From: Solibacillus sp. FSL R7-0682
GTDB lineage: Bacteria > Bacillota > Bacilli > Bacillales_A > Planococcaceae
Length of the DNA: 64,000 nucleotides
Assembly (NCBI RefSeq): GCF_038005985.1
Contig: NZ_JBBOUI010000001.1
Coordinates: forward strand, 2,128,001-2,192,000
Direction: 5' to 3'
Part shown: in pieces, positions 1 to 64,000 of the stretch
How positions within the stretch are numbered: the first letter of the stretch is position 1
Layout: the number at the start of each line of letters is the position of its first letter
Program-made: the position numbers and the translations under genes
Notes under the pieces: model-generated
Seen by the model: the letters and a program-made list of their open reading frames with translations, nothing else
Told to the model about the DNA's origin: nothing
The model's database searches: none

Positions 1-2
1 AA

Positions 3-2864
3 CGGAAAAATCACCTGTCAATCGATTTTCACAATCGACTTAATCCCTATCAGCAGCAGGCCGTACAAGGCGCAATGAATGCTGAGGATTTATACGTTAT
101 TCAAGGGCCCCCTGGGACAGGGAAAACAACGGTAATTTCAGAAATTTGCTACCAAAATGCAAAAGCAGGTCTTAAAACACTTGTGGCTTCGCAATCCAAT
201 TTAGCAGTAGATAATGCACTAAGCCGTTTATTATCAAATAAAGATATTCGAATATTACGCTATGGTCGTACAGAAAGCATTGAAGAAGAAGGCAAAAAAT
301 TCATCGAAGAAAATGTCGCTTCATATTGGCAAAAGCAAACGTATGATGCCATTGGCCATGAAATTTCCTTACACGCGCAAAAAGAAGCATTGTTAAACGA
401 GGAAATTGCCTCTGCACAAAAGGAGATTGAAGCTTTAAACGAACAAAAAAAACAGCTTGAACAGCAAATTGAACAAAAGGAAGCAGCAAAGGCCGAGCTT
501 CATGTATTAGTAGACAAGATTCAGACACTCAAAAAGGAACTGACAGCATGTAAAAAAGAGCTTGAGGAAAATGAGCGTACCCTTAATAAGTTAACAAACA
601 CTTACGATACAGTAAAAGGCGCTATTGAAACCTTTGAACAGCAATTAGCAACAATTGATACTACACAGACGCTATTAACTGAAAAAAAACAACTTCAAGA
701 ACAATTACTAACGTTACAGCAACTTATTCAGGAAAGTAAGAACCGGGCGGAAATGAAGCAAGTGGAAAGTCGCTTACAAGCAGCTTCACTTAAAATGAGC
801 CGACTACAGGAATCATCCGAATATACGCATTTGACTGAAAAAATTGTCTCATTAAAAAAGGTTTATGAAATTGAACAATTTATGGCACAGTATGATATTC
901 GCCGTAATTATGCGATGGATCGTTTACTTACAGCACTAGATCGTATTCAACCACAGATGGAGCAATATAAGCCAATTAAAGACGTGCGTGAACGATTAGA
1001 AAAAGCGCTAAAATACAGTGAAACAGCGCTTGGTATTCATGTAAAACCTGAGCAATTACCGATGAATCATAACTATTCTCTTGATGAGGTTCAAAACTTT
1101 TTAACGAAATTAAGTATGGCCTTCCGAGATCGTAAAGTGAATGTACAAAACGGTACGCGTTCAATCCAAGGCATACATCTACGTATGCAGTACATTGAGC
1201 AATTAAATGAAAAATATATGGATTCGATTCGTGAAACGGTCCTTATTTTTGAAAAATTAAAAGAAGAAATATTGACTCAGTTTAAAGAACAAAATAGTGA
1301 AAAAGCTCAGCAACTGGATCAGTTAAAGCAAGAAATTAATACGATAGAACAGCAGCAAAAAGCAATAAAGGCTGTTGTAAATGACGACTTACAAATTGAG
1401 CATACGATCGAAGAGCTACAACAACAAATTGCAACAAATGAATTACAACAAATCCAGGTCGAAACACAATTACAAAATCGTGAAAAATTAGAACAACAAC
1501 TCAAGCAAAAATCAGAGGAATTTGCAGTATTAGCCGAGCAAATGACATTAGGACAAGCAACTATCGTTGAAAAATCGACCCTTTTCAAAGAAATTAATGC
1601 ACAGGGCGTACAGCTTGAAAAACGTCGTGCTGAACTCGAACAACTAACAAAGCTAAATCCAGAAGCTGCCATTATTGAAGTAACAAAACACATTGAGGCT
1701 TGGAATGAGCAAATTACTGCGCTTCAAGTAAAAATTGAGCTTCTTCCCGTCACACAGGAACTTCAAAACGAGTGGCACGGTTTATTAGCTGAAGCGAATG
1801 AACATGACTTAGATGAAATCCGTAAGCTATATGTAAAGCATGCAAATGTGATTGGGACAACTTGTGTTGCATCTGCGAATAAAGAGTTTATGGACAACTA
1901 TCCAACCTTTGATGTCGTTATTATAGACGAAGTGTCGAAGGCGACACCACCTGAGTTACTTTTACCGATGCTTAAAGGTGCCAAAATTATTTTAGTAGGA
2001 GATCATCACCAGCTGCCACCACTTGTCGGAGATGCAACCTTTGAAGAAACGCTTGAGCAAGTAGTGAAAGAAAGCACAACATTTGAACAGAAGCGAGAAT
2101 TAGAAAAGCTACTAGAAGAGTCTTTATTCGAACGCCTATATAAAAATTTACCAGCTCAAAATAAAACGATGCTTGCATTACAGTACCGTATGCACGAAAA
2201 CATTATGGCAACAATCCAACCTTTCTATGAAAACGAAACAGAACGGTTGCAATGTGGCTTAGAAGATTCGAATACACTGCGTGATCACTATTTGGAAACA
2301 TCCAAAATTACACGGAAACACCATTTAATGTGGCTGGATATTCCGAATACCCGGGAATTTTTCGAGGAGCGGATGAAGGAAGGATCGAGCTTATTCAATA
2401 CGGCTGAGCTTGAGCAAATTAAACAGCAACTTATCGAACTAAATGAAGCGGCATTCCGTGCAAAAGAACAAGGGCTTCTTGATGAAAGTAGTTTAAAATC
2501 GGTCGGTGTCATTTCGTTCTATGCAGAACAGGTGAAGCGTATTAATCGAATGATTGAACAAGAAATATCTGTCCCACACTTACACATTCGAACAGGCTCT
2601 GTCGATAAATTCCAAGGAATGGAGATGGACGTTATTATTGTAAGTATGGTACGTAATCATGACAATGAGCGTGGGGAAATTGGTTTTGCCAAAGATTATC
2701 GCCGTTTAAATGTTGCGCTTTCTCGAGCCCGGGAATTATTAATACTCATTGGCAGTACTGATATGTTTACAAAACGCCCAAAAAATGTACAAACAAAAAC
2801 AATGTACCAGCATGTGCTGAATACAGTAAAATCTCAAAATGGCTATATTGCGGAAATCGTGTAA
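3..2864 (+). CDS. Superfamily I (Upf1-like) helicase, 5' partial
   Basis: The reading frame is open from base 3, so the gene begins before the window; the first ATG in view (75) lies inside the helicase core (PYQQQAVQGAMN precedes it, a Q-motif-like segment). Motifs seen: Walker A GPPGTGKT (31-38 nt-wise near 105-130), motif II VVIIDEVSKATPPELL (about 1915-1960), QYRMHENIM (motif III/IV region), VDKFQGMEMDVIIVSMVR (motif V) and RLNVALSRARELL (motif VI). Between Walker A and motif II lies a glutamine/glutamate-rich coiled coil of roughly 450 residues, unusual in length. The family unwinds DNA or RNA using ATP. It is followed 10 bp later by a small unknown gene, likely co-transcribed. The exact role (repair, RNA processing or defence) cannot be told from this part. 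Confidence 0.85.
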   Translation, partial: RKNHLSIDFHNRLNPYQQQAVQGAMNAEDLYVIQGPPGTGKTTVISEICYQNAKAGLKTLVASQSNLAVDNALSRLLSNKDIRILRYGRTESIEEEGKKFIEENVASYWQKQTYDAIGHEISLHAQKEALLNEEIASAQKEIEALNEQKKQLEQQIEQKEAAKAELHVLVDKIQTLKKELTACKKELEENERTLNKLTNTYDTVKGAIETFEQQLATIDTTQTLLTEKKQLQEQLLTLQQLIQESKNRAEMKQVESRLQAASLKMSRLQESSEYTHLTEKIVSLKKVYEIEQFMAQYDIRRNYAMDRLLTALDRIQPQMEQYKPIKDVRERLEKALKYSETALGIHVKPEQLPMNHNYSLDEVQNFLTKLSMAFRDRKVNVQNGTRSIQGIHLRMQYIEQLNEKYMDSIRETVLIFEKLKEEILTQFKEQNSEKAQQLDQLKQEINTIEQQQKAIKAVVNDDLQIEHTIEELQQQIATNELQQIQVETQLQNREKLEQQLKQKSEEFAVLAEQMTLGQATIVEKSTLFKEINAQGVQLEKRRAELEQLTKLNPEAAIIEVTKHIEAWNEQITALQVKIELLPVTQELQNEWHGLLAEANEHDLDEIRKLYVKHANVIGTTCVASANKEFMDNYPTFDVVIIDEVSKATPPELLLPMLKGAKIILVGDHHQLPPLVGDATFEETLEQVVKESTTFEQKRELEKLLEESLFERLYKNLPAQNKTMLALQYRMHENIMATIQPFYENETERLQCGLEDSNTLRDHYLETSKITRKHHLMWLDIPNTREFFEERMKEGSSLFNTAELEQIKQQLIELNEAAFRAKEQGLLDESSLKSVGVISFYAEQVKRINRMIEQEISVPHLHIRTGSVDKFQGMEMDVIIVSMVRNHDNERGEIGFAKDYRRLNVALSRARELLILIGSTDMFTKRPKNVQTKTMYQHVLNTVKSQNGYIAEIV

Positions 2865-2874
2865 GGGGGAACGT

Positions 2875-3624
2875 ATGGATTTACAAAGCTTACAACAACG
2901 ACTTTTAAAAGAGCTTCAACAAGACCAAAATATCGAGCTTAAAAAATGCATGCACTTTTCCATCCCGATTCATACAATTGAAGTGAGCTACCATCCGATC
3001 ATGCGAAGTGCGATGGATATATTAATGAAAATGATGCTGCTCTCCTTTCAGCGTGCAAAGCTTAAAAATGCCGAGCTATTAGCAGATATTTTGCTAGTCG
3101 AACCGTTATTTATTCACGATTTAACGAATAAGATGATTCGCTTAGGAATGATTGAAAAAGGGGACTATTATTCGTTAACATCAAAAGGAGAAGATCAATT
3201 ACTAGCAGGCATTTTTGAAGAGGAATTAGAGCTTACATCAAACTTTTTACAATTTAGCCCACTTCATCAAGCTGTGTTAGAAGGGGATATTGAAGCATTC
3301 ACGGAGCTAGAGGAATTTCCTGAAGAATTTCCATATATAGAATTAGAAGAAATTGAAGGCATAGAAGAATCCTTGCTTATCGAAAAGCTCCAACGATTAA
3401 TAGGCGAAGAAAGCGATGAACAAGAAATTCCAACATTTATTACGAGTATTGCATCAACAGAATCGATACAAATAAATGACATTCCGATTCTCTGCTTTAT
3501 TTTATATAATCAAAAACAGCAACTTCATTTTGTTCGCGTCTATAATACGTTAACAAATATATGGGACGAACAGCTAGAAGCGATTGTACACGAACATGAA
3601 AAAACATCGTGGGCACAATCTTAA
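2875..3624 (+). CDS. Conserved hypothetical protein, helicase neighbour
   Basis: 249 residues from ATG 2875, which has a good ribosome site (AGGGGGAA, 5 nt spacing); an in-frame ATG at 2839 lies inside the helicase gene and lacks one. I do not recognise a named family. Residues about 40-115 are helical with a winged-helix look (LLADILLVEPLFIHDLTNKMIRLGMIEKG followed by YYSLTSKG is typical of wHTH 'new reading head then wing'), but I quote this only as a resemblance. The middle is very acidic (EEFPEEFPYIELEE). The tight spacing after the helicase suggests a shared transcript and a helper role. The phage-like element begins 15 bp after its stop, so its native terminator may have been displaced. 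Confidence 0.6.
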   Translation: MDLQSLQQRLLKELQQDQNIELKKCMHFSIPIHTIEVSYHPIMRSAMDILMKMMLLSFQRAKLKNAELLADILLVEPLFIHDLTNKMIRLGMIEKGDYYSLTSKGEDQLLAGIFEEELELTSNFLQFSPLHQAVLEGDIEAFTELEEFPEEFPYIELEEIEGIEESLLIEKLQRLIGEESDEQEIPTFITSIASTESIQINDIPILCFILYNQKQQLHFVRVYNTLTNIWDEQLEAIVHEHEKTSWAQS

Positions 3625-3638
3625 AATCTTGTTTTTAG

Positions 3639-3705
3639 AATTATTGCAAAATTCACCTATTCATGTTACGATGAATAACAATTAAATAGTCTTATCACGA
3701 GAAAC
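3639..3705 (+). repeat. attL, 67-bp direct repeat
   Basis: Identical over 67 bp to 18263-18329; flanking bases differ at both ends (attL is followed by GCATAC, attR by TGAGGG). It contains a metA-type promoter and the first 16 nt of the SAM riboswitch. The crossover lies somewhere within the repeat and cannot be narrowed because both copies are perfect. Confidence 0.93.
3644..3672 (+). promoter_or_regulatory. Orphan copy of the metA promoter in attL
   Basis: TTGCAA (3644-3649), 17-bp spacer, TACGAT (3667-3672). Identical to the promoter upstream of metA at 18268-18296. Here it points into the element, 170 bp before the integrase, and the transcript would start with the riboswitch's P1 5' strand without the aptamer. 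Confidence 0.6.
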
Positions 3706-3771
3706 GCATACAAGTATTTTACAAACGTAGATATACCAACGGTTTGAGACACTTGATAAGATTATAACTAG

Positions 3772-3800
3772 TTTACAGATTATATATTATTAATAGTACA
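3772..3800 (+). promoter_or_regulatory. Candidate integrase promoter
   Basis: TTTACA (3772-3777), 17-bp spacer, TACACT (3795-3800), 45 bp before the integrase start. This element-borne promoter would act in the excised form as well. Prediction from spacing only. Confidence 0.4.
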
Positions 3801-3844
3801 CTTCTTGTTATCTATGAATTTAGATGATGAGAGGTGTATTTTTT

Positions 3845-4756
3845 ATGCTCTTAAAGTTTGCATTTGATGATTTCATAGCAGATAGGAAATTTAACAACAC
3901 GACTCAAGCAAATATTAATAGTTACAAGTACATGGTTAAACCGTTTATTGATTATTGCATTAATGAAGGTGTAATTAATGTTGAGGAAGTAACGCACAAC
4001 CACTTTAAAAACTATCTGATGATATGTCAACAACAGAATAAGAAACCCAATACAATTAACACAATTATTCTACGTACTAAAGCCTTTTTTAATTATCTAT
4101 TAGAAGAAGGAATCGTAAAGGAAAACGTTACTAGGAAACTTAAGATGCAGAAAGTAGACGTTAAGATAGATACGTTTACAGACAATCAGATTAATCAAAT
4201 GTTGGCTTTCTATCGTGGTCAAAAGAAGAAACATCAATCCTATAGTAGTTACCGTAATTACTTAATCATCTTAGTGTTACTAGGGACAGGTATTCGTAGG
4301 AAAGAGTTAATTATGTTGAAGTGGGACGATGTAGACTTTAATAATCAGACACTTAACGTGTACGGTAAGAATCGTAAATATGAGACGGTATTTTTAACGG
4401 ACAAGTTAACAAAAGAATTATTAGCATTTAAGGCTTTCTCAAATAATGCCTTTAAAGATGAAACTAATCATGTATTTGTCACTCATAAGAATATACCGTT
4501 CACAATCAATACGATTGACTACGTATTTAGAGAATTAAAAATGAAGATGAATTTTAAGAACATTCGAGTATCACCCCACACTTTTAGACATTCCTATTGT
4601 CACCGTTTAGTCATGAGTGGTACTTCTGCATTCGCTATACAGAAACTAATGCGACATGAAAACATTACTACAACTATGCGTTATGTGAATTTGTGGGGTA
4701 GCGAGTTAAAACAGGAAAATGACAAACATAATCCATTAAATAGTTTTGATTTTTAA
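3845..4756 (+). CDS. Site-specific tyrosine recombinase (integrase)
   Basis: 303 residues from ATG 3845, chosen because GAGAGGTG lies 8 nt upstream; the in-frame ATG at 3824 has no such site. An N-terminal SAM-like core-binding domain (about 5-95) precedes the catalytic domain (about 110-300). The catalytic set is visible: Arg151 in GTGIRRKEL, Lys near 175, His245 and Arg248 in HTFRHS, His271 in MRHENI, Tyr280 in TTTMRYVNL. There is no arm-binding N-terminal domain of the lambda type, so it is close to simple XerC/D-like or Tn916-unlike phage integrases. It lies next to the left repeat, as expected for the enzyme that inserts and excises the element at the metA leader. Whether it needs an excisionase is unknown; none is evident. 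Confidence 0.9.
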   Translation: MLLKFAFDDFIADRKFNNTTQANINSYKYMVKPFIDYCINEGVINVEEVTHNHFKNYLMICQQQNKKPNTINTIILRTKAFFNYLLEEGIVKENVTRKLKMQKVDVKIDTFTDNQINQMLAFYRGQKKKHQSYSSYRNYLIILVLLGTGIRRKELIMLKWDDVDFNNQTLNVYGKNRKYETVFLTDKLTKELLAFKAFSNNAFKDETNHVFVTHKNIPFTINTIDYVFRELKMKMNFKNIRVSPHTFRHSYCHRLVMSGTSAFAIQKLMRHENITTTMRYVNLWGSELKQENDKHNPLNSFDF

Positions 4757-4766
4757 TTTAGACAAC

Positions 4767-4803
4767 AAAAAAGAGGGTTAGCACTCACAATGCTTTCCCT
4801 CAA
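4767..4803 (-). terminator. Intrinsic terminator read on the minus strand
   Basis: GAGGG (4773-4777) pairs with CCCTC (4797-4801) with an inner AGCA/TGCT stem. On the minus strand the hairpin is followed by TTTTTT; on + the T-run is weak. It may serve int loosely, or stop a minus-strand antisense RNA from the gene-poor segment. Confidence 0.4.
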
Positions 4804-4961
4804 TACTCTTTAGTGTCAACCATTACAACTAAATAGAGTCATTATATGCCTTTTATTCTACTTGAAAAAAATTAGAATGTCAAAGGTCTAGTTTCCTATT
4901 GTCTTTTTTAGATGACTCGTTGGTGGAAACCTAGTAACACCAATTAAAAATAAACTTGACA

Positions 4962-4971
4962 GGTTATAACC
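4962..4971. promoter_or_regulatory. Palindrome GGTTATAACC beside a TTGACA box
   Basis: A perfect 10-bp palindrome begins 1 bp after TTGACA (4956-4961). It looks like an operator over a promoter at the head of the structured region, but I see no good -10 at 16-18 bp. Confidence 0.25.
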
Positions 4972-4989
4972 TTCCCATTGCAAACAAAG

Positions 4990-5270
4990 GTTTAGGACAC
5001 ATCAAATACGTTCCTTGTTTCGTAGTGTCTGAATGGTGAGAGCGACCAATATAAAGGCTAGGTAAGGAGTACAGGCTATCTACGGATAGGGTTATTGTAA
5101 TCATGCATTTCGCACTTAATGGACTGTACTATTAAGAGATTACAAGAGTCGAAAGATTCCTACTAAAACAAGGCATACGAGAAACCTCAATCATAACTAT
5201 GACGGTGTATGTGTAGTAACTTGTTATTTCAGTACTATTAATTTAGTTTTGAAATAGTAGGTTACAACTA
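4990..5270 (+). ncRNA. Candidate large structured non-coding RNA
   Basis: About 590 bp after the integrase has no credible gene but holds successive pairing arms: GACAC/GTGTC with TACG/CGTA (4996-5029); CTATC-TACG-GATAG (5075-5088), a UNCG-type tetraloop; TTGTAATC/GATTACAA enclosing CTTAAT/ATTAAG (5095-5145); a three-tier arm TACTA/TAGTA, CATAC/GTATG, TCAT/ATGA (5161-5218); and GTAAC/GTTAC enclosing ACTATT/AATAGT (5216-5265). Arms of this number and order are unlikely in random AT-rich DNA, but I could not calculate it. Large ornate RNAs (GOLLD, ROOL) are known from phages and prophages and are the obvious comparison. Boundaries and strand are uncertain. Confidence 0.4.
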
Positions 5271-5356
5271 TGCGCCAATTTCCTAATACATGTTCCTATT
5301 CTGGTGTAAAAGTGGGTTCGTTTGTCAAGTATTATTTTAGGATTGGAGAGAAATAA

Positions 5357-5536
5357 ATGAGTAAACTACTACAATTAATAGAAGTTAGAAAGATTGTAAC
5401 TATATTATTTGCTATTGTATTTGCCTACATGTCTATTACAGGAATGTTAGACGTACAAAATGTAATTGTAATACTTACTATGGTATTTGCGTATTACTTT
5501 AATAAAGGTGATAATACGGAGCAAAATAAGAAATAG
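5357..5536 (+). CDS. Small phage-type membrane protein
   Basis: 59 residues; ATG 5357 preceded by GGAGAG (9 nt). The N-terminal part is amphipathic with VRKIVT, followed by two membrane segments (about 13-28 and 34-50) and a short polar tail NKGDNTEQNKK. Proteins of this size and pattern (LLxLIxVRKIVTLLxTIVF) are common in Firmicute phages near structural or lysis genes, where they are annotated as holin-like or hypothetical. Function here is not known; it could be a remnant lysis aid or a regulator of helper-phage lysis. It stands alone between two non-coding stretches. Confidence 0.65.
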   Translation: MSKLLQLIEVRKIVTILFAIVFAYMSITGMLDVQNVIVILTMVFAYYFNKGDNTEQNKK

Positions 5537-5548
5537 ACAGTATTATTT

Positions 5549-5619
5549 AAAAAATAAGACGGTTCTAAAAGTTATTTTGACCAGTCATACCAAGTGTTCG
5601 CGAGATTCTCTTATTTTTT
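5549..5619 (+). terminator. Long-stem hairpin with U-tract (terminator or riboregulator)
   Basis: AAAAAATAAGA (5549-5559) pairs perfectly over 11 bp with TCTTATTTTTT (5609-5619). The 49-nt loop region folds further (GGT..ACC around AAAA/TTTT; TCGCGA). It lies 13 bp after the small membrane protein and would end its transcript. The long structured head is more than a simple terminator needs. Confidence 0.5.
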
Positions 5620-5721
5620 GATATTTAAAATGTAAATTAAGTTCAATTGATTCTGTAAAGTAACTAATCAAATAACGTTAATTATTATCAAGGGAAATGG
5701 ATAGCGTCTAAAGGAGACAGT

Positions 5722-5823
5722 ATGAAGGGTCATAGTATAGAAAGTTATAATTCACTAGAGTCTCTAGTGAAATTCTTTTGTATTTTTTCAGACTTAAAAA
5801 TAAGAAGGTGTGAAAATAAATAA
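5722..5823 (+). CDS. Possible 33-residue micro-protein
   Basis: ATG 5722 follows AAAGGAG at 7 nt, one of the repeated CAAGGG-AGAC modules. The product begins MKGHSIESYNSLESLVKFF and has three aromatic/hydrophobic clusters and a basic end. The palindrome TCACTA-N7-TAGTGA lies inside the frame, so the bases may be kept for DNA or RNA reasons rather than for protein. No family recognised; codon use is like the element's other genes. Confidence 0.3.
   Translation: MKGHSIESYNSLESLVKFFCIFSDLKIRRCENK
5752..5770. promoter_or_regulatory. Operator-like palindrome, copy 1
   Basis: TCACTA-N7-TAGTGA (spacer GAGTCTC, so nearly fully palindromic). The second copy is 96 bp on, with identical arms and spacing. 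It could equally be an RNA hairpin. Confidence 0.4.
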
Positions 5824-5847
5824 ACTACCGCTTTAGAAAGTAATAAA

Positions 5848-5866
5848 TCACTAGAGCGAGTAGTGA
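5848..5866. promoter_or_regulatory. Operator-like palindrome, copy 2
   Basis: TCACTA-N7-TAGTGA with spacer GAGCGAG. The flanks AGAAAGTWATAAWTCACTAGAG are also shared with copy 1, so the unit is a duplicated block of about 35 bp. Confidence 0.4.
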
Positions 5867-5992
5867 ATTTTATAAGTCTTTTTTCTAACATTAATCCATT
5901 TTATCGCTTCAAACGGTTAACAATCAATGAAAAAGATAATTAACATCAAGGGAGACAACTAAATAATGTAACGCTTTTAGAATTTTTAATTT

Positions 5993-6006
5993 GTTGATAT
6001 ATCAAT
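5993..6006. promoter_or_regulatory. GTTGATATA operator-like site 1
   Basis: GTTGATATATCAAT, containing the perfect palindrome TTGATATATCAA. One of four related sites in the element's non-coding parts. Confidence 0.4.
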
Positions 6007-6043
6007 GATTAGATGTTGTAGAATAAATAAGATTTAAAAATAT

Positions 6044-6059
6044 CGTTGATATATCAACG
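6044..6059. promoter_or_regulatory. GTTGATATA operator-like site 2
   Basis: CGTTGATATATCAACG, a perfect 16-bp palindrome 51 bp after site 1. Best copy of the set and so the likely consensus. Confidence 0.5.
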
Positions 6060-6265
6060 TTTATAGGCTGATTTAGATAAAGGTCTACAAGGGAGACGAT
6101 GAAAACGGTAGAAAAAGTTAAACCTTTAATCCTTTAGATACTGTAGTAGAATTTAATTGGATTTATTTGGTAAATTAAATTAAACGTCCATATTCCCAGT
6201 TAAATACTGACTTATTCTTAATGAACATCAAGGGCAATTGATGGTGTCTAAAGGCGACAAGGATA

Positions 6266-6292
6266 AATATGTTTAAAATTTGACAATAAAAT
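6266..6292 (+). repeat. 27-bp direct repeat, copy 1
   Basis: AATATGTTTAAAATTTGACA and the next 7 bases match 6432-6458 at 26 of 27 positions. Each copy opens a four-codon frame (MFKI, stop). Copy 2 directly precedes the ribosome site of the first structural gene. Two terminators lie between them. Confidence 0.5.
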
Positions 6293-6311
6293 TAAATAGA
6301 AATAGATAAAG

Positions 6312-6339
6312 CACCCAAACATGCCAATTGGGTGTTTTT
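6312..6339 (+). terminator. Intrinsic terminator
   Basis: CACCCAA (6312-6318) pairs with TTGGGTG (6328-6334), then TTTTT. It closes the repeat-rich non-coding unit. Confidence 0.75.
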
Positions 6340-6354
6340 ATATTTTTATTCCTC

Positions 6355-6425
6355 TTTTGTTAGTATGTAAGGCTAACAAAATACATAGAAGGGTTAGCGT
6401 TGCCATCGTTAGCCCCTCTTTTCAT
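6355..6425 (+). terminator. Two consecutive hairpins, second with U-tract
   Basis: TTTTGTTAG/CTAACAAAA (6355-6381) is followed by GGGTTAGCG/CGTTAGCCC (6391-6415, two G-U pairs) and CTCTTTTC. Together with 6312-6339 this makes a strong transcription barrier before the structural genes. Confidence 0.6.
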
Positions 6426-6474
6426 TTCAATAATATGTTTAAAATTTAACAATAAAATATAAGGAGTGTTATGA

Positions 6475-6801
6475 ATGACACAATTTACTCAACATGGTTA
6501 CGACAAGGTACGTGATTATATTAAAAATACATTTAAGCACATTAGTATTGTAAATGATGCTACAGAAGTAACTAGAGTTTTAACAAATGATATTACAGTT
6601 GTAGGAAATGAGATTCAATACAAAGTAGTACTAGAAAATACAGGTGGTACTTTTACAGGTACTACGATTAATGGTGCTAATCTACATGAAGATATGTCTG
6701 ATGCTACTCCTATTGCTACAGTAACATTTAGTAATTTTACATTTGAAGCAGTACAAGACACAATTACTATCACAATTAAAGTGCAAGTACCAATGAATTA
6801 A
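6475..6801 (+). CDS. Putative virion structural protein (small, beta-rich)
   Basis: 108 residues, ATG 6475 with AAGGAGTG 5 nt upstream. The start TQHGYDKVRDYIKNTF resembles the N-terminal 'GYNKIRDYI' element of small phage tail-fibre or head-decoration proteins; the rest is beta-strand-like (VTFSNFTFEA, ITITIKVQV). First of five contiguous structural genes ending with the capsid protein, so a decoration or fibre-base role is likely. I do not recognise a named family. Confidence 0.55.
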   Translation: MTQFTQHGYDKVRDYIKNTFKHISIVNDATEVTRVLTNDITVVGNEIQYKVVLENTGGTFTGTTINGANLHEDMSDATPIATVTFSNFTFEAVQDTITITIKVQVPMN

Positions 6802-6813
6802 GGGGGTTAACTA

Positions 6814-8121
6814 ATGCTAGGTAACGGTACTCAATCCAATCCTTTTATAATTCAAACCGTTGATGATTTTGAGCGTTTAAGGGTGAATCGTACTGCTTAC
6901 TTTGAATTAGGTAACGATTTAGACTTTAATAATGCAAACATGTTGCCATTATCCTCTCCTACTGTTGGAGAACGTGGTGAATGGAAGTTTGATGGTAAAG
7001 GGTACACAATTAAGAATATTAATTTACAACAAGGTGCGTCAAATACAAGTATAGGTTTGTTTGGTTACTTATACATAGGTTCTAGTATTTCAAATTTAAA
7101 CATAGAAAATATCAATTTATATGTACAAGGTATTACCATCGTAAGTGGTGGATTATTTGCGGGTACAATTATAGGTAAAGTCGATAACGTCAAGATTACA
7201 GGTTCTATTACTGTTAATGATTGTACTATTGGTCGTATCGGTGGTTTATGTGGTCAATTAATCGCAACTCAAGAGCGCGGTAAAGTATCTAACCTAAACA
7301 CTGATATTGACATGGTATTTATTAATTCAACTAACTCTACTACACCAAATTTAGGTGGAGTATTCGCTCAATTAAATACAGATGCCAACAACACTAATGA
7401 CTTCATCCACGACATTGTATCTGTTAACTCTTATGAGAATAGAAATTCATTCAATTATATAGTAGGTACTATTTACGGTGCTACTACTAACAACAGTTAT
7501 ACATTCAAAAATGTATATGGTAATACATCTAAGTTTCCTAACCAATTCCAGAACAATGTTTCATTTGTAAATGATACTACTATTTTAAATCCCCTCACAT
7601 TAGATACTAACTATTGGACTCAATCCCCAAATAGTGTACCTCAACTTAAAGCATTTACACCTAAAGATTACAAAGAAGTATCTGTAGAAGTAGATGTAGC
7701 ATTTAAGCCTGTTATCGTTGCCTATAATGGCTTTAAGAATAAAACAGGTGTATTTAATCCTGTTGAGTTTAGAAACGTTTCTACGCTATCAGAAAAGGCT
7801 TATAACACTATACGTGATATTGAAGTTATTCCGTTCAACTTAGATGTAACAGTTTCAAAAGTGAATAACGTAAATGCAGAAGGTACTGTTATATTGGGTG
7901 ACATCCTAATAGATAAGCAAACAGAAAAAGACGTTTTAAGATTAATAGGATTAGATTTAAAGCGTTTAAATGTATCAGTGGAAGTATTATACCCTCAAAT
8001 TGAAAATGCGGTTATACACGCTTATGTGTACTCACAAGAGCATTGTACTAATTTAACAACTAAGACGTGTACAACAAGCATTACTACGCTTCAAAATAGA
8101 ACAACGTTAGGAGTTGAGTAA
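6814..8121 (+). CDS. Beta-helix (GLUG-like repeat) fibre or decoration protein
   Basis: 435 residues; ATG 6814 after AGGGGG. It opens with GTQSNPFIIQTVDDF, a common start of secreted and phage beta-helix proteins, then repeats of the GLUG type: GLFGYLYIGSSISNLNIENI, GGLFAGTIIGKVDNVKITG, GGLCGQL..GKVSNLN (about residues 85-180). The C-terminal third (about 280-435) is a different, beta-rich domain ending with three cysteines (EHCTNLTTKTCTT). Such proteins form receptor-binding spikes or head fibres. Finding one beside scaffold and capsid genes, without any tail gene, suggests a fibre fixed to the head or fed to helper tails. The next gene starts right after its stop, implying coupled translation. 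Confidence 0.65.
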   Translation: MLGNGTQSNPFIIQTVDDFERLRVNRTAYFELGNDLDFNNANMLPLSSPTVGERGEWKFDGKGYTIKNINLQQGASNTSIGLFGYLYIGSSISNLNIENINLYVQGITIVSGGLFAGTIIGKVDNVKITGSITVNDCTIGRIGGLCGQLIATQERGKVSNLNTDIDMVFINSTNSTTPNLGGVFAQLNTDANNTNDFIHDIVSVNSYENRNSFNYIVGTIYGATTNNSYTFKNVYGNTSKFPNQFQNNVSFVNDTTILNPLTLDTNYWTQSPNSVPQLKAFTPKDYKEVSVEVDVAFKPVIVAYNGFKNKTGVFNPVEFRNVSTLSEKAYNTIRDIEVIPFNLDVTVSKVNNVNAEGTVILGDILIDKQTEKDVLRLIGLDLKRLNVSVEVLYPQIENAVIHAYVYSQEHCTNLTTKTCTTSITTLQNRTTLGVE

Positions 8122-8382
8122 ATGTTTAGTGAAGATACTATTCGATTGGTCGTAGAGTTTCGTAACTTTAATGGTCAATCTGTCCAACCTAATGACGTTA
8201 AACTTAAGGTCTATGATACAGAACAAGTATTAATAGAGACTATTATTGATATACAAACTGATAATGGTCGGTATTATTACGATTACATCGCACCACAACA
8301 TGATTTTATATTCGAATTTAGCGGTGTAGTAGATAATAAACCAATTTTAGCAAGACAATTACAAAAGGTTAAATTTATTTAA
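8122..8382 (+). CDS. Small Ig-like phage structural protein
   Basis: 86 residues; the ATG abuts the previous TAA. The pattern RLVVEFRNFNGQSVQPNDVKLKVYD ... NGRYYYDYIAPQHDFIFEFSG matches the small macroglobulin/Ig-like beta-sandwich proteins encoded beside head genes in many phages. Probable capsid-surface or connector component. No catalytic features. Confidence is in the fold type rather than the exact role. Confidence 0.6.
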   Translation: MFSEDTIRLVVEFRNFNGQSVQPNDVKLKVYDTEQVLIETIIDIQTDNGRYYYDYIAPQHDFIFEFSGVVDNKPILARQLQKVKFI

Positions 8383-8403
8383 GAGAAGAAAGGGAATGAT
8401 TAA

Positions 8404-8826
8404 ATGGAAGAAACAAAAGTAGAATCAACAGTAGAAACAGTTATTGAGGATGTAGTATCTGATGAGGAAACAACAGAAGTAACTGACATTACTGACGATA
8501 CAACTAAGAAAATGGAAGAATTAGAAAAACAAGTTGCGGAACAAAATGTATTAATGGAAGAATTACAAAAGAAGGCAAAAGAAGCAGAAGAAACATCATT
8601 TAAGATGTTATTACAATCTGAAAATCTTACTGCTTTTGAAAAGTTGTTTACTGCTAAAGACAAACAGGAACAATTAGCAATTTTAAAACAAGGTATCAAT
8701 GAAGTATTAGTAGCACATTCATATGTTCCTACTGATAAAGCCCAACAAGATGCTTACTCAAAAGCAATCGAAACAGGTGACGTTAATACCGCTATTCGTA
8801 ACAAACTATCTAAATTATTTAAGTAA
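8404..8826 (+). CDS. Capsid scaffold-like protein
   Basis: 140 residues; strongly acidic start (about 1-40), a coiled coil (KKMEELEKQVAEQNVLMEELQKKAKEAEE, about 38-66) and a basic C-terminal end IRNKLSKLFK. Acidic coiled-coil proteins directly before the major capsid gene are typically internal scaffolds whose basic tail docks the shell. A terminator-like hairpin lies between it and the capsid gene. No protease gene is seen. The call rests on composition and position. Confidence 0.6.
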   Translation: MEETKVESTVETVIEDVVSDEETTEVTDITDDTTKKMEELEKQVAEQNVLMEELQKKAKEAEETSFKMLLQSENLTAFEKLFTAKDKQEQLAILKQGINEVLVAHSYVPTDKAQQDAYSKAIETGDVNTAIRNKLSKLFK

Positions 8827-8828
8827 TT

Positions 8829-8856
8829 AATCATCTACAAATGTAGGTGATTTTTT
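8829..8856 (+). terminator. Terminator/attenuator between scaffold and capsid genes
   Basis: AATCATCTAC (8829-8838) pairs with GTAGGTGATT (8843-8852, one G-U), loop AAAT, then TTTT. It would uncouple capsid from scaffold levels unless a promoter lies in the 47 bp that follow. Confidence 0.6.
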
Positions 8857-8902
8857 ATATATTAAAAACTAAAAAACATACAAAAAAGGTGGAAAACTTA
8901 TT

Positions 8903-9778
8903 ATGACACAAATTCAATCAACTACTTACTTCACTCCAGCGGAACAAGTTTCATTATCTCAAGAATTAGCAATTTTAGGTGTGCAATCTACTCCGTTAAC
9001 ATCTCTATTACTTTCTAAAGGTAATGTGGAAAAAGCAATGGCAGTAGTACATTCATGGAGAGAACAAACTTTAGATACTACAGATGATATTTCATTTACA
9101 GAAGGTTCTGAAACTACTGTATTCCAAGCGTCTGTACGTCGTGAATTAAACAACATGTTACAAATCTTTAAGAAAGCAGTTTCTATTTCTGGTACTGCTC
9201 AAGCAATGAAAATTGATGAATTCCCATCTGAAATTAAAAATCGTCTATTAGAATTAAAAATCAACTTAGAGAAAACTCTTATCAACGGTTTAAAAGACGA
9301 TGCATCTACTTCTGGTGTACGTAAAATGTCTGGTTTAATAGAATTCGCTGACGCTAACAATGCGGTAACAGGTCGTGTAAATGATGCGGGTCAATTACTA
9401 GTTTCTACGTTAGAAAAATTATGGAATAACAACTTAATTGATGGTGAGCAATATGTAATGGTTAATGCTCAAGCAAAACAAGCAATTGATGCTCAATTTG
9501 AATCTCAATACCGTTACATTGACAAAACTACTACTTTTGGTTTAGTTGTACGTGCTATCGAAACTAACTTCGGAATTGTTAACGTAGTATTATCTAAACA
9601 TGTACCAGTAGATAAAGCAGTAGTATTTAACATCGAATATTTAGACTTAGTTGCTTTACGTGAAGCAACATTCGAACCACTTGCTAAAACAGGTGACTCT
9701 ACTAAGGGTCAAGTTGTTGGTGAGTACTCTTTAAAAGTTGGTTCTCCAAAAGCAGTAGGCGTAATTACTTTCGCATAA
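8903..9778 (+). CDS. Major capsid protein (SU10/DUF5309-type, HK97-like fold)
   Basis: 291 residues; ATG 8903 after AAGGTGG. The segment with STPLTSLLLSKG, SWREQTLD, EGSET, RRELNNMLQIFKKAVSISGT and SGLIEFADANN follows the order seen in the SU10-type major capsid family (conserved 'WREE-LD', 'ARRELTN-IFKKAVSVSGT'). The C-terminal part has the usual receptor-like strand 'VPVDKAVVFNIEYLDLVALR' and a final YSLKVGSPKAVGVITFA. Its length is normal for the family, with no sign of truncation. Together with TerL and portal it means the element can form its own shell. It is the last gene before a terminator. Confidence 0.82.
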   Translation: MTQIQSTTYFTPAEQVSLSQELAILGVQSTPLTSLLLSKGNVEKAMAVVHSWREQTLDTTDDISFTEGSETTVFQASVRRELNNMLQIFKKAVSISGTAQAMKIDEFPSEIKNRLLELKINLEKTLINGLKDDASTSGVRKMSGLIEFADANNAVTGRVNDAGQLLVSTLEKLWNNNLIDGEQYVMVNAQAKQAIDAQFESQYRYIDKTTTFGLVVRAIETNFGIVNVVLSKHVPVDKAVVFNIEYLDLVALREATFEPLAKTGDSTKGQVVGEYSLKVGSPKAVGVITFA

Positions 9779-9791
9779 GGGATTGACAATT

Positions 9792-9816
9792 GAGGGGATT
9801 AATTTCCCCTCTTATA
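9792..9816 (+). terminator. Terminator after the capsid gene
   Basis: GAGGGGA (9792-9798) pairs with TCCCCTC (9805-9811), followed by TTATATT. Confidence 0.65.
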
Positions 9817-9837
9817 TTGTTATATGGGTAATATAAG

Positions 9838-10008
9838 GTGAATAAAACAGAACTATATTTAATGAGACGTACTAAAGGAATTACTTTAAAAGAACTATCG
9901 CAACATATGAATGTGTCAATTGCTTATATATCTTACTTTGAAAAAGGTAAACGTAACTTTGACTCAAATAAATTAACTAAATATTCAAACTATATCATTA
10001 AAAAATAA
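9838..10008 (+). CDS. Minimal Cro/C1-type HTH regulator
   Basis: 56 residues from GTG 9838; an upstream stop in frame excludes a longer form. RTKGITLKELSQHMNVSIAYISYFEKGKRNFDSNKLTKY is a complete HTH_3-type domain (turn at HMNVS, recognition helix IAYISYFEKGKR) with nothing else, like phage Cro proteins. It is the only recognisable DNA-binding regulator in the element, and so the best candidate for the palindromes at 5752, 5848, 5993, 6044, 16194 and 16582. The ribosome site is weak. It has no divergent partner gene, unlike PICI master switches. Confidence 0.65.
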   Translation: MNKTELYLMRRTKGITLKELSQHMNVSIAYISYFEKGKRNFDSNKLTKYSNYIIKK

Positions 10009-10050
10009 GAGAATAAGAAAGAGAGTGAGTGAATGATATTAAATTTAGTT

Positions 10051-10137
10051 TCCTATTTTCCATGACGTAATTACTAGTTAACGTAATTACAACTGACTAA
10101 TTTATTACGTAGTCTTTATTTATATGGAAAAGTAGGA
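10051..10137. other. Complex inverted/direct repeat block (candidate origin or RNA)
   Basis: TCCTATTTTCCAT (10051-10063) pairs with ATGGAAAAGTAGGA (10124-10137) with one bulge. Inside are two direct copies of ACGTAATTAC (10065, 10081; 16-bp period, each holding the palindrome GTAATTAC) and the hairpin GACTA/TAGTC (10095-10114). The shape suits a three-way RNA junction or an origin with iterons. Confidence 0.4.
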
Positions 10138-10151
10138 TAAGAGGTATACAC

Positions 10152-10189
10152 AAGGATTTAGGTAATTAGATTTATGTCTAATTATTATG
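10152..10189 (+). promoter_or_regulatory. Hairpin between ribosome site and start codon
   Basis: The purine block AAGGATTTAGG (10152-10162) is followed by TAATTAGA/TCTAATTA (10163-10184) and then TTATG. If folded, the hairpin removes 22 nt and sets the AGG about 4 nt from ATG. The linear spacing is otherwise too long. Confidence 0.4.
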
Positions 10190-11002
10190 ATTAAACAATT
10201 AAAAGATAAATTCCCATCATGGACTAAAGAAAAACAAGAAAGTTACTACTTAAGCGGTACAGATGATTTAGATAGTTTAGCAACTATGTCAATATTAAAT
10301 CAAGTATTCGGTTATGAACAAAACATGTATGTAACTAGAGATGGAATCTATATGCTTGATACGTCTATTAAAAACCATATTGGGGTGGATTTAGCGTGTT
10401 TAGGTGATAGATATACATATGATAACCATGTAACATTAAGAGATAATAAGAGTAAAAAGAATCCAAATAGCGCTAATATTAATAGTGTATTAGGTATTAC
10501 TTCCATTAATTATCATCAAAAATGTGCATTTTCAACGTTGTTACAGGTTATGTCATTGTATGATATTCCATTACCATCTACTGATGAGGGGAAAATGTTT
10601 TTACTATCAATTGATTCAAGTCATTACGGACATTATGACAGTAAATATCAAGGTATTCATAATAACTACATAAGACAACTAGGTTATGACGAATTGATTA
10701 ATATTATGAATAAATACACTAAAGAAGAAATATCAAGTATGCGTATGAATGAGTATTTAACGTTTAATAATGGTTATTTAACTTATGAAGAACCATACAA
10801 GTCACACGCTGAAAAGTTATTAGGATATGAATTAATTCTACCTACACAACAATTTAAACAAGTAGCCAAATTAGAAACTAATTATTCTGATTGTCCATTT
10901 CTAATTGGTGACGTTACACATGATAACATGATGTTTAGTTGTGCATTTACAGGACAATCAAAACTATCTTATACAAAATATAAACAAATCAGAGGAGAAT
11001 GA
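10187..11002 (+). CDS. Unknown protein with faint DHH-phosphoesterase-like motifs
   Basis: 271 residues. YYLSGTDDLDSLATMSIL near the start and GDRYTYDNHVTL about 75 residues later resemble DHH motif I (Asp-x-Asp with a following Ser/Leu) and the 'DHH/DNH' motif; LLSIDSSHYGHY (about residues 145) could be a further acidic motif. The resemblance is partial and I rate it as a hint only. No signal or membrane segment. The start lacks a normally placed ribosome site but has a hairpin that could bring one close. It precedes a 58-residue DUF5659-like gene by 3 bp, so the two are probably co-expressed. Possible roles: nucleotide phosphoesterase, helper-phage interference, or regulation. Confidence 0.5.
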   Translation: MIKQLKDKFPSWTKEKQESYYLSGTDDLDSLATMSILNQVFGYEQNMYVTRDGIYMLDTSIKNHIGVDLACLGDRYTYDNHVTLRDNKSKKNPNSANINSVLGITSINYHQKCAFSTLLQVMSLYDIPLPSTDEGKMFLLSIDSSHYGHYDSKYQGIHNNYIRQLGYDELINIMNKYTKEEISSMRMNEYLTFNNGYLTYEEPYKSHAEKLLGYELILPTQQFKQVAKLETNYSDCPFLIGDVTHDNMMFSCAFTGQSKLSYTKYKQIRGE

Positions 11003-11005
11003 TTT

Positions 11006-11182
11006 ATGAAATCAGATAATAAATTTTATTACGTGTATGACGTAAACTTAAGTAAGTACATTAAAAGTAACGGTATCAGTTACATTATTAAAGCACGTTC
11101 AATCATGGATAATCGTATTTTTACTATGTATGAGCGTACAGATGAATTAATGAATTTGATTAAAACATGGGGTAACTCATGA
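11006..11182 (+). CDS. DUF5659-like small phage protein
   Basis: 58 residues; ATG 11006 after AGAGGAGAA. The form 'KFYYVYDVNLSKYIKSNGISYIIKARSIMDNRIFTMYERTDELMNLIKTW' matches the small phage family in which a Tyr-rich start is followed by 'G-F/I-x-x-I-x-x-R-x-N-x-x-x-x-x-x-x-F-x-x-T-x-E-L'. Function of the family is unknown. Overlaps nothing; its stop is the last coding base before a 348-bp intergenic region. Confidence 0.55.
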   Translation: MKSDNKFYYVYDVNLSKYIKSNGISYIIKARSIMDNRIFTMYERTDELMNLIKTWGNS

Positions 11183-11220
11183 TAAATATAAAAGATAAAA
11201 AGATTAAGATATACTAACGC

Positions 11221-11236
11221 ACATACTAGCGTATGT
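11221..11236. repeat. Inverted repeat ACATAC-TAGC-GTATGT
   Basis: A 6-bp stem and 4-nt loop 38 bp after the DUF5659-like gene. It lacks a T-run, so a terminator role is doubtful. Confidence 0.3.
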
Positions 11237-11316
11237 TTGTTGCATCCTTATTTTTTACTAGCGTAAAAAAACGTATGGACATTGATATTTCTTTTTCCTT
11301 TTAAATCATATTCGAG

Positions 11317-11393
11317 ATTGGGGGAGTTTGAGGGGGATTATCTCAAAGGAACATAATTTTAATTATGTGACTAATCCCCTTCATAAACCCAAT
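11317..11393 (+). ncRNA. Nested hairpin (candidate RNA element)
   Basis: Outer stem ATTGGG/CCCAAT (11317-11322, 11388-11393), middle stem GGGGATTA/TAATCCCC (11333-11340, 11372-11379), inner palindrome ACATAATTTTAATTATGT (11351-11368). The G-rich strand stands out in this AT-rich DNA. Three coaxial tiers suggest a folded RNA or a cruciform site; it precedes the promoter at 11409. Confidence 0.4.
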
Positions 11394-11408
11394 TAGAGAA
11401 TATAATGA

Positions 11409-11437
11409 TTGACATTAGAAGGAAAATAAATTATAAT
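11409..11437 (+). promoter_or_regulatory. Full-consensus sigma-A promoter
   Basis: TTGACA (11409-11414), 17-bp spacer, TATAAT (11432-11437). The expected start (about 11444) falls inside the left arm of the 13-bp inverted repeat, so the promoter is likely controlled there. It drives the 409-residue unknown and perhaps the terminase-portal block if the terminator at 12765 is read through. Confidence 0.8.
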
Positions 11438-11504
11438 AAAATTTACCCTATATTCATATATATAATATGTTTTATATAATACATACAATTCTAGGGTAAA
11501 TTTT
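11438..11504. promoter_or_regulatory. 13-bp perfect inverted repeat over the transcription start
   Basis: AAAATTTACCCTA (11438-11450) and TAGGGTAAATTTT (11492-11504), 41 bp apart and directly after the -10 box. It could be a two-half-site operator bound by a looping dimer, or a 5'-UTR stem that presents the ribosome site AAAGGAGAG at 11516. Confidence 0.55.
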
Positions 11505-11530
11505 AAAACAATAAAAAAGGAGAGTTACTT

Positions 11531-12760
11531 ATGAGAGAAATAACGTTAAATGAAAAAGAACTAATCGAATTAACTGTAAAATACGGTTATAACGGTAAGG
11601 AACTAGAGAACAAGCACTTTATAGAAAAGGGTTATCTTAAGAAAAATGTAGGCTACGACTCATTCATGAAGAAAGTTAATAGTATTTGTGAGAGTGTAAC
11701 TAAGCAACGTAAAAAGAAAGGTGAATTACACCCTACTTATACATTAATTGGACTTAAGGACGTAGCCGATGAAATAAAGGATAATCGTAAATTTAATGGT
11801 ATAGATGATGCACACATTAAAATGAGTAAATATTTCTTCAATCAATTACTTAATGTAAATGAATCCAATCATACTTTTACTAAATGGGGTAGTCTTTGTA
11901 GTGGAGTACATACTTTTAATATTAATTACAATAATGTAAATGATTTATTTAGTAAGATGTATTTCGGGCAAGATACTCAATTTATTATGAATCACTTTAA
12001 ATCGTATATCAATAACCGTAACAAGTCTTACGCTAAAGTATCAATTAAACTATTAGAAAACGAAAATAAGATTAAAACTAAAGAAACTTATACATGTGAA
12101 ACGATTGATAATAAAATAATTAATTCAAATGTACATATTTATAATGATTTTAATTCTAAATTAAGGTCTATCGTAGAGAGTCATGGATACACTCTATTTA
12201 ATTACTCTTATTCTTTATCTGACAATAAACAATTAAGTAGTAGTATTGAGAAATTGAAGCAAACAATGGGTATAAATAAAATATGGAAGTCTATTTCAAT
12301 AGAAATAATTGACAATACACCATATAATATTGATTTTGATTTTAATGAATTGTATTGGTCTAAGACCATTGATAATGTAAAAGAGTTAAAAGGTAATAAA
12401 TTATTATCATTTTCTGATAAATTTAAAGTATTTAACTTCTTGAGCATGATTGATAACTTCTATTATTCTACACATAGTCTTAAATCGACTGTAAATGCTC
12501 TAAAACCGTCCATTAATGAAATACGCACTTTACTAGCAAAAAGAGAATCAAAAGGCTTTACGATGCCTATAGAGTGGAATACACTCAAATATGATTGGTT
12601 AGATGTAGAAGGAACAGTTAAATTAAATAATATCGAAGTAAAATATAGTAATGATTATGAAATTATAACTAAAGAATCAGAAAACTTTAAACCTAACTAT
12701 GAGTATGCAGATAAAAATGATGATGTAATTGTCATGGATGAATGTTTACCGTGGAGTTAA
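11531..12760 (+). CDS. Unknown 409-residue satellite protein
   Basis: ATG 11531 with AAGGAGAG 7 nt upstream and a perfect sigma-A promoter 94 bp before it. No motif, signal or membrane segment that I can name. The first 60 residues are basic and helical (KELIELTVKYGYNGKELENKHFIEKGYLKK, then KQRKKKGELHP) and could bind nucleic acid; the middle is Asn/Lys/Ser-rich, and the end is acidic (NDDVIVMDECLPWS). It has the strongest promoter in the element and sits next to repeat-rich DNA, so an initiator of element replication or a helper-response factor is a fair guess, but only a guess. Confidence 0.5.
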   Translation: MREITLNEKELIELTVKYGYNGKELENKHFIEKGYLKKNVGYDSFMKKVNSICESVTKQRKKKGELHPTYTLIGLKDVADEIKDNRKFNGIDDAHIKMSKYFFNQLLNVNESNHTFTKWGSLCSGVHTFNINYNNVNDLFSKMYFGQDTQFIMNHFKSYINNRNKSYAKVSIKLLENENKIKTKETYTCETIDNKIINSNVHIYNDFNSKLRSIVESHGYTLFNYSYSLSDNKQLSSSIEKLKQTMGINKIWKSISIEIIDNTPYNIDFDFNELYWSKTIDNVKELKGNKLLSFSDKFKVFNFLSMIDNFYYSTHSLKSTVNALKPSINEIRTLLAKRESKGFTMPIEWNTLKYDWLDVEGTVKLNNIEVKYSNDYEIITKESENFKPNYEYADKNDDVIVMDECLPWS

Positions 12761-12764
12761 TTAA

Positions 12765-12791
12765 GGGAGTCAGATAATTGACTCTCTTTTT
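12765..12791 (+). terminator. Terminator before the packaging genes
   Basis: GGGAGTCA (12765-12772) pairs with TGACTCTC (12779-12786), then TTTTTA. Confidence 0.7.
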
Positions 12792-12822
12792 ATTATGAGA
12801 AAAATAAGGAGACGATTAAAAT

Positions 12823-13215
12823 ATGAGTATTTATGAAGCATTGAATAATGTGTCATGGAAGAAGAAGGAGTATTTTCTATGGAAACATGACTTATTTGTG
12901 TTTAAAGATAAACCTAGTGAGGAGGAATTGTGTAAAAAGATAAATTCTAAATCATTATCACATATGGTTAAATGGGAAAAGAGCGCTGAATATTTGTCGC
13001 TAGTTAACGTATACATTGAATCTCAATCTGGTAAGGATTTAGAGGATATTTATGCAATTGTGAAAGAAAAAGCATTAACAGGTGATGAAAAGTCTATTAA
13101 GTTGCTTATGGATATTCAAAAGCAGTCTAGGGAATTTAATAAAAGTGTTATTTTATCACAAAAAAACAACGAAAAAGAGCAAGAAAAAGATAAATATAGT
13201 GAGTTAGAATTGTAA
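12823..13215 (+). CDS. terS: Terminase small subunit
   Basis: 130 residues; AAGGAG upstream of ATG 12823. All-helical, with an N-terminal region fit for DNA binding (SWKKKEYFLWKHDLFVF), a central oligomerisation-type helix pair (VYIESQSGKDLEDIYAIVKEKALTGDEKSIKLLMDIQKQ, where 'ALTGDEKSIKLLMD' is a common TerS signature) and a charged tail (KNNEKEQEKDKYSELEL) of the kind that contacts TerL. Its stop overlaps the TerL start (TAATG). It would recognise the element's packaging site and so decide that the element rather than the helper genome is packed. Confidence 0.75.
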   Translation: MSIYEALNNVSWKKKEYFLWKHDLFVFKDKPSEEELCKKINSKSLSHMVKWEKSAEYLSLVNVYIESQSGKDLEDIYAIVKEKALTGDEKSIKLLMDIQKQSREFNKSVILSQKNNEKEQEKDKYSELEL

Positions 13216-14795
13216 TGAACGATAAACTACAAAAAGTTATGAATGAATTCCCTCTTTTCTCCAAAAACTTCATAAAAATAACTGATAACAACAATGATTT
13301 AATTAAATTTGAATTGAATGAAGCGCAACTAGAGATAGATGAACTGATGAAAACTAATCGTTTTGTTAATATTCTTAAAGCACGTCAGGGTGGAATATCT
13401 ACTTTTGTATTAGCAAAGGCACTATGGAGAGCAATTACAAAGGAAAATGAGAATATACTAATTGTATCGTATAAAAATGATAGTGCAATGGCGCTATTTG
13501 AGAAGTTAAAACAAATGAATGATATGTTACCTAGAGAAAATTATCCAGATGTATTCAGTGAGGTAAGACGTGATAACCGTAATGAATTATTCTTTAAAAA
13601 TGGTTCTCGTATTCGAAGTGTAGTAGCGGGACATAAAGATGTTGGACGTGGTTCTACTTATACATACATACATTTATCGGAATTTGCCTTCTATGCTAAT
13701 CAAGAAAAACAACTATTATCTGTAGAGCAGTCACTAGCAAAGGGTAATAACTCACAATTAACAATAGAATCTACTTCAAATGGTATTAGTAACCATCATT
13801 ACAGAATTAGTATGCAAGGTTTAAAAGGACAATCTAAGTATGTATCATATTTCATTCCTTTCTACCACAAGTTATATAAGAAACAATTCGCTTATGACTA
13901 TGATGAAGCGGAAAAATGGCATAAGGCAGTATTTAAAAAGCGATTAACAAAAGAAGATTGTGACGATATGGAATTGGCGCTATTAGAACAGGGTGCTAAC
14001 TTAAAACAATTAATGTGGAGACGGTTCAAGATTAGCGATATGGAAAATGAACAACAATTCCAACAAGAATATCCATCTAATGCGCTAGAATCGTTTATCA
14101 GTACAGGTAATAGTGTATTTGACCAATCTAAAGTATTAAATCGTATAAGTTATGCTAATACACCAATGGATAAGAAAGATGTTACTCCATTCATTCCAGT
14201 TGACTTGCACAAATATGTAGGTCGTGGATTGGATGTTTTTTTATTGCCTAAAAAGGGAGTTAAATACTATTTTGGAGTAGATACTGCATCTGGTGGAGGA
14301 GGAGACTTCTCTAGTATCACATGTCTCAATAAAGATGGTGAACAGATGTTTAGTTTCTATCATAATCGTGTACCAGTGTATGAATTTGCTCATATTATCT
14401 ATACGTTAGGTATTTATTATAACTATGCATTTCTTACTGTAGAGCGTAACAGTTATGGATTACCTGTAATTGAACGCTTAAGAAAAGAACGTGGTTATTT
14501 AAATATGTATAAAATGAAGCAATTCGACCAAAAAGGTAAAAAGAAATTAGAAATAGGTTATATGACCACCGAAAAGAGTAAGGCTATCATGATTAGTGAC
14601 TTTAAAGAACAATTCGAATTGAACTATGTACGTATTGACTGTAAAACAACGCTACAACAAATGCAAATGTTCATTGAAATTAACGGTAAATTAGGTAATA
14701 AAAGAGGTTCTAGTGACGTACACCATGATGACTTAGTAATTAGTACAAGTTTGGCGATACAAGGAATTAAAGCGAATAAATGGTATGTACAATAA
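13215..14795 (+). CDS. terL: Terminase large subunit (ATPase and nuclease)
   Basis: 526 residues. ATPase: Walker-A-type KARQGGIST (residues 55-63, the variant used by this phage family) and Walker B YIHLSE (Glu156). Nuclease (RNase-H-like): Asp356 in GVDTASGGGGDFSS, Glu410 in TVERNSYG and Asp505/506 in HHDDLVIS. All expected catalytic residues are present, so the motor should be functional. It translocates DNA into the prohead and cuts it. Overlaps TerS by one base and is followed by the portal gene 20 bp on, giving a complete packaging cassette. Confidence 0.9.
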   Translation: MNDKLQKVMNEFPLFSKNFIKITDNNNDLIKFELNEAQLEIDELMKTNRFVNILKARQGGISTFVLAKALWRAITKENENILIVSYKNDSAMALFEKLKQMNDMLPRENYPDVFSEVRRDNRNELFFKNGSRIRSVVAGHKDVGRGSTYTYIHLSEFAFYANQEKQLLSVEQSLAKGNNSQLTIESTSNGISNHHYRISMQGLKGQSKYVSYFIPFYHKLYKKQFAYDYDEAEKWHKAVFKKRLTKEDCDDMELALLEQGANLKQLMWRRFKISDMENEQQFQQEYPSNALESFISTGNSVFDQSKVLNRISYANTPMDKKDVTPFIPVDLHKYVGRGLDVFLLPKKGVKYYFGVDTASGGGGDFSSITCLNKDGEQMFSFYHNRVPVYEFAHIIYTLGIYYNYAFLTVERNSYGLPVIERLRKERGYLNMYKMKQFDQKGKKKLEIGYMTTEKSKAIMISDFKEQFELNYVRIDCKTTLQQMQMFIEINGKLGNKRGSSDVHHDDLVISTSLAIQGIKANKWYVQ

Positions 14796-14815
14796 AACAA
14801 TAAGGAGTGAATGAG

Positions 14816-16132
14816 ATGTCTACATTGGAAGAATATATAGCATCCAAATATAAAGGTAATAAGTTTTGGTTTAAAGATGAAATCGCTCAATTCATTAACT
14901 ATAACCGTATACATGAAACTAGAGAGTATAAAGAGTATTTAGATGGTCAACATGATATTCTTAATAATCCTAATTATATGTATAATGGTCAATTGGTTTC
15001 GCCACGTAAAATTGTGATTAATTTAGCGAAAACTATCATTAACTTTAAAACTCAATATTTACTAAAGAATCCTGTTAACCTTGTAGGTGACGTGGAGTTA
15101 GTAAAACAATTAAATATGGTAAATAAATTAGGTAAATTCGATAATAAAAATGAAAAAATTTTAAATCATATGATTAAATATGGTCAAGTATCTGAATATC
15201 TATTTATTAATAACAAGGGACGTATTGATTCTAAGATTATTGACGCTGAATCTGGTACACCAATTTATAACCGTACTAAGGAATTGATTGGTTTCATTGA
15301 ATTTAACCAATTTGATGGAAAGAATTATTACACTGTTTATAGTGAAAATGCAGTTGAGGAGTATAATGATTTATCTGGTAGTTTACAATTAGTAAAGTCT
15401 AGCCCCAATTTAAGTGGCTTACCTGTAGTTTATACAGTAGAAGATGATTTAGTATCTAATAAAGGACGTAGTGATTTAAAGGATTATATTAATATTCTTG
15501 ATAATATGGAAGATTTACTAAGTAAGTATACGGAATCTTTCTATAAGTTTATGAATCCTATTCCTGTAGCAATTGGTCAACAATTAGAAACTACTGTTCC
15601 ACAAAACGTTGTATCTGGTGGTTTTAACTTAGATGATGGTGCTGACTTTAAACTAGTAAGTAATGAAATGGATTATAAGACGTTTGAAAGTGTATATAAG
15701 ACGTTAAATCAGACTCTATTAGATGTAAGTTCAACTCCAGCCGTATCAATGAATAAAACGGATATTAGTAACTTGTCTGAAGTATCTATTAAGTTACTGT
15801 TTAGTTTAGCAGATACAAATGCGGGTGTATTAGAGAATTACATCATGGATGGATTAACTGAAAGATATGAAAAGGTTGCTAAGTTATTAGGTTATAAAGG
15901 TATTAAGATAACTGATGAGCAATTAGTAACGTTAGAGTTTAAATTTGTATACAATACTCCATCTAATCATAAAGAGATTTTAGATAATATGAAAACTCAA
16001 TATGATATGGGTGCAATTAGTACTGAAACTATTATTGACAATAGCCCATATGTAAACGATAAGTTAGTAGAATTAACAAGGTTACAAGACGTACCTGTTC
16101 CTGTAGTAGAAAATGAAACAGTATCCGTATAA
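14816..16132 (+). CDS. Portal protein (SPP1 gp6-like)
   Basis: 438 residues from ATG 14816, which stands 8 nt after AAGGAG; an in-frame GTG at 14807 overlaps that site and is less likely. Features: N-terminal 'YKEYLDGQHDILN' and 'IVINLAKTIINFKTQYLLKNPVNL' (the usual portal clip/wing start), central 'SDLKDYINILDNMEDLLSKYTESFYKFMNPIPVAIG' (about 215-255), and the stem/crown helix region to about 390. It forms the dodecameric gate through which TerL packs DNA and to which connectors bind. Confidence 0.85.
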   Translation: MSTLEEYIASKYKGNKFWFKDEIAQFINYNRIHETREYKEYLDGQHDILNNPNYMYNGQLVSPRKIVINLAKTIINFKTQYLLKNPVNLVGDVELVKQLNMVNKLGKFDNKNEKILNHMIKYGQVSEYLFINNKGRIDSKIIDAESGTPIYNRTKELIGFIEFNQFDGKNYYTVYSENAVEEYNDLSGSLQLVKSSPNLSGLPVVYTVEDDLVSNKGRSDLKDYINILDNMEDLLSKYTESFYKFMNPIPVAIGQQLETTVPQNVVSGGFNLDDGADFKLVSNEMDYKTFESVYKTLNQTLLDVSSTPAVSMNKTDISNLSEVSIKLLFSLADTNAGVLENYIMDGLTERYEKVAKLLGYKGIKITDEQLVTLEFKFVYNTPSNHKEILDNMKTQYDMGAISTETIIDNSPYVNDKLVELTRLQDVPVPVVENETVSV

Positions 16133-16304
16133 TAAAGCGTATACTTAATATTACAAATGTTAAGTAAATAAGGTAATAAAAATTAAATGGAAACGTTGAT
16201 ATAACAGGCTTGAAGGTTTAAAATAATATGTTAAAAATCTCTCGCCCGTTATACTATGAGGAGTGGGGAAATTGTCCTATATAAATAGAGAGAGGTATAA
16301 AAAA
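16133..16304 (+). other. Intergenic with operator-like site
   Basis: No gene. Contains CGTTGATATAACAG (16194-16207), the third GTTGATATA site, and an AATATGTTAAAAAT string like the 27-bp repeats at 6266 and 6432. A ribosome site GAGAGAGG precedes the next start. Confidence 0.4.
16194..16207. promoter_or_regulatory. GTTGATATA operator-like site 3
   Basis: CGTTGATATAACAG, matching the left half of site 2 exactly (CGTTGATATA) and diverging on the right. Confidence 0.35.
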
Positions 16305-16526
16305 ATGGAATTATTAGCATTATTTAATCAGATTATTCCGATAATTGTGGCAATTGTAGCCGTATGGAAAGCAACGAGTAAACTAAACAATACTCTATCT
16401 AACCTTGATAATACTACTCAACAACTTACTCAACATCTAACAGAAGTTAGACAAGATGTAGAAGATACTAATAAGATTATAGTTGACCATGAGGTACGTA
16501 TATCTGTATTGGAGAGTAAAGAATAA
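16305..16526 (+). CDS. XhlA-like membrane coiled-coil protein
   Basis: 73 residues from ATG 16305 (GAGAGAGG 6 nt before); the longer frame from 16263 has no such site. One membrane helix (about 5-24, LFNQIIPIIVAIVAVW), then a coiled coil (LNNTLSNLDNTTQQLTQHLTEVRQDVEDTNKII...HEVRISVLE). This layout is that of the XhlA/holin-associated family found in phage lysis cassettes, reversed in orientation compared with classic XhlA (where the membrane helix is C-terminal). With no endolysin nearby, a lysis role is uncertain; it could be a membrane-anchored interference protein. Confidence 0.5.
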   Translation: MELLALFNQIIPIIVAIVAVWKATSKLNNTLSNLDNTTQQLTQHLTEVRQDVEDTNKIIVDHEVRISVLESKE

Positions 16527-16581
16527 TATACATATCTTATACATTATTTATAAAATATATTTTTTATTAAAGTGTGATAAA

Positions 16582-16597
16582 CGTTGATATAACAACA
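16582..16597. promoter_or_regulatory. GTTGATATA operator-like site 4
   Basis: CGTTGATATAACAACA, palindromic in its CGTTG/CAACA arms. It lies in the 213-bp gap before the connector genes, near a TATACT box (16612-16617), so it may control them. Confidence 0.45.
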
Positions 16598-16739
16598 ATG
16601 TATATTTATTGTATACTACGTAAGTAACGTGAAAGTAAGGAATGTAGTGTTATCAATGCTTAAGAGATATATCTAGTTTACATAAGATAGGTTATAGGAA
16701 GTTGAGAGTGCATACACTATACATTGAAAGGGGATTAAT

Positions 16740-17075
16740 ATGAATAACTTACAACGTCTACAGATGGAAACTAAAGGAATAGAATTAGAACAAGGTGAGA
16801 TGATTATCTATCTACAAGAAAATGGATTAGAACCATATGACAAATATGATGTAAATTCCATTGTAAATAAACGTAGAATCTATATGACTGCGTTAAGTGT
16901 ATTAGAATCAATAGCAAACAATACATCTCTTATGAGTACGCTTAAGATAGATGATATGACTGTATCTGACTTCCATGAACAACTACTTGCTCGTATCAAT
17001 CAATTGGAAGATAAGATAAATAAAATACCAAACAGTGAAGAAGGATTTAAATCTACTTTCTTACTGTATAATTAG
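16740..17075 (+). CDS. Putative head-completion/connector protein
   Basis: 111 residues; AAAGGGG precedes ATG 16740. Predominantly helical and soluble (LQRLQMETKGIELEQGEMIIYLQENGLEP ... INKRRIYMTALSVLESIANN). The start 'LQRLxMETKGIxLxxxExxIYLxENGL' followed by Tyr resembles small proteins that follow portal and capsid genes in Firmicute phages and are assigned as head-tail adaptors. Position and the next gene agree, but no catalytic or structural motif is decisive. Confidence 0.5.
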   Translation: MNNLQRLQMETKGIELEQGEMIIYLQENGLEPYDKYDVNSIVNKRRIYMTALSVLESIANNTSLMSTLKIDDMTVSDFHEQLLARINQLEDKINKIPNSEEGFKSTFLLYN

Positions 17076-17086
17076 GAGTGGGAAGA

Positions 17087-17665
17087 TTGAACAGATTTAA
17101 TGATTTCATTTTAGATTTAAATTTTCAAAGTATAGAATCAAATTACATTTTAAATCCTAATTTACCTAATAAACGTACAATAAAAGGCTTTGTAACTAAT
17201 CACGAATTAAATCCAATTTCATCATTTCATTTCCATTCACTAGCACCATTTAAGCGCGGTGAGCATGTAGAAATAGATGGTAATGATTATTTAGTTATGA
17301 CTGATGTGATTACTAATCGAGTACAGAAACGTAAAGCAATTGTAACTTACTGTAACTTTACTCATGACAAGATTATGATTGATAAAGTATTAGTTGGATA
17401 TGATGATTTAGGACGTCCAATTTATGAAGATAAAGAAGTGGATTATGGAATTGAATATGGAGTTTTAAAATACAAAGACGTTTCTATTCCTACAAATGAA
17501 ACTATAAATCTAATTAGAACAGTATACGACTTATCTATTACAGACAATGAAGTGAATAGACGATACTTTACTTATGATAAAGTTTTAACGTTTGAAGGAA
17601 GAACATATAGAATAACTGATTTAGTATTTACAAATAAAGGTTTGATAGTAGCGCGGTTACAATAG
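17087..17665 (+). CDS. Putative head-tail joining protein
   Basis: 192 residues from TTG 17087, 8 nt after TAGGAG; an in-frame GTG at 17078 overlaps that site. Beta-rich with FKRGEHVEIDGNDYLVMTDVITNRVQKRKAIVTYCNF and GYDDLGRPIYEDKEVDYG, a pattern common in head-tail stopper proteins (a beta-barrel that receives 'GxxVxxxGxxYLVxx' signals). It follows the putative adaptor by 11 bp. If correct, the element makes the interface that accepts a helper tail. The call is from pattern and position. Confidence 0.45.
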   Translation: MNRFNDFILDLNFQSIESNYILNPNLPNKRTIKGFVTNHELNPISSFHFHSLAPFKRGEHVEIDGNDYLVMTDVITNRVQKRKAIVTYCNFTHDKIMIDKVLVGYDDLGRPIYEDKEVDYGIEYGVLKYKDVSIPTNETINLIRTVYDLSITDNEVNRRYFTYDKVLTFEGRTYRITDLVFTNKGLIVARLQ

Positions 17666-17793
17666 TCGCTTACCCCTAAACAAGAAATCGATGCCGTACC
17701 TTATCATTTTTCACACGCACATAAAAAATATTATTTCCTTATAATAAGTTTTTTGGTAATATATAGTTAGTTAATTTTATGGGGTGGTAAATA

Positions 17794-18048
17794 ATGAAAG
17801 AAGAAATTACTAATAATCCTAACAATAATCCCAATGATAATCCAGATATTGATGTATATGAAGGTTGCCTTAAAGGGTGTATGGTGATTATTGTAATTAT
17901 AATCCTGTGTATATTTTTATTAAAATCATGTTTCGAAAGTATTGACAGAGAACCTGTTAAACAAGGGGATTGGAATTTTGATGGTGAGGTAGATACAAAA
18001 GATTTAGATACATATATAAAATGGAAAAATAAACAGGATGATGAATAA
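17794..18048 (+). CDS. Membrane protein with dockerin/EF-hand-like tail
   Basis: 84 residues; GGGGTGG 7 nt before ATG 17794. An Asn/Pro-rich head (NNPNNNPNDNPDID), a membrane helix (about 28-48, MVIIVIIILCIFLLKSC) and a C-terminal segment GDWNFDGEVDTKDLDTYIKW that matches the calcium loop and helix of a single dockerin/EF-hand repeat (D-x-N-x-D-G-x-V-D-x-x-D-L). It stands apart at the right end of the element, the usual place for cargo such as defence or host-interaction genes. Not otherwise recognised. Confidence 0.6.
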   Translation: MKEEITNNPNNNPNDNPDIDVYEGCLKGCMVIIVIIILCIFLLKSCFESIDREPVKQGDWNFDGEVDTKDLDTYIKWKNKQDDE

Positions 18049-18080
18049 GGATTTTCTATTAAAAAATAGTTACATAATCT

Positions 18081-18109
18081 AACAACCTTTATATGAGGGT
18101 TGTTTTTTT
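18081..18109 (+). terminator. Terminator at right end of the element
   Basis: AACAACC (18081-18087) pairs with GGTTGTT (18098-18104), then TTTTT. It shields the metA promoter from element transcription. Confidence 0.75.
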
Positions 18110-18262
18110 GTTGCCAAACGTATTCCTTATCAATTTCACCTCATTATAATTTTTCAAAATATAATTAACATCTACTTCTCTTTTTCAGATGTATGAGTTA
18201 CAATGTAATTCACATAGGTATAATAAGAAGTGTAATATATACCGTAAACTAGCCGTAACACC

Positions 18263-18329
18263 AATTATTGCAAAATTCACCTATTCATGTTACGATGAAT
18301 AACAATTAAATAGTCTTATCACGAGAAAC
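18263..18329 (+). repeat. attR, 67-bp direct repeat
   Basis: Perfect copy of 3639-3705. Its last 16 bases are the first 16 of the metA SAM riboswitch, so the junction is at the riboswitch and its function is kept. Confidence 0.93.
18268..18296 (+). promoter_or_regulatory. metA promoter
   Basis: TTGCAA (18268-18273), 17-bp spacer, TACGAT (18291-18296); start expected near 18303, 11 nt before the riboswitch. It lies wholly in attR, and the DNA upstream of -41 now belongs to the element. Confidence 0.65.
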
Positions 18330-18465
18330 TGAGGGATATGGCCCGGTGACGTTTCAGCAACCTCTAATGCGATTAGAAAGGTGCTAATTCCAGCAAGGGG
18401 ATTCCCTTGAAAGATAAGAGCGAACGTTGACCTCTCATTCTTTTTTCTGGAATGGGAGGTTTTTT
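18314..18465 (+). promoter_or_regulatory. SAM (S-box) riboswitch with terminator, upstream of metA
   Basis: P1 TCTTATC (18314-18320) pairs with GATAAGA (18413-18419). The S-box signature is present: GAGGGATATGGCCC, TCAGCAACC, GGTGCTAATTCC and GAAAGATAAGAG. The expression platform is a 10-bp terminator CCTCTCATTC/GAATGGGAGG (18431-18459) with TTTTTT. High S-adenosylmethionine should stop transcription before metA. The 5' strand of P1 lies in the duplicated att core. Confidence 0.95.
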
Positions 18466-18493
18466 CGTAGATAGGGTATAGGGGGAACAAAGG

Positions 18494-19435
18494 ATGCCAA
18501 TCAATATACCAAAACAGCTACCTGCTGGAGAGCTTTTAAAAAAAGAGAAGATTTTCGTTATGGAAGAAGACCGCGCGAAAACGCAGCAAATTCGTCCACT
18601 GAACATATTAGTATTTAATCTAATGCCAGAAAAAGAAAAAACTGAGTTACAGTTACTACGTTTACTTGGTAATACACCTTTACAAGTGGATGTGACTTTT
18701 TTAAATACGGCGACATACGAATCAAAGAATGTGTCAAAGTCTCATTTAGACACATTTTATCAAACATTTGATGAAATTAAGCATCGACGTTATGACGGAA
18801 TGATTATTACTGGGGCACCCGTTGAGAAGATGGATTTTGAAGCGGTCGGTTACTGGAAAGAAATTACCGAAGTGATGGATTGGGCAAATAAAAACGTGAC
18901 GTCCATCATGTATATATGTTGGGGGGCACAAGCAGCGCTTTATCACCGTTATGGCATTGGGAAGTTTGAATTACCGAAAAAATGCTCGGGTGTGTATTCA
19001 CACGTTATTACCGATTTAACCGTTGATTTAGTGCGCGGCTTTAGTGATGAATATGTAGCCCCACATTCCCGCCATACATCGGTTTCCATTGATGAGGTTC
19101 GAGCACATCCAGATTTACGTTTATTAAGCTATTCAGATGATGCAGGTGTCTTTATCGTCCAATCAAAAAACAATAAGCATATTATGATCACAGGCCACTT
19201 AGAGTACGATGCGACAACACTTTCGGATGAATATTTCCGAGATATTCAAAAGGACCCTGACAATACGGACATTCCAGTAAACTATTTCCCGAATAATGAC
19301 CCGAGTAAAGAACCGAAAAATAGCTGGCGTGCCCATTCTCACTTGTTGTTTTATAACTGGTTGAACTACTATGTCTACCAAGAAACGCCGTATCATTGGC
19401 ATTATGTTGATGAACCATTAGAGTATTATATATAA
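18494..19435 (+). CDS. metA: Homoserine O-acetyltransferase (MetA type)
   Basis: 313 residues; AGGGGGAA before ATG 18494. First committed step of methionine synthesis: activates homoserine with an acyl-CoA. The catalytic triad matches the family numbering: Cys142 (ICWGAQA), His235 and Glu237 (GHLEYD). Residue 111 is Glu ([10 protein letters not shown]); in this family Glu111 goes with acetyl-CoA and Gly111 with succinyl-CoA, so the product should be O-acetylhomoserine despite annotations as succinyltransferase. Expression is set by the S-box. A single-gene unit closed by a strong terminator. Confidence 0.95.
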
Positions 19436-19450
19436 CCCAAATAGCATATA

Positions 19451-19488
19451 AAAACTCTTACTCAACAATTCGAGTAAGAGTTTTTTTG
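19451..19488. terminator. Bidirectional terminator, metA / anti-sigma
   Basis: AAAACTCTTACTC (19451-19463) pairs perfectly with GAGTAAGAGTTTT (19472-19484); T-runs in both directions. Confidence 0.85.
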
Positions 19489-19491
19489 CAA

Positions 19492-20184
19492 TTAATTATA
19501 ATTTCCCATTTGCTTCTCATTTACATATTGTAAGTAATCTTGTGCCTTAATGAATTCCTCTTTCAACTCGGCAGGAACTGAAGCAATATCAGGTGGACTG
19601 GAAACACCTACTTTGGCCATCGTTATTTCATAGGTCATTAATGCTTGCAAGTATTGTTCGAATTCTTCAGCGGTTAAAACCTCTTTGCTTGATGGTTGCC
19701 CATTTAATTTGTCAAAGTAGGGTTGTACTTCTCCTATTGCTCGTTTAATTTTTTCTACTTGTTCTTCAGGGATTTGCGTGTAATCGATGTTACCGTTCTT
19801 ATCCCCATATTCCAGTTTTGAACTTGTAATGACTTGTAATAATTCCTTAAATTGCTCATACTCTTGTTTTCCTAAATCACCTTTTGCTCGATCTAATTTC
19901 GCATTAAATAACAAGTAACTTTCGATTGTAATACTTGCCACATGTTTTTTTAGATTTTCAAACGAACCGTATAAATCATCGGCAAGTAAGGCTTGATACG
20001 CATATGCACCCGTTGGAATCATTAAACAAGCACAAATACTCGCAATAGCTAACCGCTTTTTCACGAAACGATTTAGTTTACCACCCATTTCCGATTTCGC
20101 TTTATGAATACCCAGTTTACTTCTTTCATGAAGCTCTGTAGGAATTTCGATTTTTGACAGCTCTTGCTTAAATTGATTATCCAT
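19492..20184 (-). CDS. Anti-sigma factor, DUF3600-like
   Basis: 230 residues; GGAGG 9 nt before ATG. N-terminal cytosolic segment (1-45) expected to hold the sigma factor, one membrane helix (about 46-66, LAIASICACLMIPTGAYAYQ), then an extracytoplasmic domain (about 70-230) with the helical pattern of DUF3600. The gene start overlaps the sigma stop by 8 nt, the usual coupling of a sigma/anti-sigma pair. Signals acting on the outer domain probably free the sigma factor. Calling it anti-sigma rests on this layout; no zinc-finger (ZAS) motif is present. Confidence 0.75.
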   Translation of the reverse strand: MDNQFKQELSKIEIPTELHERSKLGIHKAKSEMGGKLNRFVKKRLAIASICACLMIPTGAYAYQALLADDLYGSFENLKKHVASITIESYLLFNAKLDRAKGDLGKQEYEQFKELLQVITSSKLEYGDKNGNIDYTQIPEEQVEKIKRAIGEVQPYFDKLNGQPSSKEVLTAEEFEQYLQALMTYEITMAKVGVSSPPDIASVPAELKEEFIKAQDYLQYVNEKQMGNYN

Positions 20185-20701
20185 AATTTCCTACCTCCTT
20201 TGCATTTTGACGAAGCTTATCTAAAGCGCGGTATAAAATTGACTTTGCGGTACCAAGGGGGATATCTAATATCTCTGAAATTTCTTTTAATGTCCGATCG
20301 TCATAATATTTAAGTAAAATAATACTTTTCTCATCCTCTTTCAACGTATCAATCAGTTCCTGTAAAGATAAAGTAAGGGCAATATCTTCATCTTCTGCAC
20401 CAGTAATCACTTCAAACCCTAAACTTAGTGGAATCACTTTTTTGTTTGTATTGAGTAAGTTCAATGAACAATTAATCGTAATTTTCATTAGCCAAGTTTT
20501 TAAATACTCCGGATTTTTCAGTGTTCCGATTTTCTTAAAAGATTGATAAGCTACTTCTTGAACAAGATCTAATGCATCGTCTTTATTTTTTACATAGACA
20601 TAAGCCATTCGGTATATATCTGCCTCGTACTGCTGGAAAAGGGTCAAGTACGCTTTATCATTTCCTTTTTGCGCTTTTTTTACTAAGCGTTCCTGTTTCA
20701 T
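20177..20701 (-). CDS. ECF RNA polymerase sigma factor
   Basis: 174 residues, normal for group IV. Region 2 about 18-85 (YEADIYRMAYVYVKNKDDALDLVQEVAYQSFKKI ... LKTWLMKITINCSLN) and region 4 about 112-165 (LQELIDTLKEDEKSIILLKYYDDRTLKEISEILDIPLGTAKSILYRALDKLR). Directs polymerase to stress-type promoters, probably including its own, which I could not pinpoint in 20702-20790. Co-transcribed with the anti-sigma gene. Confidence 0.92.
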   Translation of the reverse strand: MKQERLVKKAQKGNDKAYLTLFQQYEADIYRMAYVYVKNKDDALDLVQEVAYQSFKKIGTLKNPEYLKTWLMKITINCSLNLLNTNKKVIPLSLGFEVITGAEDEDIALTLSLQELIDTLKEDEKSIILLKYYDDRTLKEISEILDIPLGTAKSILYRALDKLRQNAKEVGNYG

Positions 20702-20789
20702 CGTAAGTAATTCCTCCTTTCGTTTTACATCTATTAGACAAATGGGAAGGGGATTTGGCTTAAATTATTTGAATAATTTTATGTAAAAA

Positions 20790-20826
20790 GTAAAAAAACG
20801 GCATCCATTCAGTTTGGAAGCCGTAA
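20790..20826 (-). terminator. Terminator of the kinase-like gene
   Basis: ACGGC/GCCGT and TCCA/TGGA arms (20798-20824); read on minus it is followed by seven T. It separates the kinase-like gene from the sigma operon. Confidence 0.7.
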
Positions 20827-20890
20827 TATAATGGGACCTTTTGTATTGTACATATAATTGAAATCTAGGATAATGCTTCTGCAATTTCTA

Positions 20891-21871
20891 TTAATCTAGT
20901 ATAGCAAATATATCTTCGAGATGATCCCAATGATCGCCAACCCAAACGTTTTCTTCATTAAATCTTTTTATAACGGCTGAATTTTGCATTTTTACGCTAA
21001 CCCATTCTGCTTCTTTCCACCAAGTTAATTTGAAAGACCGCACTAATTTTTGATTTGATAATGGTTGAAATTCTCTATAGCCTTTAACAAAGGCAGCAAC
21101 ACAACCTAAATGAATCTTGCCGTTTTCAATGCAAAACGATAAAAGTGGCCTTGAAATATCAAACTCACGGTAAACATAATTGATTCTATCGAAATCTAGA
21201 ATTGCGGAGACAAGATTATTTTTAAATAAAATGTTATCTGCAAATAAGTCCCAATGACTCCAACCAATTTCACAATCCGAAAAAATATGTACATCGTTTT
21301 TTTCAATGATTTTTCTTTGTGTATCTAGTGTAGATAGTGTACTTTGGCAATCTATACGAATTGCTTCATTCCATCTTTCCTTCCAGTTTTCAAACATACT
21401 TTCTTTAGTACGAACATCCCAGTGAAGTGGTATATTTATTCGATTATTACTATTTATAATCATGTGCATTTTACCAATAATTTGACCCAAATGAAACATT
21501 TGTTGCTCATTTGCAGTTCCTGCCTTAAGATTATGACCTTCACAAAACTTCATTAATACAAATCGCTCATCATTTGTTGATTTTATTACATATTTGCCGT
21601 TATGAGTATATAGTTCTGGACAAGGTATCCCGGAATTATAGAGCGTATTTTGATGATTTAATGAAATTTCTAATCCCTCGACCATATGTTCAGGATAACG
21701 TGATTTATTATACTGCTTTGCAAAGAAATCTCCATGATCGGTTTTAAGTATCCATTTTAAATTCATATAACCTAAATCAACAATCGTAAAATCGAGGATA
21801 TTCAATCCCCAAATGGAAATAATTGCTTCGAAAATGTCCTCTCTTATCGATTTATTCAACACATTGTTCAT
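20891..21871 (-). CDS. Aminoglycoside/choline-kinase-like phosphotransferase (APH fold)
   Basis: 326 residues from ATG at 21871-21869, 6 nt after AAGGAG; it overlaps the upstream stop as TGATG, so translation is coupled. The kinase core is visible: Brenner-type GWSHWDLFADNILF (catalytic Asp and Asn) and AILDFDRI (metal-binding Asp). The N-terminal ATP lobe shows WILKTDHGDFFAKQY. The family phosphorylates small alcohols, amino sugars or spore-coat-linked substrates (CotS/YerI-like). The substrate cannot be told; a resistance role is possible but unsupported. Confidence 0.75.
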   Translation of the reverse strand: MNNVLNKSIREDIFEAIISIWGLNILDFTIVDLGYMNLKWILKTDHGDFFAKQYNKSRYPEHMVEGLEISLNHQNTLYNSGIPCPELYTHNGKYVIKSTNDERFVLMKFCEGHNLKAGTANEQQMFHLGQIIGKMHMIINSNNRINIPLHWDVRTKESMFENWKERWNEAIRIDCQSTLSTLDTQRKIIEKNDVHIFSDCEIGWSHWDLFADNILFKNNLVSAILDFDRINYVYREFDISRPLLSFCIENGKIHLGCVAAFVKGYREFQPLSNQKLVRSFKLTWWKEAEWVSVKMQNSAVIKRFNEENVWVGDHWDHLEDIFAILD

Positions 21872-22302
21872 CAATATCTCCTTTTTCGAGTAATGATTAT
21901 AATTGCAGCAATAACGATGACAAAAATCCCAACTCCTTTATAGACATACCGCTCTACCTGATTTGGGGCCGTGTACTCTCCATTATTAATTGCTTTTAGA
22001 TATTTTCCTGCCGTGACTTCTACTGCTATAGCGCTATTTGGATCAATTCCTTGTATGGAAAAATATTTCGTACCTTTTGGATAGTGATTCGAGAAATTAC
22101 CTGCTAAAGATTCCATATCGGAATAGCTCGTCACTTTACCTATTCGCTTATCTATCGCTGTTATTTCTTCTTCCGTCATTTGATAAATATGGCCATCCCA
22201 CACTACGAAGGAATATACCCACGAAGTAGCAGCAACATTTGTTGGAATAACGAAAAACAAAAGGGTACTTAAAACTAAAATAATGGTTTCTAATTGCTTC
22301 AT
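21871..22302 (-). CDS. Secreted/membrane-anchored hypothetical protein
   Basis: 143 residues: signal peptide or anchor (about 6-26, ending NVAATS), a small extracytoplasmic domain (WVYSFVVWDGHIYQMTEEEI ... YPKGTKYFSIQG), then a C-terminal membrane helix (about 121-138) and basic stop RKRRY. The outer domain contains an IGKV..YSDMESLAGNFSNHYPKGTKYFSI element seen in Bacillus proteins of unknown function. Coupled to the kinase-like gene by a TGATG overlap. Confidence 0.65.
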   Translation of the reverse strand: MKQLETIILVLSTLLFFVIPTNVAATSWVYSFVVWDGHIYQMTEEEITAIDKRIGKVTSYSDMESLAGNFSNHYPKGTKYFSIQGIDPNSAIAVEVTAGKYLKAINNGEYTAPNQVERYVYKGVGIFVIVIAAIIIITRKRRY

Positions 22303-22374
22303 CTCTTTCCCTCCAAATCAATTACTTTCATCATTAGACTTTAATTTATTCGGGAAAGTTACAATAATAGGGAT

Positions 22375-23145
22375 TTATTTTAAAGCGACCCAAGCCCGAT
22401 TACGTTCATGCTGCAAACGAATAGGTTGCCCAAAGAAATTGCTTAAACATTCTTCAGTTAAAATCGCTTCCCGCACATCAGCTGCTACATCTTTACCATC
22501 CTTCATTAATAAAACATGGGTAAAACATGGTAAAATCTCTTCTACGTGATGTGTAACATAAATCAGTGTCGGACAGTTTTCCTTCGTTGCAATCTGTTTG
22601 ATGGTTTCAAGTAAATTTTCACGTTCCAAAATATCAAGTCCTCCACATGGCTCATCTAAAATTAAAATTTCAGGCTCTGCCATTATCGCACGCGCAATTT
22701 GGACTCGTTGACGTTCGCCTTGTGATAAATACTCAAATTCTTTATTTGCTAAATGTTCACAATGAAAATGCTTCATAATTTCAACGGCGTTTGCAATTTC
22801 TTCCTCAGACACTTCTTCAAATAATCGAAGGGCGCCAAACTTGCCGCTTAATACAATTTCAATTGCAGAATCCCGCCAATTAAAGTGATCAAGCATCACA
22901 TTACTAACCCAACCTATACGTCTTCGAAGGGTAGGGATGTACGTTTGTCCATACGTTTCGCCAAGTACTTGAACTTTTCCATCATTTGGCCAAATGTAGC
23001 CGTTAATTACTTTTAACAACGTCGTTTTACCACACCCATTTAAGCCTAAAATTGCCCAGTGCTCATTCTTAGCTACATGCCAGTTTAAGTTATCTAAAAT
23101 GATTTTTTCATTACGGTACAGATGTATGTTTTCAATATGTATCAT
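22375..23145 (-). CDS. ABC transporter ATP-binding protein (YlmA-like)
   Basis: 256 residues from the ATG at 23145, 5 nt after GGAGGTGG; a longer frame to 23160 would overlap that site. Walker A GLNGCGKTT, signature YLSQGERQRVQIARA, Walker B ILILDEP, D-loop GGLD and H-loop YVTHH are all present. The length and motifs match YlmA-type stand-alone ATPases. No permease gene is adjacent, so substrate and partners are unknown. It may act in an ABC-F-like or accessory fashion, but only one nucleotide-binding domain is present. Confidence 0.85.
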   Translation of the reverse strand: MIHIENIHLYRNEKIILDNLNWHVAKNEHWAILGLNGCGKTTLLKVINGYIWPNDGKVQVLGETYGQTYIPTLRRRIGWVSNVMLDHFNWRDSAIEIVLSGKFGALRLFEEVSEEEIANAVEIMKHFHCEHLANKEFEYLSQGERQRVQIARAIMAEPEILILDEPCGGLDILERENLLETIKQIATKENCPTLIYVTHHVEEILPCFTHVLLMKDGKDVAADVREAILTEECLSNFFGQPIRLQHERNRAWVALK

Positions 23146-23270
23146 TCCAACCACCTCCAATTCTACTATGCGCTATTTTTGAAAAATTAGGAAGTAATTT
23201 TCTGATTTTTCTTTAATTTGTAGAAATTAAAGTTTAATATAAAAAATAAAATTATAAGGATGATGATCGA

Positions 23271-23414
23271 ATGAATCCTATATTAAATAAAGGAGACACA
23301 ATCGGCATTTTCTCACACTCATCGCCAGCTTCAGTTACTGGAGGGCAACGGTATGAACGAGGAAAACATAGAAGAAGCAGTGCTTATAAAGTTGTTTACT
23401 TTATATTGAACTAA
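23271..23414 (+). pseudogene. N-terminal remnant of an S66 LD-carboxypeptidase
   Basis: 47 codons: MNPILNKGDTIGIFSHSSPA is the characteristic start of S66 (MccF/LdcA) peptidases, normally about 300 residues. After RYERG the match is lost and a stop follows. The rest of the gene is gone, so the next gene was probably joined here by a deletion. Confidence 0.7.
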
Positions 23415-23441
23415 CTCTCCTGTATGGAAAGAAGGATTGCT

Positions 23442-24140
23442 GTGAAAAAGACGTTGGTATTGCTTGGGATAGGAATTTTCTTATTTTCCCTACTATTGCT
23501 AGGCACTTATAAATTAATGAATTCTAGGACGTATCAGTTGTTTGGGGGCTTAACTAAACAAGTAGAGACGAATCAGAAAGTGATTGCTTTAACTTTTGAT
23601 GATGGTCCAGCAGATAACACAAATCTGATATTACCGCTATTAGAAAAGTACAATGCTAAAGCTACCTTTTTTCTGATAGGTGCAGAGATTGAAAAATATC
23701 CAGAGGAAGCAAGAAGAATTGCACAAGAAGGACATCAAATTGGGAATCACACTTATTCACATAATCGAATGATTTTCAAAACACCCTCTTACTACAAAGA
23801 TGAAATAGAAAAGACAGATCAATTGATTCAAAATACAGGTTACAAAGGGGAAATCGATGTTCGACCACCAAATGGGAAAAAGCTGATAGGGTTACCGTAT
23901 TACCTAAAGAAACATAATAGAGACACTATAACTTGGAATCTTGAACCAGATACTTTTTACACAACGGTTTCTGATAAAGTTAAATATGTGACAGAGAATA
24001 TTGAACCTGGTTCAATTATCTTGCTGCATCCAATGTACGATAAAACGGGAAAAGCAATCCAAACAATTGAAGGTATACTACATGTACTTTCAAAGGAAGG
24101 TTATACATTTGTTACTGTTAATGAACTTCAGGATTTATAA
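23442..24140 (+). CDS. Membrane-anchored polysaccharide deacetylase (NodB domain)
   Basis: 232 residues from GTG 23442, 5 nt after GAAGGA; the ATG at 23424 has no ribosome site. N-terminal anchor (about 4-24), then the NodB domain with the first motif TFDDGPADN (catalytic Asp and metal Asp), GNHTYSHNRM (metal His pair) and RPPNGKK, TWNLEPDTF and LLHPMYD (catalytic His). Deacetylates peptidoglycan or chitin-type N-acetyl groups outside the membrane. The RPPNG motif differs from the usual RPPYG. Cell-wall modification is the likely role. Confidence 0.85.
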   Translation: MKKTLVLLGIGIFLFSLLLLGTYKLMNSRTYQLFGGLTKQVETNQKVIALTFDDGPADNTNLILPLLEKYNAKATFFLIGAEIEKYPEEARRIAQEGHQIGNHTYSHNRMIFKTPSYYKDEIEKTDQLIQNTGYKGEIDVRPPNGKKLIGLPYYLKKHNRDTITWNLEPDTFYTTVSDKVKYVTENIEPGSIILLHPMYDKTGKAIQTIEGILHVLSKEGYTFVTVNELQDL

Positions 24141-24266
24141 TTTCTCATTCTTTTATTAAAGTAATGAATTAATTGTAAAAATGGATTGTTTATTAACGAT
24201 CGTTCATGGCTACTTTAACCAAGCTATAATCATCATTTTAAATTCTTTGTAGAGGAGAAATTAGAA

Positions 24267-24950
24267 TTGAAAATTGCATTAATAGGTGACAGTTTAACAG
24301 AAGGGCGTCCTGGAGTTGCTTTCTCTAACATACTTAAGGAACAGTTTCCAAACATTACTTTCATTAATCTTGGCAAACCCGGTGAATCGGTTATAAGTTT
24401 ATTTAATCGTTTAATGAAAACAAAGTTAGAGAGTGATTATGATCTTGCTTTCCTTTGGATCGGGGTAAATGACGTATATTCAAAGATGCTAACGGTTCAA
24501 GCACAGCCCGTAGCGAAAGATCATGACGAATTCAAAGACTATTATTCCAAAGTACTAAACCTCATTATGGAATCCTCGAAAAAAGTTGTAACCGTTACGC
24601 CTGCAATCGTTGGTGAAAATATAGAGAATGCTTCAAATAATGAAATTAAAGAATTAAATAAACTGATCCAATCCATTTCCGCTAAACATGAAAATGTTTA
24701 TTTTATGAATTTAAATGCAATATTTTTAAACCATCTTTCAAAAGTAAACAGCACAGATTATATCAGCACAAAAGTAATAAGAGTAATGATGGATATTTTC
24801 TATAAAAAGCCTTCAAAAATTGATAAGATGTCAAAAAAACGTGGTCTTCATCTTACTTTAGATGGTATACACCTCAATAGTACTGGAGCTCAATTAGTTG
24901 CAGAGTCTTATGCGTCTATTATTAATTACTTAATTAACGAAAACGATTAA
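24267..24950 (+). CDS. SGNH/GDSL-type esterase
   Basis: 227 residues from TTG 24267, after GAGGAG. Block I IGDSLTEG (nucleophile Ser), block II NLGKPGES (Gly), block III WIGVNDVY (Asn), block V DGIHLNSTGAQL (Asp/His). No signal peptide, so probably cytosolic, or a peptidoglycan/lipid deacylase in a non-secreted form. Alone between a deacetylase and a degraded region. Confidence 0.85.
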   Translation: MKIALIGDSLTEGRPGVAFSNILKEQFPNITFINLGKPGESVISLFNRLMKTKLESDYDLAFLWIGVNDVYSKMLTVQAQPVAKDHDEFKDYYSKVLNLIMESSKKVVTVTPAIVGENIENASNNEIKELNKLIQSISAKHENVYFMNLNAIFLNHLSKVNSTDYISTKVIRVMMDIFYKKPSKIDKMSKKRGLHLTLDGIHLNSTGAQLVAESYASIINYLINEND

Positions 24951-25354
24951 AGTTACAAAAATTGGTTTACCACTATAAAGAGGAACCATTCCTACTACAA
25001 ATTTCACGGAATTTTTATGTACCAAACATTTCAAGGACCTTTCTAAACACTACTTTGGGAGAAGGGGTGGATTTAACCTTACAATTTAATTTTGGTTGCC
25101 AGTGAAGAAAATCCTGAAATAAGAGTGATACCTTCAACAGAACAAATAGAAAAGTTGAAGGGAAATGCATTGGAAGAATGCATTGGAAGTGAGTTTAATT
25201 GTTATTATTGATGGTGATGAAATAGCACGTTATGACCTTAGTAATTAAAATTAGGTGATTTAAATATATAGAAGTGATTAAATTTGGGAAAATATTAGCT
25301 AAAGGAGGTTATTTAGCTGAAGTGTAAAATTAATTTTTACTAAAGGAGATAAAT
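24951..25354 (+). other. Gene remnants, no intact gene
   Basis: Contains a decayed frame around 25098-25246 (VASEENPEIRVIPSTEQIEKL followed, after a frame change, by VIIDGDEIARYDLSN), which looks like a broken small protein. A good ribosome site (AAAGGAG, 25342) belongs to the next gene. Confidence 0.4.
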
Positions 25355-25672
25355 GTGAATATTATACTGATTTTTATTGTTTCATTGATCGCCAATTTAA
25401 TTGGTAATACTGTAATGTCGGTAATATATAAGAATGCAGAAAAAAAGGATAAAGGGTTTGTAATTGTCTATCATAAATTAAGTTATAGAAGAAGGTTTAT
25501 ACGTACGCTATGGTTGATTCCGTTTGTATCACTATTATATCTTACTATGTATTGGATTGGTGATTTAACTTCAAATGAAAATATAACAATTGGAGTAATT
25601 TTATTATTTTTATTATTACTAGACATTCTTTACAATTTTACAAAATGGAAAAATAGTGAAAAACAAGTATAA
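25355..25672 (+). CDS. Small membrane protein of unknown function
   Basis: 105 residues from GTG 25355 (AAGGAGAT 6 nt upstream; the overlapping ATG runs into TGA). Three probable membrane helices: about 3-22, 50-68 and 77-95. The loop between the first two is basic (KNAEKKDKGFVIVYHKLSYRRRFIR). No family recognised. Confidence 0.6.
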   Translation: MNIILIFIVSLIANLIGNTVMSVIYKNAEKKDKGFVIVYHKLSYRRRFIRTLWLIPFVSLLYLTMYWIGDLTSNENITIGVILLFLLLLDILYNFTKWKNSEKQV

Positions 25673-25783
25673 TTTTAATCAAGTATTGAATGCTTAAAAA
25701 TAAGTTATTGACAATATTTTGGTAGTAGGTTAGATTAATTACTAATTTCAATTTAAAAAGCAATGAAAAGGATATGAATCGTT

Positions 25784-26404
25784 TTAGAGAAGGTCAAAAG
25801 AGAGGGAAATCACCGGCTGAAAGTTTCCTGATTGGACAAATCGATTTACTCCCTTCTTTTCTAAATATCGATAAACAGTTGTTCGAGAAATTCCCCACAT
25901 TTGAGCAATATCAGTAATAGGAGTCCCATTTTGCACCAATGTCTTTAACATTTCTAACTCTTTCTTGTCTAACTTTTCTGGTCTTCCTCCTAATCGTCCT
26001 CTGGCTTTTGCTGCAACACGCCCAGCTGCTGATCGCTCCTGAATAAGATTACGCTCAAATTCAGCAAATGCTGCAAAGAGATGAAATATTAGTTGCCCCG
26101 TTGCACTAGCTTTGTCCATCGTAATGTTTTCCTGCAAGTTATGGAAGCTAATACCTCTCTCATTAAGGTCATTCACAATTTTAATTAAATGTTGCATATT
26201 TCTCCCTAATCGATCTAAGCGCAAAACTACTATCGAATCACCAGTGCGTAAAAATTGTAGTGCCTCTTCCAACCCTTGTCTTTTATCTTTGGCACCACTA
26301 ATTTTATCCGTAAATATTTCTTCGCAACCATGTTCCTTAAGAGCATCCAATTGTAAATCAAGATTTTGGATACCTGTTGAAACACGAGCATATCCTACCT
26401 TCAT
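25784..26404 (-). CDS. Serine recombinase (resolvase/invertase family)
   Basis: 206 residues. Catalytic domain MKVGYARVSTGIQNLDLQLDAL with nucleophile Ser9, the Arg/Asp motif LRLDRLGRN (about 66-74), FAEFERNLIQERSAAG (E-helix) and a C-terminal HTH (TPITDIAQMWGISRTTVYRYL, about 160-182) as in Tn3-type resolvases. A tail of about 20 residues after the HTH (NRFVQSGNFQPVISLSFDLL) is longer than usual. No matching transposase is visible, so it is probably a leftover of a Tn3-like or plasmid-derived element; the surrounding stretch is full of gene remnants. Confidence 0.88.
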   Translation of the reverse strand: MKVGYARVSTGIQNLDLQLDALKEHGCEEIFTDKISGAKDKRQGLEEALQFLRTGDSIVVLRLDRLGRNMQHLIKIVNDLNERGISFHNLQENITMDKASATGQLIFHLFAAFAEFERNLIQERSAAGRVAAKARGRLGGRPEKLDKKELEMLKTLVQNGTPITDIAQMWGISRTTVYRYLEKKGVNRFVQSGNFQPVISLSFDLL

Positions 26405-27042
26405 TTATTTCACCCTCTACTTTATGACTTTTCTGTTTTATTGTATCAAAACTTAATCGGGGTGGTAATTACTGAACATAGATTTATTTACAGGGTTTAT
26501 GATTATTTATTAAAGGTAAAAAGGTAGAAAAATAGTTACATCACTATGTGTTCATAAATGGAACCGTTTTTGTTACAGTGTTAACATAGAATTCTACTTT
26601 GTAAAAAGCAGTAATGTTAAAAGTTAAAATTACTCTATACGAGAATCGTGCCTTTATATGTAGTAAGGTTTTTGAGCGTATTTAACGTAAATAACGAGAG
26701 CCATTTATTCTAACATATCGAAAATGACACTTAAAACCATGCTTATTAGTCAAATTTTGTCGAAATAAATATCTGTATTTTTTTGTGTAAATTTCCTATA
26801 ATTGTAAATAAAAATCATATTAATACATATTTGTAGTTTATGTGATTTCTAAAATAATTTATAGAGGGAGGGATAATTGAAAGGTAAACTTTATTGCGTT
26901 TTATTACAGTCGGAAATAATCTGTGAGTTGTAAGATTGACTAGTAAAAGAACTGATTCAAGAAGGTGTAAATAAGAAGTCGATTACTAGATTTTTGATTG
27001 AACAAAGATTCATTTAAATTGTAATGAGGGGACTGAAGTACA
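26405..27042 (+). other. Intergenic, AT-rich, with a fragment
   Basis: No intact gene. At 26943-27017 a short open frame (LVKELIQEGVNKKSITRFLIEQRFI, 25 codons with a preceding TGA) looks like the end of a lost DNA-binding protein. The recombinase's res site may lie in 26405-26470 but I could not define it. Confidence 0.35.
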
Positions 27043-28326
27043 TTGATAAAAAATCTATTGAGAATAATTTTTGTGACGGTACTTACGCTTGCAATTGGTA
27101 TTCCAGCTGCTCAAGCTAAAAGCAGTTCAACTGAAATTGACTCGGTAGCAGATGCAACACATAGCTCATCTGTCGTCGAAACTACTTTTTCTCTATCCAA
27201 AGATATTTTAACGAATTATTATAAAAATACCGATCTTGGCACAGCGGGATTAACAGGGAAAACAATTATGGACACAAACTTACTTGACCCGAAATTGTCT
27301 AATTATGTGGAACAGAAAATTAAAACAAAACAATATGTTACAGACGCGGCAGATGCAGAAAAAGAAAATTATACATTGAACTTCACTTTATTATCCTCCG
27401 AGGTGACCAAGGAAGGTGTCTTCCTTTCTATCAGCACAGAGGCTACATTTAATTATGTAGGTTTGAAGGTAGAATCCGGATTTGGCGAAATCTCAAACAT
27501 GTTTTTTAAGAATACGGATACAGGATTTACTTTGACTGATTGGTATATGCCATATGACTATTATGATGAGTTTGTTATAGGTCAAGTGGATAATTCAAGT
27601 CGATTTATCTATAACTCTACTTCAATAGATTCAAATATTTCCCAACGGCAACTGGAACTACATGATAGAATTGTTGATAATTTTTCTGTAGACCGAGAAA
27701 TAGGTTCTGAAGTATCGACAGCCGCAGCACCAGCCCCAAGCGCAACACTAAGGTCTTTGAATAAGAAAAACATAGTAACTTATGCGAGAAATAACATTAA
27801 AGCCTCACCAGCAAGTGGCAATGGTGTTGTGCCCTATTATGATTTTTCTCAAATATCCGGTAATTGGGACTGTACAAATTTCGTGTCGCACGCATTGTTA
27901 GCTGGCGGTGCGGTTGTATATGACACAAATGGAACAGGCATTTCTTCTACTGGTTGGTATTATCGAAATTTGAGTAATCGTTCCTCATCATGGTCAGGTG
28001 TACCAAATCTTCATACTTTTTTGGTGAACAATACAACAAAAGGTCCAGCTGGTACTTCCATTACTTATAGAACTTTTGATTGGTTTTCTACTAATCACCC
28101 TTATGAAGTTGGAGATATCCTACAATTTTATCTAAGTGGAAGTTACAATAATTGGAGACATTCCACTATTATCACTGAATTCTACGAAACAAGCCAGGTA
28201 AATGTTGTAGGAGCATTGGTTACTGGGCGTACTGCTTCAGGTAGCTATAACAATAACCAAAAAGCGGAGACTATATACCCAGGTGATGCTAAAAGGGTTA
28301 TAAAGCTGATAGGTTATTACAACTAA
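27043..28326 (+). CDS. Secreted amidase-domain protein (Amidase_6) with an N-terminal NTF2-like domain
   Basis: 427 residues from TTG 27043. Signal peptide (about 1-25, IPAAQAKS), an N-terminal alpha/beta domain (about 45-210), then the C-terminal amidase-like domain (about 245-427): YARNNIKASPA, GNWDCTNFVSHALLAGG (catalytic Cys-x-x-Phe region), GDILQFY and WRHSTII (His) are the hallmarks of the Amidase_6 family. Such proteins are cell-wall-associated and thought to act on peptidoglycan peptides. The N-terminal domain recurs in the lipoprotein encoded next (28525). Confidence 0.8.
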   Translation: MIKNLLRIIFVTVLTLAIGIPAAQAKSSSTEIDSVADATHSSSVVETTFSLSKDILTNYYKNTDLGTAGLTGKTIMDTNLLDPKLSNYVEQKIKTKQYVTDAADAEKENYTLNFTLLSSEVTKEGVFLSISTEATFNYVGLKVESGFGEISNMFFKNTDTGFTLTDWYMPYDYYDEFVIGQVDNSSRFIYNSTSIDSNISQRQLELHDRIVDNFSVDREIGSEVSTAAAPAPSATLRSLNKKNIVTYARNNIKASPASGNGVVPYYDFSQISGNWDCTNFVSHALLAGGAVVYDTNGTGISSTGWYYRNLSNRSSSWSGVPNLHTFLVNNTTKGPAGTSITYRTFDWFSTNHPYEVGDILQFYLSGSYNNWRHSTIITEFYETSQVNVVGALVTGRTASGSYNNNQKAETIYPGDAKRVIKLIGYYN

Positions 28327-28524
28327 TTACTAAAATCCATGGTACACCATTATAATCTTCCGGTTGTAGTGGTGTATTTTGATATTCTATTCTGATTGTT
28401 AGAGGGAGGAAATCTTAATCTTAGTACTCTCAAGTACAATAGATAAGGAATTGTGTTAATATTTTTTTAACAGTAATCGTAGCATCAAAATATCTATTCA
28501 TATTAGAATTAGAGGGGGGATACA

Positions 28525-29169
28525 ATGAAATTTGCTTATCTGTTAGTAGTCTTATTTACTCTGAGCTCATGTGCACCGGTAGTCTCGGAAGAAAGCAGCG
28601 AAGATAGTGCTATAAACAATGAAATTACGCCCAACACTGAACTGAATGTATTACAAGATTCCCCCGAATATTTAGCTAAAAATGAAGGGGAACTATCTAT
28701 TCAGGATTCTGAGACGGCTTATGAAATGTGTGTAAGAGCGCTGACTGACTATTATAAAGCGGTCTGGAACGGCACGAGTATTGAATTGGATACATTTATA
28801 GATAACGAAAACCTTATACAGTATACGAAAAAGAAAATCCAATCCCAATATGATGTGTATGCCCAATTTAATGCTAAGGTGCAAAATATTAAGATTGACA
28901 CTTGGGAAGTGGGGTATACGGATGATATGGATGGAGGTTTTCTCTATTTAAAATTCCCTGTGGAAATTAAACAGACTGTGGGTAGTCGTGGTGAAGTTAC
29001 TGAGTTTCTTGTACGTAATGTAAACGGCAAGTTAGTCATTGTTGATTGGTATACGGGTACAAAAGATGGTTATGATTTCATGGTTCGTGGAGAAAATCTA
29101 ACGATTAACAACCCCGATATTTGGAATGACAGTGAATGGGTAAAGAAGTTAGATAATAAAATGGACTGA
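28525..29169 (+). CDS. Lipoprotein related to the amidase's N-terminal domain
   Basis: 214 residues; AGGGGGGA before ATG 28525. Lipobox LSSCAP (Cys17) after a short signal, then an acidic linker (19-60) and a domain (about 68-195) with TAYEMCVRALTDYYKAVWNGT, NENLIQYTKKKIQSQYDVYAQF and VIVDWYTGTKDGYDF. These align by eye with the preceding protein's SKDILTNYYKN, NYVEQKIKTKQYV and LTDWYMPYDYYDEF. It lacks the amidase domain. Probably a membrane-tethered partner, regulator or immunity-like protein of that amidase, born by duplication. Confidence 0.65.
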   Translation: MKFAYLLVVLFTLSSCAPVVSEESSEDSAINNEITPNTELNVLQDSPEYLAKNEGELSIQDSETAYEMCVRALTDYYKAVWNGTSIELDTFIDNENLIQYTKKKIQSQYDVYAQFNAKVQNIKIDTWEVGYTDDMDGGFLYLKFPVEIKQTVGSRGEVTEFLVRNVNGKLVIVDWYTGTKDGYDFMVRGENLTINNPDIWNDSEWVKKLDNKMD

Positions 29170-29656
29170 ATTTTAGGCTCATCTCAATATTTAGTTATTT
29201 ACAGATTGCTTGACAATCACAAAATCAAGGTGTCAACAAAATCCCCTTTGGAGCCTCCTTAGCGTACAGAAATAGTCTAATCTAAAAAAGTTAATTACCT
29301 TTATTTTATCCCCCATCCAAAATAGGACGGGGGTAAGTATGTTGGAGTTAATCCTGAAATTTCCTTATTGCGGGTCGTGACAGCTTAGCTGGTACTATTC
29401 CAAAACAGAATGTGAAATCGGCTGTTTTATTTTCGAGTTTCCTTAGCGTACAAAATTTCAAAAATGTTGGCTGTCCCCCCCTGATTGAGGGTAATGTCTC
29501 ATAAGAATCGTATCAAAATATGCTTATCGTTGTAAATCCGCATTTTCCTGACGCTACCCCAACCTTAAATTATTACCGTTGAATTGATTTTCTAACTAAC
29601 CAAGGCTTATTTTCTAATTTCAATGGTAACAGTATCAAAACAGGAAAAAACACATT
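29170..29656 (+). repeat. Non-coding stretch with repeated CCTTAGCGTA motif
   Basis: TCCTTAGCGTACA occurs at 29256-29268 and 29440-29452, with degenerate copies at 29697 and 29740 (CTTAGCGTA) and an inverted one near 31032. Each is followed by a similar 'AAA' and a nearby AAATCGGCT. No gene is seen. This may be a family of short dispersed elements whose recombination truncated the downstream thrS. Confidence 0.5.
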
Positions 29657-30952
29657 TTGATACATTTCAATTTAAAGAATATTAAAAGCCGATACTTCCT
29701 TAGCATAGGAAAAATCGGCTTTCTTTATGTAAAATTTTACTTAGCGTATGTTTTGCGCTTTTTGTTGGTAAGACCCCTTGAACTGTTTATGTTCTCTGAA
29801 GAAGCTCCAGGTATGCCATTTTATTTAGCAAACGGGCAAACTATTAGAAATGAACTTGAAAATTTCCTACGTAGCTTGCAAACAAGATATGACTATAAAG
29901 AAGTGCGGACGCCCCTCATGATGAATCAGCGTTTGTGGGAGCAATCAGGACACTGGCAGCATTACAAAGAAAATATGTATTTTACACAAGTCGATGAGCA
30001 AAAGTTTGCTTTAAAGCCAATGAACTGTCCTGGCCATATGTTGATTTATAAAAATGATTTACATTCATATCGCGATCTACCAATTCGTATGGCGGAGTTT
30101 GGTCAGGTTCACCGACATGAATTTAGTGGAGCATTAAATGGGCTACTGCGAGTTCGTACATTTTGTCAGGATGACGCTCATATTTTCGTGACACCAGAGC
30201 AAATTGAGGATGAGATTACATTAGCGTTGCAAATTATTGATCAAGTATATACAGTATTTGGCTTTGAGTATGAAATTGAATTATCGACAAGACCTGATGA
30301 CTATATGGGAGAGCTTACCCTATGGGATAAGGCAGAACTAGCACTTGAAAATGTGTTAAAGCGACTACGTTTCCCATATAAAATTAATGAAGGTGATGGT
30401 GCCTTTTATGGACCCAAAATTGACATTCATATAAAGGATGCAATTAAGAGAAGCCATCAATGTGCAACAGTGCAGCTTGATTTCCAGCTACCTGAGAAGT
30501 TTGATTTATCATATGTGAATGAAGACAATGAAAAAGTGCGACCAGTTGTCATTCACCGAGCTGTATTTGGCTCCATTGATCGATTTCTTGGTATTTTAAT
30601 CGAACATTTTGGTGGTGCATTTCCGCTTTGGCTCGCACCAAAGCAAGTGCAAATCATTGCTGTATCAGATGTACATACAGCATATGTTGAAGCGGTTGCC
30701 AGCCAGCTACGTCAAGCTAATGTTCGAGTAGCAGTAGATAGACGTAACGAAAAGCTTGGTCGAAAAATTCGTGACGCACAAATACAAAAAATACCGTATA
30801 TCCTTGTATTAGGAGAACGAGAACAAGCGAATGAGACAGTTACTGTACGAGCTTATAAACAGGACGAATTAACTTCATTTTCCCTTGAGGCATTTGTTAA
30901 ACACCTTCAAAAAGAGATTTTTGAGAAGAAATTGCCAAATATTTCAAATTAA
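29657..30952 (+). CDS. thrS: 5'-truncated threonyl-tRNA synthetase (catalytic and anticodon domains only)
   Basis: Homology begins near 29777 (PLELFMFSEEAPGMPFYL), about residue 245 of a normal 640-residue ThrRS, so the TGS and editing domains are missing. The frame opens from TTG 29657 through non-homologous DNA; ATG 29789 has no ribosome site. What is left is whole: motif 1 (PLMMNQRLWEQSGHW), zinc ligands (MNCPGHM, QDDAHIF, VIHRAVFGS), motif 2 (EFGQVHRHEFSGALNGLLRVR), motif 3 (GSIDRFLGILIEHFGGAFPLW) and the anticodon-binding domain to the end. It is either a remnant of a second copy or a stand-alone catalytic ThrRS without proofreading. No T-box leader is present. Confidence 0.7.
   Translation: MIHFNLKNIKSRYFLSIGKIGFLYVKFYLAYVLRFLLVRPLELFMFSEEAPGMPFYLANGQTIRNELENFLRSLQTRYDYKEVRTPLMMNQRLWEQSGHWQHYKENMYFTQVDEQKFALKPMNCPGHMLIYKNDLHSYRDLPIRMAEFGQVHRHEFSGALNGLLRVRTFCQDDAHIFVTPEQIEDEITLALQIIDQVYTVFGFEYEIELSTRPDDYMGELTLWDKAELALENVLKRLRFPYKINEGDGAFYGPKIDIHIKDAIKRSHQCATVQLDFQLPEKFDLSYVNEDNEKVRPVVIHRAVFGSIDRFLGILIEHFGGAFPLWLAPKQVQIIAVSDVHTAYVEAVASQLRQANVRVAVDRRNEKLGRKIRDAQIQKIPYILVLGEREQANETVTVRAYKQDELTSFSLEAFVKHLQKEIFEKKLPNISN
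29685..29730 (+). terminator. Strong hairpin inside the truncated thrS leader
   Basis: AAAGCCGAT/ATCGGCTTT (29685-29693, 29715-29723) enclosing TTCCT/AGGAA, followed by CTTTATGT. It would stop transcription arriving from the left, which speaks against thrS expression from upstream. Confidence 0.55.
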
Positions 30953-31051
30953 TTAACGCTACGCAAAACAGGATAGTATTGACAAGCTGTTAAATTTTAA
31001 AGGTCCACTATGCGTCTTATGAACAGTTTTTCGCTAAGCATTATAAAGTTT

Positions 31052-31095
31052 AACGGCGATGTAAAAGGGGCCTTTATATACATCGCCGTTTTTCT
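31052..31095. terminator. Terminator after thrS
   Basis: AACGGCGATGTA (31052-31063) pairs perfectly with TACATCGCCGTT (31079-31090), then TTTCTTT. Confidence 0.85.
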
Positions 31096-31201
31096 TTACC
31101 TTTGCCAACTTTATATAAGAAAGCAAAAAGCCATTATTTCACCTTTACAGAAAAATAATGACTTTAACTAGTCCTAACAATAAAATTGTCAAAGGACTCT
31201 T

Positions 31202-31834
31202 TTATAAAATCGCGCTTTCTACACCTGCCGCGCGGTAAAATAATTTTTCGTTCCATTTCAGTGCCCATTGAACGATTGCCCCAAGGCCAAATGCCATAAG
31301 AAGCGTTCCTAAACCTACTGGACCACCTAGTAAAAAGCCGATTACTGCGACTGATACTTCCATCGTCGTCCGCGCTCGGTTTACTGACCAGCCTAAACGT
31401 TGGACAAGCAGTAGCATTAATGTATCTCGTGGTCCAACACCAAGATTCGCTACCATGTACATCCCACACCCAAAACCAAGTAATAATAGACCAAGAGCAA
31501 AGGCTAGGATCTGCTCAAACCAGCCGTGGGCATCTGGTAATACGTACAGAAAAATATCGATAAAAATACCCGCTAAAAACATATCTAAATAGGTGCCCAA
31601 TTTAGGTAAACGCTTCGAAATGACTGCATCAATTGCTAAAATGATTAAGCCAAGAATGATCGACCACATACCCACTGTTAAACCGAAGTTTTTCACAAGC
31701 CCAATATGCAGTACATCCCACGAGCCAACACCTAATTGCTGCCCTTTAATTGTTAGGGCAATACCTAACGAAAGCACAATGATGCCTGTTATAAAAAAAA
31801 CACATCGCCAATAAAAGCCTTGCTTAATTTTCAC
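31202..31834 (-). CDS. YczE/YyaS/YitT-family membrane protein
   Basis: 210 residues with about five membrane helices: 10-27, 50-68, 75-95, 108-128 and 165-185. Family marks: LGVGSWDVLHIGL, LGLIILAIDAVI, GCGMYMVANLGVGPRDTLMLLL and a second 'GVGP-D' half-repeat. YczE is a membrane protein of unknown mechanism needed for antibiotic synthesis in some Bacillus. Single gene, no operon partner. Confidence 0.8.
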   Translation of the reverse strand: MKIKQGFYWRCVFFITGIIVLSLGIALTIKGQQLGVGSWDVLHIGLVKNFGLTVGMWSIILGLIILAIDAVISKRLPKLGTYLDMFLAGIFIDIFLYVLPDAHGWFEQILAFALGLLLLGFGCGMYMVANLGVGPRDTLMLLLVQRLGWSVNRARTTMEVSVAVIGFLLGGPVGLGTLLMAFGLGAIVQWALKWNEKLFYRAAGVESAIL

Positions 31835-31932
31835 TTGTAATCCCTCATCAATCTATTATCTAAGTTGTCTTTCCATATTATAGCGATGGAAGGGGGCAAA
31901 AGTGGGATTACAATTAATTCGGAAAATTAGAA

Positions 31933-32223
31933 TTATTTTTCGTAGGAATAGCTTAGTTCATTTGATTCCTGATCAACGCTAACAACTAGATGATGCTCAT
32001 TAAAAAACCATTCATCTGATTTTTCAATATAGAAATGAATCGCGTCAACCGTTGTTTCCACTCCGATTTCATGAGGCTGTTCTCTTGTCATACCTAAAGA
32101 AAATCCTTCGTGGAATGGGGAAGAACCACCATACCTAGCATAAAATCGAATCCAATCATCTTTTTCTACTTCCATTTCCTGTTGGAACCACTTAATTGCT
32201 TCCTCTGATAATTTAATCTGCAT
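31933..32223 (-). CDS. YneR/HesB-like protein
   Basis: 96 residues; MQIKLSEEAIKWFQQEMEVEKDDWIRFYARYGGSSPFHEGFSLGM matches YneR, a member of the HesB/IscA fold that lacks the three cluster-binding cysteines. It has no cysteine at all, so it cannot be an Fe-S scaffold in the usual way. Cytosolic; function unknown. Confidence 0.85.
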   Translation of the reverse strand: MQIKLSEEAIKWFQQEMEVEKDDWIRFYARYGGSSPFHEGFSLGMTREQPHEIGVETTVDAIHFYIEKSDEWFFNEHHLVVSVDQESNELSYSYEK

Positions 32224-32386
32224 CCAATCACCTCATTCAGTTTCACGATATATTAATCATCTATCATTATATACCAACTTCTTCGTATAGGCTTTTTGTA
32301 ATTATAAAACTTCCATCATACACAATGGATAATTCACTAATAATTTTCCATACTAAATTTTATTACTGTAGAAGGATGTGATTTAC

Positions 32387-32551
32387 TTGGGAAATTTGAA
32401 CTCGAAATTTGCTCATTTAGTGCCCGAACAAATTAAAGAAATACAACAGCTTGAAGAAAAGCTGGAGGTAACATTACTTGCTTATGACATCTTTTCAAAC
32501 GAAAATCATGGTCAGCAAGAAAATAATTCAGATGCAATAAATCCATCTTAA
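32387..32551 (+). CDS. Small conserved hypothetical protein
   Basis: 54 residues from TTG 32387 with GAAGGATGTG 7 nt upstream, closed by its own terminator. The N-terminal half is helical (LVPEQIKEIQQLEEKLEVTLLAYDIF), the tail Asn/Ser-rich. I do not recognise it. Real-gene evidence is the ribosome site, terminator and clean frame. Confidence 0.55.
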   Translation: MGNLNSKFAHLVPEQIKEIQQLEEKLEVTLLAYDIFSNENHGQQENNSDAINPS

Positions 32552-32565
32552 TATTTATCTTTAAC

Positions 32566-32602
32566 TGTGTTTAGATTCCTTGAATTCTAAACACATTTTT
32601 TA
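32566..32602 (+). terminator. Terminator of the small gene
   Basis: TGTGTTTAGA (32566-32575) pairs with CTAAACACA (32587-32595), then TTTTTTAT. Confidence 0.8.
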
Positions 32603-32605
32603 TAC

Positions 32606-32636
32606 ATAAAAAAACTCTCTCGCAATGGAGAGAGTT
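32606..32636 (-). terminator. Terminator of plsY
   Basis: AACTCTCTC/GAGAGAGTT (32613-32621, 32628-32636); read on minus it ends in TTTTTTT. The stem begins within the plsY stop region. Confidence 0.8.
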
Positions 32637-33237
32637 AGAAACCTTTTATTTTTGGTTCTGTACCGTTTTTAATACGTTTAATGTTTTCTCGATGACGATA
32701 GAAAATAAACGTCGCCAAAAAGGCAATTAAAATAAATAATGCATAATTACCCGTCACAATCCAAAAAATAATAACATAAATTAACGCAACAGTTGCTGTA
32801 ATCATTGACGTTAAACTTACCATTTTCGTAATTTTTAACGAGACAATAAATGTAACGAGGAGCACGATAAATAACGGTAAATTATAACCTAATATAACAC
32901 CCGCACTTGTCGCAACGGCTTTACCTCCTCTAAAACTAGCAAAAATCGGGAACATATGTCCAAAAACCGCTACAATCCCTAATACTAATGGATAAATCGT
33001 TGCTTCGCTAAAGAAGGGAAGAGTTAGTAAGAGTACTGCTGCGGTACCTTTTAATACATCAATGAGAGTCACAATGAACCCTGGTTTTTTTCCAAGTACA
33101 CGGAATGTGTTTGTGGCACCTAAATTGCCGCTACCATGTTGTCGAATATCCGTTTTGTAAAAGATTTTACCAATCCATAAAGCAGAAGGAATGGAACCAA
33201 TCAAATAAGCACAAATGAGAATTATTGCATTAATCAA
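32635..33237 (-). CDS. plsY: Acyl-phosphate:glycerol-3-phosphate acyltransferase
   Basis: 200 residues from TTG at 33237 (AAAGGGG 8 nt before), giving [23 protein letters not shown]; a TTG at 33255 overlaps the ribosome site. Family motifs: [30 protein letters not shown] (phosphate-binding), [21 protein letters not shown]. Five to six membrane helices. First acylation step of phospholipid synthesis from acyl-phosphate. It is divergent from parE, as in many Bacilli. Confidence 0.95.
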
Positions 33238-33468
33238 GTGTTGTGCCCCTTTCAATATTGAGAATTACTAGTTGGTACTAATAGTATGTATTGATTATTT
33301 TACACTGTTTATGAAAGGAAGGAAAGAGGTATTATTTTTTCACAAAATTTCTATGAAAAGGAGGAAAAAAGTTACAATACGATGAAAACTACTGGAGGAA
33401 GCGCTTTAAAACAGGCGTTTTTGATGGTACAATTAATTCTTGCTAAGTCTCATGGATTGATTCATCAA

Positions 33469-33497
33469 TTGACAATGAAGTCAGGAGACAGTACGAT
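33469..33497 (+). promoter_or_regulatory. parE-parC promoter
   Basis: TTGACA (33469-33474), 17-bp spacer, TACGAT (33492-33497), 49 bp before the parE start. Confidence 0.75.
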
Positions 33498-33545
33498 TAT
33501 GCAGTATAACGGAACGTTTGTTTGTATTTTTGGAGGGGATTACAT

Positions 33546-35519
33546 TTGGTAAAAAACCAGACCGGTATTTCATATAATGAAGATGCCATTCAAGTATTAG
33601 AAGGTTTAGAAGCCGTACGAAAACGACCAGGTATGTATATCGGTTCAACAGATAGCCGAGGTCTTCACCACTTAGTATATGAGATTGTAGACAACGCAGT
33701 GGATGAAGCACTCGCTGGATTTGGCGATCATATCATCGTTAAGATTCACGAGGACAATAGTATAAGCGTCCGAGATTTTGGTCGTGGTATGCCTACGGGA
33801 ATGCATAAAATGGGGAAGCCAACACCTGAAATTATTTTTACAGTGCTACATGCAGGCGGTAAATTTGGACAAGGTGGCTATAAAACGAGTGGTGGTCTAC
33901 ATGGTGTAGGTTCATCCGTAGTAAATGCCTTATCCGTATTTTTGGAAGTAACCATTCACCGAGACGGGCAAATTTATCGTCAACGTTTTGAAAATGGCGG
34001 TAAGCCGGTTACATCTCTTGATATTTTAGGAAAAACAAAAGAAAATGGGACACTTGTTCATTTTTTACCGGACCCATCTATTTTTTCCGTAACAAAATAT
34101 AATTACGACACATTAGCTGAGCGCTTACGTGAATCCGCGTTTTTATTAAAAGGTTTAAAAATTGAGCTCATTGATGAGCGTGGAGAAGGTCAACATGACG
34201 TGTTCCATTACGAAAGTGGAATTGAGGCGTTTGTTACATATTTAAACGAAGAAAAAGACGTGATACATCCAGTAAAGTATGTGGAAGGGATGCTTGCGGA
34301 AATCGAGGTTGAGTTTGCCTTCCAATTTAATGATGGCTATTCAGAAACAATTCTTTCATTTGTTAATAATGTCCGTACTCGAGACGGTGGTACTCATGAA
34401 ACGGGTGCTAAAACAGCGATGACTCGCGTGTTTAATGAATATGCACGGAAAATTGGGCTGTTAAAAGAAAAGGATAAAAACTTAGAAGGTGCTGATATTC
34501 GAGAAGGTTTAACAGCCATCATATCTGTCCGAATTCCAGAGCATCTTTTACAGTTTGAAGGCCAAACAAAGGGTAAGCTTGGAACGAGTGAAGCTCGATC
34601 AACAGTTGATACCGTTGTATCGGAAAAGCTTATGTACGTTTTAGAAGAGCATGCAGAGCTTTCGGCATCACTTGTAAGAAAAGCCATTCGCGCACAACAA
34701 GTTCGCGAAGCAGCTCGTAAAGCTCGTGATGATGCGCGAAACGGAAAAAAGAAAAAATCCAGTACGCTCTTATCCGGGAAATTAACACCAGCTCAATCAA
34801 AAAATGCGGCGAAAAATGAATTATATCTTGTAGAAGGTGATTCTGCCGGTGGTTCGGCAAAGCAAGGACGTGACCGCACATTCCAAGCCATTTTACCACT
34901 GCGCGGAAAAGTTATTAATACGGAAAAAGCAAAGCTCCAAGATATAATGAAAAACGAAGAAATCTCGACAATTATTCATACAATTGGTGCAGGTGTTGGT
35001 GCAGACTTCTCTGTAGAGGATGCAGCTTACGACAAAATTGTTATTATGACCGATGCGGATACAGATGGGGCACATATTCAAGTATTACTATTAACATTCT
35101 TTTATCGCTACATGCGTCCGTTAATTGAAGCGGGCAAAGTATATATTGCCTTACCACCGCTTTACAAAGTATCTAAAGGTTCCGGTAAAAAGCAAGAACT
35201 TACTTATGCATGGACTGAAAACGAACTAGATGCGGCCATCAAAAAAATTGGTAAAGGCTATATTCTGCAACGTTACAAAGGTCTTGGTGAAATGAATGCC
35301 GATCAATTATGGGATACAACGATGAATCCTGAAACACGTACATTAATCCGTGTCAAAATTGAGGATGGTGCTCGTGCAGAGCGCCGTGTCACAACACTTA
35401 TGGGTGACAAAGTAGAACCGCGCCGTAAATGGATTGAATCAAATGTAAACTTCGGCATGGAAGAGGATGCAAGCATTTTAGAAAATGAATTCATCCAGCA
35501 TGAGGAGGTTAACGAATGA
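33546..35519 (+). CDS. parE: DNA topoisomerase IV subunit B
   Basis: 657 residues from TTG 33546, 7 nt after GGAGGGG; a longer frame to 33522 lacks a ribosome site. GHKL ATPase (about 10-220): IVDNAVDEALAG, VRDFGRGMPTG, GGLHGVGSSVVNAL. Transducer domain to about 395; TOPRIM with ELYLVEGDSAGGSAKQGRDR, PLRGKVINTEKA and MTDADTDGAH; C-terminal IQRYKGLGEMNADQLW. Decatenates daughter chromosomes together with ParC. Stop overlaps parC by 4 nt. Confidence 0.97.
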   Translation: MVKNQTGISYNEDAIQVLEGLEAVRKRPGMYIGSTDSRGLHHLVYEIVDNAVDEALAGFGDHIIVKIHEDNSISVRDFGRGMPTGMHKMGKPTPEIIFTVLHAGGKFGQGGYKTSGGLHGVGSSVVNALSVFLEVTIHRDGQIYRQRFENGGKPVTSLDILGKTKENGTLVHFLPDPSIFSVTKYNYDTLAERLRESAFLLKGLKIELIDERGEGQHDVFHYESGIEAFVTYLNEEKDVIHPVKYVEGMLAEIEVEFAFQFNDGYSETILSFVNNVRTRDGGTHETGAKTAMTRVFNEYARKIGLLKEKDKNLEGADIREGLTAIISVRIPEHLLQFEGQTKGKLGTSEARSTVDTVVSEKLMYVLEEHAELSASLVRKAIRAQQVREAARKARDDARNGKKKKSSTLLSGKLTPAQSKNAAKNELYLVEGDSAGGSAKQGRDRTFQAILPLRGKVINTEKAKLQDIMKNEEISTIIHTIGAGVGADFSVEDAAYDKIVIMTDADTDGAHIQVLLLTFFYRYMRPLIEAGKVYIALPPLYKVSKGSGKKQELTYAWTENELDAAIKKIGKGYILQRYKGLGEMNADQLWDTTMNPETRTLIRVKIEDGARAERRVTTLMGDKVEPRRKWIESNVNFGMEEDASILENEFIQHEEVNE

Positions 35520-37948
35520 GCTTCGTAGAGAAATTTCAAGATTTACCATTAGAAGAAGTAATGGGTGACCGCTTTGGTCGCTATTCAAAATATATTATTC
35601 AAGACCGTGCACTTCCAGATACTCGTGACGGTTTAAAGCCAGTACAACGCCGTATTTTATTTGCGATGTTCAATGAAGGCAATACTTTCGAAAAACCATT
35701 CCGTAAATCAGCCAAAACTGTGGGTAATGTAATCGGTAACTACCATCCACACGGGGATTCGTCGGTTTATGAGGCGATGGTACGTATGAGTCAAGACTGG
35801 AAGAGCCGTCACATGTTAATCGAGATGCATGGTAACAATGGTTCGGTCGATGGTGACCCACCAGCTGCAATGCGTTATACGGAAGCACGACTTTCTGCTA
35901 TCGCATCAGAAATGTTACGCGATATTAATAAAAATACGGTGGAATTTGTTCCAAACTTTGATGATCAAGATATGGAACCAACTGTTTTACCGTCACGTTT
36001 CCCAAATTTACTTGTTAACGGTGCGACAGGGATTTCTGCTGGATACGCAACAGATATCCCACCACACAACTTACAAGAAGCTCTAGAAGCGGTATTAATG
36101 CGTTTAGATAATAAAAATTGCACCGTTGAAGAATTAATGACGGTCATAAAAGGACCTGATTTCCCAACTGGTGGCATCATTCAAGGGCTTGATGGTATTA
36201 AAAAAGCATATGAGACAGGAAAAGGAAAAATTATCGTCCGCTCTCGTACTGAAATAGAAGCTTTAAAAGGGAATAAAGAACAAATTATTATTTCAGAAAT
36301 CCCGTTTGAAGTAAATAAAGCAAACTTAATTCGTAAAATGGATGAACTACGTGTAAGCGACCGCCGTCTAGAAGGCATTTCAGAAATTCGAGATGAATCT
36401 GACCGTGATGGCTTACGAATTGTTATTGAGCTGAAAAAGGATGTGCCTGCACTAGGCATTTTACATTTCTTATTAAAGTCAACAGATTTGCAAGTATCTT
36501 ACAACTTTAACATGATCGCGATTCATAATCGTCGTCCAACAATGATGACATTACCGCTCATGCTAGATGCCTATATTGACCACCAAAAGGAAATCGTGAC
36601 ACGACGCTCACAATTTGATTTAAAGCGTGCACAGGACCGTTTACATATTGTAGAAGGGCTAATGAAGGCTTTATCAATTTTAGATCAAGTTATTGCAGCA
36701 ATCCGTGCATCTAAAGATAAGCGTGATGCAAAAAATAATATTATTGAGAAGTTTGGCTTTACAGAAGTTCAAGCAGAAGCGATCGTAAGCTTACAACTGT
36801 ACCGTTTAACAAATACTGATATTACAGAGCTTCAAAACGAACAACAGGAATTAAATGAGCTGATCATCAAATTAACAGCTATTTTAGAGGATGAGAAGAA
36901 ATTGATTCGTGTCATCAAATCAGAGTTAAACGACATTAAAAAGCGTTTTGCGTTACCTCGTATGTCTACAATTGAAGCAGAAATTGAAGAAATTAAAGTA
37001 ACGCGTGACGTCCTTGTTCCGAGTGAAGAGGTTGTCGTGACCGTTACGAAAGATGGATATGTTAAGCGTACAAGTTTACGTTCGCATAATGCCTCAAACG
37101 GTAAAGATTTTGCGATGAAAGATTCGGATTACTTACTGTATGAAGCTAACTTAAATACACAGCATCATTTACTGTTGTTCACAAGCAAAGGTAACTATAT
37201 TTACCAGCCGGTGCACGAGCTTCCTGATATTCGTTGGAAAGACTTAGGTCAGCATATATCTAGTATTGTTCCAATTGATACAACGGAAGAAATTATTCAA
37301 GTTATCGGCATTGAGACTTTTGAACAGGCAGATAAGTATGTATTTACAGCAACAAAGGATGGACAAATTAAGCGTTCTGCACTTGCTGATTATGTCGTGA
37401 CTCGTTATTCAAAACCAATTAAAACAATGAATTTAAAGGGCGAAGATGAAATGATTTTCGCAACGCTTGTTACTGAGCAAGAAGAAGTACTTCTTTCAAC
37501 AAACACAAGCTATACAATTCGCTTCCCAATGAATGAATTACCAATAACAGGGGTTAAAACAGCCGGTGTTAAAGGAATGGTTTTAAAATATGGGGAGCAC
37601 TTAGCTGCTGTCGCTATTTTACAGCCAAATGCTGATCAGGAATTAATTATTATAACGCAGCGTGGTGCTGTAAAACGTATGCTCATCAGTGAAATTGAGT
37701 TAGGCAATCGTGCGAAGCGTGGAGTAGTCATTTTAAAAGAACTTAAAACGAATCCACATCGTATATTTACCGTTTTAGTTGTGAATTTCAGAAACTCTAT
37801 TGTCATTGAAACCGAAAAAGGTGTACAAGAAACAATACAAGTAACGAATTTAACACGTGCTGATCGTTATTCAAATGGATCACTTCGTATTGATACAGAC
37901 GGCGATGGTGCAATTACTCGTGCGTATGTTGAAATAATAGAAGCGTAA
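35516..37948 (+). CDS. parC: DNA topoisomerase IV subunit A
   Basis: 810 residues; ATGA overlap with parE. Winged-helix breakage-reunion domain with the quinolone-region HPHGDSSVYEAMVRMSQDW (Ser and Glu as in susceptible strains, no obvious resistance change) and the catalytic Tyr in AAMRYTEARLS; coiled-coil gate about 370-490; then C-terminal beta-pinwheel blades (VVTVTKDGYVKRTSL, FTATKDGQIKRSAL, IITQRGAVKRML) with a DNA-wrapping role. Full length. Confidence 0.97.
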   Translation: MSFVEKFQDLPLEEVMGDRFGRYSKYIIQDRALPDTRDGLKPVQRRILFAMFNEGNTFEKPFRKSAKTVGNVIGNYHPHGDSSVYEAMVRMSQDWKSRHMLIEMHGNNGSVDGDPPAAMRYTEARLSAIASEMLRDINKNTVEFVPNFDDQDMEPTVLPSRFPNLLVNGATGISAGYATDIPPHNLQEALEAVLMRLDNKNCTVEELMTVIKGPDFPTGGIIQGLDGIKKAYETGKGKIIVRSRTEIEALKGNKEQIIISEIPFEVNKANLIRKMDELRVSDRRLEGISEIRDESDRDGLRIVIELKKDVPALGILHFLLKSTDLQVSYNFNMIAIHNRRPTMMTLPLMLDAYIDHQKEIVTRRSQFDLKRAQDRLHIVEGLMKALSILDQVIAAIRASKDKRDAKNNIIEKFGFTEVQAEAIVSLQLYRLTNTDITELQNEQQELNELIIKLTAILEDEKKLIRVIKSELNDIKKRFALPRMSTIEAEIEEIKVTRDVLVPSEEVVVTVTKDGYVKRTSLRSHNASNGKDFAMKDSDYLLYEANLNTQHHLLLFTSKGNYIYQPVHELPDIRWKDLGQHISSIVPIDTTEEIIQVIGIETFEQADKYVFTATKDGQIKRSALADYVVTRYSKPIKTMNLKGEDEMIFATLVTEQEEVLLSTNTSYTIRFPMNELPITGVKTAGVKGMVLKYGEHLAAVAILQPNADQELIIITQRGAVKRMLISEIELGNRAKRGVVILKELKTNPHRIFTVLVVNFRNSIVIETEKGVQETIQVTNLTRADRYSNGSLRIDTDGDGAITRAYVEIIEA

Positions 37949-38076
37949 ATTACGATATTCATGCATAACTGAACAATTTTTATCATAATATAAATACAAT
38001 TCATTGACATGGGCAGTAAATTTCCATAAAATGAAGGTAGTAAGATTCATGCGTGATGGATCTGCAGTAGTACAAA

Positions 38077-38109
38077 GCGGTTGGGTGGCCCCCAATCGCT
38101 TTTTTATTT
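38077..38109 (+). terminator. Terminator of parEC
   Basis: GCGGTTGGG (38077-38085) pairs with CCCAATCGC (38091-38099, one G-U), then TTTTTT. Confidence 0.8.
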
Positions 38110-38184
38110 TGTCTAAAATTTGGTGAAGTGAACGTAATGATTAAAATACATGTAGTATATAAAAAAGCTGAATCGTCTTACGAA

Positions 38185-38226
38185 ACGAAGAGGAACCTTT
38201 ATTTATTAAGGTTCCTCTTCGTTTTT
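38185..38226. terminator. 15-bp hairpin with U-tract
   Basis: ACGAAGAGGAACCTT/AAGGTTCCTCTTCGT (38185-38199, 38208-38222), then TTTTC. A second stop after parEC. The rest of 37949-38288 holds no gene. Confidence 0.75.
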
Positions 38227-38288
38227 CATATCATAATTAAAAATAATGCTCCTCCCAAACTTTAGATTCAGTATATTCTTAGACATTC

Positions 38289-38666
38289 CTAAAACATAAT
38301 AGCAGTTATCCAAAAACAAAGTGCTGTAAGTAAAGCCATAGGTGTCATTATCCACTTTTCCTTTTTGCTATTAGAAAATCCATTTAAAATCGTATTAATT
38401 GTCAAGTATGCTGCAAAGAAAAAACAAATTCCTCTTGTAGTGCCTATCGAGAAAAAATTAGGAATAAGATTTGCAGTCTGCAAAATTATTATGATGGCAA
38501 AAAGCTGAATAAATACTGAAAACCCACAAGCAATCCGCAACTTTAATGGCATTACAGTATACTTACCGCCCATTGCGAATTCTCCATAAGGAAAACCTAA
38601 CGCAAGTAAAGCATATAAGATTGCAACTAATAAAAATAAGAAACTTCCAATTACCGCTATGATCAT
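38289..38666 (-). CDS. Four-helix membrane protein, unknown
   Basis: 125 residues; helices at about 3-25, 42-63, 75-92 and 105-123. 'GFPYGEFAMGGKYTVMP' after the first helix and 'GFSVFIQLFAIIIILQ' suggest a small Bacillus family of unknown function. Single gene. Confidence 0.6.
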   Translation of the reverse strand: MIIAVIGSFLFLLVAILYALLALGFPYGEFAMGGKYTVMPLKLRIACGFSVFIQLFAIIIILQTANLIPNFFSIGTTRGICFFFAAYLTINTILNGFSNSKKEKWIMTPMALLTALCFWITAIMF

Positions 38667-39003
38667 GTAACAATCTCCCTCAAAAAATATTCTATATACA
38701 AATTACACGATGTTCTTAGCTATGTTTCATAATATGGTTTTCTTTCATCACAATTGCAACAAAAATTTAAACCTCCATTTTAATCAATCTTTTTCTAAAT
38801 GGAGGTTTTGTAGTTGATGTTAAATAACGATTGTACTCAATAAGAAAAAAACCCTTATTGAGAGATGTTAATATTGGTAATTTATGTTAGTGTTATTCTA
38901 GAGATTCGTTACTAAACAAGACTAGAGCGGAAAAAGCGATACATGGCTATTTGCCAAATGGATTTAACACAAAAAAATCATGAATTCCATAATATTTTAG
39001 AAG
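38667..39003 (+). other. Decayed start of an acetyltransferase gene
   Basis: No intact gene. Around 38940-39005 a broken frame (YMAICQMDLTQKNHEFHNILEDDD) precedes the GNAT fragment and probably derives from it. Confidence 0.35.
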
Positions 39004-39246
39004 ATGATGATTGATAAAAGCTACCAAGGAAAAGGGTATGGCAAACTGACCTTTGAAAAAATGTTGATGGATATTGAAACGATGCCTAATGGAGAATCAG
39101 AATATGCAGCCCTCTTTTATCATACAAGTAATGGCAAAGCTATAACATTATATGTTTCATTTAGTTTCGTAGATACCAGAATCATTCAGGATAATTTAAT
39201 ATTGGCGATTAAGAATCTAGATGAGAATAAATTTATTCGGAGGTAA
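39004..39246 (+). pseudogene. GNAT acetyltransferase fragment
   Basis: 80 residues with acetyl-CoA motif A YQGKGYGKLTFEKML (R/Q-x-x-G-x-G/A) and the following strand-helix, as in diamine/spermidine N-acetyltransferases. The N-terminal half is missing, so it is unlikely to be active. ATG 39004 has no ribosome site. Confidence 0.65.
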
Positions 39247-39252
39247 TTTCAC

Positions 39253-39486
39253 TTGAATAAGACAAATTTTTTATCAAAGAAATGGCTCGTATTATTCGCT
39301 ATACTAATTATGCTATCGTTTTCACTAAAAGACTTTAAGTTTTCTCAATTAGAAAATTTAACATTCAAAGATATTTTACCAATAATCGTTCTTACAGCGT
39401 TAATTTTTTTATTAAGAACCAGTATATTTTCTGTTATTTTGCTAAGTATACAAAAAGTTTGGAATGGATTAGTTAAGAAGAACTGA
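39253..39486 (+). CDS. Small membrane protein, unknown
   Basis: 77 residues from TTG 39253 with GGAGGT 8 nt upstream (which overlaps the end of the GNAT fragment). Two membrane helices (about 10-25 and 43-66). No family recognised. Confidence 0.5.
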   Translation: MNKTNFLSKKWLVLFAILIMLSFSLKDFKFSQLENLTFKDILPIIVLTALIFLLRTSIFSVILLSIQKVWNGLVKKN

Positions 39487-39512
39487 CATTGATAGATTCA
39501 AGGCATTAACCC

Positions 39513-39629
39513 ATGAGTTTAGAACAGATTCTTGGTGACTTTACTTCAATTAAAGAAAAAGGGTTTAATACAAATAGTTACAATTTGGATAATTTATTTC
39601 GAATGTATAGAGGATGCTTAAAGTTCTAG
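39513..39629 (+). pseudogene. Short frame, probable gene remnant
   Basis: 38 codons beginning MSLEQILGDFTSIKEKGFNT. No ribosome site. The composition looks protein-like, so it may be the N-terminal piece of a lost gene. Confidence 0.25.
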
Positions 39630-39672
39630 TAGAAAAAGGGGCAGCTGAATAGAGTAAAAATGGAGGAGAAAT

Positions 39673-40368
39673 ATGGTCAAAAAACAGCATTCTAATAAAA
39701 GGTTTATATTATTTGATTTACTATTTTATGCAGCATTACCTTATGTAATTTGGAAATTTGGGAGAGAGCCATTAGGTGATTACATAGCAATGTTGATTTC
39801 AACAGTTCCTGGGGTTGTTTATACTATTTACCGCTTTATATTAGATAAACAATTTAACATTACGGGTGTATTTATTTTAGTATCTCTCGCGGTTAGCACA
39901 ACGGTGAATATACTTTCAGGATCAGCAGAGCAAATGATTTGGAATGGCATCTATTTAAGTCTTTTTTTATCATTAATATATGTTGTTGCTCTCATAATTA
40001 AGCGTCCTTTTTCTTTATATTTTGCCGTTGATTTTGTTTATTTGCTTGGTGATGCACGAGAGGATAGTAAAGCTTTATTTTTTCAAAAAGGAATCTTTAA
40101 ATGGTTTCAAATTATTCAGGTTATTTTTATTGTAAGAATTCTTTTTATGGTAGCACTTACCGTATTTCTACTAGAGAAATATGGAATTGATGGTTATGGC
40201 AATATGCTCATCTATAAACATGTTGCAGGGTGGATATTTTCTAGTTTAACAATAGGGTTGTATTTTTATATAAAAATCCCCGTACAAAAGTTCTTTGCTA
40301 AACAACAAAACGAAGGACAAGACGGCAATAACGCCACTCCCAATCAATCAGACGCAATTGTTGGATAG
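39673..40368 (+). CDS. VC0807-type membrane protein
   Basis: 231 residues; GGAGGAG before ATG 39673. About six membrane helices; PYVIWKFGREPLGDYIAMLISTVPGVVYTIYRF is the first conserved half and LFMVALTVFLLEKYG..YKHVAGWIFSSL the second, as in intracellular-septation-like VC0807 proteins. Cytosolic tail Gln/Asn-rich. Function unknown. Confidence 0.7.
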   Translation: MVKKQHSNKRFILFDLLFYAALPYVIWKFGREPLGDYIAMLISTVPGVVYTIYRFILDKQFNITGVFILVSLAVSTTVNILSGSAEQMIWNGIYLSLFLSLIYVVALIIKRPFSLYFAVDFVYLLGDAREDSKALFFQKGIFKWFQIIQVIFIVRILFMVALTVFLLEKYGIDGYGNMLIYKHVAGWIFSSLTIGLYFYIKIPVQKFFAKQQNEGQDGNNATPNQSDAIVG

Positions 40369-40404
40369 CCTCATTTCCTTCTATTCCTGATGCAAAGCCT
40401 CTAA

Positions 40405-40441
40405 TTTAAAAACACCACCTTGATGGCTAGACAAGGTGGTG
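40405..40441 (-). terminator. Terminator of the 46-residue gene
   Basis: CACCACCTTG/CAAGGTGGTG (40413-40422, 40432-40441); on minus followed by TTTTTAAATT. Confidence 0.7.
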
Positions 40442-40453
40442 AAACAACGTTTT

Positions 40454-40594
40454 TTACAGCATCATTCGAATTAGACGATACAATGTATCAACGAGACGAA
40501 AGAAGTCTGTTACGTAACGGAAGATGGCTAGTCTTTCGATACGTTTCTTTTTCGAAACAGCCTTAGCCCTTAATTTGCGTGATGGATAAGACAC
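40454..40594 (-). CDS. 46-residue basic micro-protein
   Basis: GTG start 9 nt after AAAGGAGG. The product MSYPSRKLRAKAVSKKKRIE then RLAIFRYVTDFFRLVDTLYR and LIRMML is highly basic at the front and amphipathic-helical at the back. It has its own terminator and an excellent ribosome site, so it is probably real, though too small for usual annotation. No family recognised; a membrane-surface or nucleic-acid-binding micro-protein is possible. Confidence 0.55.
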   Translation of the reverse strand: MSYPSRKLRAKAVSKKKRIERLAIFRYVTDFFRLVDTLYRLIRMML

Positions 40595-40703
40595 AGTAGT
40601 ACACACCTCCTTTACAAAAGGAGTCAGCTGGATGCTGCCTAATTATTGTACCATGTAAAAAACGTAAAATAATAAATTTATATGAAAAAAACGAGATTTA
40701 TTC

Positions 40704-40744
40704 CATAAAAAAATTAGCTACTAACATAGGTTAGTAGCTAATTT
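40704..40744 (-). terminator. Terminator of the first symporter operon
   Basis: AAATTAGCTACTAA (40711-40724) pairs with TTAGTAGCTAATTT (40731-40744), then a T-run on minus. Confidence 0.8.
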
Positions 40745-40748
40745 ATAT

Positions 40749-42299
40749 TTAGTGTGAAACGTCTTGTACCGAAATACCTGTTTGCGCTTTAACCTCAACT
40801 TCACGGTATTTTGCAGCATCCGTTTCTTTCGATAACAATGTACCAATGAATCCACCTAAGAAGCCAAGAGGGACAGAGATGATCGCTGGATTCGTTAACA
40901 TGATTAATGGCTCACCAACGAAAATCGCCTTACCTTCAGGACCCCATACGTTTGGTGAAACAGCTACTAATACTAAAGCAGAAATTAAACCTGTTAACAT
41001 TGCAGACACGGCACCTGTTGTATTGAAGCGCTTCCAGTAGATTGTGTAAATAATTACTGGTAAGTTTGATGATGCAGCAATACAGAACGCTAATGATACT
41101 AAGAAGGCAACGTTTAAAGATTGTGCACCTAATGCTAATAAAATAGAGATAATAGAAATGATAATCGAACCGATACGAGCAGCTTTAACTGCTTCTTTCT
41201 CAGTAATTTTACCTTTTTTAATAATTTGCCCGTAAATATCATGAGATAGGGCAGAAGCACCTGAAAGTACTAAACCAGCTACTACGGCTAAAATTGTTGC
41301 AAATGCTACCGCACAGACGAACGAGAATAAAATTTCTCCACCTAATGCTCTTGCTAATAATGGGGCAGCCATGTTTCCAGCAGGGTTTGCTGCGACAATT
41401 GTTTCTTTCCCTACAAATGCTGCTGCACCGAATCCTAAGAAGATTGTTAATACGTAGAATCCACCAACAATCCAAGTTGCCCAAATTACAGAAGAACGAG
41501 CTGTTTTTGCGTCTTTTACAGTAAAGAAGCGCATTAAAATATGTGGTAAACCTGCTGTACCTAATACTAATGCAATCAACATCGAAATTGTATCAATTCC
41601 ATCTGTATAACGTAAACCAGGATTTAAATAATTTTCACCGTGCTCAGTTGCAGTAGACATGTGTGTGAACATATTGGCGATACTGAAATCGAATTTTGCT
41701 AATACTAAGAATGAAATAATAACTGTACCTAACATTAATAATACGGCTTTAATAATTTGTACCCAACTCGTTGCCGTCATCCCACCGAATAATACATAAA
41801 CGGTCATCATGACACCAACAAGTAATACTGCCATCCAATATTCAATACCTAATAATAATTGAATTAGGGCGCCTGCACCTACAAGCTGTGCAATCATATA
41901 GAATAATACAATTGTAATTGTAGATAATGCTGCTGTACCGCGTACTTTTGCTTTATCAAAGCGGGCAGTAATCATATCCGCTAATGTAAAGCGTCCTAAG
42001 TTACGTAATGGCTCAGCAACGATATAAAGTACTACTAAATACGCTACTAAATAACCTAATGAGAAGAAGAAGCCATCAAAGCCGAATAGTGCAATCGACC
42101 CTGCAATCCCTAAAAACGAAGCTGCTGATAAGTAATCACCAGCAATGGCTAAACCATTTTGCCAGCCAGTTAATCCGCCACCCGCTGTATAGAAATCACT
42201 TGCAGAAGAGGTACGTTTTGACGCCCACCACGTAATTGCTAACGTTAATCCTACAATCGAAACGAAGAAGATAACCGCTGTTAAACTAATGTCATTCAT
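40749..42299 (-). CDS. Sodium:solute symporter, acetate/monocarboxylate type (ActP/YwcA-like), copy A
   Basis: 516 residues, about 13 membrane helices. Family marks: ASDFYTAGGGLTGWQNGLAIAGDYLSAASFLG, GRFTLADMITARF, FGGMTATSWVQIIKA and GTAGLPHILMRFFTVKDAKTAR. Takes up acetate or a related short acid with sodium. Encoded 2 bp after its DUF485 partner. A second pair lies at 44182-46073, about two-thirds identical by eye. Confidence 0.88.
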   Translation of the reverse strand: MNDISLTAVIFFVSIVGLTLAITWWASKRTSSASDFYTAGGGLTGWQNGLAIAGDYLSAASFLGIAGSIALFGFDGFFFSLGYLVAYLVVLYIVAEPLRNLGRFTLADMITARFDKAKVRGTAALSTITIVLFYMIAQLVGAGALIQLLLGIEYWMAVLLVGVMMTVYVLFGGMTATSWVQIIKAVLLMLGTVIISFLVLAKFDFSIANMFTHMSTATEHGENYLNPGLRYTDGIDTISMLIALVLGTAGLPHILMRFFTVKDAKTARSSVIWATWIVGGFYVLTIFLGFGAAAFVGKETIVAANPAGNMAAPLLARALGGEILFSFVCAVAFATILAVVAGLVLSGASALSHDIYGQIIKKGKITEKEAVKAARIGSIIISIISILLALGAQSLNVAFLVSLAFCIAASSNLPVIIYTIYWKRFNTTGAVSAMLTGLISALVLVAVSPNVWGPEGKAIFVGEPLIMLTNPAIISVPLGFLGGFIGTLLSKETDAAKYREVEVKAQTGISVQDVSH

Positions 42300-42301
42300 A
42301 A

Positions 42302-42628
42302 TTAGCGACCTCCTTCATATTCATCGATAATTGCTTTTGCTTCTTTATCGAATTTATTTGCTTTTGCTACATAAAAGTGAGCTAATCCCCAAGTCATTAA
42401 AAATAGCCCTGCTGAGTAGATCCATACCCATGTAATATCCCCAAATGCTTTTTGATCCAAAATTGTTGTGTATGACGTTAAGATTGGTAATAACATATAA
42501 AGTGCTAAAAAGATTACCGTCATAGTCCACAAAAATGAATTTTTCTTCTTCGAAAGCTTTTTAAATGATTCTTGAGAAGCAATTTTATCATAATCAATAA
42601 TCGGCTTTTCAATTTTTCCCATAAACAT
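42302..42628 (-). CDS. DUF485 membrane protein (YwcB/YjcH-like), copy A
   Basis: 108 residues; two membrane helices (about 34-55 and 67-87) with SFKKLSKKKNSFLWTMTVIFLALYMLLPIL and WVWIYSAGLFLMTWGLAHFYV. DUF485 proteins are always found before ActP-type symporters and probably help their assembly or regulation. Confidence 0.88.
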   Translation of the reverse strand: MFMGKIEKPIIDYDKIASQESFKKLSKKKNSFLWTMTVIFLALYMLLPILTSYTTILDQKAFGDITWVWIYSAGLFLMTWGLAHFYVAKANKFDKEAKAIIDEYEGGR

Positions 42629-43350
42629 ACCCCCATTTGTGTTTGAATTTACTGCTTAATGTTTGTAAAATTCTCATTTAAGGAAATTACATTTTCATTC
42701 TATTTTAGCGCCCATAAAATTGCAATAGTTTTAGACAAAATTATCTGAAAAAATTTTTCAAAAAAATAAGTTTATTAGAGAAAATAAACTACTTTTTATA
42801 CAGAAAATAAGACAATTCGACATTATCAGATGTCGATAAACGTTGAAATACAAACGTTTCCAGCAGTATTGACAAATAATTTTAATGATTTTTCGAGAAT
42901 TTTTGATAGTTGAAATACTATTCATTTTATTGCTTAATAGTAATATTTAAAAAATGATTTACTTTTAAAAATAGAGTTATATTTATAATTTACAAAGTAT
43001 ATTCATAATTTTTTAAGCATAAAAGAAGAAAAAACAGGGGCATATAACGAGTTCGGTTATTGAGGGGAAAACATTAAATAAAAGCAAAATAGGGACACAA
43101 TTCACATAGTATTTGGTATCAATGTTTTAATTGGTTTCATACCCTAATAAATATAATTTATTATACCGAATGGAAACACCACATAAATTTATTAAAAGGG
43201 TATGAATTGGATGTACAAATACATAACCGATTCTACTAAGAAAATAGAGTTTAATAAGAAGCAAACTTGTATTTTGAAGGAAATTGACATTTATATGCTA
43301 AAATAAATTTATGGTATCTAAAATTGCTAAAATTGTGGAGTGAAATAGAT
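42629..43350 (+). other. 720-bp AT-rich intergenic, no gene found
   Basis: Divergent promoter region of the copy A operon and the next gene. I see no ORF of note and no clear repeat. Confidence 0.5.
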
Positions 43351-44094
43351 ATGAAGAAAAAGGTAATAATTTTTTTGATAGGGGTGATTTTACTTATATC
43401 TTCTTTGCCGTTAAGCACAAAAATGGTAATGGAAATCATTCATAATCAAAAAATGAATTTAAAATATACTGTCACGAATGTAAATAACAGTTTTCCTCCT
43501 ACTGAATCCAAATTCAATTTTAAAGGACATATTGTAGAGGTTGAGGAAGCAATAAAAAATATGGAAAGTTATATAGACCCTTGGAGTAATAAAATTAGCA
43601 TCGCAGATTTATCTATCAAAATAGATGGAGAAGTAATAGATGTATTAAGAGATTACCCAATAAGGGTGGAAGAAGAAGGTTTAAATAGATATTATGGAGA
43701 GATTGCATATTTAACCTTAGAAGATAAGAAAAATGATCAAGTTCAATTTATTGTGCTTTTGAAGAAAACAAGAGAATTGCCAAAAGAGATGCCAAACGGA
43801 GATATAGTAGGTTGGGTTCCCTCGGAGAAATTAAAGTACACGCTTTATACATTGGATAAAGAAGGGCTTTTAAATAATAAATCTTTTAGCTTTATGGAAC
43901 GTGACGCTTTACAAACAGAATTGCTTAATGCTGGTGTTGTAGCCCCTCATTCGATTGGTTATTATACAGATGCTTGGGAAGGTTATCCTTCACTATTTTT
44001 CCCCTTAATTTACCCATTTGGAACGTTGATCATCGGATTCATATTAATAATTATCTTTTTTCCAATTAGAAAAAATAAAAGTTTGCGAACTTAA
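43351..44094 (+). CDS. Membrane-anchored hypothetical protein
   Basis: 247 residues from ATG 43351 (GTGGAGTG 8 nt before; the longer frame to 43324 lacks one). N-terminal anchor (about 4-22), an extracytoplasmic alpha/beta domain (about 35-215) and a C-terminal helix (about 217-238) with a basic stop. No family recognised. It separates the two copies of the symporter pair. Confidence 0.6.
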   Translation: MKKKVIIFLIGVILLISSLPLSTKMVMEIIHNQKMNLKYTVTNVNNSFPPTESKFNFKGHIVEVEEAIKNMESYIDPWSNKISIADLSIKIDGEVIDVLRDYPIRVEEEGLNRYYGEIAYLTLEDKKNDQVQFIVLLKKTRELPKEMPNGDIVGWVPSEKLKYTLYTLDKEGLLNNKSFSFMERDALQTELLNAGVVAPHSIGYYTDAWEGYPSLFFPLIYPFGTLIIGFILIIIFFPIRKNKSLRT

Positions 44095-44140
44095 TTAAGC
44101 TAGTAGGGAATGATAGTTGAAATGGAATAGTAAATTATAA

Positions 44141-44174
44141 GAAAAACGCTCAGATTAACTACTAAGCGTTTTTC
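44141..44174. terminator. Bidirectional terminator
   Basis: GAAAAACGCT (44141-44150) pairs with AGCGTTTTTC (44165-44174); serves both convergent units. Confidence 0.75.
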
Positions 44175-44181
44175 GATCTTA

Positions 44182-45732
44182 TTAATGAGAAACGTCTTGC
44201 ACTGAAACTCCTGTATGTGCTTTAACACGAATTTCTTTATAAATACGTTCCGCTTCATCTTGCTCGACCTTATTAGCCGTTAAAATGGAAGCTATAAAGC
44301 CTGCAAAGAAGCTCAGTGGTATTGTGATAATTGCTGGCACTGCTAAATTCACTAATGGTTCCCCAACAAAAATTGCATTACCAGTCGGGCTCCAAATATT
44401 CGGCCCCATTGCGCCTAATACTAAACATGACACTAAGCCAGTTACCATCGCTGCAACGGCACCATTGGCATTGAATTTTTTCCAGTAAATTGTGTAAAGA
44501 ATTACTGGTAAGTTTGCTGACGCACCAATACAGAAAGCAAATGATACTAAAAACGAAACGTTTAAGCTTTGTGCAAATAGCGCTAATACAATGGAAACAA
44601 TTGCAATTGAAATCGATCCTATACGCGCGGCTAATACTTGTTGCTTTTCTGTTAATTGACCGCCATTAATAATTTCTCCATAAATATCATGCGAAATAGC
44701 AGAAGCACCCGTTAATACTAATCCTGATACTACCGCTAAAATAGTGGCAAATGCTACAGCACAAATAAATGATAATAAAATGTTACCACCTAAAAATTCT
44801 GCAAGAAGTGGGGCAGCTGTATTCCCAGCAGCATTTTCTCCTATAATTGCTTCAAATCCTACGAAGTGCATGGCACCAAATCCTAAGAAAATAGTTAACG
44901 AGAAAAAGATTGCTGTGATCCAAGTTGTCCAAGAAATAGATGAACGCGCTGTTTTTGCATCTTTAACAGTAAAGAAGCGCATCAAAATATGTGGCAACCC
45001 AGATGTCCCTAAAACTAATGCCAACATCATTGATACCGAATCAATTGTCGATGAGTATTTCATTCCAGGTACTAAATATTCGTCTCCATAGTTCGTACTA
45101 ATAGTGTCAAACATTTTCACTAAGTTAAAATCAAACTTCGCAAAAACTAATATCGCTAATAGAGAAGTACCAAATAATAATAAGCCTGCTTTAATTATTT
45201 GCACCCAACTCGTTGCTGTCATTCCACCAAACAAAACGTATGTTGTCATCATGACACCTACAATTAACACTGCCACCCAATATTCAATACCGAATAAAAG
45301 CTTAATTAATGCTCCCGCACCTACAAGCTGCGCGATCATATATAAAATGACAATAATGATCGTTCCCGTAGCAGCAACCCCACGAATGCGCTTTTCATTG
45401 AAACGGGCAGTTAACATATCAGCTAATGTAAAGCGTCCTAAATTTCGCATCGGTTCAGCAATAATATAAAGTAGAACTAAATTTGCTACAACATAGCCAA
45501 CAGAGAAGAAGAAGCCGTCAAAGCCTGTTAAAGCAATTGCTCCCGATACCCCTAAAAAGGCAGCAGCTGATAAGTAGTCCCCAGCAATCGCAAAACCATT
45601 TTGCCAGCCTTTTAAGCCACCTCCAGCTGTATAGAAATCACTTGCGGAAGAAGTTCTTTTCGCTGCGATATATGTAACGATTAATGTTAATCCAACAATC
45701 CCTAAAAAGAAGCCTGCAGATACTAAATTCAT
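44182..45732 (-). CDS. Sodium:solute symporter, ActP/YwcA-like, copy B
   Basis: 516 residues, exactly the length of copy A and with the same motifs (SDFYTAGGGLKGWQNGFAIAGDYLSAAAFLG, GLPHILMRFFTVKDAKTAR, C-terminal VKAHTGVSVQDVSH against VKAQTGISVQDVSH in A). Differences concentrate in loops and in the membrane segments before the shared tail, suggesting divergence of substrate or affinity. Confidence 0.88.
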   Translation of the reverse strand: MNLVSAGFFLGIVGLTLIVTYIAAKRTSSASDFYTAGGGLKGWQNGFAIAGDYLSAAAFLGVSGAIALTGFDGFFFSVGYVVANLVLLYIIAEPMRNLGRFTLADMLTARFNEKRIRGVAATGTIIIVILYMIAQLVGAGALIKLLFGIEYWVAVLIVGVMMTTYVLFGGMTATSWVQIIKAGLLLFGTSLLAILVFAKFDFNLVKMFDTISTNYGDEYLVPGMKYSSTIDSVSMMLALVLGTSGLPHILMRFFTVKDAKTARSSISWTTWITAIFFSLTIFLGFGAMHFVGFEAIIGENAAGNTAAPLLAEFLGGNILLSFICAVAFATILAVVSGLVLTGASAISHDIYGEIINGGQLTEKQQVLAARIGSISIAIVSIVLALFAQSLNVSFLVSFAFCIGASANLPVILYTIYWKKFNANGAVAAMVTGLVSCLVLGAMGPNIWSPTGNAIFVGEPLVNLAVPAIITIPLSFFAGFIASILTANKVEQDEAERIYKEIRVKAHTGVSVQDVSH

Positions 45733-45734
45733 TC

Positions 45735-46073
45735 TTATGCACCAGCCTTTTCATATTCAATTAAAACCGCATTGGCAGCTTCATCAAATTTTGTTGCCAT
45801 TTTAATGTAAACTGTACAAAGTACAATTGTCATTATGAATAGGGCAAGTGCATAAACCCAAACCCAAGTAATACTACCGATTGCTTTCTGTTGTAAAACA
45901 GGTGTGAATGCTAAAATCGGTAAAAGGATGTAAAATGTCAAAAATGTTATAGTCATACCGAATAAAAATCGATTTTTCTTTTGTACAAATCGATTAAATG
46001 ATTCCATGCGATCAATCACATCATAGTTGATTGAATCGCTATTTGTTGAGTAATTCTCCCCTGATTTGCTCAA
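45735..46073 (-). CDS. DUF485 membrane protein, copy B
   Basis: 112 residues; same two-helix layout as copy A (SFNRFVQKKNRFLFGMTITFLTFYILLPIL and WVWVYALALFIMTIVLCTVYI), with a longer Ser/Asn-rich head. 2 bp before symporter B. Confidence 0.88.
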   Translation of the reverse strand: MSKSGENYSTNSDSINYDVIDRMESFNRFVQKKNRFLFGMTITFLTFYILLPILAFTPVLQQKAIGSITWVWVYALALFIMTIVLCTVYIKMATKFDEAANAVLIEYEKAGA

Positions 46074-46617
46074 CTGAATTCCCCCTTAAGAATTATTATT
46101 CTGTTTTAAACGGAATATTACTATTTCAATCCGTTATTAGTTTTGATTGTAAGGGGGAATACTTTATTATGCAATAACATTTTTTCTGAAAACTCTTAAT
46201 TATCCATTTCTGTTTGAAGTAGAATTATTAGGTTTTATGAAGAAAAAATGGACTTAAATTTACGTGAAATATATAACGAAATATTATTTTACGTTTTAAA
46301 TTTACAGAATATTTCACTTTATTAGAGGAAATCACACATAAAGCACAATATAATATTTCGCTAATCTAATATAATTGATTTCCATATTATTTCCTGATTA
46401 CACTATCTTTGTACTATAACAAGTTAAAAATAATATTTTTTTGATATTCAACAATTTAAAATATTTCTTCCCATCAAGATGTTAAAATAAATTGATGTAG
46501 TGAATGAAAGAATTAGTAAGCTTTAATCTAAAAATGATAATAATTTGATATTTTAATTATAAAAAGCCGTATTTTTTTAGACCAAAAGCATAAATTTATT
46601 AAAAAGGAGCCAAAGAA
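46074..46617 (+). other. 540-bp AT-rich intergenic
   Basis: Divergent promoters of copy B and the GNAT gene. An imperfect inverted pair GTGAAATAT/ATATTTCAC spans about 46264-46318. No ORF. Confidence 0.4.
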
Positions 46618-47151
46618 ATGCTAAAACTTACTACGGAGCGTTTGCGTTTTGAACGTTATACAAAAGAAGATGTACAATTTGTACTTGAACTTGTTACAGA
46701 CCCTGATGTCATGAAATTTATCGGAAATGGACAAGTGAAAGACATTGTTTATGCGGAGCACTTAATCGACCGGATGCTTGAACAGTATAAAAATTTTGGT
46801 GATTACGGGCTTCATAAGCTCATTCATCGAGAAAGTGGGGAAGTGATCGGACATGCTGGGCTTGTAGCACAAATTTTTGATGATACCTTTGAAATGGAAC
46901 TTGGCTATTGGATAAAGCCTAGCTGTTGGCATCAAGGATATGGTTTTGAGGCCGCTCATGCCCTGAAAACTTATGCGGATGAAGAAATGTATTTAGCACG
47001 TTATGTGTCTGCCATTCAAGTAGGCAATGAAGGCTCAAAACGTATCGCATTAAAAAATGGTATGCATTTAGAGAAGGTAATCTCAATGGAAGGCAAGCTT
47101 GTAGAAATTTATGTAAAAGAAAATGATTATGAAATTGATGATAACGTTTAA
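46618..47151 (+). CDS. GNAT acetyltransferase (RimJ/RimL type)
   Basis: 177 residues; AAGGAG 8 nt before ATG 46618. LTTERLRFERYTKEDVQFVLEL at the start, acetyl-CoA site GYWIKPSCWHQGYGFEAAHAL and the final NEGSKRIALKNGMHLEKVI are typical. Substrate unknown. 21 bp upstream of the transglutaminase-like gene, likely one unit. Confidence 0.85.
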   Translation: MLKLTTERLRFERYTKEDVQFVLELVTDPDVMKFIGNGQVKDIVYAEHLIDRMLEQYKNFGDYGLHKLIHRESGEVIGHAGLVAQIFDDTFEMELGYWIKPSCWHQGYGFEAAHALKTYADEEMYLARYVSAIQVGNEGSKRIALKNGMHLEKVISMEGKLVEIYVKENDYEIDDNV

Positions 47152-47172
47152 GTACGTAGGAGAATAAAGCAA

Positions 47173-48675
47173 ATGAAACGCTATTTTATAAGTTATGAAG
47201 AATTTAAAGCACGTGGAGGTTCCATTAAATCATCCACCATTACATATGACGAGTTACAAGCGGTACTAACAATGCATATGGAGCGTTTAGATAAGCAATT
47301 TACATTGCATATTAATGGTCATACACCTAAGCCTGTGCATGAGCTTATTGAAGAGGCATTCGAATTATGTCATTTGCATAAGCCGTTTTATACACAGCAT
47401 TGTGCCAATCGTAGTTATCGTTACCGTAGTACATCCAAAAATCGTGTAAAGGTTGAGTTTACACTTAGTTATCGGATGAATGGTGATCAAGAACAGTGGA
47501 TGCTTACAGAAATTGAACATACGTTAAAGACAATTACGAAGCCTTCTATGACAACTTTGCAAAAGGTTGTAGCTGTGCATGATTATATCGTCCGAACGTA
47601 TGCTTATGAAATGCAGACGAAAGGCTCACCATTTGCTGTACATACATTTATGCAGGAAAAGCGCGGTGTTTGTATGGCTTATGCGCTCTTGTTTGAAAAA
47701 ATGATGGAGATGCTAGCAATCCCTTGTTATTACGTGATAGGGAAGGCAGATGGGGAAGGTGATGCGGGCCATGCTTGGAATCTCGTCAATATTGACGGCG
47801 AGTGGTTTCATATTGATGTGACGTGGGATGATATTGGCCATGTCTATGAAAATCATGTGATTCGCTATCGGTATTTTTTATGTACAGATGAGCAAATGGC
47901 AATAAATCATCAATGGGATCTTGATTTATATCCACCTTGTACGAGCAAACGTTTTAATGTATTTCACGCACTTTATGATGCTTGTATCGTAGAGGATACA
48001 CTTATTTATCCGCATCCGAAAACTGCGCTATTAACCGAGCTTCAGCTTAATAAGCTGCAGACAAAACGTTTACTTAATATTCGGGTTCAATCTTGCACCT
48101 ATGCAAATGATCGTATTTATTTTAGTAACTATTCTCATCTTGGATATTTGTACACATTTAATCTTCGTACGAATGAGCTTAAACATGTTCGAGCGGAGTC
48201 TGTTCATCACATAAACACGATGTCTGACCAATTGATTGTGACCTATAAAAATCAAACAACTGAAACATTCGCTCTTGAAAAGTCACACTCTGCAAATGTA
48301 AAAGAAAATGCTTTCATCGTAGAAAATACTATTCAGCATACTTCCGCCTTGATGATGTCGTTTGGGGAAAGCTGGCTTGCAACATTTGAAGCTACGGATC
48401 CAACTTTTGTTGCATTTAAAAGCGCGGAAGGAATTGAATTCATATTAGCAGAGCCAGTTAAACAATTGACAATTTCGCTTGAAATGGAGAAAGGGATTCA
48501 ACTCCAGGTGACATCCAATCGGAAACCACTAACGTTTAAACAGCCTGCACAACTAAAAATTCCGATGCATTTAGTACAACATCTACTCGGATCACTCCAA
48601 AAAAAGCTTTCAAATAAGCTTTCAATGGTAGATGATAATGTATATATTACCATCCAACGCAGCATAACTTTATAA
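47173..48675 (+). CDS. Transglutaminase-like cysteine-protease-fold protein
   Basis: 500 residues. The core domain (about 130-230) has Cys167 (RGVCMAYALLFEKMM), His200 (GHAWNLVNI) and Asp215 (WFHIDVTWDD), the full catalytic triad. No signal peptide, so intracellular or unconventionally exported. The C-terminal half (about 250-500) is beta-rich and unlike any domain I know; it may be a propeller or sensor domain. Members often act as proteases or cross-linkers in wall or spore contexts. Confidence 0.75.
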   Translation: MKRYFISYEEFKARGGSIKSSTITYDELQAVLTMHMERLDKQFTLHINGHTPKPVHELIEEAFELCHLHKPFYTQHCANRSYRYRSTSKNRVKVEFTLSYRMNGDQEQWMLTEIEHTLKTITKPSMTTLQKVVAVHDYIVRTYAYEMQTKGSPFAVHTFMQEKRGVCMAYALLFEKMMEMLAIPCYYVIGKADGEGDAGHAWNLVNIDGEWFHIDVTWDDIGHVYENHVIRYRYFLCTDEQMAINHQWDLDLYPPCTSKRFNVFHALYDACIVEDTLIYPHPKTALLTELQLNKLQTKRLLNIRVQSCTYANDRIYFSNYSHLGYLYTFNLRTNELKHVRAESVHHINTMSDQLIVTYKNQTTETFALEKSHSANVKENAFIVENTIQHTSALMMSFGESWLATFEATDPTFVAFKSAEGIEFILAEPVKQLTISLEMEKGIQLQVTSNRKPLTFKQPAQLKIPMHLVQHLLGSLQKKLSNKLSMVDDNVYITIQRSITL

Positions 48676-48723
48676 TTTGATTCTATTCAATACAATAAAC
48701 AACCTAAAAAGGAGCATGTTGAT

Positions 48724-49248
48724 ATGAGATTAGAAAGCGAGAGAATTTTTTTAAGGCCACTTTGTGAATTAGATGCGACGATTATTTTAGAAAGTACAAT
48801 GGATCAAGAAATCCGTTATATGACAGGGACGAAGAGCATTTTTTCATTGGATCAAATAATAAAACATATCGAACATATTAATAATGACGAAAGCCGCTAT
48901 GATTTTGCTATTTGTTTAAAGGAAAGTGACGAAATGATTGGAGAATTATCAATTTTGGATATTGATGAGGACAACAAAAAAGCAGGATTTCGAATATCGA
49001 TGGCGGCCATTTCATTAACAGGAAAAGGAGATGGAACGGAAGCAATCAAAATTGTTTTACAGTTTGTTTTTGAACAGCTTCAATTAAATCGTTTGCAGTT
49101 AGAGGTATTCAGTCATAACACTCGTGGGATTAGAGCATATGAGAAAATTGGATTTGTTAAAGAAGGCGTTTTACGTCAATCTTTATACATTGATAATACA
49201 TATTCAGACGAAATTATTATGGCCATCCTTAAAAGTGATTACAAATAA
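48724..49248 (+). CDS. GNAT acetyltransferase
   Basis: 174 residues; AAAGGAG before ATG 48724. MRLESERIFLRPLCELDA, GFRISMAAISLTGKGDGTEAIKIVLQF (acetyl-CoA site) and NTRGIRAYEKIGFVKEGVLR are the standard marks of the SpeG/RimL-like group. Confidence 0.85.
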   Translation: MRLESERIFLRPLCELDATIILESTMDQEIRYMTGTKSIFSLDQIIKHIEHINNDESRYDFAICLKESDEMIGELSILDIDEDNKKAGFRISMAAISLTGKGDGTEAIKIVLQFVFEQLQLNRLQLEVFSHNTRGIRAYEKIGFVKEGVLRQSLYIDNTYSDEIIMAILKSDYK

Positions 49249-49426
49249 GAGCAAGGGACGATTCTATCTATTAACAATGCTTAAAATGTAACTAATTTTA
49301 GTTTATACATCTCTATAATAAGACAAGCTTATGGCTATCTATAGATAACCAATAATTACCTTTACACGTGACGTATGATATCGTATGAACTAAGAAGTAC
49401 TGATAGTTGGAAAAGGGGGAAGTACG

Positions 49427-49885
49427 ATGCCGTATACAATACAGCCGATCGCATTTGTAAAAAATACGCGAAAAGCTATCGAGGATGATCATTGGGGCTC
49501 AATTTTATCAACAATTGAGCTATGTGATGAGCTCAATGAAGCTTCTTTAAAGGGAATTGACGAATTTTCTCACATAGAAATTATTTTTTACTTTGATCAA
49601 GTAAAAGATCATCAAATACAATATGAAGCAAGACATCCACGAAATAATAAGCAATATCCTGAGGTTGGCATATTTGCACAACGAGGCAAAAATAGACCAA
49701 ATAAATTAGGCGTAACGATTGTGGAACTTGTTGCGATTCAACAAAGAGCAATAATTGTAAAAGGATTAGACGCAATCGATGGTACACCTATTATTGATAT
49801 TAAACCTGTTATGAAAGAGTTCTTGCCAAAAGAGAAAATTAAGCAACCGAAATGGTCAATTTCTTTAATGGAAAATTACTGGTGA
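49427..49885 (+). CDS. trmO: tRNA N6-threonylcarbamoyladenosine methyltransferase (TsaA/TrmO family)
   Basis: 152 residues; AAGGGGGA before ATG 49427. YTIQPIAFVKNTRKAIEDDHWG, GIDEFSHIEIIFYFD, ARHPRNN, PEVGIFAQRGKNRPNKLGVTIVEL and GLDAIDGTPIIDIKPV are the UPF0066 motifs. Methylates t6A37 of threonine tRNAs with SAM. The frame runs 9 bp before the NUDIX start. Confidence 0.85.
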   Translation: MPYTIQPIAFVKNTRKAIEDDHWGSILSTIELCDELNEASLKGIDEFSHIEIIFYFDQVKDHQIQYEARHPRNNKQYPEVGIFAQRGKNRPNKLGVTIVELVAIQQRAIIVKGLDAIDGTPIIDIKPVMKEFLPKEKIKQPKWSISLMENYW

Positions 49886-49893
49886 TCAGAAGT

Positions 49894-50514
49894 ATGATTA
49901 CCAATGTAATAGGAAAAGTTACTTGCTTTATAACACGTAAAATTGATGATAAACTACAGCTTTTACTAATACAACATCCTAATGCCGGAATCCAAATTCC
50001 AGCAGGCACAGTAGAACTCGACGAGGACTTTAAGCATGCTGCTATTAGAGAAGCAATTGAAGAAACAGGTATTGAAGAATATCATTCCTGTACACTCATT
50101 GGTAGTCAAGAACAGCTTTTTGACGGGAAATATATTCTCTAAAAACCGGCAAAAATATATTCAAAACCAGATGTTTCAAGCTTCCAATGGGCAGAAATTA
50201 GACGGGGAATTACTGTGCTACACGAACGAAAACATAAGAAATTCGTCCAAGTTTCTTATATTGAAGGAGATCAATACCCAAATCCGAATTATATATCTTA
50301 TCAAATAACCGGTTGGGTAGAAGAAGCCAATCTGGCATCAAAAGTGATGAGACATTTTTATCATTTACAAGCAAACAGTAAATTGAATGAGTGGGCGATT
50401 GAAACCGATCAACATACATTTAATTTATTTTGGGCACCATTAGAAAATTTACCACCAATCGTTTCTCCTCAAGATAAGTGGCTTGCTTACTTTTTAAAGG
50501 AGCTAAAACAATAA
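49894..50514 (+). pseudogene. NUDIX hydrolase gene with an in-frame stop
   Basis: One frame of 206 codons from ATG 49894, broken by a single TAA at 50140-50142. Before it: GTVELDEDFKHAAIREAIEETGIEEY, a near-complete Nudix box. After it, in the same frame: KPAKIYSKPDVSSFQWAEIRRG ... LLKELKQ, a usual C-terminal half. No frameshift is involved. It could be a recent nonsense mutation, a sequencing error or suppression. A separate start downstream is not apparent. Confidence 0.75.
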
Positions 50515-51238
50515 ACAGATAGCTTGTGAAAAGATGCACAATTGTTCACGCTTTTTGTAGATTTGTTAGTTGTAATGTCATGAGGATCTTGAAAGGATTA
50601 AAATAAGGGAATTGGCTGCAAATTTAGTATCAATTACTCGTTTAACAAAAAGAATTTTTGTTCTAACATAAGCTTAAATGAGTTGAAATATCTTGTTAAG
50701 ATATGTTGATTTTAAAGTTGCTATTGAATTCAAATAAATGAACAGCAATTATATTATTGGTCAAAGTTACATAGTAAATTAGGTACTGAATGAGCAACTA
50801 TCAATAAAAAGCATATTATAAGTAAGGATTTAATTGAATTTTTAACAAGCTGGAATGAGTTCATTTTGAACATAATCCAGCTTTTATTCATTTTGATCAA
50901 ATTTCACGTTTCGTCTCACTATTATAAGTATACTTATGAAACGATACGCAACTTCCTATAATATATATTATGACGGTGTCCCTAAAATGGAATTATATTA
51001 AGACCGCTAAGTTGCTTCTGCTCTTTCTTTAACAATTTTCATTTAGTAAAATGCAAACATGTTTTTAATTCATGCATTCTAAGCTGCTTAAAATATTGAT
51101 ATCTTTTCTATTGATTAGTTAGTTAAATTGTTGAAAAATTACTCTGCTGCTTTAAATGCTTTAAATTAAAAAAGATTAGCATATTGGCCAATCTTTTTAC
51201 TCTATGTAAAACTTCAAAACTTGAGGATCCATGCTACG
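50515..51238 (+). other. 720-bp intergenic, no gene found
   Basis: Holds a hairpin AAGCTGGA/TCCAGCTT (50849-50884) and the palindrome ATAAGTATACTTAT (50924-50937). On the right, AAAAAGATT/AATCTTTTT (51168-51198) is the terminator of the GrpB-like gene. Confidence 0.45.
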
Positions 51239-51763
51239 TTATTTACTATGTAATTCCATTCTAGCTTTTTCAATAATTGATTTTATAAACGGCTCTTTAT
51301 TCTTTGTATACGTCGGTCTATCGAACAAATATTTAGAAGAAAGCTCTTTTTTTAATGAGGCATATTGTTCGGCAACTTCAGGATGTAACCGAAGATAATC
51401 ACGAAATAATACTTTATCAATCCATTCACTGCTACTAATTTCACACATATGTAAATGACAGGTGCCATTTCCCCATTGTCCCTTTCTAAAGAACCTTCTA
51501 TCTTTAAACTCAGGTTTAGGAATATATTCAAATTCTATTTTACTTAAAGGATGAATAAAGTTCGATATTTCATCTATATTTTGTACAGCTACAATAATAT
51601 CTATTATTGGTTTCGCTTGTAATCCTTTTATAGATGTGCTTCCTATATATTCGATTGCAAAAACCTTATCACCTAATGCATCAAGAATTCTTTTTTTCTC
51701 ATATTCAAATTGTTTTTCCCAACGTGGATCATAATTACTAAGTTTAACTACTGGTTTCTCCAT
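51239..51763 (-). CDS. GrpB family protein (UPF0157, nucleotidyltransferase fold)
   Basis: 174 residues from the ATG at 51763, 7 nt after GGAGGTGG; the longer frame to 51790 is excluded by that site. PRWEKQFEYEKKRILDALGDKVFAIEYIGSTSIKGLQAKPIIDIIV is the conserved NTase core (GSTS and DIIV). Function unproven; the family has been linked to GTP-dependent and CoA-related reactions. Confidence 0.85.
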   Translation of the reverse strand: MEKPVVKLSNYDPRWEKQFEYEKKRILDALGDKVFAIEYIGSTSIKGLQAKPIIDIIVAVQNIDEISNFIHPLSKIEFEYIPKPEFKDRRFFRKGQWGNGTCHLHMCEISSSEWIDKVLFRDYLRLHPEVAEQYASLKKELSSKYLFDRPTYTKNKEPFIKSIIEKARMELHSK

Positions 51764-51901
51764 AGTTGTCCCACCTCCAAAAATAATCATGCTACATGCT
51801 CATTAAGTACGTTGATTTATTTAAAAAAATAAACTAACAATAACTACACAATTGAAAATTATGCCTATAACCTCTAATTTCATTCCTTGTTGCTTAAGTT
51901 T

Positions 51902-52095
51902 TTATGTTTCTCTTAATCCAAAGATTCCCAGTAATAGACCCGCTATACTAAGAACGGCAGCATTTCCTACAAGAAATATACCGATAATTGATACAATCCC
52001 TATAAGCAATGAACCTATTGCATTTCCATTCGTTTCTTTTTTCCCTGAATTTGTTTTGAATTACTTCCAAAGCTACACATCCCACTACATACCAT
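51902..52095 (-). pseudogene. DUF4190-like membrane protein broken in an A6 run
   Basis: On minus, MVCSGMCSFGSNSKQIQGKK begins at 52095; then at the A6 tract near 52040 the frame changes to KETNGNAIGSLLIGIVSIIG and on to LVGNAAVLSIAGLLLGIFGLRET, stop 51902. The joined product would be a small two-helix membrane protein. A one-base slip in a homopolymer, real or a sequencing error. Confidence 0.5.
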
Positions 52096-52236
52096 TATGA
52101 AAAATGCCTAATATACTCCATCATCGCATTCCCTTTATAATTTTACAATATTGGTAAATAAAAGAGAAAGTAATTTTCAGTTTTGCAATTAAGTTCTTTT
52201 GTAAAAAATTGAAATCAAATAAATTGTGAGTAAAAC

Positions 52237-52276
52237 AAAAACATCATTTTCTCGAGTGAGAAAATGATGTTTTTTT
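52237..52276. terminator. Hairpin with U-tracts on both sides
   Basis: AAAACATCATTTTCTC (52237-52252) pairs with GAGAAAATGATGTTTT (52259-52274). Confidence 0.75.
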
Positions 52277-52280
52277 GTAA

Positions 52281-52379
52281 TTGGTTTTCGTTGCGGGACG
52301 CTTTCCGGGGGCGTGGCCTAGGCCTGTAATCTCAGGCGCCACGCTATTCCCCCAGGAGTCGCCCCTCCACTACAACCAA
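52281..52379. repeat. GC-rich dispersed repeat of the Bacillaceae type
   Basis: About 98 bp, far richer in GC than its surroundings, closed by TTGGTT/AACCAA and built on nested arms GGGGGCGTGG/CCACGC..CCCCC and GGCCTG/CAGGC. 'CGCTTTCCGGGGGCGTGG' and 'CCCCCAGGAGTCGCCCC' are the standard ends of an intergenic repeat very common in Bacillaceae genomes. Confidence 0.75.
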
Positions 52380-52473
52380 TTTGTTAAGTATCCAATTTTT
52401 TTTAATACTGTACTTTACCGTAAATAGAGAAATTTCCACTTCTGTCCCAGCCTCTTTTTCGATGTGTACCACA

Positions 52474-52848
52474 CTATATTTCCACGCGATATCTCCAGTT
52501 CGCATGCTTTACTTCAGCGGGATTTATGAATGCCGTACTTGCTTCGATTACATCATTTAAATTTAACTCATGTTGCTTGGCAAAGTCTCTTATTGCTTGT
52601 AAAAGCTCTTCATCACAAGTTGTTCTAAACTCGCTACGATCATTTGGGCGACTTTTCTTGTTATATGTAATCGTTCCTTGTTGCAGCAAATTGTTATAGC
52701 CGTTTTCTAGCAAATACCCAATATGTGTATCATGCTGAGCTGCTAATTCTTTTAACTGTTCAATTAAAGCCGCGCTAATTCGAGTTTTATAGCGAACACG
52801 TGAATTATCCGTAGTTTGGATAAGCTTTCCGTTATTCAACTTCCACAT
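52474..52848 (-). CDS. Ribbon-helix-helix-like protein
   Basis: 124 residues from ATG at 52848 (AGGAGTG 6 nt upstream). Two similar halves, each with 'short strand then two helices': RYKTRISAALIEQLKELAAQHDTHIGYLLENGYNNLL and EFRTTCDEELLQAIRDFAKQHELNLNDVIEASTAFI, as in tandem RHH proteins. Often annotated 'rRNA methyltransferase' in Bacilli, which the sequence does not support. Likely a DNA-binding regulator. Confidence 0.6.
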   Translation of the reverse strand: MWKLNNGKLIQTTDNSRVRYKTRISAALIEQLKELAAQHDTHIGYLLENGYNNLLQQGTITYNKKSRPNDRSEFRTTCDEELLQAIRDFAKQHELNLNDVIEASTAFINPAEVKHANWRYRVEI

Positions 52849-52857
52849 ATGAGTCAC

Positions 52858-53332
52858 TCCTATCTTTATTTCAATATTATTAGTATACAGGAGAAAGACA
52901 CACGTTAGTGTAAGTAACGTGTGTCTTTCTTATTACAGTAAAGTTACAACCATGTTGCCTATTTATTTGTAGTGACGCGTGACATAGTTTATTTCCCACA
53001 GACGCTTGAGCTTCAATTTCAGGGTGGATATACTTTGTTCGTGTATACATTTCGTTGTTCTTTAATCAACAGGTATCGTTCAAGAATCTTCGTTAAAGCA
53101 TTTTGCTTTTAAATTTTTTAAGAGAGTTTTACCTTTCTATATTAATTTTAAAACGCATACAACGAAGCTAATAGAAATCCAATAATACTTTTTAAAACTA
53201 TTGACTGATTGTAACTTTACTATAGATATATTACCTCCGTAAAAAATTTTTAAACCTATTTCATAAAAAATGTTTTCAATTTGTGCGAGAAAGTAAAGAA
53301 ACGTTTATAATACAAGTACCCGGAGGTGTTTT
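52858..53332 (+). other. 475-bp intergenic
   Basis: Divergent promoters of the RHH-like and 458-residue genes. Contains the 15-bp hairpin at 52892-52930. CCGGAGGTG is the ribosome site of the right gene. Confidence 0.5.
52892..52930. repeat. Perfect 15-bp inverted repeat near the RHH-like gene
   Basis: AGAAAGACACACGTT (52892-52906) and AACGTGTGTCTTTCT (52916-52930), 9-nt loop, 44 bp before the start of the divergent RHH-like gene. Too long for a simple operator and without a clear T-tract. Confidence 0.5.
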
Positions 53333-54709
53333 ATGTTAAAAATTAAAAATATTGATTTTCTAAAAGTCGTTTATGATGATTCACTTTCACATAATATTTT
53401 TTCAATCGCGAACATAACGTTTTCTAACTATGCGCCTGTTTACGGTGCCCTTCTCTATTGGCAAAAAAACGAAACTGATGAACCATTTACAGAGGAAGGC
53501 GACTATAAATTTTATTATGATATGGCACAATCTCAGTATTTTGCTGCGGTAAAGTTCCCTAAAGAATGTAAACTTACACGAGATCAGCGCCAGGAGCTTG
53601 CCTATATTTTATTAGAAGAACGCGGTGCAATTGGTACTTATAGCTTTGTTACTACAAAGCCTAAAAAAATATTTCATATAAAACAATCCTTACAGCAAAT
53701 CGCCATCCCTGAAAACTTTAATGTACAGCATTTCAATACGTTTTCATGCTTTACTCAATTTGAAGCGCCAAGTGAAGTTTTTACTAACGAAGACCACCAC
53801 TATGACCGCGCCTTTTTAAAGGAATATAAGGAATGGTGTACAGCAGCTGTAAAGGAACATCCGACTAAACTTGAGCACTATTTCGATTATCTTCCATTTG
53901 GATATGTATGCTATAGCAATCCATTACTATCAGAGCAATTTTTAATCGATCATTTACAGGAAGTTGACTTTTATGCGCTACAATACAATAAAAGCGTACT
54001 AGCACGCCTGTCAACGTCTTTTAAACGCTATATGATTCATCAGCTACAGTTTACAAAAAAACCGATTCACAGCGACTTTAGCGATCAATTAGAAGACTTT
54101 ATAGAAAGTGATGCATTTTATAGTTCCTTTTATATTACCTATTTGCCAGAAAGTGACGAACAGATCGAAATGGATCTTCATTTTTTTGAATATGACCGTG
54201 GATTAAATAAATGGCCAGGTAGTGAACATTTAGTTAAAGGTATTCCTTCATTAACGAGTCAAAAATACGATAGGTATGGCGATAAGCGACCTACAAACGC
54301 GGAAATGGATAAGAAATTCGCCACGTATAATAAGGACCAGCAACAATTATTTGCTGCCAATGCTGAATTACATTGGATAAATCGTTATCGCAATGAATTA
54401 GATTGGTCTATTGTTTGTCAATATAATGAAATGCTTACTGAATCCTTTTTATCCGCGCATTTGAAGTATATTGACTTCACTGCACTTGGCTTAAATACAT
54501 TTATTGAATTAGATACTTCTTTTTTAGCGAAGCATTTTAATCGATTCGATCATCAAAAGCCAGTACCTCTTATTATTTGTCATTTAACAGAGCAATTTTA
54601 TTTAACACATAAAGATCAAATGAAAGTTGATATCGATTTGTTATATAAATATATGGATTGCATAGACGAAAAAGATTTCGACCGTATAGAAAGCTATTTA
54701 ATTGATTAA
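53333..54709 (+). CDS. Hypothetical protein with two LSE-type repeats
   Basis: 458 residues; CCGGAGGTG 7 nt before ATG 53333. Two copies of a module: PFGYVCYSNPLLSEQFLIDHLQEVDFYALQYNKSV (about 180-215) and DWSIVCQYNEMLTESFLSAHLKYIDFTALGLNTFI (about 362-398). This 'W-x-x-L/V-S-x-N-x-x-L-T/S-E-x-F' repeat appears in many uncharacterised Bacillales proteins. No signal or membrane segment. A strong bidirectional terminator follows. Confidence 0.6.
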   Translation: MLKIKNIDFLKVVYDDSLSHNIFSIANITFSNYAPVYGALLYWQKNETDEPFTEEGDYKFYYDMAQSQYFAAVKFPKECKLTRDQRQELAYILLEERGAIGTYSFVTTKPKKIFHIKQSLQQIAIPENFNVQHFNTFSCFTQFEAPSEVFTNEDHHYDRAFLKEYKEWCTAAVKEHPTKLEHYFDYLPFGYVCYSNPLLSEQFLIDHLQEVDFYALQYNKSVLARLSTSFKRYMIHQLQFTKKPIHSDFSDQLEDFIESDAFYSSFYITYLPESDEQIEMDLHFFEYDRGLNKWPGSEHLVKGIPSLTSQKYDRYGDKRPTNAEMDKKFATYNKDQQQLFAANAELHWINRYRNELDWSIVCQYNEMLTESFLSAHLKYIDFTALGLNTFIELDTSFLAKHFNRFDHQKPVPLIICHLTEQFYLTHKDQMKVDIDLLYKYMDCIDEKDFDRIESYLID

Positions 54710-54710
54710 A

Positions 54711-54756
54711 AAAGGGTGTTACTGAAAGCGAAAAACTTTCAATAACACCTTTTTTC
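54711..54756. terminator. Bidirectional terminator
   Basis: AAAAGGGTGTTA..TGAAAG pairs with CTTTCA..TAACACCTTTT (54711-54755). It ends the 458-residue gene and the PAS-GGDEF-EAL gene on the other strand. Confidence 0.8.
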
Positions 54757-54757
54757 A

Positions 54758-56458
54758 TTATATTGATTTTAAGTAACTTACAAGCGCTTCAAAAGTCAAT
54801 GGTTCATTTAAGTAAACTCCTTGAACATACGCACATTTCAACTCTTTTAAAATGGCTAAATCTTCTCCGTTTTCTACCTTTTCAGCAACAACCTGCAGAT
54901 TAAGGGCATTCGCTAATGACACGATTGCAGCAATCATTTTTGCGTTCGCAGGTACTAAATTTAAATGCTGCGTAAATGCATTATCGATCTTTAATGACGA
55001 GATTGGAATCTCACGTAAATAATTTAACGAAGAATACCCCATCCCAAAGTCATCAATGGAAATTGTAATATCTAATGCATGGATTTGGTGAAGTTTTTCG
55101 ATTAATTGACTATCTGTATCTAGCATACTTAACTCAGAAATCTCAATTTCCAGTTGTTTTGGATTTAATTTTGTTGAAGTAAGAATTGCTGTTAAACTTG
55201 CAATAAAATCTGCTTCCTTAATAGAATCTACAGAAACATTCACAGCCATTTTAAAATCTGCGGGAACGATTGCTTGTAAAGCGACCATTCTTTTGGCTGC
55301 ATTTATAATGACCCATTGATCAATGTCCTGAATAAGACCACATTGTGACGCAAATGGAATAAATTGCTCTGGCTTCATTTGACCAAGCTCTTCATCGGTC
55401 CAGCGAATGAAAGCTTCTACACCCGCAAGCTCCCCTGTTTGTAATTTATACTTTGGCTGGAAATGTAGGTCTAATGTGTTTTCTCTTAATGCTTTATGTA
55501 ATTTAGTTTCAAGAAGTAAAAATCGATCATTGGTTCCGCGCATTTTTTTCTTATAAATACTAAAACTATTGCCTTTTTTCGCTTTTGCAACGTACATAGC
55601 TATGTCAGCTGTTTTTAGTAGCTTCGTAATGCTTTCACCATGTTCTGGGTAAATACTAACGCCTAGGCTAACACTTGCATAAAACTCATACTTTTCAAAA
55701 ATAAAGCTTTCTTTAAACACTTCTAATATTTTGTCGGCCATTTCATAAATGAGCTTTACATCCTCTAATACATAGACAAACTCATCCCCATTAAGGCGGT
55801 AAAAAGAATTCGTCTGAATATCAATTTGTTTTAAGCGATTGGCTAATTCCTTTAAAAATAAGTCGCCAATTTTATGACCTAAACTATCATTTATATTTTT
55901 AAAACGATTAACATCAAAGAAAAAAAGCGCAAACTCTTTTTGACTACGACGACAATTTTCTATTTCACTTTCAATGCGTCTTGTTAAGCTACGACGATTA
56001 GGAAGCCCCGTTAAATCATCATGGTAAGCGATATGGGCAATTTTTTTAATATTCTTTTGTGCCGTGATATCTGTTCGTATTGAAATATACTGTTGAGGCT
56101 TATGAGTATCATCTAAAAAAGGAACGATTGTTGTTTTCACCCAATATAAGGAACCATCTTTTGCGCGGTTACAAACTTCTCCTTGCCATGTTTCCCCACT
56201 ACCGATAGTACGCCACATTTCTTTGAAAAAGGATTTCGGATGGAACCCGGAATTTAAAATTCGATGATCTTGTCCAATTAATTCTTCCTTCGAATACTTA
56301 GAAATCTCACAAAATTGGTCATTCACTTTTAAAATCTTCCCAGTTCGATCGGTTACAGCAACAATTGAAGTTTTATCAAGAGCAGCCTTTAAATCAACTA
56401 ATTGTTCATATGTAAAATCCATTGATTCAAGGACGTTTGAATCGATTACCTCCTGCAT
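54758..56458 (-). CDS. PAS-GGDEF-EAL protein with degenerate signatures
   Basis: 566 residues. PAS about 20-125 (TDRTGKILKVNDQFCEISKYSKEELIGQDHRILNSGFH), GGDEF about 140-300 (DDLTGLPNRRSLTRRI; active-site loop reads NGDEF instead of GGDEF), EAL about 315-560 (motif reads EAF instead of EAL, EISE instead of EITE; the DDFGMGYSSL loop, LKID lysine and AEKVE glutamate are kept). No membrane helix, so a cytosolic sensor. The first Gly-to-Asn change often preserves, and sometimes abolishes, cyclase activity; the EAF change is milder. It may be a phosphodiesterase, a c-di-GMP-binding receptor, or inactive. Confidence 0.85.
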   Translation of the reverse strand: MQEVIDSNVLESMDFTYEQLVDLKAALDKTSIVAVTDRTGKILKVNDQFCEISKYSKEELIGQDHRILNSGFHPKSFFKEMWRTIGSGETWQGEVCNRAKDGSLYWVKTTIVPFLDDTHKPQQYISIRTDITAQKNIKKIAHIAYHDDLTGLPNRRSLTRRIESEIENCRRSQKEFALFFFDVNRFKNINDSLGHKIGDLFLKELANRLKQIDIQTNSFYRLNGDEFVYVLEDVKLIYEMADKILEVFKESFIFEKYEFYASVSLGVSIYPEHGESITKLLKTADIAMYVAKAKKGNSFSIYKKKMRGTNDRFLLLETKLHKALRENTLDLHFQPKYKLQTGELAGVEAFIRWTDEELGQMKPEQFIPFASQCGLIQDIDQWVIINAAKRMVALQAIVPADFKMAVNVSVDSIKEADFIASLTAILTSTKLNPKQLEIEISELSMLDTDSQLIEKLHQIHALDITISIDDFGMGYSSLNYLREIPISSLKIDNAFTQHLNLVPANAKMIAAIVSLANALNLQVVAEKVENGEDLAILKELKCAYVQGVYLNEPLTFEALVSYLKSI

Positions 56459-56639
56459 TAGTATCTCCCCATTCCTTTAATAATAAGTATAAACAGAATA
56501 TCCTTTATCTTTAAAATTATAAAACTAAATAACTTTATTATCCAACTTTTTATGCAATTTAGCTCAATAAAATGGATAATTCGAGAAAAAAATTCACAAA
56601 ATCATAATATTTCAATAGTAAAAAATACCTTATAACATA

Positions 56640-56672
56640 AAAAAACATACCCCAAAAGTAACTTTTGAGGTA
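56640..56672 (-). terminator. Terminator of the chemoreceptor gene
   Basis: ACCCCAAAAG/CTTTTGAGGT (one mismatch, 56649-56671); on minus followed by seven T. Confidence 0.65.
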
Positions 56673-56712
56673 AGTCTTTTATTCCCTATTCTTATTCTAT
56701 TAATAACTTATA

Positions 56713-58236
56713 TTATGAATTTATTAGATCCGTTAATTTTTTCATATTGTTCGTTACGTTATTTAATTCGATAACGACTTGCTCTAAACTTTTAGTAGCT
56801 TGATGTTGTTGCTTTGCTGATGCAGTTATTACCCCTACACTAGTTACAGAATGTTGGTTCATTGTGGCAATGTCACTAAATAAGGAAACAGAACGATCTG
56901 TTTTTCGAACAATATCATGCGTGGCATGTGATATTTGATTAATGTTGTGTTCTAATGTAGAAATTGTTTCAAAAATAGATTCAAACGCCAGTTCACTTTT
57001 TTCTATGATTGTATTTCCCTTATGAATTTCTTCCATCCCGTCTTGCATTTTATATGCGACTGTAGTAACTTGCTGCTGAATACCTTCTAACACCACATCC
57101 ATTTTAGAGACGGATTGCTGCGTATCTGTCGCTAACTTTCTTATTTCACTCGCTACTACGGAAAACCCTTTTCCAGCTTCTCCTGCACGTGCGGCTTCAA
57201 TCGATGCATTTAATGCTAACAGCTTCGTTTGCTCCGAAATTTTATGAACGACCGTTAATGAGTTAGAGATGTCTTGCGACTGCGAATGAAGCAGTTCAAT
57301 CAGGTGTTTAATTGAAGTTATTGTTTCTGTAATAATACCCATTTGACTCGAAACGACACGAATTGTTTCTTTGCCTTCTGCTGCTTGAAGTAAGCTTCGT
57401 TTTGCCTGATCCGTAACATTTTCCGTTTTTTCGTGAATGATTGACAACTGCGTAATACTTTCTTCGTTTTCAAGGATACTTTGTTGTAATGATTGGGCTT
57501 CATTTTTTGCATTTTCTTCAAACGTAAATAAAGCATTTGTAATGTCCAGACTTGACTTAGCCGATGCAGACGATTCCGTTGCAATTTGGGCCGATAACGC
57601 GGTTAAATTAACACTTTCCTCATTAATTTCACTAAATAGTTGTTGTAACTGACGTTCTGCAAGTGCGGTTTCGTTCGCTAAATTCATTTCTGTTTTTTGA
57701 TTATGCACAATTAAAATACTTGTTGAAAATGCCGTCATAATAAGGAATATTGCGTGAATCATTAATAATGAAAAGCTGTAGTCCTCTGTACCGCAAATGA
57801 GCTGTGGAAAGAAAAAGTAGCCTGATAAGTGGTGGACAGCAAATATTACTGTACTAATAATTATGTATCGGACTTTTTGAAAGTTCGCTATCATCGCAAG
57901 GACCATAAATATTGAAAAGTGATATTCTGTTAAACCATTTCCACCTGCAATAATTGAAATGCTTCCAAAGGTTAACGTAATCGTCATGAAAAGTTGTTGT
58001 GACGGATGCTTCTTTTTGTATAGCCAAAATGTCGCAGCCATTAATACAATAGGAAGGATTGTAAAAATATTTAGTAATACATTCATCGAGCCTGCTACAT
58101 TAGTAATGCCCTGGATATGTAAATAGCTATCTAAAAAATGAAATTGCCTGTGTAATAAATGTATAAACAACGAAAGTAAAACAACAAAAGCCGTGTTTAA
58201 TAACATAATAGTAGATTTATTCATTATTTTTCCCAC
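56713..58236 (-). CDS. Methyl-accepting chemotaxis protein with membrane sensor
   Basis: 507 residues. Six N-terminal membrane helices (about 10-195) without a large outer loop, then the signalling coiled coil (about 210-500) with the hairpin tip [41 protein letters not shown]. Start GTG 58236 has AGGTAGG 8 nt before it. The sensor type suggests redox or membrane-energy sensing rather than ligand binding. No CheW or CheA lies nearby. Confidence 0.9.
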
Positions 58237-58399
58237 TAGTAACGCCTACCTCTTCTTTTTTATATGTAATCAAAATTCACTACTTATTGTTTAAAAATGA
58301 AAACAACATAGGGATTATTACACAATAATATATGCTAATCCGTCTGAACTGAAAAGTAAAGTATTTTTTAGGTCTATTGGGAAGTAGCGAAAAACAAAA

Positions 58400-58435
58400 A
58401 AGACAATCGCCCTCACAAAATAGGTCGATTGTCTT
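58400..58435 (-). terminator. Terminator of the micro-protein pair
   Basis: AAGACAATCG/CGATTGTCTT (58400-58409, 58426-58435); on minus followed by TTTTTTG. Confidence 0.8.
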
Positions 58436-58446
58436 AATTTGTTTCA

Positions 58447-58614
58447 TTAATTTGATTTTTCATAATTCCCTCTTTTCTCGTTTATATAGTTATTGTAAGC
58501 GAATAGCTGTTCTTGAGATAAGTTTAAAATAAAATAATGAATGTTTACTGGCTCAAGATCATGTTTTTTGCACGCATCCTTATAATATTCATAGGCATCA
58601 CGATAATCTGTCAT
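58447..58614 (-). CDS. Micro-protein 2 of a paralogous pair (Spo0E-like length)
   Basis: 55 residues; starts 1 bp after the stop of its neighbour, so translation is coupled. It shares the frame Y-x-x-Y-x-K-x-C-x-x-x-x-L-E-P-V-N-x-x-Y-F-I-x-x-L-S-x-x-Q-x-x-A-Y with the upstream gene. The helical-hairpin length fits the Spo0E/aspartyl-phosphatase size class, but the SQELD-type motif is absent, so that link is unsupported. Closed by its own terminator. Confidence 0.6.
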   Translation of the reverse strand: MTDYRDAYEYYKDACKKHDLEPVNIHYFILNLSQEQLFAYNNYINEKRGNYEKSN

Positions 58615-58615
58615 A

Positions 58616-58768
58616 TTAATGTATCCCTTCTAATATTGCTTGCTCATAATAGGCATTTATTTGTTGTTCAGATAATTGAATAATAAAATATCGAAAATTT
58701 ACCGGTTCTAATCCGAATTGTTCACACTTTTTCACGTACACTTCATATGCTTGACGATTTGCTTTCAT
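58616..58768 (-). CDS. Micro-protein 1 of a paralogous pair
   Basis: 50 residues, MKANRQAYEVYVKKCEQFGL then EPVNFRYFIIQLSEQQINAY; GGGG ribosome site upstream. Same pattern as the next gene, which arose by tandem duplication. No known family. Confidence 0.6.
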   Translation of the reverse strand: MKANRQAYEVYVKKCEQFGLEPVNFRYFIIQLSEQQINAYYEQAILEGIH

Positions 58769-58870
58769 TTTATACATCCCCTTCATTGTTCTATAACAGT
58801 TTTATTTTTGTGTTTTAAATATATAACAGATGGTGTATCATGTCAATTCATTTCTGAAATTTCTTACACT

Positions 58871-58901
58871 AAAAAAGTTTACGTAATAATATTATGTAAA
58901 C
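58871..58901 (-). terminator. Terminator of the recombinase gene
   Basis: GTTTACGTAAT (58877-58887) pairs with ATTATGTAAAC (58891-58901, one G-U); on minus followed by TTTTTT. It overlaps the end of the coding region. Confidence 0.7.
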
Positions 58902-59845
58902 TTGTTAAATGGATTATTTTGAATAACTTCTTGCAATTGTTCATCTTCGATATGAGTATAAATTTGAGTCGTTGCCACACTTGAGTGCCCTAAAATATGT
59001 TGTAAGCTTCGTATGTCCGCGCCTGCTTTATACATCATTGTCGCAGAAGTATGTCTTAATTTATGTGGGGTTAATTTTTCTTTGGGCGCATGACAATTCG
59101 CATTAATTTGCTTCACGATTTTCGCGATGGATTGTCGAGCAAATCGCGTTCCTTTTTGTGATACGAACAATGGCTGTGGCCCTTCACCTTTATAATCACG
59201 GCGATCGATCATATACTTTTCTAATGCATTAACACACGCATCATTTAAGTAAACTTGCCGTTCTTTATCTCCTTTTCCGATTACGGTTATTTTTCTTCCT
59301 TGAATGGAATCTAAATTAAGTGAACATAATTCAGAAACACGAATTCCTAAATTTAAGAAAAAAACCATCATACAAAAATCCCGACTACTATAATGTTGCG
59401 CATCAATAGCGCCAATAAACTCTTGCGCTTCCTCCATATTTAAATAGATTGGTTGCCGTTTCCCGATTTTCGGAGATTCTAATTGTTCTGCTGGATTATC
59501 TTCTATTAAACGTCGCTTCCCTTTTAAATATTTAAAGAAGGCTTTTAATGTTGCTACCTTTCGCGCACGCGTTGCAGCCGAATTACTGCGCTGCACTTCA
59601 CAATACTCCATAAATAAATATAAATCCTCTAATGTTATTTCTTTAATCGTATCTATCGTAAGTTCACTAATTTCAATCATATGTATATTTGATAATGGAA
59701 TATCCTCTTCCACCGCGCGCAGAAACCGTAAAAACAAAATTAAGTCATATTCATATTCTTTTCGAGTACGAGGTGATTTCCCTGTAATTGTCGTTAAATA
59801 TATTAAAAAATCTCGCAAAAATTTTGGTAACTTAATTTGCGCCAT
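58892..59845 (-). CDS. Xer-type tyrosine recombinase
   Basis: 317 residues. N-terminal SAM-like domain (about 5-120) with LPKFLRDFLIYLTTITGKSPRT, catalytic domain with Arg in LGIRVSELCSLNL, Lys in GKGDKERQVYL, HKLRHTSATMM, HILGHSSVATTQIYTHIEDE (His and Tyr). It resembles XerC/XerD more than phage integrases. It is not linked to the element at 3639 and has no att-like repeat around it, so it is probably a chromosomal recombinase (dimer resolution or a paralogue). Confidence 0.88.
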   Translation of the reverse strand: MAQIKLPKFLRDFLIYLTTITGKSPRTRKEYEYDLILFLRFLRAVEEDIPLSNIHMIEISELTIDTIKEITLEDLYLFMEYCEVQRSNSAATRARKVATLKAFFKYLKGKRRLIEDNPAEQLESPKIGKRQPIYLNMEEAQEFIGAIDAQHYSSRDFCMMVFFLNLGIRVSELCSLNLDSIQGRKITVIGKGDKERQVYLNDACVNALEKYMIDRRDYKGEGPQPLFVSQKGTRFARQSIAKIVKQINANCHAPKEKLTPHKLRHTSATMMYKAGADIRSLQHILGHSSVATTQIYTHIEDEQLQEVIQNNPFNKFT

Positions 59846-59877
59846 TTGATCAACTCCTAGCGTAATTATAGCATAAA

Positions 59878-59909
59878 AAATGTTCCCAAATTCATATTTG
59901 GGAACATTT
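59878..59909. repeat. 13-bp hairpin upstream of the recombinase
   Basis: AAATGTTCCCAAA (59878-59890) pairs with TTTGGGAACATTT (59897-59909), 33 bp upstream of the recombinase start on minus. It may terminate a + transcript or be an operator. Confidence 0.4.
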
Positions 59910-59993
59910 ATTGAAAATCAGGGTCTTTCATACAGAAAAACGGTTATTATTGAACAAATAAACGAACGTATGTTTCTATATTGTAATTTCGCA

Positions 59994-60049
59994 CTCAGAC
60001 GAAGTGAAATGAATGTTTGTGGGTAATGCCCCACCTCGATTCGTCTGAG
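59994..60049 (+). ncRNA. Structured leader candidate upstream of the CorA-like gene
   Basis: P1 CTCAGACGAA/TTCGTCTGAG is a perfect 10-bp stem (59994-60003, 60040-60049); inside, GTGGG/CCCAC (60019-60023, 60030-60034). It ends 62 nt before the ribosome site of a GMN-motif metal-transporter-like gene, the sort of gene often placed under metal-sensing RNAs. It matches no riboswitch consensus I know. Confidence 0.45.
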
Positions 60050-60123
60050 AGAGCATTTAAAAATGAATCTACTAGGTTAGTTTTCACGAAAATTCGGGAA
60101 TAATTTTATAGGAGGTGTGTTTG

Positions 60124-61545
60124 TTGGAGGCGACGCAAAGTCAATTTATATTTTATTACCCGTTTAATTATAGAAAGCATCATTTTAAAAAATTCCTGCG
60201 AGTACTAAAAGAAAATGATTATTATCACTTTCAAGTTGAACAACAACAATTTCACGAAAAGTTTTACGGACCGGATGTAAACGTATCCTATGAATTGCTT
60301 AAGCAATATTATTATCCTTTTATAGAGGAAAAAATATTAAACGATGACATTTCTCTCGTAAACTTTAATCGCTTCACAAAACAATTTGATCTTGAAGGAG
60401 AAATGACGACAGTTTTTGAAAACATGTCCTTTAGCATTCCAAGTGTTGATATCAACCTTTGTCCTTTTGGTATTGGGATATTAGCTATCCGAGTTCAGCT
60501 GAAAGGGATTTGTGATATGACAAGTGCCCTCTCCTTTGCCCATTATTTTCGTGTATTACATCCGAAAATGGAAGAAGAGCTCGGAGCAAAAATACGTTTG
60601 GAGCAATTAGAATACAAACATACAGAGGAACTAGTATTTAAAACATTAGCTCCCTTTTTAGAATCGTTTTTTGTTGACTACTCCCACATAGACCAAACTA
60701 TTAAGAAAATGCCATATTTTGAGGATGAACGGATGTATGTAAGTGCATTAATTCATTTAGAGGAAGATACAAATATTGATGATAAAATGTTATACCGCGC
60801 GGGACAATTAAATGGTAGAGATAAAGATGGCGAGCCTTATATTTCAAGTACGAATGAACAATATATTAAAAAATTTGTTGAAGAACATTGTTATAATCGA
60901 TGGGCACCAAATTTTTATAGTATGACAACGTTGCAAGGACATATACAACTCACCACCTATCCGCATAACCAAGCCGAAAAGTACGTATCGCTATTTCATA
61001 CAACATCCTATTACACAACGCTCATTTATTATTTTTATAAGCTAATGCTCCTTAAATTGGCCTTTGAGCATAGTGAGTTACGATTTTCAAAGGACAAACA
61101 TATTATCGAAGATTTAATTGAACAAATTACAAAGTTTGCTTCTCGTTATTATTTTTCTGAAGTATCTGTTCGGACGGGCGGTAAAGAAATTGCTCATTTT
61201 TTTAGAAAAGTTTTTTGTATTGAGGAGCAATATCGAGATATTAAAGAAACGTTAGATGAGTTGTATCGCATCCAAGAAGATCGCTCAAATGATCGTCTAA
61301 ATGAATTAATTTTCCTACTTACTGTATTCACGATGATTTCAGGTATATACGGAATGAATTTAGTAATCGATTTACTAGGTGAGCCAATGGATTGGTCAAG
61401 TATTTTTAGCTTTACGTTATTTGAATGGATTGCTTTTATATTAACAATTGTTGGTCTAGTTATATCTATTCTCCTTGTCATTAACCAGCTTTTAAATTAT
61501 TTAGGCAACTATTTCGTCAAAAAAAAGCGTAGAAAGAATCAATAA
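60124..61545 (+). CDS. Divergent CorA-like membrane protein with GMN motif
   Basis: 473 residues from TTG 60124 (AGGAGGTG 7 nt upstream; TTG 60121 is also possible). A large cytosolic N-terminal part (about 1-390), then two C-terminal helices (about 398-415 and 430-455). The first ends TMISGIYGMNLVIDLLG, the Gly-Met-Asn signature of CorA Mg2+/Co2+ channels, and a helix with LFFR..CIEEQYRDIKETLDELYRIQEDRSNDRLN precedes it as the stalk. The N-terminal domain is much larger and unlike normal CorA. A metal channel is likely; the substrate is unknown. Confidence 0.75.
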   Translation: MEATQSQFIFYYPFNYRKHHFKKFLRVLKENDYYHFQVEQQQFHEKFYGPDVNVSYELLKQYYYPFIEEKILNDDISLVNFNRFTKQFDLEGEMTTVFENMSFSIPSVDINLCPFGIGILAIRVQLKGICDMTSALSFAHYFRVLHPKMEEELGAKIRLEQLEYKHTEELVFKTLAPFLESFFVDYSHIDQTIKKMPYFEDERMYVSALIHLEEDTNIDDKMLYRAGQLNGRDKDGEPYISSTNEQYIKKFVEEHCYNRWAPNFYSMTTLQGHIQLTTYPHNQAEKYVSLFHTTSYYTTLIYYFYKLMLLKLAFEHSELRFSKDKHIIEDLIEQITKFASRYYFSEVSVRTGGKEIAHFFRKVFCIEEQYRDIKETLDELYRIQEDRSNDRLNELIFLLTVFTMISGIYGMNLVIDLLGEPMDWSSIFSFTLFEWIAFILTIVGLVISILLVINQLLNYLGNYFVKKKRRKNQ

Positions 61546-61547
61546 AA

Positions 61548-61592
61548 AATAAGCGAGGGATAGCGTGCTATAGTTATCCCTCGCTTATTTAT
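61548..61592. terminator. Bidirectional terminator
   Basis: AATAAGCGAGGGATA (61548-61562) pairs perfectly with TATCCCTCGCTTATT (61575-61589). Confidence 0.85.
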
Positions 61593-61852
61593 AGTATCCC
61601 TTGTTTTTCTAATGCTACTTTTAATGCTTCAAGTCCTAATTGTGTAACCCCTGTATAGTTGCCTTCTTGCCCAATTTCTACAACTGGTACGTAACGGACA
61701 TCGTATTTGAGCTCTAATATATCTCGTCGATCATCATGACTCGTCACATCGACTTCTTTATACGAAATTTGATTTTCTTCTAAAAAACCTTTCACTTCTT
61801 GGCAATACGAACAGCCAGATTTTGACCAAACGACAACAGTTGCTTGACTCAT
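61589..61852 (-). CDS. Glutaredoxin-like (NrdH/Grx) protein
   Basis: 87 residues from ATG at 61852 (AGGAGTG); the longer frame to 61870 is excluded by that site. WSKSGCSYCQEVKGFLEENQISYKEVDV carries the CxYC active site (Cys13/Cys16), and RYVPVVEIG the cis-proline. It reduces disulfides. Its place after two amino-acid permease genes hints at a cystine uptake-and-reduction operon. Confidence 0.85.
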   Translation of the reverse strand: MSQATVVVWSKSGCSYCQEVKGFLEENQISYKEVDVTSHDDRRDILELKYDVRYVPVVEIGQEGNYTGVTQLGLEALKVALEKQGIL

Positions 61853-61866
61853 ATTTCCACTCCTTC

Positions 61867-62565
61867 TCATTGCACAACCCCTTGGCGGAGGTGAGCACTT
61901 AATTTCTTTTCAATTTGGTGTCCTACTAACTCAAATAGAATTGTAACAAGCCAGTAAATAATACCCAGTGCAATAAACGCTTCTAAATATTTCAAATTAC
62001 TTGAAGCAATAATATTTGCTGTACCAGTTAACTCTTTTACTGACACTAAAAAGGCAATGGAGGAAGCATGTAAAAACGCAATCACCATATTCGTTAAATT
62101 TGGCACAATCGTTACAAAAGCTTGTGGTAAAATAATTCGCCTGTAAACTTGTGTTGTTGTCATCCCAAGAGAAATCGCTGCTTCTGATTGCTGTACCGAT
62201 ACACTTAATATGCCTGAACGAATGATTTCTGATAAAAACGCACCGGCATTTAGCGTTAAGGCAATACAAACAAAAATGACGATTGGCCAACCGTGTAATG
62301 AAATCCCTAAGCTTTCCTCTGCAATAATGGGTAAGCCAAAATAAATTAAAAAGATATGTAGTACAACGGGCGTTCCGCGGTAAAAAGAAACATAAACATT
62401 AACAATTCCCTTAATAATTTTCCAATCACTTAGACGAATGAATGCAACTGCAATGCCAATAACTGCACCCGCAAAAAGAGGAATAAATGTAATGAACATC
62501 GTCATCGGCAGAGCAGGAAGAATGCTTTTAAATGCTGTCCAAATAAAGTTAAGATCGATAGTCAT
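61867..62565 (-). CDS. Amino-acid ABC transporter permease (second)
   Basis: 232 residues; GGAGG before ATG. HisM-type: LSEIIRSGILSVSVQQSEAAISLGMTTTQVYRRIILPQAF (EAA loop contacting the ATPase) and five helices. Works with the next gene's product. No ATPase gene is seen in the window; it may lie beyond 64000 or elsewhere. Confidence 0.88.
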   Translation of the reverse strand: MTIDLNFIWTAFKSILPALPMTMFITFIPLFAGAVIGIAVAFIRLSDWKIIKGIVNVYVSFYRGTPVVLHIFLIYFGLPIIAEESLGISLHGWPIVIFVCIALTLNAGAFLSEIIRSGILSVSVQQSEAAISLGMTTTQVYRRIILPQAFVTIVPNLTNMVIAFLHASSIAFLVSVKELTGTANIIASSNLKYLEAFIALGIIYWLVTILFELVGHQIEKKLSAHLRQGVVQ

Positions 62566-62568
62566 GTT

Positions 62569-63264
62569 TTAACCTCCTGTTGATGCTAAGCGCAAATGAC
62601 GATTAAAGTATTTCTCAAACCAATTAAATAATCTTTCAATAATTAAAACAATAACGTAATAAATTATGGCTAAGCCGATATACACTTCAAATACTTTCAT
62701 CGTTGCAGCAATTAATGTATCGCCACGTCCCATCATATCCATCACACCAATTGAAAATGCGAGAGATGTATCCTTTAACGAACTCACCGCCGCATTCCCA
62801 ATATTCGGCAATGCAATGCGGAACGCTTGTGGAAAAACAATACGAATAAAGATTTGCATAGATGACATGCCAATTGCTTGTGCAGCCTCTGTTTGACCAT
62901 AATCGACAGATTTAACCGCGGCGCGGAAAATCTCAGCAAATTGTCCACCATTATGGAGCGTGTACGTAATAATGACAAATATAAACGCATCCATCCTTGA
63001 AAGATCAACACCAAAGAGGATTACAATCGCTGGTAAACCATAAAAAATAAGAAATAATTGAATTAAAATAGGTGTCCCTCGAATAAAGGAAACATATATT
63101 GTCGCAATCGATTTCAATACCGGTATATTGTAGAGCCGCGGTATTGCGATTAAAATACCTAGTAGTAAGCCTAAAACTAAAGACAGAAAGAATATTTCTA
63201 ATGTAATAGGTAAATAGCTGATTAGCTTCGGGAGGAATTCCACTACGTAGCTTATATCAATCAT
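62569..63264 (-). CDS. Amino-acid ABC transporter permease (first)
   Basis: 231 residues, homologous to the second permease. FAEIFRAAVKSVDYGQTEAAQAIGMSSMQIFIRIVFPQAFRIALPN is the EAA loop. The 3-bp gap to the second permease implies coupled translation. Together they form the heterodimeric membrane core. Confidence 0.88.
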   Translation of the reverse strand: MIDISYVVEFLPKLISYLPITLEIFFLSLVLGLLLGILIAIPRLYNIPVLKSIATIYVSFIRGTPILIQLFLIFYGLPAIVILFGVDLSRMDAFIFVIITYTLHNGGQFAEIFRAAVKSVDYGQTEAAQAIGMSSMQIFIRIVFPQAFRIALPNIGNAAVSSLKDTSLAFSIGVMDMMGRGDTLIAATMKVFEVYIGLAIIYYVIVLIIERLFNWFEKYFNRHLRLASTGG

Positions 63265-63280
63265 GCTATAATTCCCCCTT

Positions 63281-64000
63281 TTATTTTAACAATTGATCTG
63301 AGTAATCCGCTTCAAACCATTGTAACAATAGTTCTGAAACTGTTCCGTCTTCAATCAGTTCTTTAATTGCTCCATCAACTTTTGCAGCTAGTTCTGTATC
63401 TGATTTACTAAATAAGAAGAAAATATCTGTAAATAATAATTCTTCTCCTACAATTTTTTGCTCTGCATTTGACTGCGCATTATTCGCTTTTACAGAGAAT
63501 GGGAAGCTGAAAATTGCATCAATTCGTCCTGTTTTTAGTTGGTTTGTTAAGTCCGGTGTTGACGAAATATAGGAGATTTCAGTATTTAAACCATGATCTT
63601 CTTTATATTTCTCAAAAAATAGCGCGGCATTACTAGTTGGGACTAATCCAACCGTTTTATCTTGCAAGTCATCAATCGATTGAATGTCTTGATTGTCTTC
63701 ATGTACAACAACATGTGTCGGAATAGCATTATATGGCTGTGCATTAAATAAAAACTTCTCTTCACGTTCTTTATTCTTCGCCATATTATGTGCAACCATA
63801 TCGATTTTTCCTGTTTCAAGACTTAATAATAAGTTCGTAAAATCCATTGCTTCAAATGTAAATGAAACATCCTCAAGCTTTTCATCAATTTTCTTTAAAA
63901 GCTCTACGTCATAGCCTGTCAACTTTTCATTTTCATCGATATAGGCGATATTTAGCATTTGATTGCCTGTTCCGATAATAATTTCTTGAACGCCTTCTTC
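63281..64000 (-). CDS. Amino-acid ABC transporter substrate-binding protein, partial
   Basis: The frame continues beyond the window edge on minus (EEGVQEIIIGTGNQMLNIAYIDENEKLTGYDVELL is readable), so the start and lipobox are outside. SBP_bac_3 fold: TGYDVELLKKIDEKL, ALETGKIDMVAHNMAKNKERE, QSIDDLQDKTVGLVPTSNAALFFE, then the C-lobe. First in the operon, upstream of both permeases. Together with the glutaredoxin a cystine or polar amino-acid substrate is likely. Confidence 0.85.
   Translation of the reverse strand, partial: EEGVQEIIIGTGNQMLNIAYIDENEKLTGYDVELLKKIDEKLEDVSFTFEAMDFTNLLLSLETGKIDMVAHNMAKNKEREEKFLFNAQPYNAIPTHVVVHEDNQDIQSIDDLQDKTVGLVPTSNAALFFEKYKEDHGLNTEISYISSTPDLTNQLKTGRIDAIFSFPFSVKANNAQSNAEQKIVGEELLFTDIFFLFSKSDTELAAKVDGAIKELIEDGTVSELLLQWFEADYSDQLLK

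Follow-up and report, generated by a model that had tools for sequence, protein, structure and literature searches.

PICIs, the phage-inducible islands, carry a divergent regulatory switch. Their capsid-forming members (cf-PICIs) are described as elements of about 14 kb that encode their own major capsid protein (MCP), portal, terminases and neck proteins and depend on a helper for tails (PMC10690885, PMC10803314). MulchRoom (OQ784832; 14.8 kb), a Streptomyces satellite of the MiniFlayer group, likewise has TerS, TerL, portal, scaffold, MCP, adaptor, stopper and integrase, and no tail gene is annotated in its record. Here we describe an integrated 14.7-kb element in the chromosome of Solibacillus sp. 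FSL R7-0682, located at positions 3639–18329 of the window, the whole analysed stretch of 64,000 nucleotides. By its sequence, this is a real element that encodes its own head and in which no tail gene was recognised, and it has many relatives.

Like the cf-PICIs, the element measures about 14 kb and has its own MCP, portal and terminases (TerS by position); two conserved candidate neck proteins follow the portal. By comparison, the protease and HNH genes of cf-PICIs are absent by family search, as neither a head maturation protease nor a packaging HNH endonuclease was matched by PHROGs in 18/18 ORFs or by Pfam in 11/18. In addition, and compared with cf-PICIs as described, the element has a scaffold candidate and an SU10-type coat, and its DHH-like gene and slot gene sit between the capsid and terminase genes. 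It differs from PICIs in having no divergent switch. MulchRoom differs in gene order and in its terminal repeats of 1609 bp, and its group in having a virulent helper (PMC10690885); its seven head proteins gave no match to 23 family HMMs at E 10. Coat proteins ranking first, at identities from 32 to 27%, belong to Enterococcus phages SEsuP-1 and VEsP-1 and Propionibacterium phages B22 and Doucette, which differ in being phage records of 37–39 kb. The SPP1-type portal family (phrog_64) is common to the element and a tailed prophage that its host genome also carries; the TerL, MCP and neck proteins of the element match none of 19 tested proteins of that prophage. Among the papers listed by literature searches, and judged by titles and abstract openings, none describes Bacillales satellites with an SU10 coat.

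Gene content and insertion site

The element is bounded by perfect 67-bp repeats (Table 1), as the first-pass annotation had it. The overlap of attR with the metA SAM riboswitch escaped that annotation. Since att carries the first 17 nt of this riboswitch, the riboswitch is whole after insertion; the metA upstream leader was matched in 16/16 genomes of the genus. By eye, attR also holds a candidate extended −10 promoter (TTGCAA-17-TACGAT, TG preceding), which is absent among the promoters listed by the scan. All 18 assigned ORFs lie on the + strand, as first described, and the minus-strand ORFs in the ORF list are short or overlap these 18. Positions 5537–6474, about 0.9 kb, contain no + strand ORF of 50 aa.

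Table 1. Features of the element, in window coordinates
Feature	Position	Strand	Evidence
attL, 67 bp	3639..3705	+	perfect direct repeat of 18263-18329
Tyrosine integrase	3824..4756	+	phrog_1 3.6e-48
59-aa protein	5357..5536	+	phrog_13256 3.2e-11 (unknown function)
c13, putative structural protein	6475..6801	+	at least 13/61 elements; phrog_7177 E 0.084
c14, putative fibre or capsid-surface protein	6814..8121	+	phrog_30905 6.9e-7 (unknown function); at least 15/61
c15	8122..8382	+	phrog_18294 6.3e-13; at least 18/61
Scaffold candidate	8404..8826	+	position before MCP; 51/61; no family match
SU10-type major capsid protein	8903..9778	+	PF17236 1.6e-73; phrog_1328 2.9e-57
56-aa HTH protein 3' of MCP	9838..10008	+	phrog_8 3.3e-7; 51/61
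Candidate DHH-superfamily-like fold, 271 aa, putative phosphoesterase or nuclease	10187..11002	+
Small conserved ORF	11006..11182	+	45/61
Perfect sigma-A-like promoter before 11531	11409..11437	+	TTGACA-17-TATAAT, 12/12
Slot occupant before TerS, 409 aa, cluster 19	11531..12760	+	replication role proposed only
TerS candidate	12823..13215	+	directly 5' of TerL; 61/61; no significant family match
Terminase large subunit (TerL)	13215..14795	+	phrog_2 2.3e-34; invariant residues over 12 relatives
Portal, SPP1-like	14807..16132	+	phrog_64 1.9e-57
87-aa protein, variable/holin slot	16263..16526	+	phrog_1009 1.7e-6 (unknown function); membrane segment by eye
Putative head-neck adaptor, 111 aa	16740..17075	+	61/61; role by position only
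Putative stopper (head closure) protein	17078..17665	+	phrog_763 matches in family; predicted model
84-aa protein	17794..18048	+	no usable match; membrane and dockerin-like segments by eye
attR, 67 bp	18263..18329	+	first 17 nt of SAM riboswitch inside; extended −10 promoter by eye
SAM riboswitch (RF00162) upstream of metA	18313..18420	+	93.5 bits vs gathering score 44.4

The integrase, SU10-type capsid, TerL and portal assigned at first pass are borne out by PHROG and Pfam matches (1.6e-73 to 2.3e-34). TerS, scaffold and the two neck proteins are named solely by position and conservation: the genes proposed for these roles are indeed conserved in position, but firm family homology was not found. 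No tool supported the beta-helix fibre that had been proposed for c14, whose best match has no function attached; the N-terminus is the best conserved part of this protein (9 members aligned). For the DHH-like family, a PDB profile search gave no match, nor did hhalign against the longest ORF of each of four host DHH loci, where single sequences are weak templates and the ORFs picked at two loci (L214, L215) are, by eye, not the DHH gene. The best-ranked phage TerL is 27.7% identical to that of the element, and all 759 matching phage records fall below 60%.

Searches of the 18 ORFs against PHROGs returned no usable tail or lysis match. The best PHROG E values were 0.059 for tail families (tube, tape measure, tip, nozzle), 0.017 for lysis families and 0.049 for polymerase families, none of them usable, and endolysin had no family match; the 87-aa product matches an Rz-like spanin PHROG at only E 0.017.

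Relatives and variable genes

Sequence scans reveal 61 distinct elements that share the gene order. They were picked for MCP, TerL and the stopper candidate, which are thus 61/61 by construction; the counts for TerS, portal and adaptor are not, yet the adaptor served to find many of the loci. As each locus was trimmed to 10-kb flanks, integrase, c12–c15 and holin counts are lower bounds. The family occurs in 15/261 genomes of the taxonomic family of the host, own genome included, and relatives are found in Lysinibacillus, Peribacillus, Lederbergia, Desulfocucumis and a Sporosarcina MAG. Among 92 IMG/VR contigs, compiled by hand with five distant loci left out (L077, L079, L081, L082, L083) and with one underlying relative list keeping 80/87 relatives, 54 measure 12–19 kb.

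Relatives occupy several insertion sites, and empty sites are present in two genomes (G158, G164). Flanking repeats of at least 23 nt were found in 9/14 relatives tested, with spans of 13.7–16.5 kb; L043, L045, L047, L050 and L052 have no repeat above 15 nt within the stretch fetched, and L049 was too short for this test. Three contigs (L030, L124, L145) have end repeats of 83, 99 and 86 bp, which identify them, at the sequence level, as circular forms, and one of the three carries plasmid-type Rep3 and ParA. Some relatives are broken, with TerL split in L036, L049, L086, L137 and L147, the portal split in L118 and only TerL pieces in L052. The family is nevertheless not one of single, degraded relatives, the outcome set beforehand as the mark of a dying prophage: the 61 elements keep the head genes, and dN/dS for MCP, TerS, TerL and portal is 0.03–0.25 (six pairs; several dS values exceed 1 and are unreliable singly), indicating that the head genes are under purifying selection in the family.

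By family search, the first-pass claim of missing lysis and replication genes stands for this element; it fails for the family, of which their absence is not a trait. Holins occur in 10/61 elements, a lower bound, and XhlA in 2/61 (12/61 together); few of the 255 variable-slot ORFs were scanned against families. One relative has a tail gene. In the slot 5' of TerS, some relatives have DnaD-like/helicase-loader, primase-like or helicase genes; others have a regulator-like family there. The first-pass statement that a divergent repressor switch is lacking holds for this element, and some relatives (L024, L026) have an opposite-strand HTH gene (cluster 50; HTH by eye). For family 17, the commonest in the slot, the best match is 'transcriptional regulator' (3.1e-36), with replication initiation reached at no better than 0.0022. 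It looks related to family 16, with a probability of 69.5 and an E of 4.2e-5 across 100 columns.

The 409-aa slot protein has no family match of its own. Kinship of its family with two larger slot families was considered and rejected, as profile comparison shows none, and its proposed replication role therefore rests on position. The promoter before this gene overlaps an inverted repeat (11430–11512). It was also considered as a conserved feature and rejected: it is not conserved in relatives, and none of 39 other elements with a recognised slot gene has a promoter of at least 11/12 directly 5' of it.

Neck proteins and the source of the tail

The 111-aa adaptor candidate gave no match at E 0.1 in the phage or plasmid records searched and one chance-level match in a PDB profile search; none of the 25 families listed for 21 of its members is a connector family. 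In the stopper family, 9/28 members match the head-tail adaptor phrog_763, with a best E of only 0.0078, and the predicted structure (pLDDT 84.9) shows a helix followed by strands. Some long neck proteins also match tail-named PHROGs: tail protein in 4 members (5.8e-9) and in 3 members (1.8e-8), major tail protein in 2 (4.5e-14) and minor tail in 3 (2.1e-8). These matches probably arise via Ig-like extensions, the PDB profile search of this family giving just Ig-like or other matches, in the extension; this could point to a host-contact vertex of the element's own. Neither neck family matched four connector-region proteins of the host prophage by hhalign.

A tailed prophage resides at about 1.523–1.563 Mb in the same genome as the element, with a tape measure (phrog_1535 4.1e-98) and a major tail protein (phrog_158 3.5e-29). 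PF10145 and PF06605 found nothing in the host genome despite this prophage, and both families therefore miss its tail genes. Between MCP and stopper, ORFs not covered by the family HMMs reach at most 566 aa, compared with 1017 aa for the tape-measure protein of the prophage. In G658, a relative outside the 61 elements (L149) has a Prophage_tail (tail-tip) gene (PF06605 3.7e-14) shortly 5' of the neck genes. Another prophage directly adjoins a relative in G657; co-residence proves no partnership.

Interpretation and alternatives

The element is likely an integrated member of a widespread capsid-encoding, satellite-like family working like cf-PICIs with helper tails, a dependence that we infer; the family probably borrows tails from ordinary phages. 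Upon induction, which a co-resident phage or an infecting one may trigger, the integrase would excise a circle, and the protein of the slot before TerS would start copying. Coat and scaffold would form a small head, which TerS and TerL would fill via the SPP1-type portal with DNA of the element itself. Both neck proteins would then seal the portal and present a surface on which a helper tail can dock; endolysin would also come from the helper, and holins or cargo from the variable slot that separates the portal gene from the neck genes. This explanation is favoured by the att repeats, the shared order of 61 elements, purifying selection, the end-repeat contigs and the empty sites, together with the shortfall of the longest non-family ORF from tape-measure size and the co-resident prophages. 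Counted against it are the lack of firm homology for TerS, scaffold and both neck proteins, the tail gene in G658, the tail-named stopper matches, the best match of slot family 17 to a regulator and the broken relatives.

It is possible, if unlikely, that the element belongs to a branch of cf-PICIs in Gram-positives that surveys have already covered and hence is not new, which would be compatible with helper dependence. The mean size of cf-PICIs is 14 kb and Bacillaceae are among their hosts (PMC10803314), and their capsids form three radiations (PMC11389934); the scaffold-type head and the lack of head protease and HNH family matches in the 18 ORFs (PHROGs) argue against this placement. Slightly less probable is a minimal virus that builds a short vertex itself, in which the neck proteins, with c13–c15 where present, make a very short tail or fibre and no helper tail is used; it could be podovirus-like, or ride on a helper as MiniFlayer does. 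Such a vertex would suit the c13–c15 genes of some elements, the Ig-like and tail-named stopper matches in some lineages and the holins and XhlA, and MiniFlayer is described as a satellite with its own short fibre (PMC10690885). It fits poorly with two elements (L040, L053) in which the stretch from integrase to stopper is covered and holds neither c14 nor c15, and with the 18 ORFs, in which no endolysin and no usable nozzle or tail family was found.

Derivation from a larger tailed prophage, of which a remnant without the tail module is left, would account for the ORF-poor stretch and the broken relatives, and is disfavoured as very improbable given 61 same-order relatives, intact att sites, purifying selection and the distance of phage TerL proteins. 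Own head and packaging genes would also suit a domesticated gene-transfer agent or another device for carrying cargo; the integrase, perfect att, patchy presence, several insertion sites and end-repeat contigs make this the most improbable of the readings.

Returning to the favoured helper-dependent satellite, the chances are about even that these elements form a class of head-making satellites in its own right, separate from PICIs and hosted by Bacilli and other Bacillota-type bacteria, with a private neck protein, a core DHH-like protein, exchangeable slot genes, and existence both as chromosomal islands and as Rep3/ParA plasmid-like circles. Relatives in named genera (Lysinibacillus, Peribacillus, Lederbergia, Desulfocucumis and a Sporosarcina MAG) make the idea testable, and the metA-leader att exemplifies insertion into a riboswitch leader with the riboswitch left whole. 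If the reading is right, tail theft would have arisen in a lineage with coat, packaging and neck proteins distant from those of phage records. It would then offer a second system, beside cf-PICIs, for how heads recognise foreign tails and for the resulting host range, and for asking how satellites move between a chromosomal and a plasmid state.

Element layout and distribution of the family

The element is bounded by two identical 67-bp copies, confirming the perfect att repeat claimed in the first-pass annotation, and encodes 18 assigned ORFs of 56 to 526 aa, all on the plus strand, which cover ~78% of the element as summed over the ORF list. The host genome comprises 4.06 Mb in 8 contigs. 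Within the gene inventory previously claimed, the identities of the integrase, SU10-type major capsid protein (MCP), TerL and portal are firm by sequence homology, while TerS, the scaffold and the two putative connector proteins behind the portal (adaptor and stopper, together the neck) bear candidate names assigned by position.

Features of the element and its surroundings (window coordinates)
Feature	Position	Remark
Element	3639-18329
Scaffold candidate	8404-8826
HTH gene	9838-10008
DHH-like gene	10187-11002
Small ORF	11006-11182
Promoter	within 11409-11512	sole 12-of-12 promoter in element; overlaps 39-nt imperfect inverted repeat before slot gene
Adaptor candidate	16740-17075	111 aa
Stopper candidate	17078-17665	195 aa
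SAM riboswitch	18313-18420	only above-threshold Rfam match within window
Serine resolvase-like ORF	25784-26404	outside element; by eye
Tyrosine recombinase-like ORF	58892-59845	outside element; by eye

Among the 261 genomes of the GTDB family, 15 have TerL relatives (7 of 19 genera), as do 6 of 398 genomes sampled across the phylum, own genome included in both counts. The nine named genome contigs with TerL relatives belong to Lysinibacillus (three), Lederbergia, Peribacillus, Desulfocucumis and three MAGs named Sporosarcina, Bacilli and Bacteroidales; the Bacteroidales MAG may be misbinned. Scanning IMG/VR with TerL and the 111-aa protein, with distinct contigs compiled by hand, yielded 92 contigs; 54 measure 12-19 kb (median 15.8 kb), 32 are shorter and 6 longer. 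After TerL duplicates at 98% nucleotide identity were dropped, 61 elements reach from MCP to the stopper candidate. All 61 contain TerS, portal and the adaptor candidate, while scaffold and HTH gene each occur in 51, the DHH-like gene in 48 and the small ORF in 45. A slot protein, encoded before TerS and belonging to one of four families, is present in 40 elements and an integrase in 34; a holin occurs in 10 and XhlA in 2 others. These counts are lower bounds wherever loci end early.

The first-pass annotation had also considered a dying prophage, with only single, degraded relatives. Instead, the 61 elements all retain TerS, portal and adaptor candidate, and some relatives are broken: TerL is split in L036, L049, L086, L137 and L147 and present as pieces only in L052, and the portal is split in L118. 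Over six pairs, dN/dS is 0.03-0.25 for MCP, TerS, TerL and portal, 0.06-0.30 for the adaptor, 0.11-0.45 for the stopper and 0.20-0.55 for the scaffold. Flanking direct repeats of 23-848 nt, differing in sequence, were found in 9 of 14 relatives tested (spans 13.7-16.5 kb), one resembling a tRNA end by eye. The 848-nt exact repeat of L044 (genome G052, C1 1,991,200-2,011,100), with a second integrase fragment ~13.8 kb apart, suggests a tandem arrangement. Loci L028 and L029 are two elements that share an IMG genome id and whose TerL genes have a DNA identity of at least 98%; in L028 the DHH-like gene is split by two minus-strand ORFs, IS-like by eye.

Integration at the metA leader and extrachromosomal forms

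Because the right att copy ends at 18329, att includes the first 17 nt of the SAM riboswitch, and by eye it contains an extended -10 promoter; metA keeps the whole riboswitch after insertion. The metA leader was matched in 16/16 genomes of the genus, and the site was surveyed in six others than the host. The upstream gene lies 345 and 261 bp from metA in G158 and G164, where the site looks empty, and ~2.4 and ~2.3 kb from it in G161 and G162, while G157 carries a truncated integrase flanked by two att-like copies. In G151 (C1 ~2,148,400-2,177,700; L197, L198), ~29 kb with a similar integrase occupies the leader, and no head genes were recognised in it, both by eye; its second att-like copy is weak (77% over 66 nt) and was missed by the short search. 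The metA leader is an integration hotspot.

Exact end repeats were found in L030 (83 bp), L124 (99 bp) and L145 (86 bp), and L017, L116, L106 and L120 are among the contigs permuted relative to the att-defined gene order. At 11813-14216, L145 (an IMG/VR contig of 16,355 bp) encodes a Rep3 initiator and a ParA-type ATPase (Rep3_N 2.8e-29, Rep3_C 4.5e-18, AAA_31 1.4e-35). No integrase was found in L145 or L124. The Rep3 and ParA genes, without a found integrase, mark L145 as a plasmid-like form of the family, judged by gene content.

Tail, lysis, replication and neck genes

The claimed absence of tail, lysis and replication genes holds by family search for the element, whose 18 ORFs give best PHROG matches of E 0.059 (tail), 0.017 (lysis) and 0.049 (polymerase). 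Absence of lysis and replication genes is not a trait of the family, as some relatives carry holins or replication-like slot genes. The holins, of PF05105 type (6.7e-35 for L019), lie between portal and neck. Slot family 16 is DnaD-like (phrog_186, 1.7e-7), family 28 is primase-like (phrog_47, 1e-6; PF01807, 7e-4, below its cut-off), and L027 carries a DEAD helicase (PF00270, 1.1e-14). Arguing against a replication role for the slot, the commonest family, 17, best matches a 'transcriptional regulator' (phrog_19047, 3.1e-36) and reaches no better than 0.0022 for replication initiation. Family 19, which holds the window's 409-aa protein, has no family match; we infer that this protein may start replication. 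Slot families differ even between sister elements, as in the window and L017, whose TerL proteins are 82% identical.

Between MCP and stopper, ORFs not covered by the family HMMs reach at most 566 aa across the 61 elements. Beyond that span lie ORFs of 804 aa (L120) and of 784 and 902 aa, the latter two upstream of the scaffold gene in a relative on a 24-kb contig (L033/L034). A contig of G658 opens with a 1279-aa frame (L172:1-3840) that matches Prophage_tail (PF06605, 3.7e-14) and YOMG_N. Next come genes for a 230-aa protein and membrane proteins, then both neck genes and an integrase; a near-copy of the 230-aa protein is located after the portal. This order and the near-copy indicate either cargo of the variable slot between portal and neck or a tandem pair of elements.

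Searching 50,697 phage and 72,556 plasmid records with the 111-aa protein gave no match at E 0.1, and no connector family is among the 25 families listed as matches for 21 members of its family. Of 28 members of the 195-aa family, 9 match phrog_763, 'head-tail adaptor' (best E 0.0078), and 13 match phrog_5251, of unknown function. Tail-named families are matched by 2-4 members each (up to 4.5e-14), probably via Ig-like repeats in longer members. In the predicted model of the 195-aa protein (pLDDT 84.9), the N-terminus forms a helix and strands come after it.

Helper candidates and relation to known satellites

A tailed prophage in the host genome encodes proteins that match phrog_64 (portal, 2e-131), phrog_158 (major tail, 3.5e-29) and phrog_1535 (tape measure, 4.1e-98). 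When 19 of its proteins were compared with the families of the element and its relatives, matches were obtained for the portal (21.5%, E 2e-6) and the holin. In G657, a relative lies directly behind another prophage, in which terminase, portal, MCP and endolysin families were identified; the six proteins scanned show no tail family among their matches. Both prophages are helper candidates, although neither co-residence shows partnership, and we infer the helper step.

As described in PMC10690885, cf-PICIs encode MCP, head maturation protease, portal, connectors, TerS, TerL and HNH, and need helpers for tails only. Their mean size is given as 14 kb, with Bacillaceae among the carriers (PMC10803314), and three capsid radiations are described (PMC11389934). 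Compared by these descriptions, the element resembles cf-PICIs in inventory but lacks their protease and HNH, and is therefore not classed as one. MulchRoom follows the same logic, with no kinship detected. Identity to the element MCP is 32% for the top-ranked coat proteins of phages, and the top-ranked TerL identities are 27.7% (phage) and 26.7% (plasmid). The element is real and widespread, and it probably represents a capsid-encoding satellite lineage without description in the literature searched.
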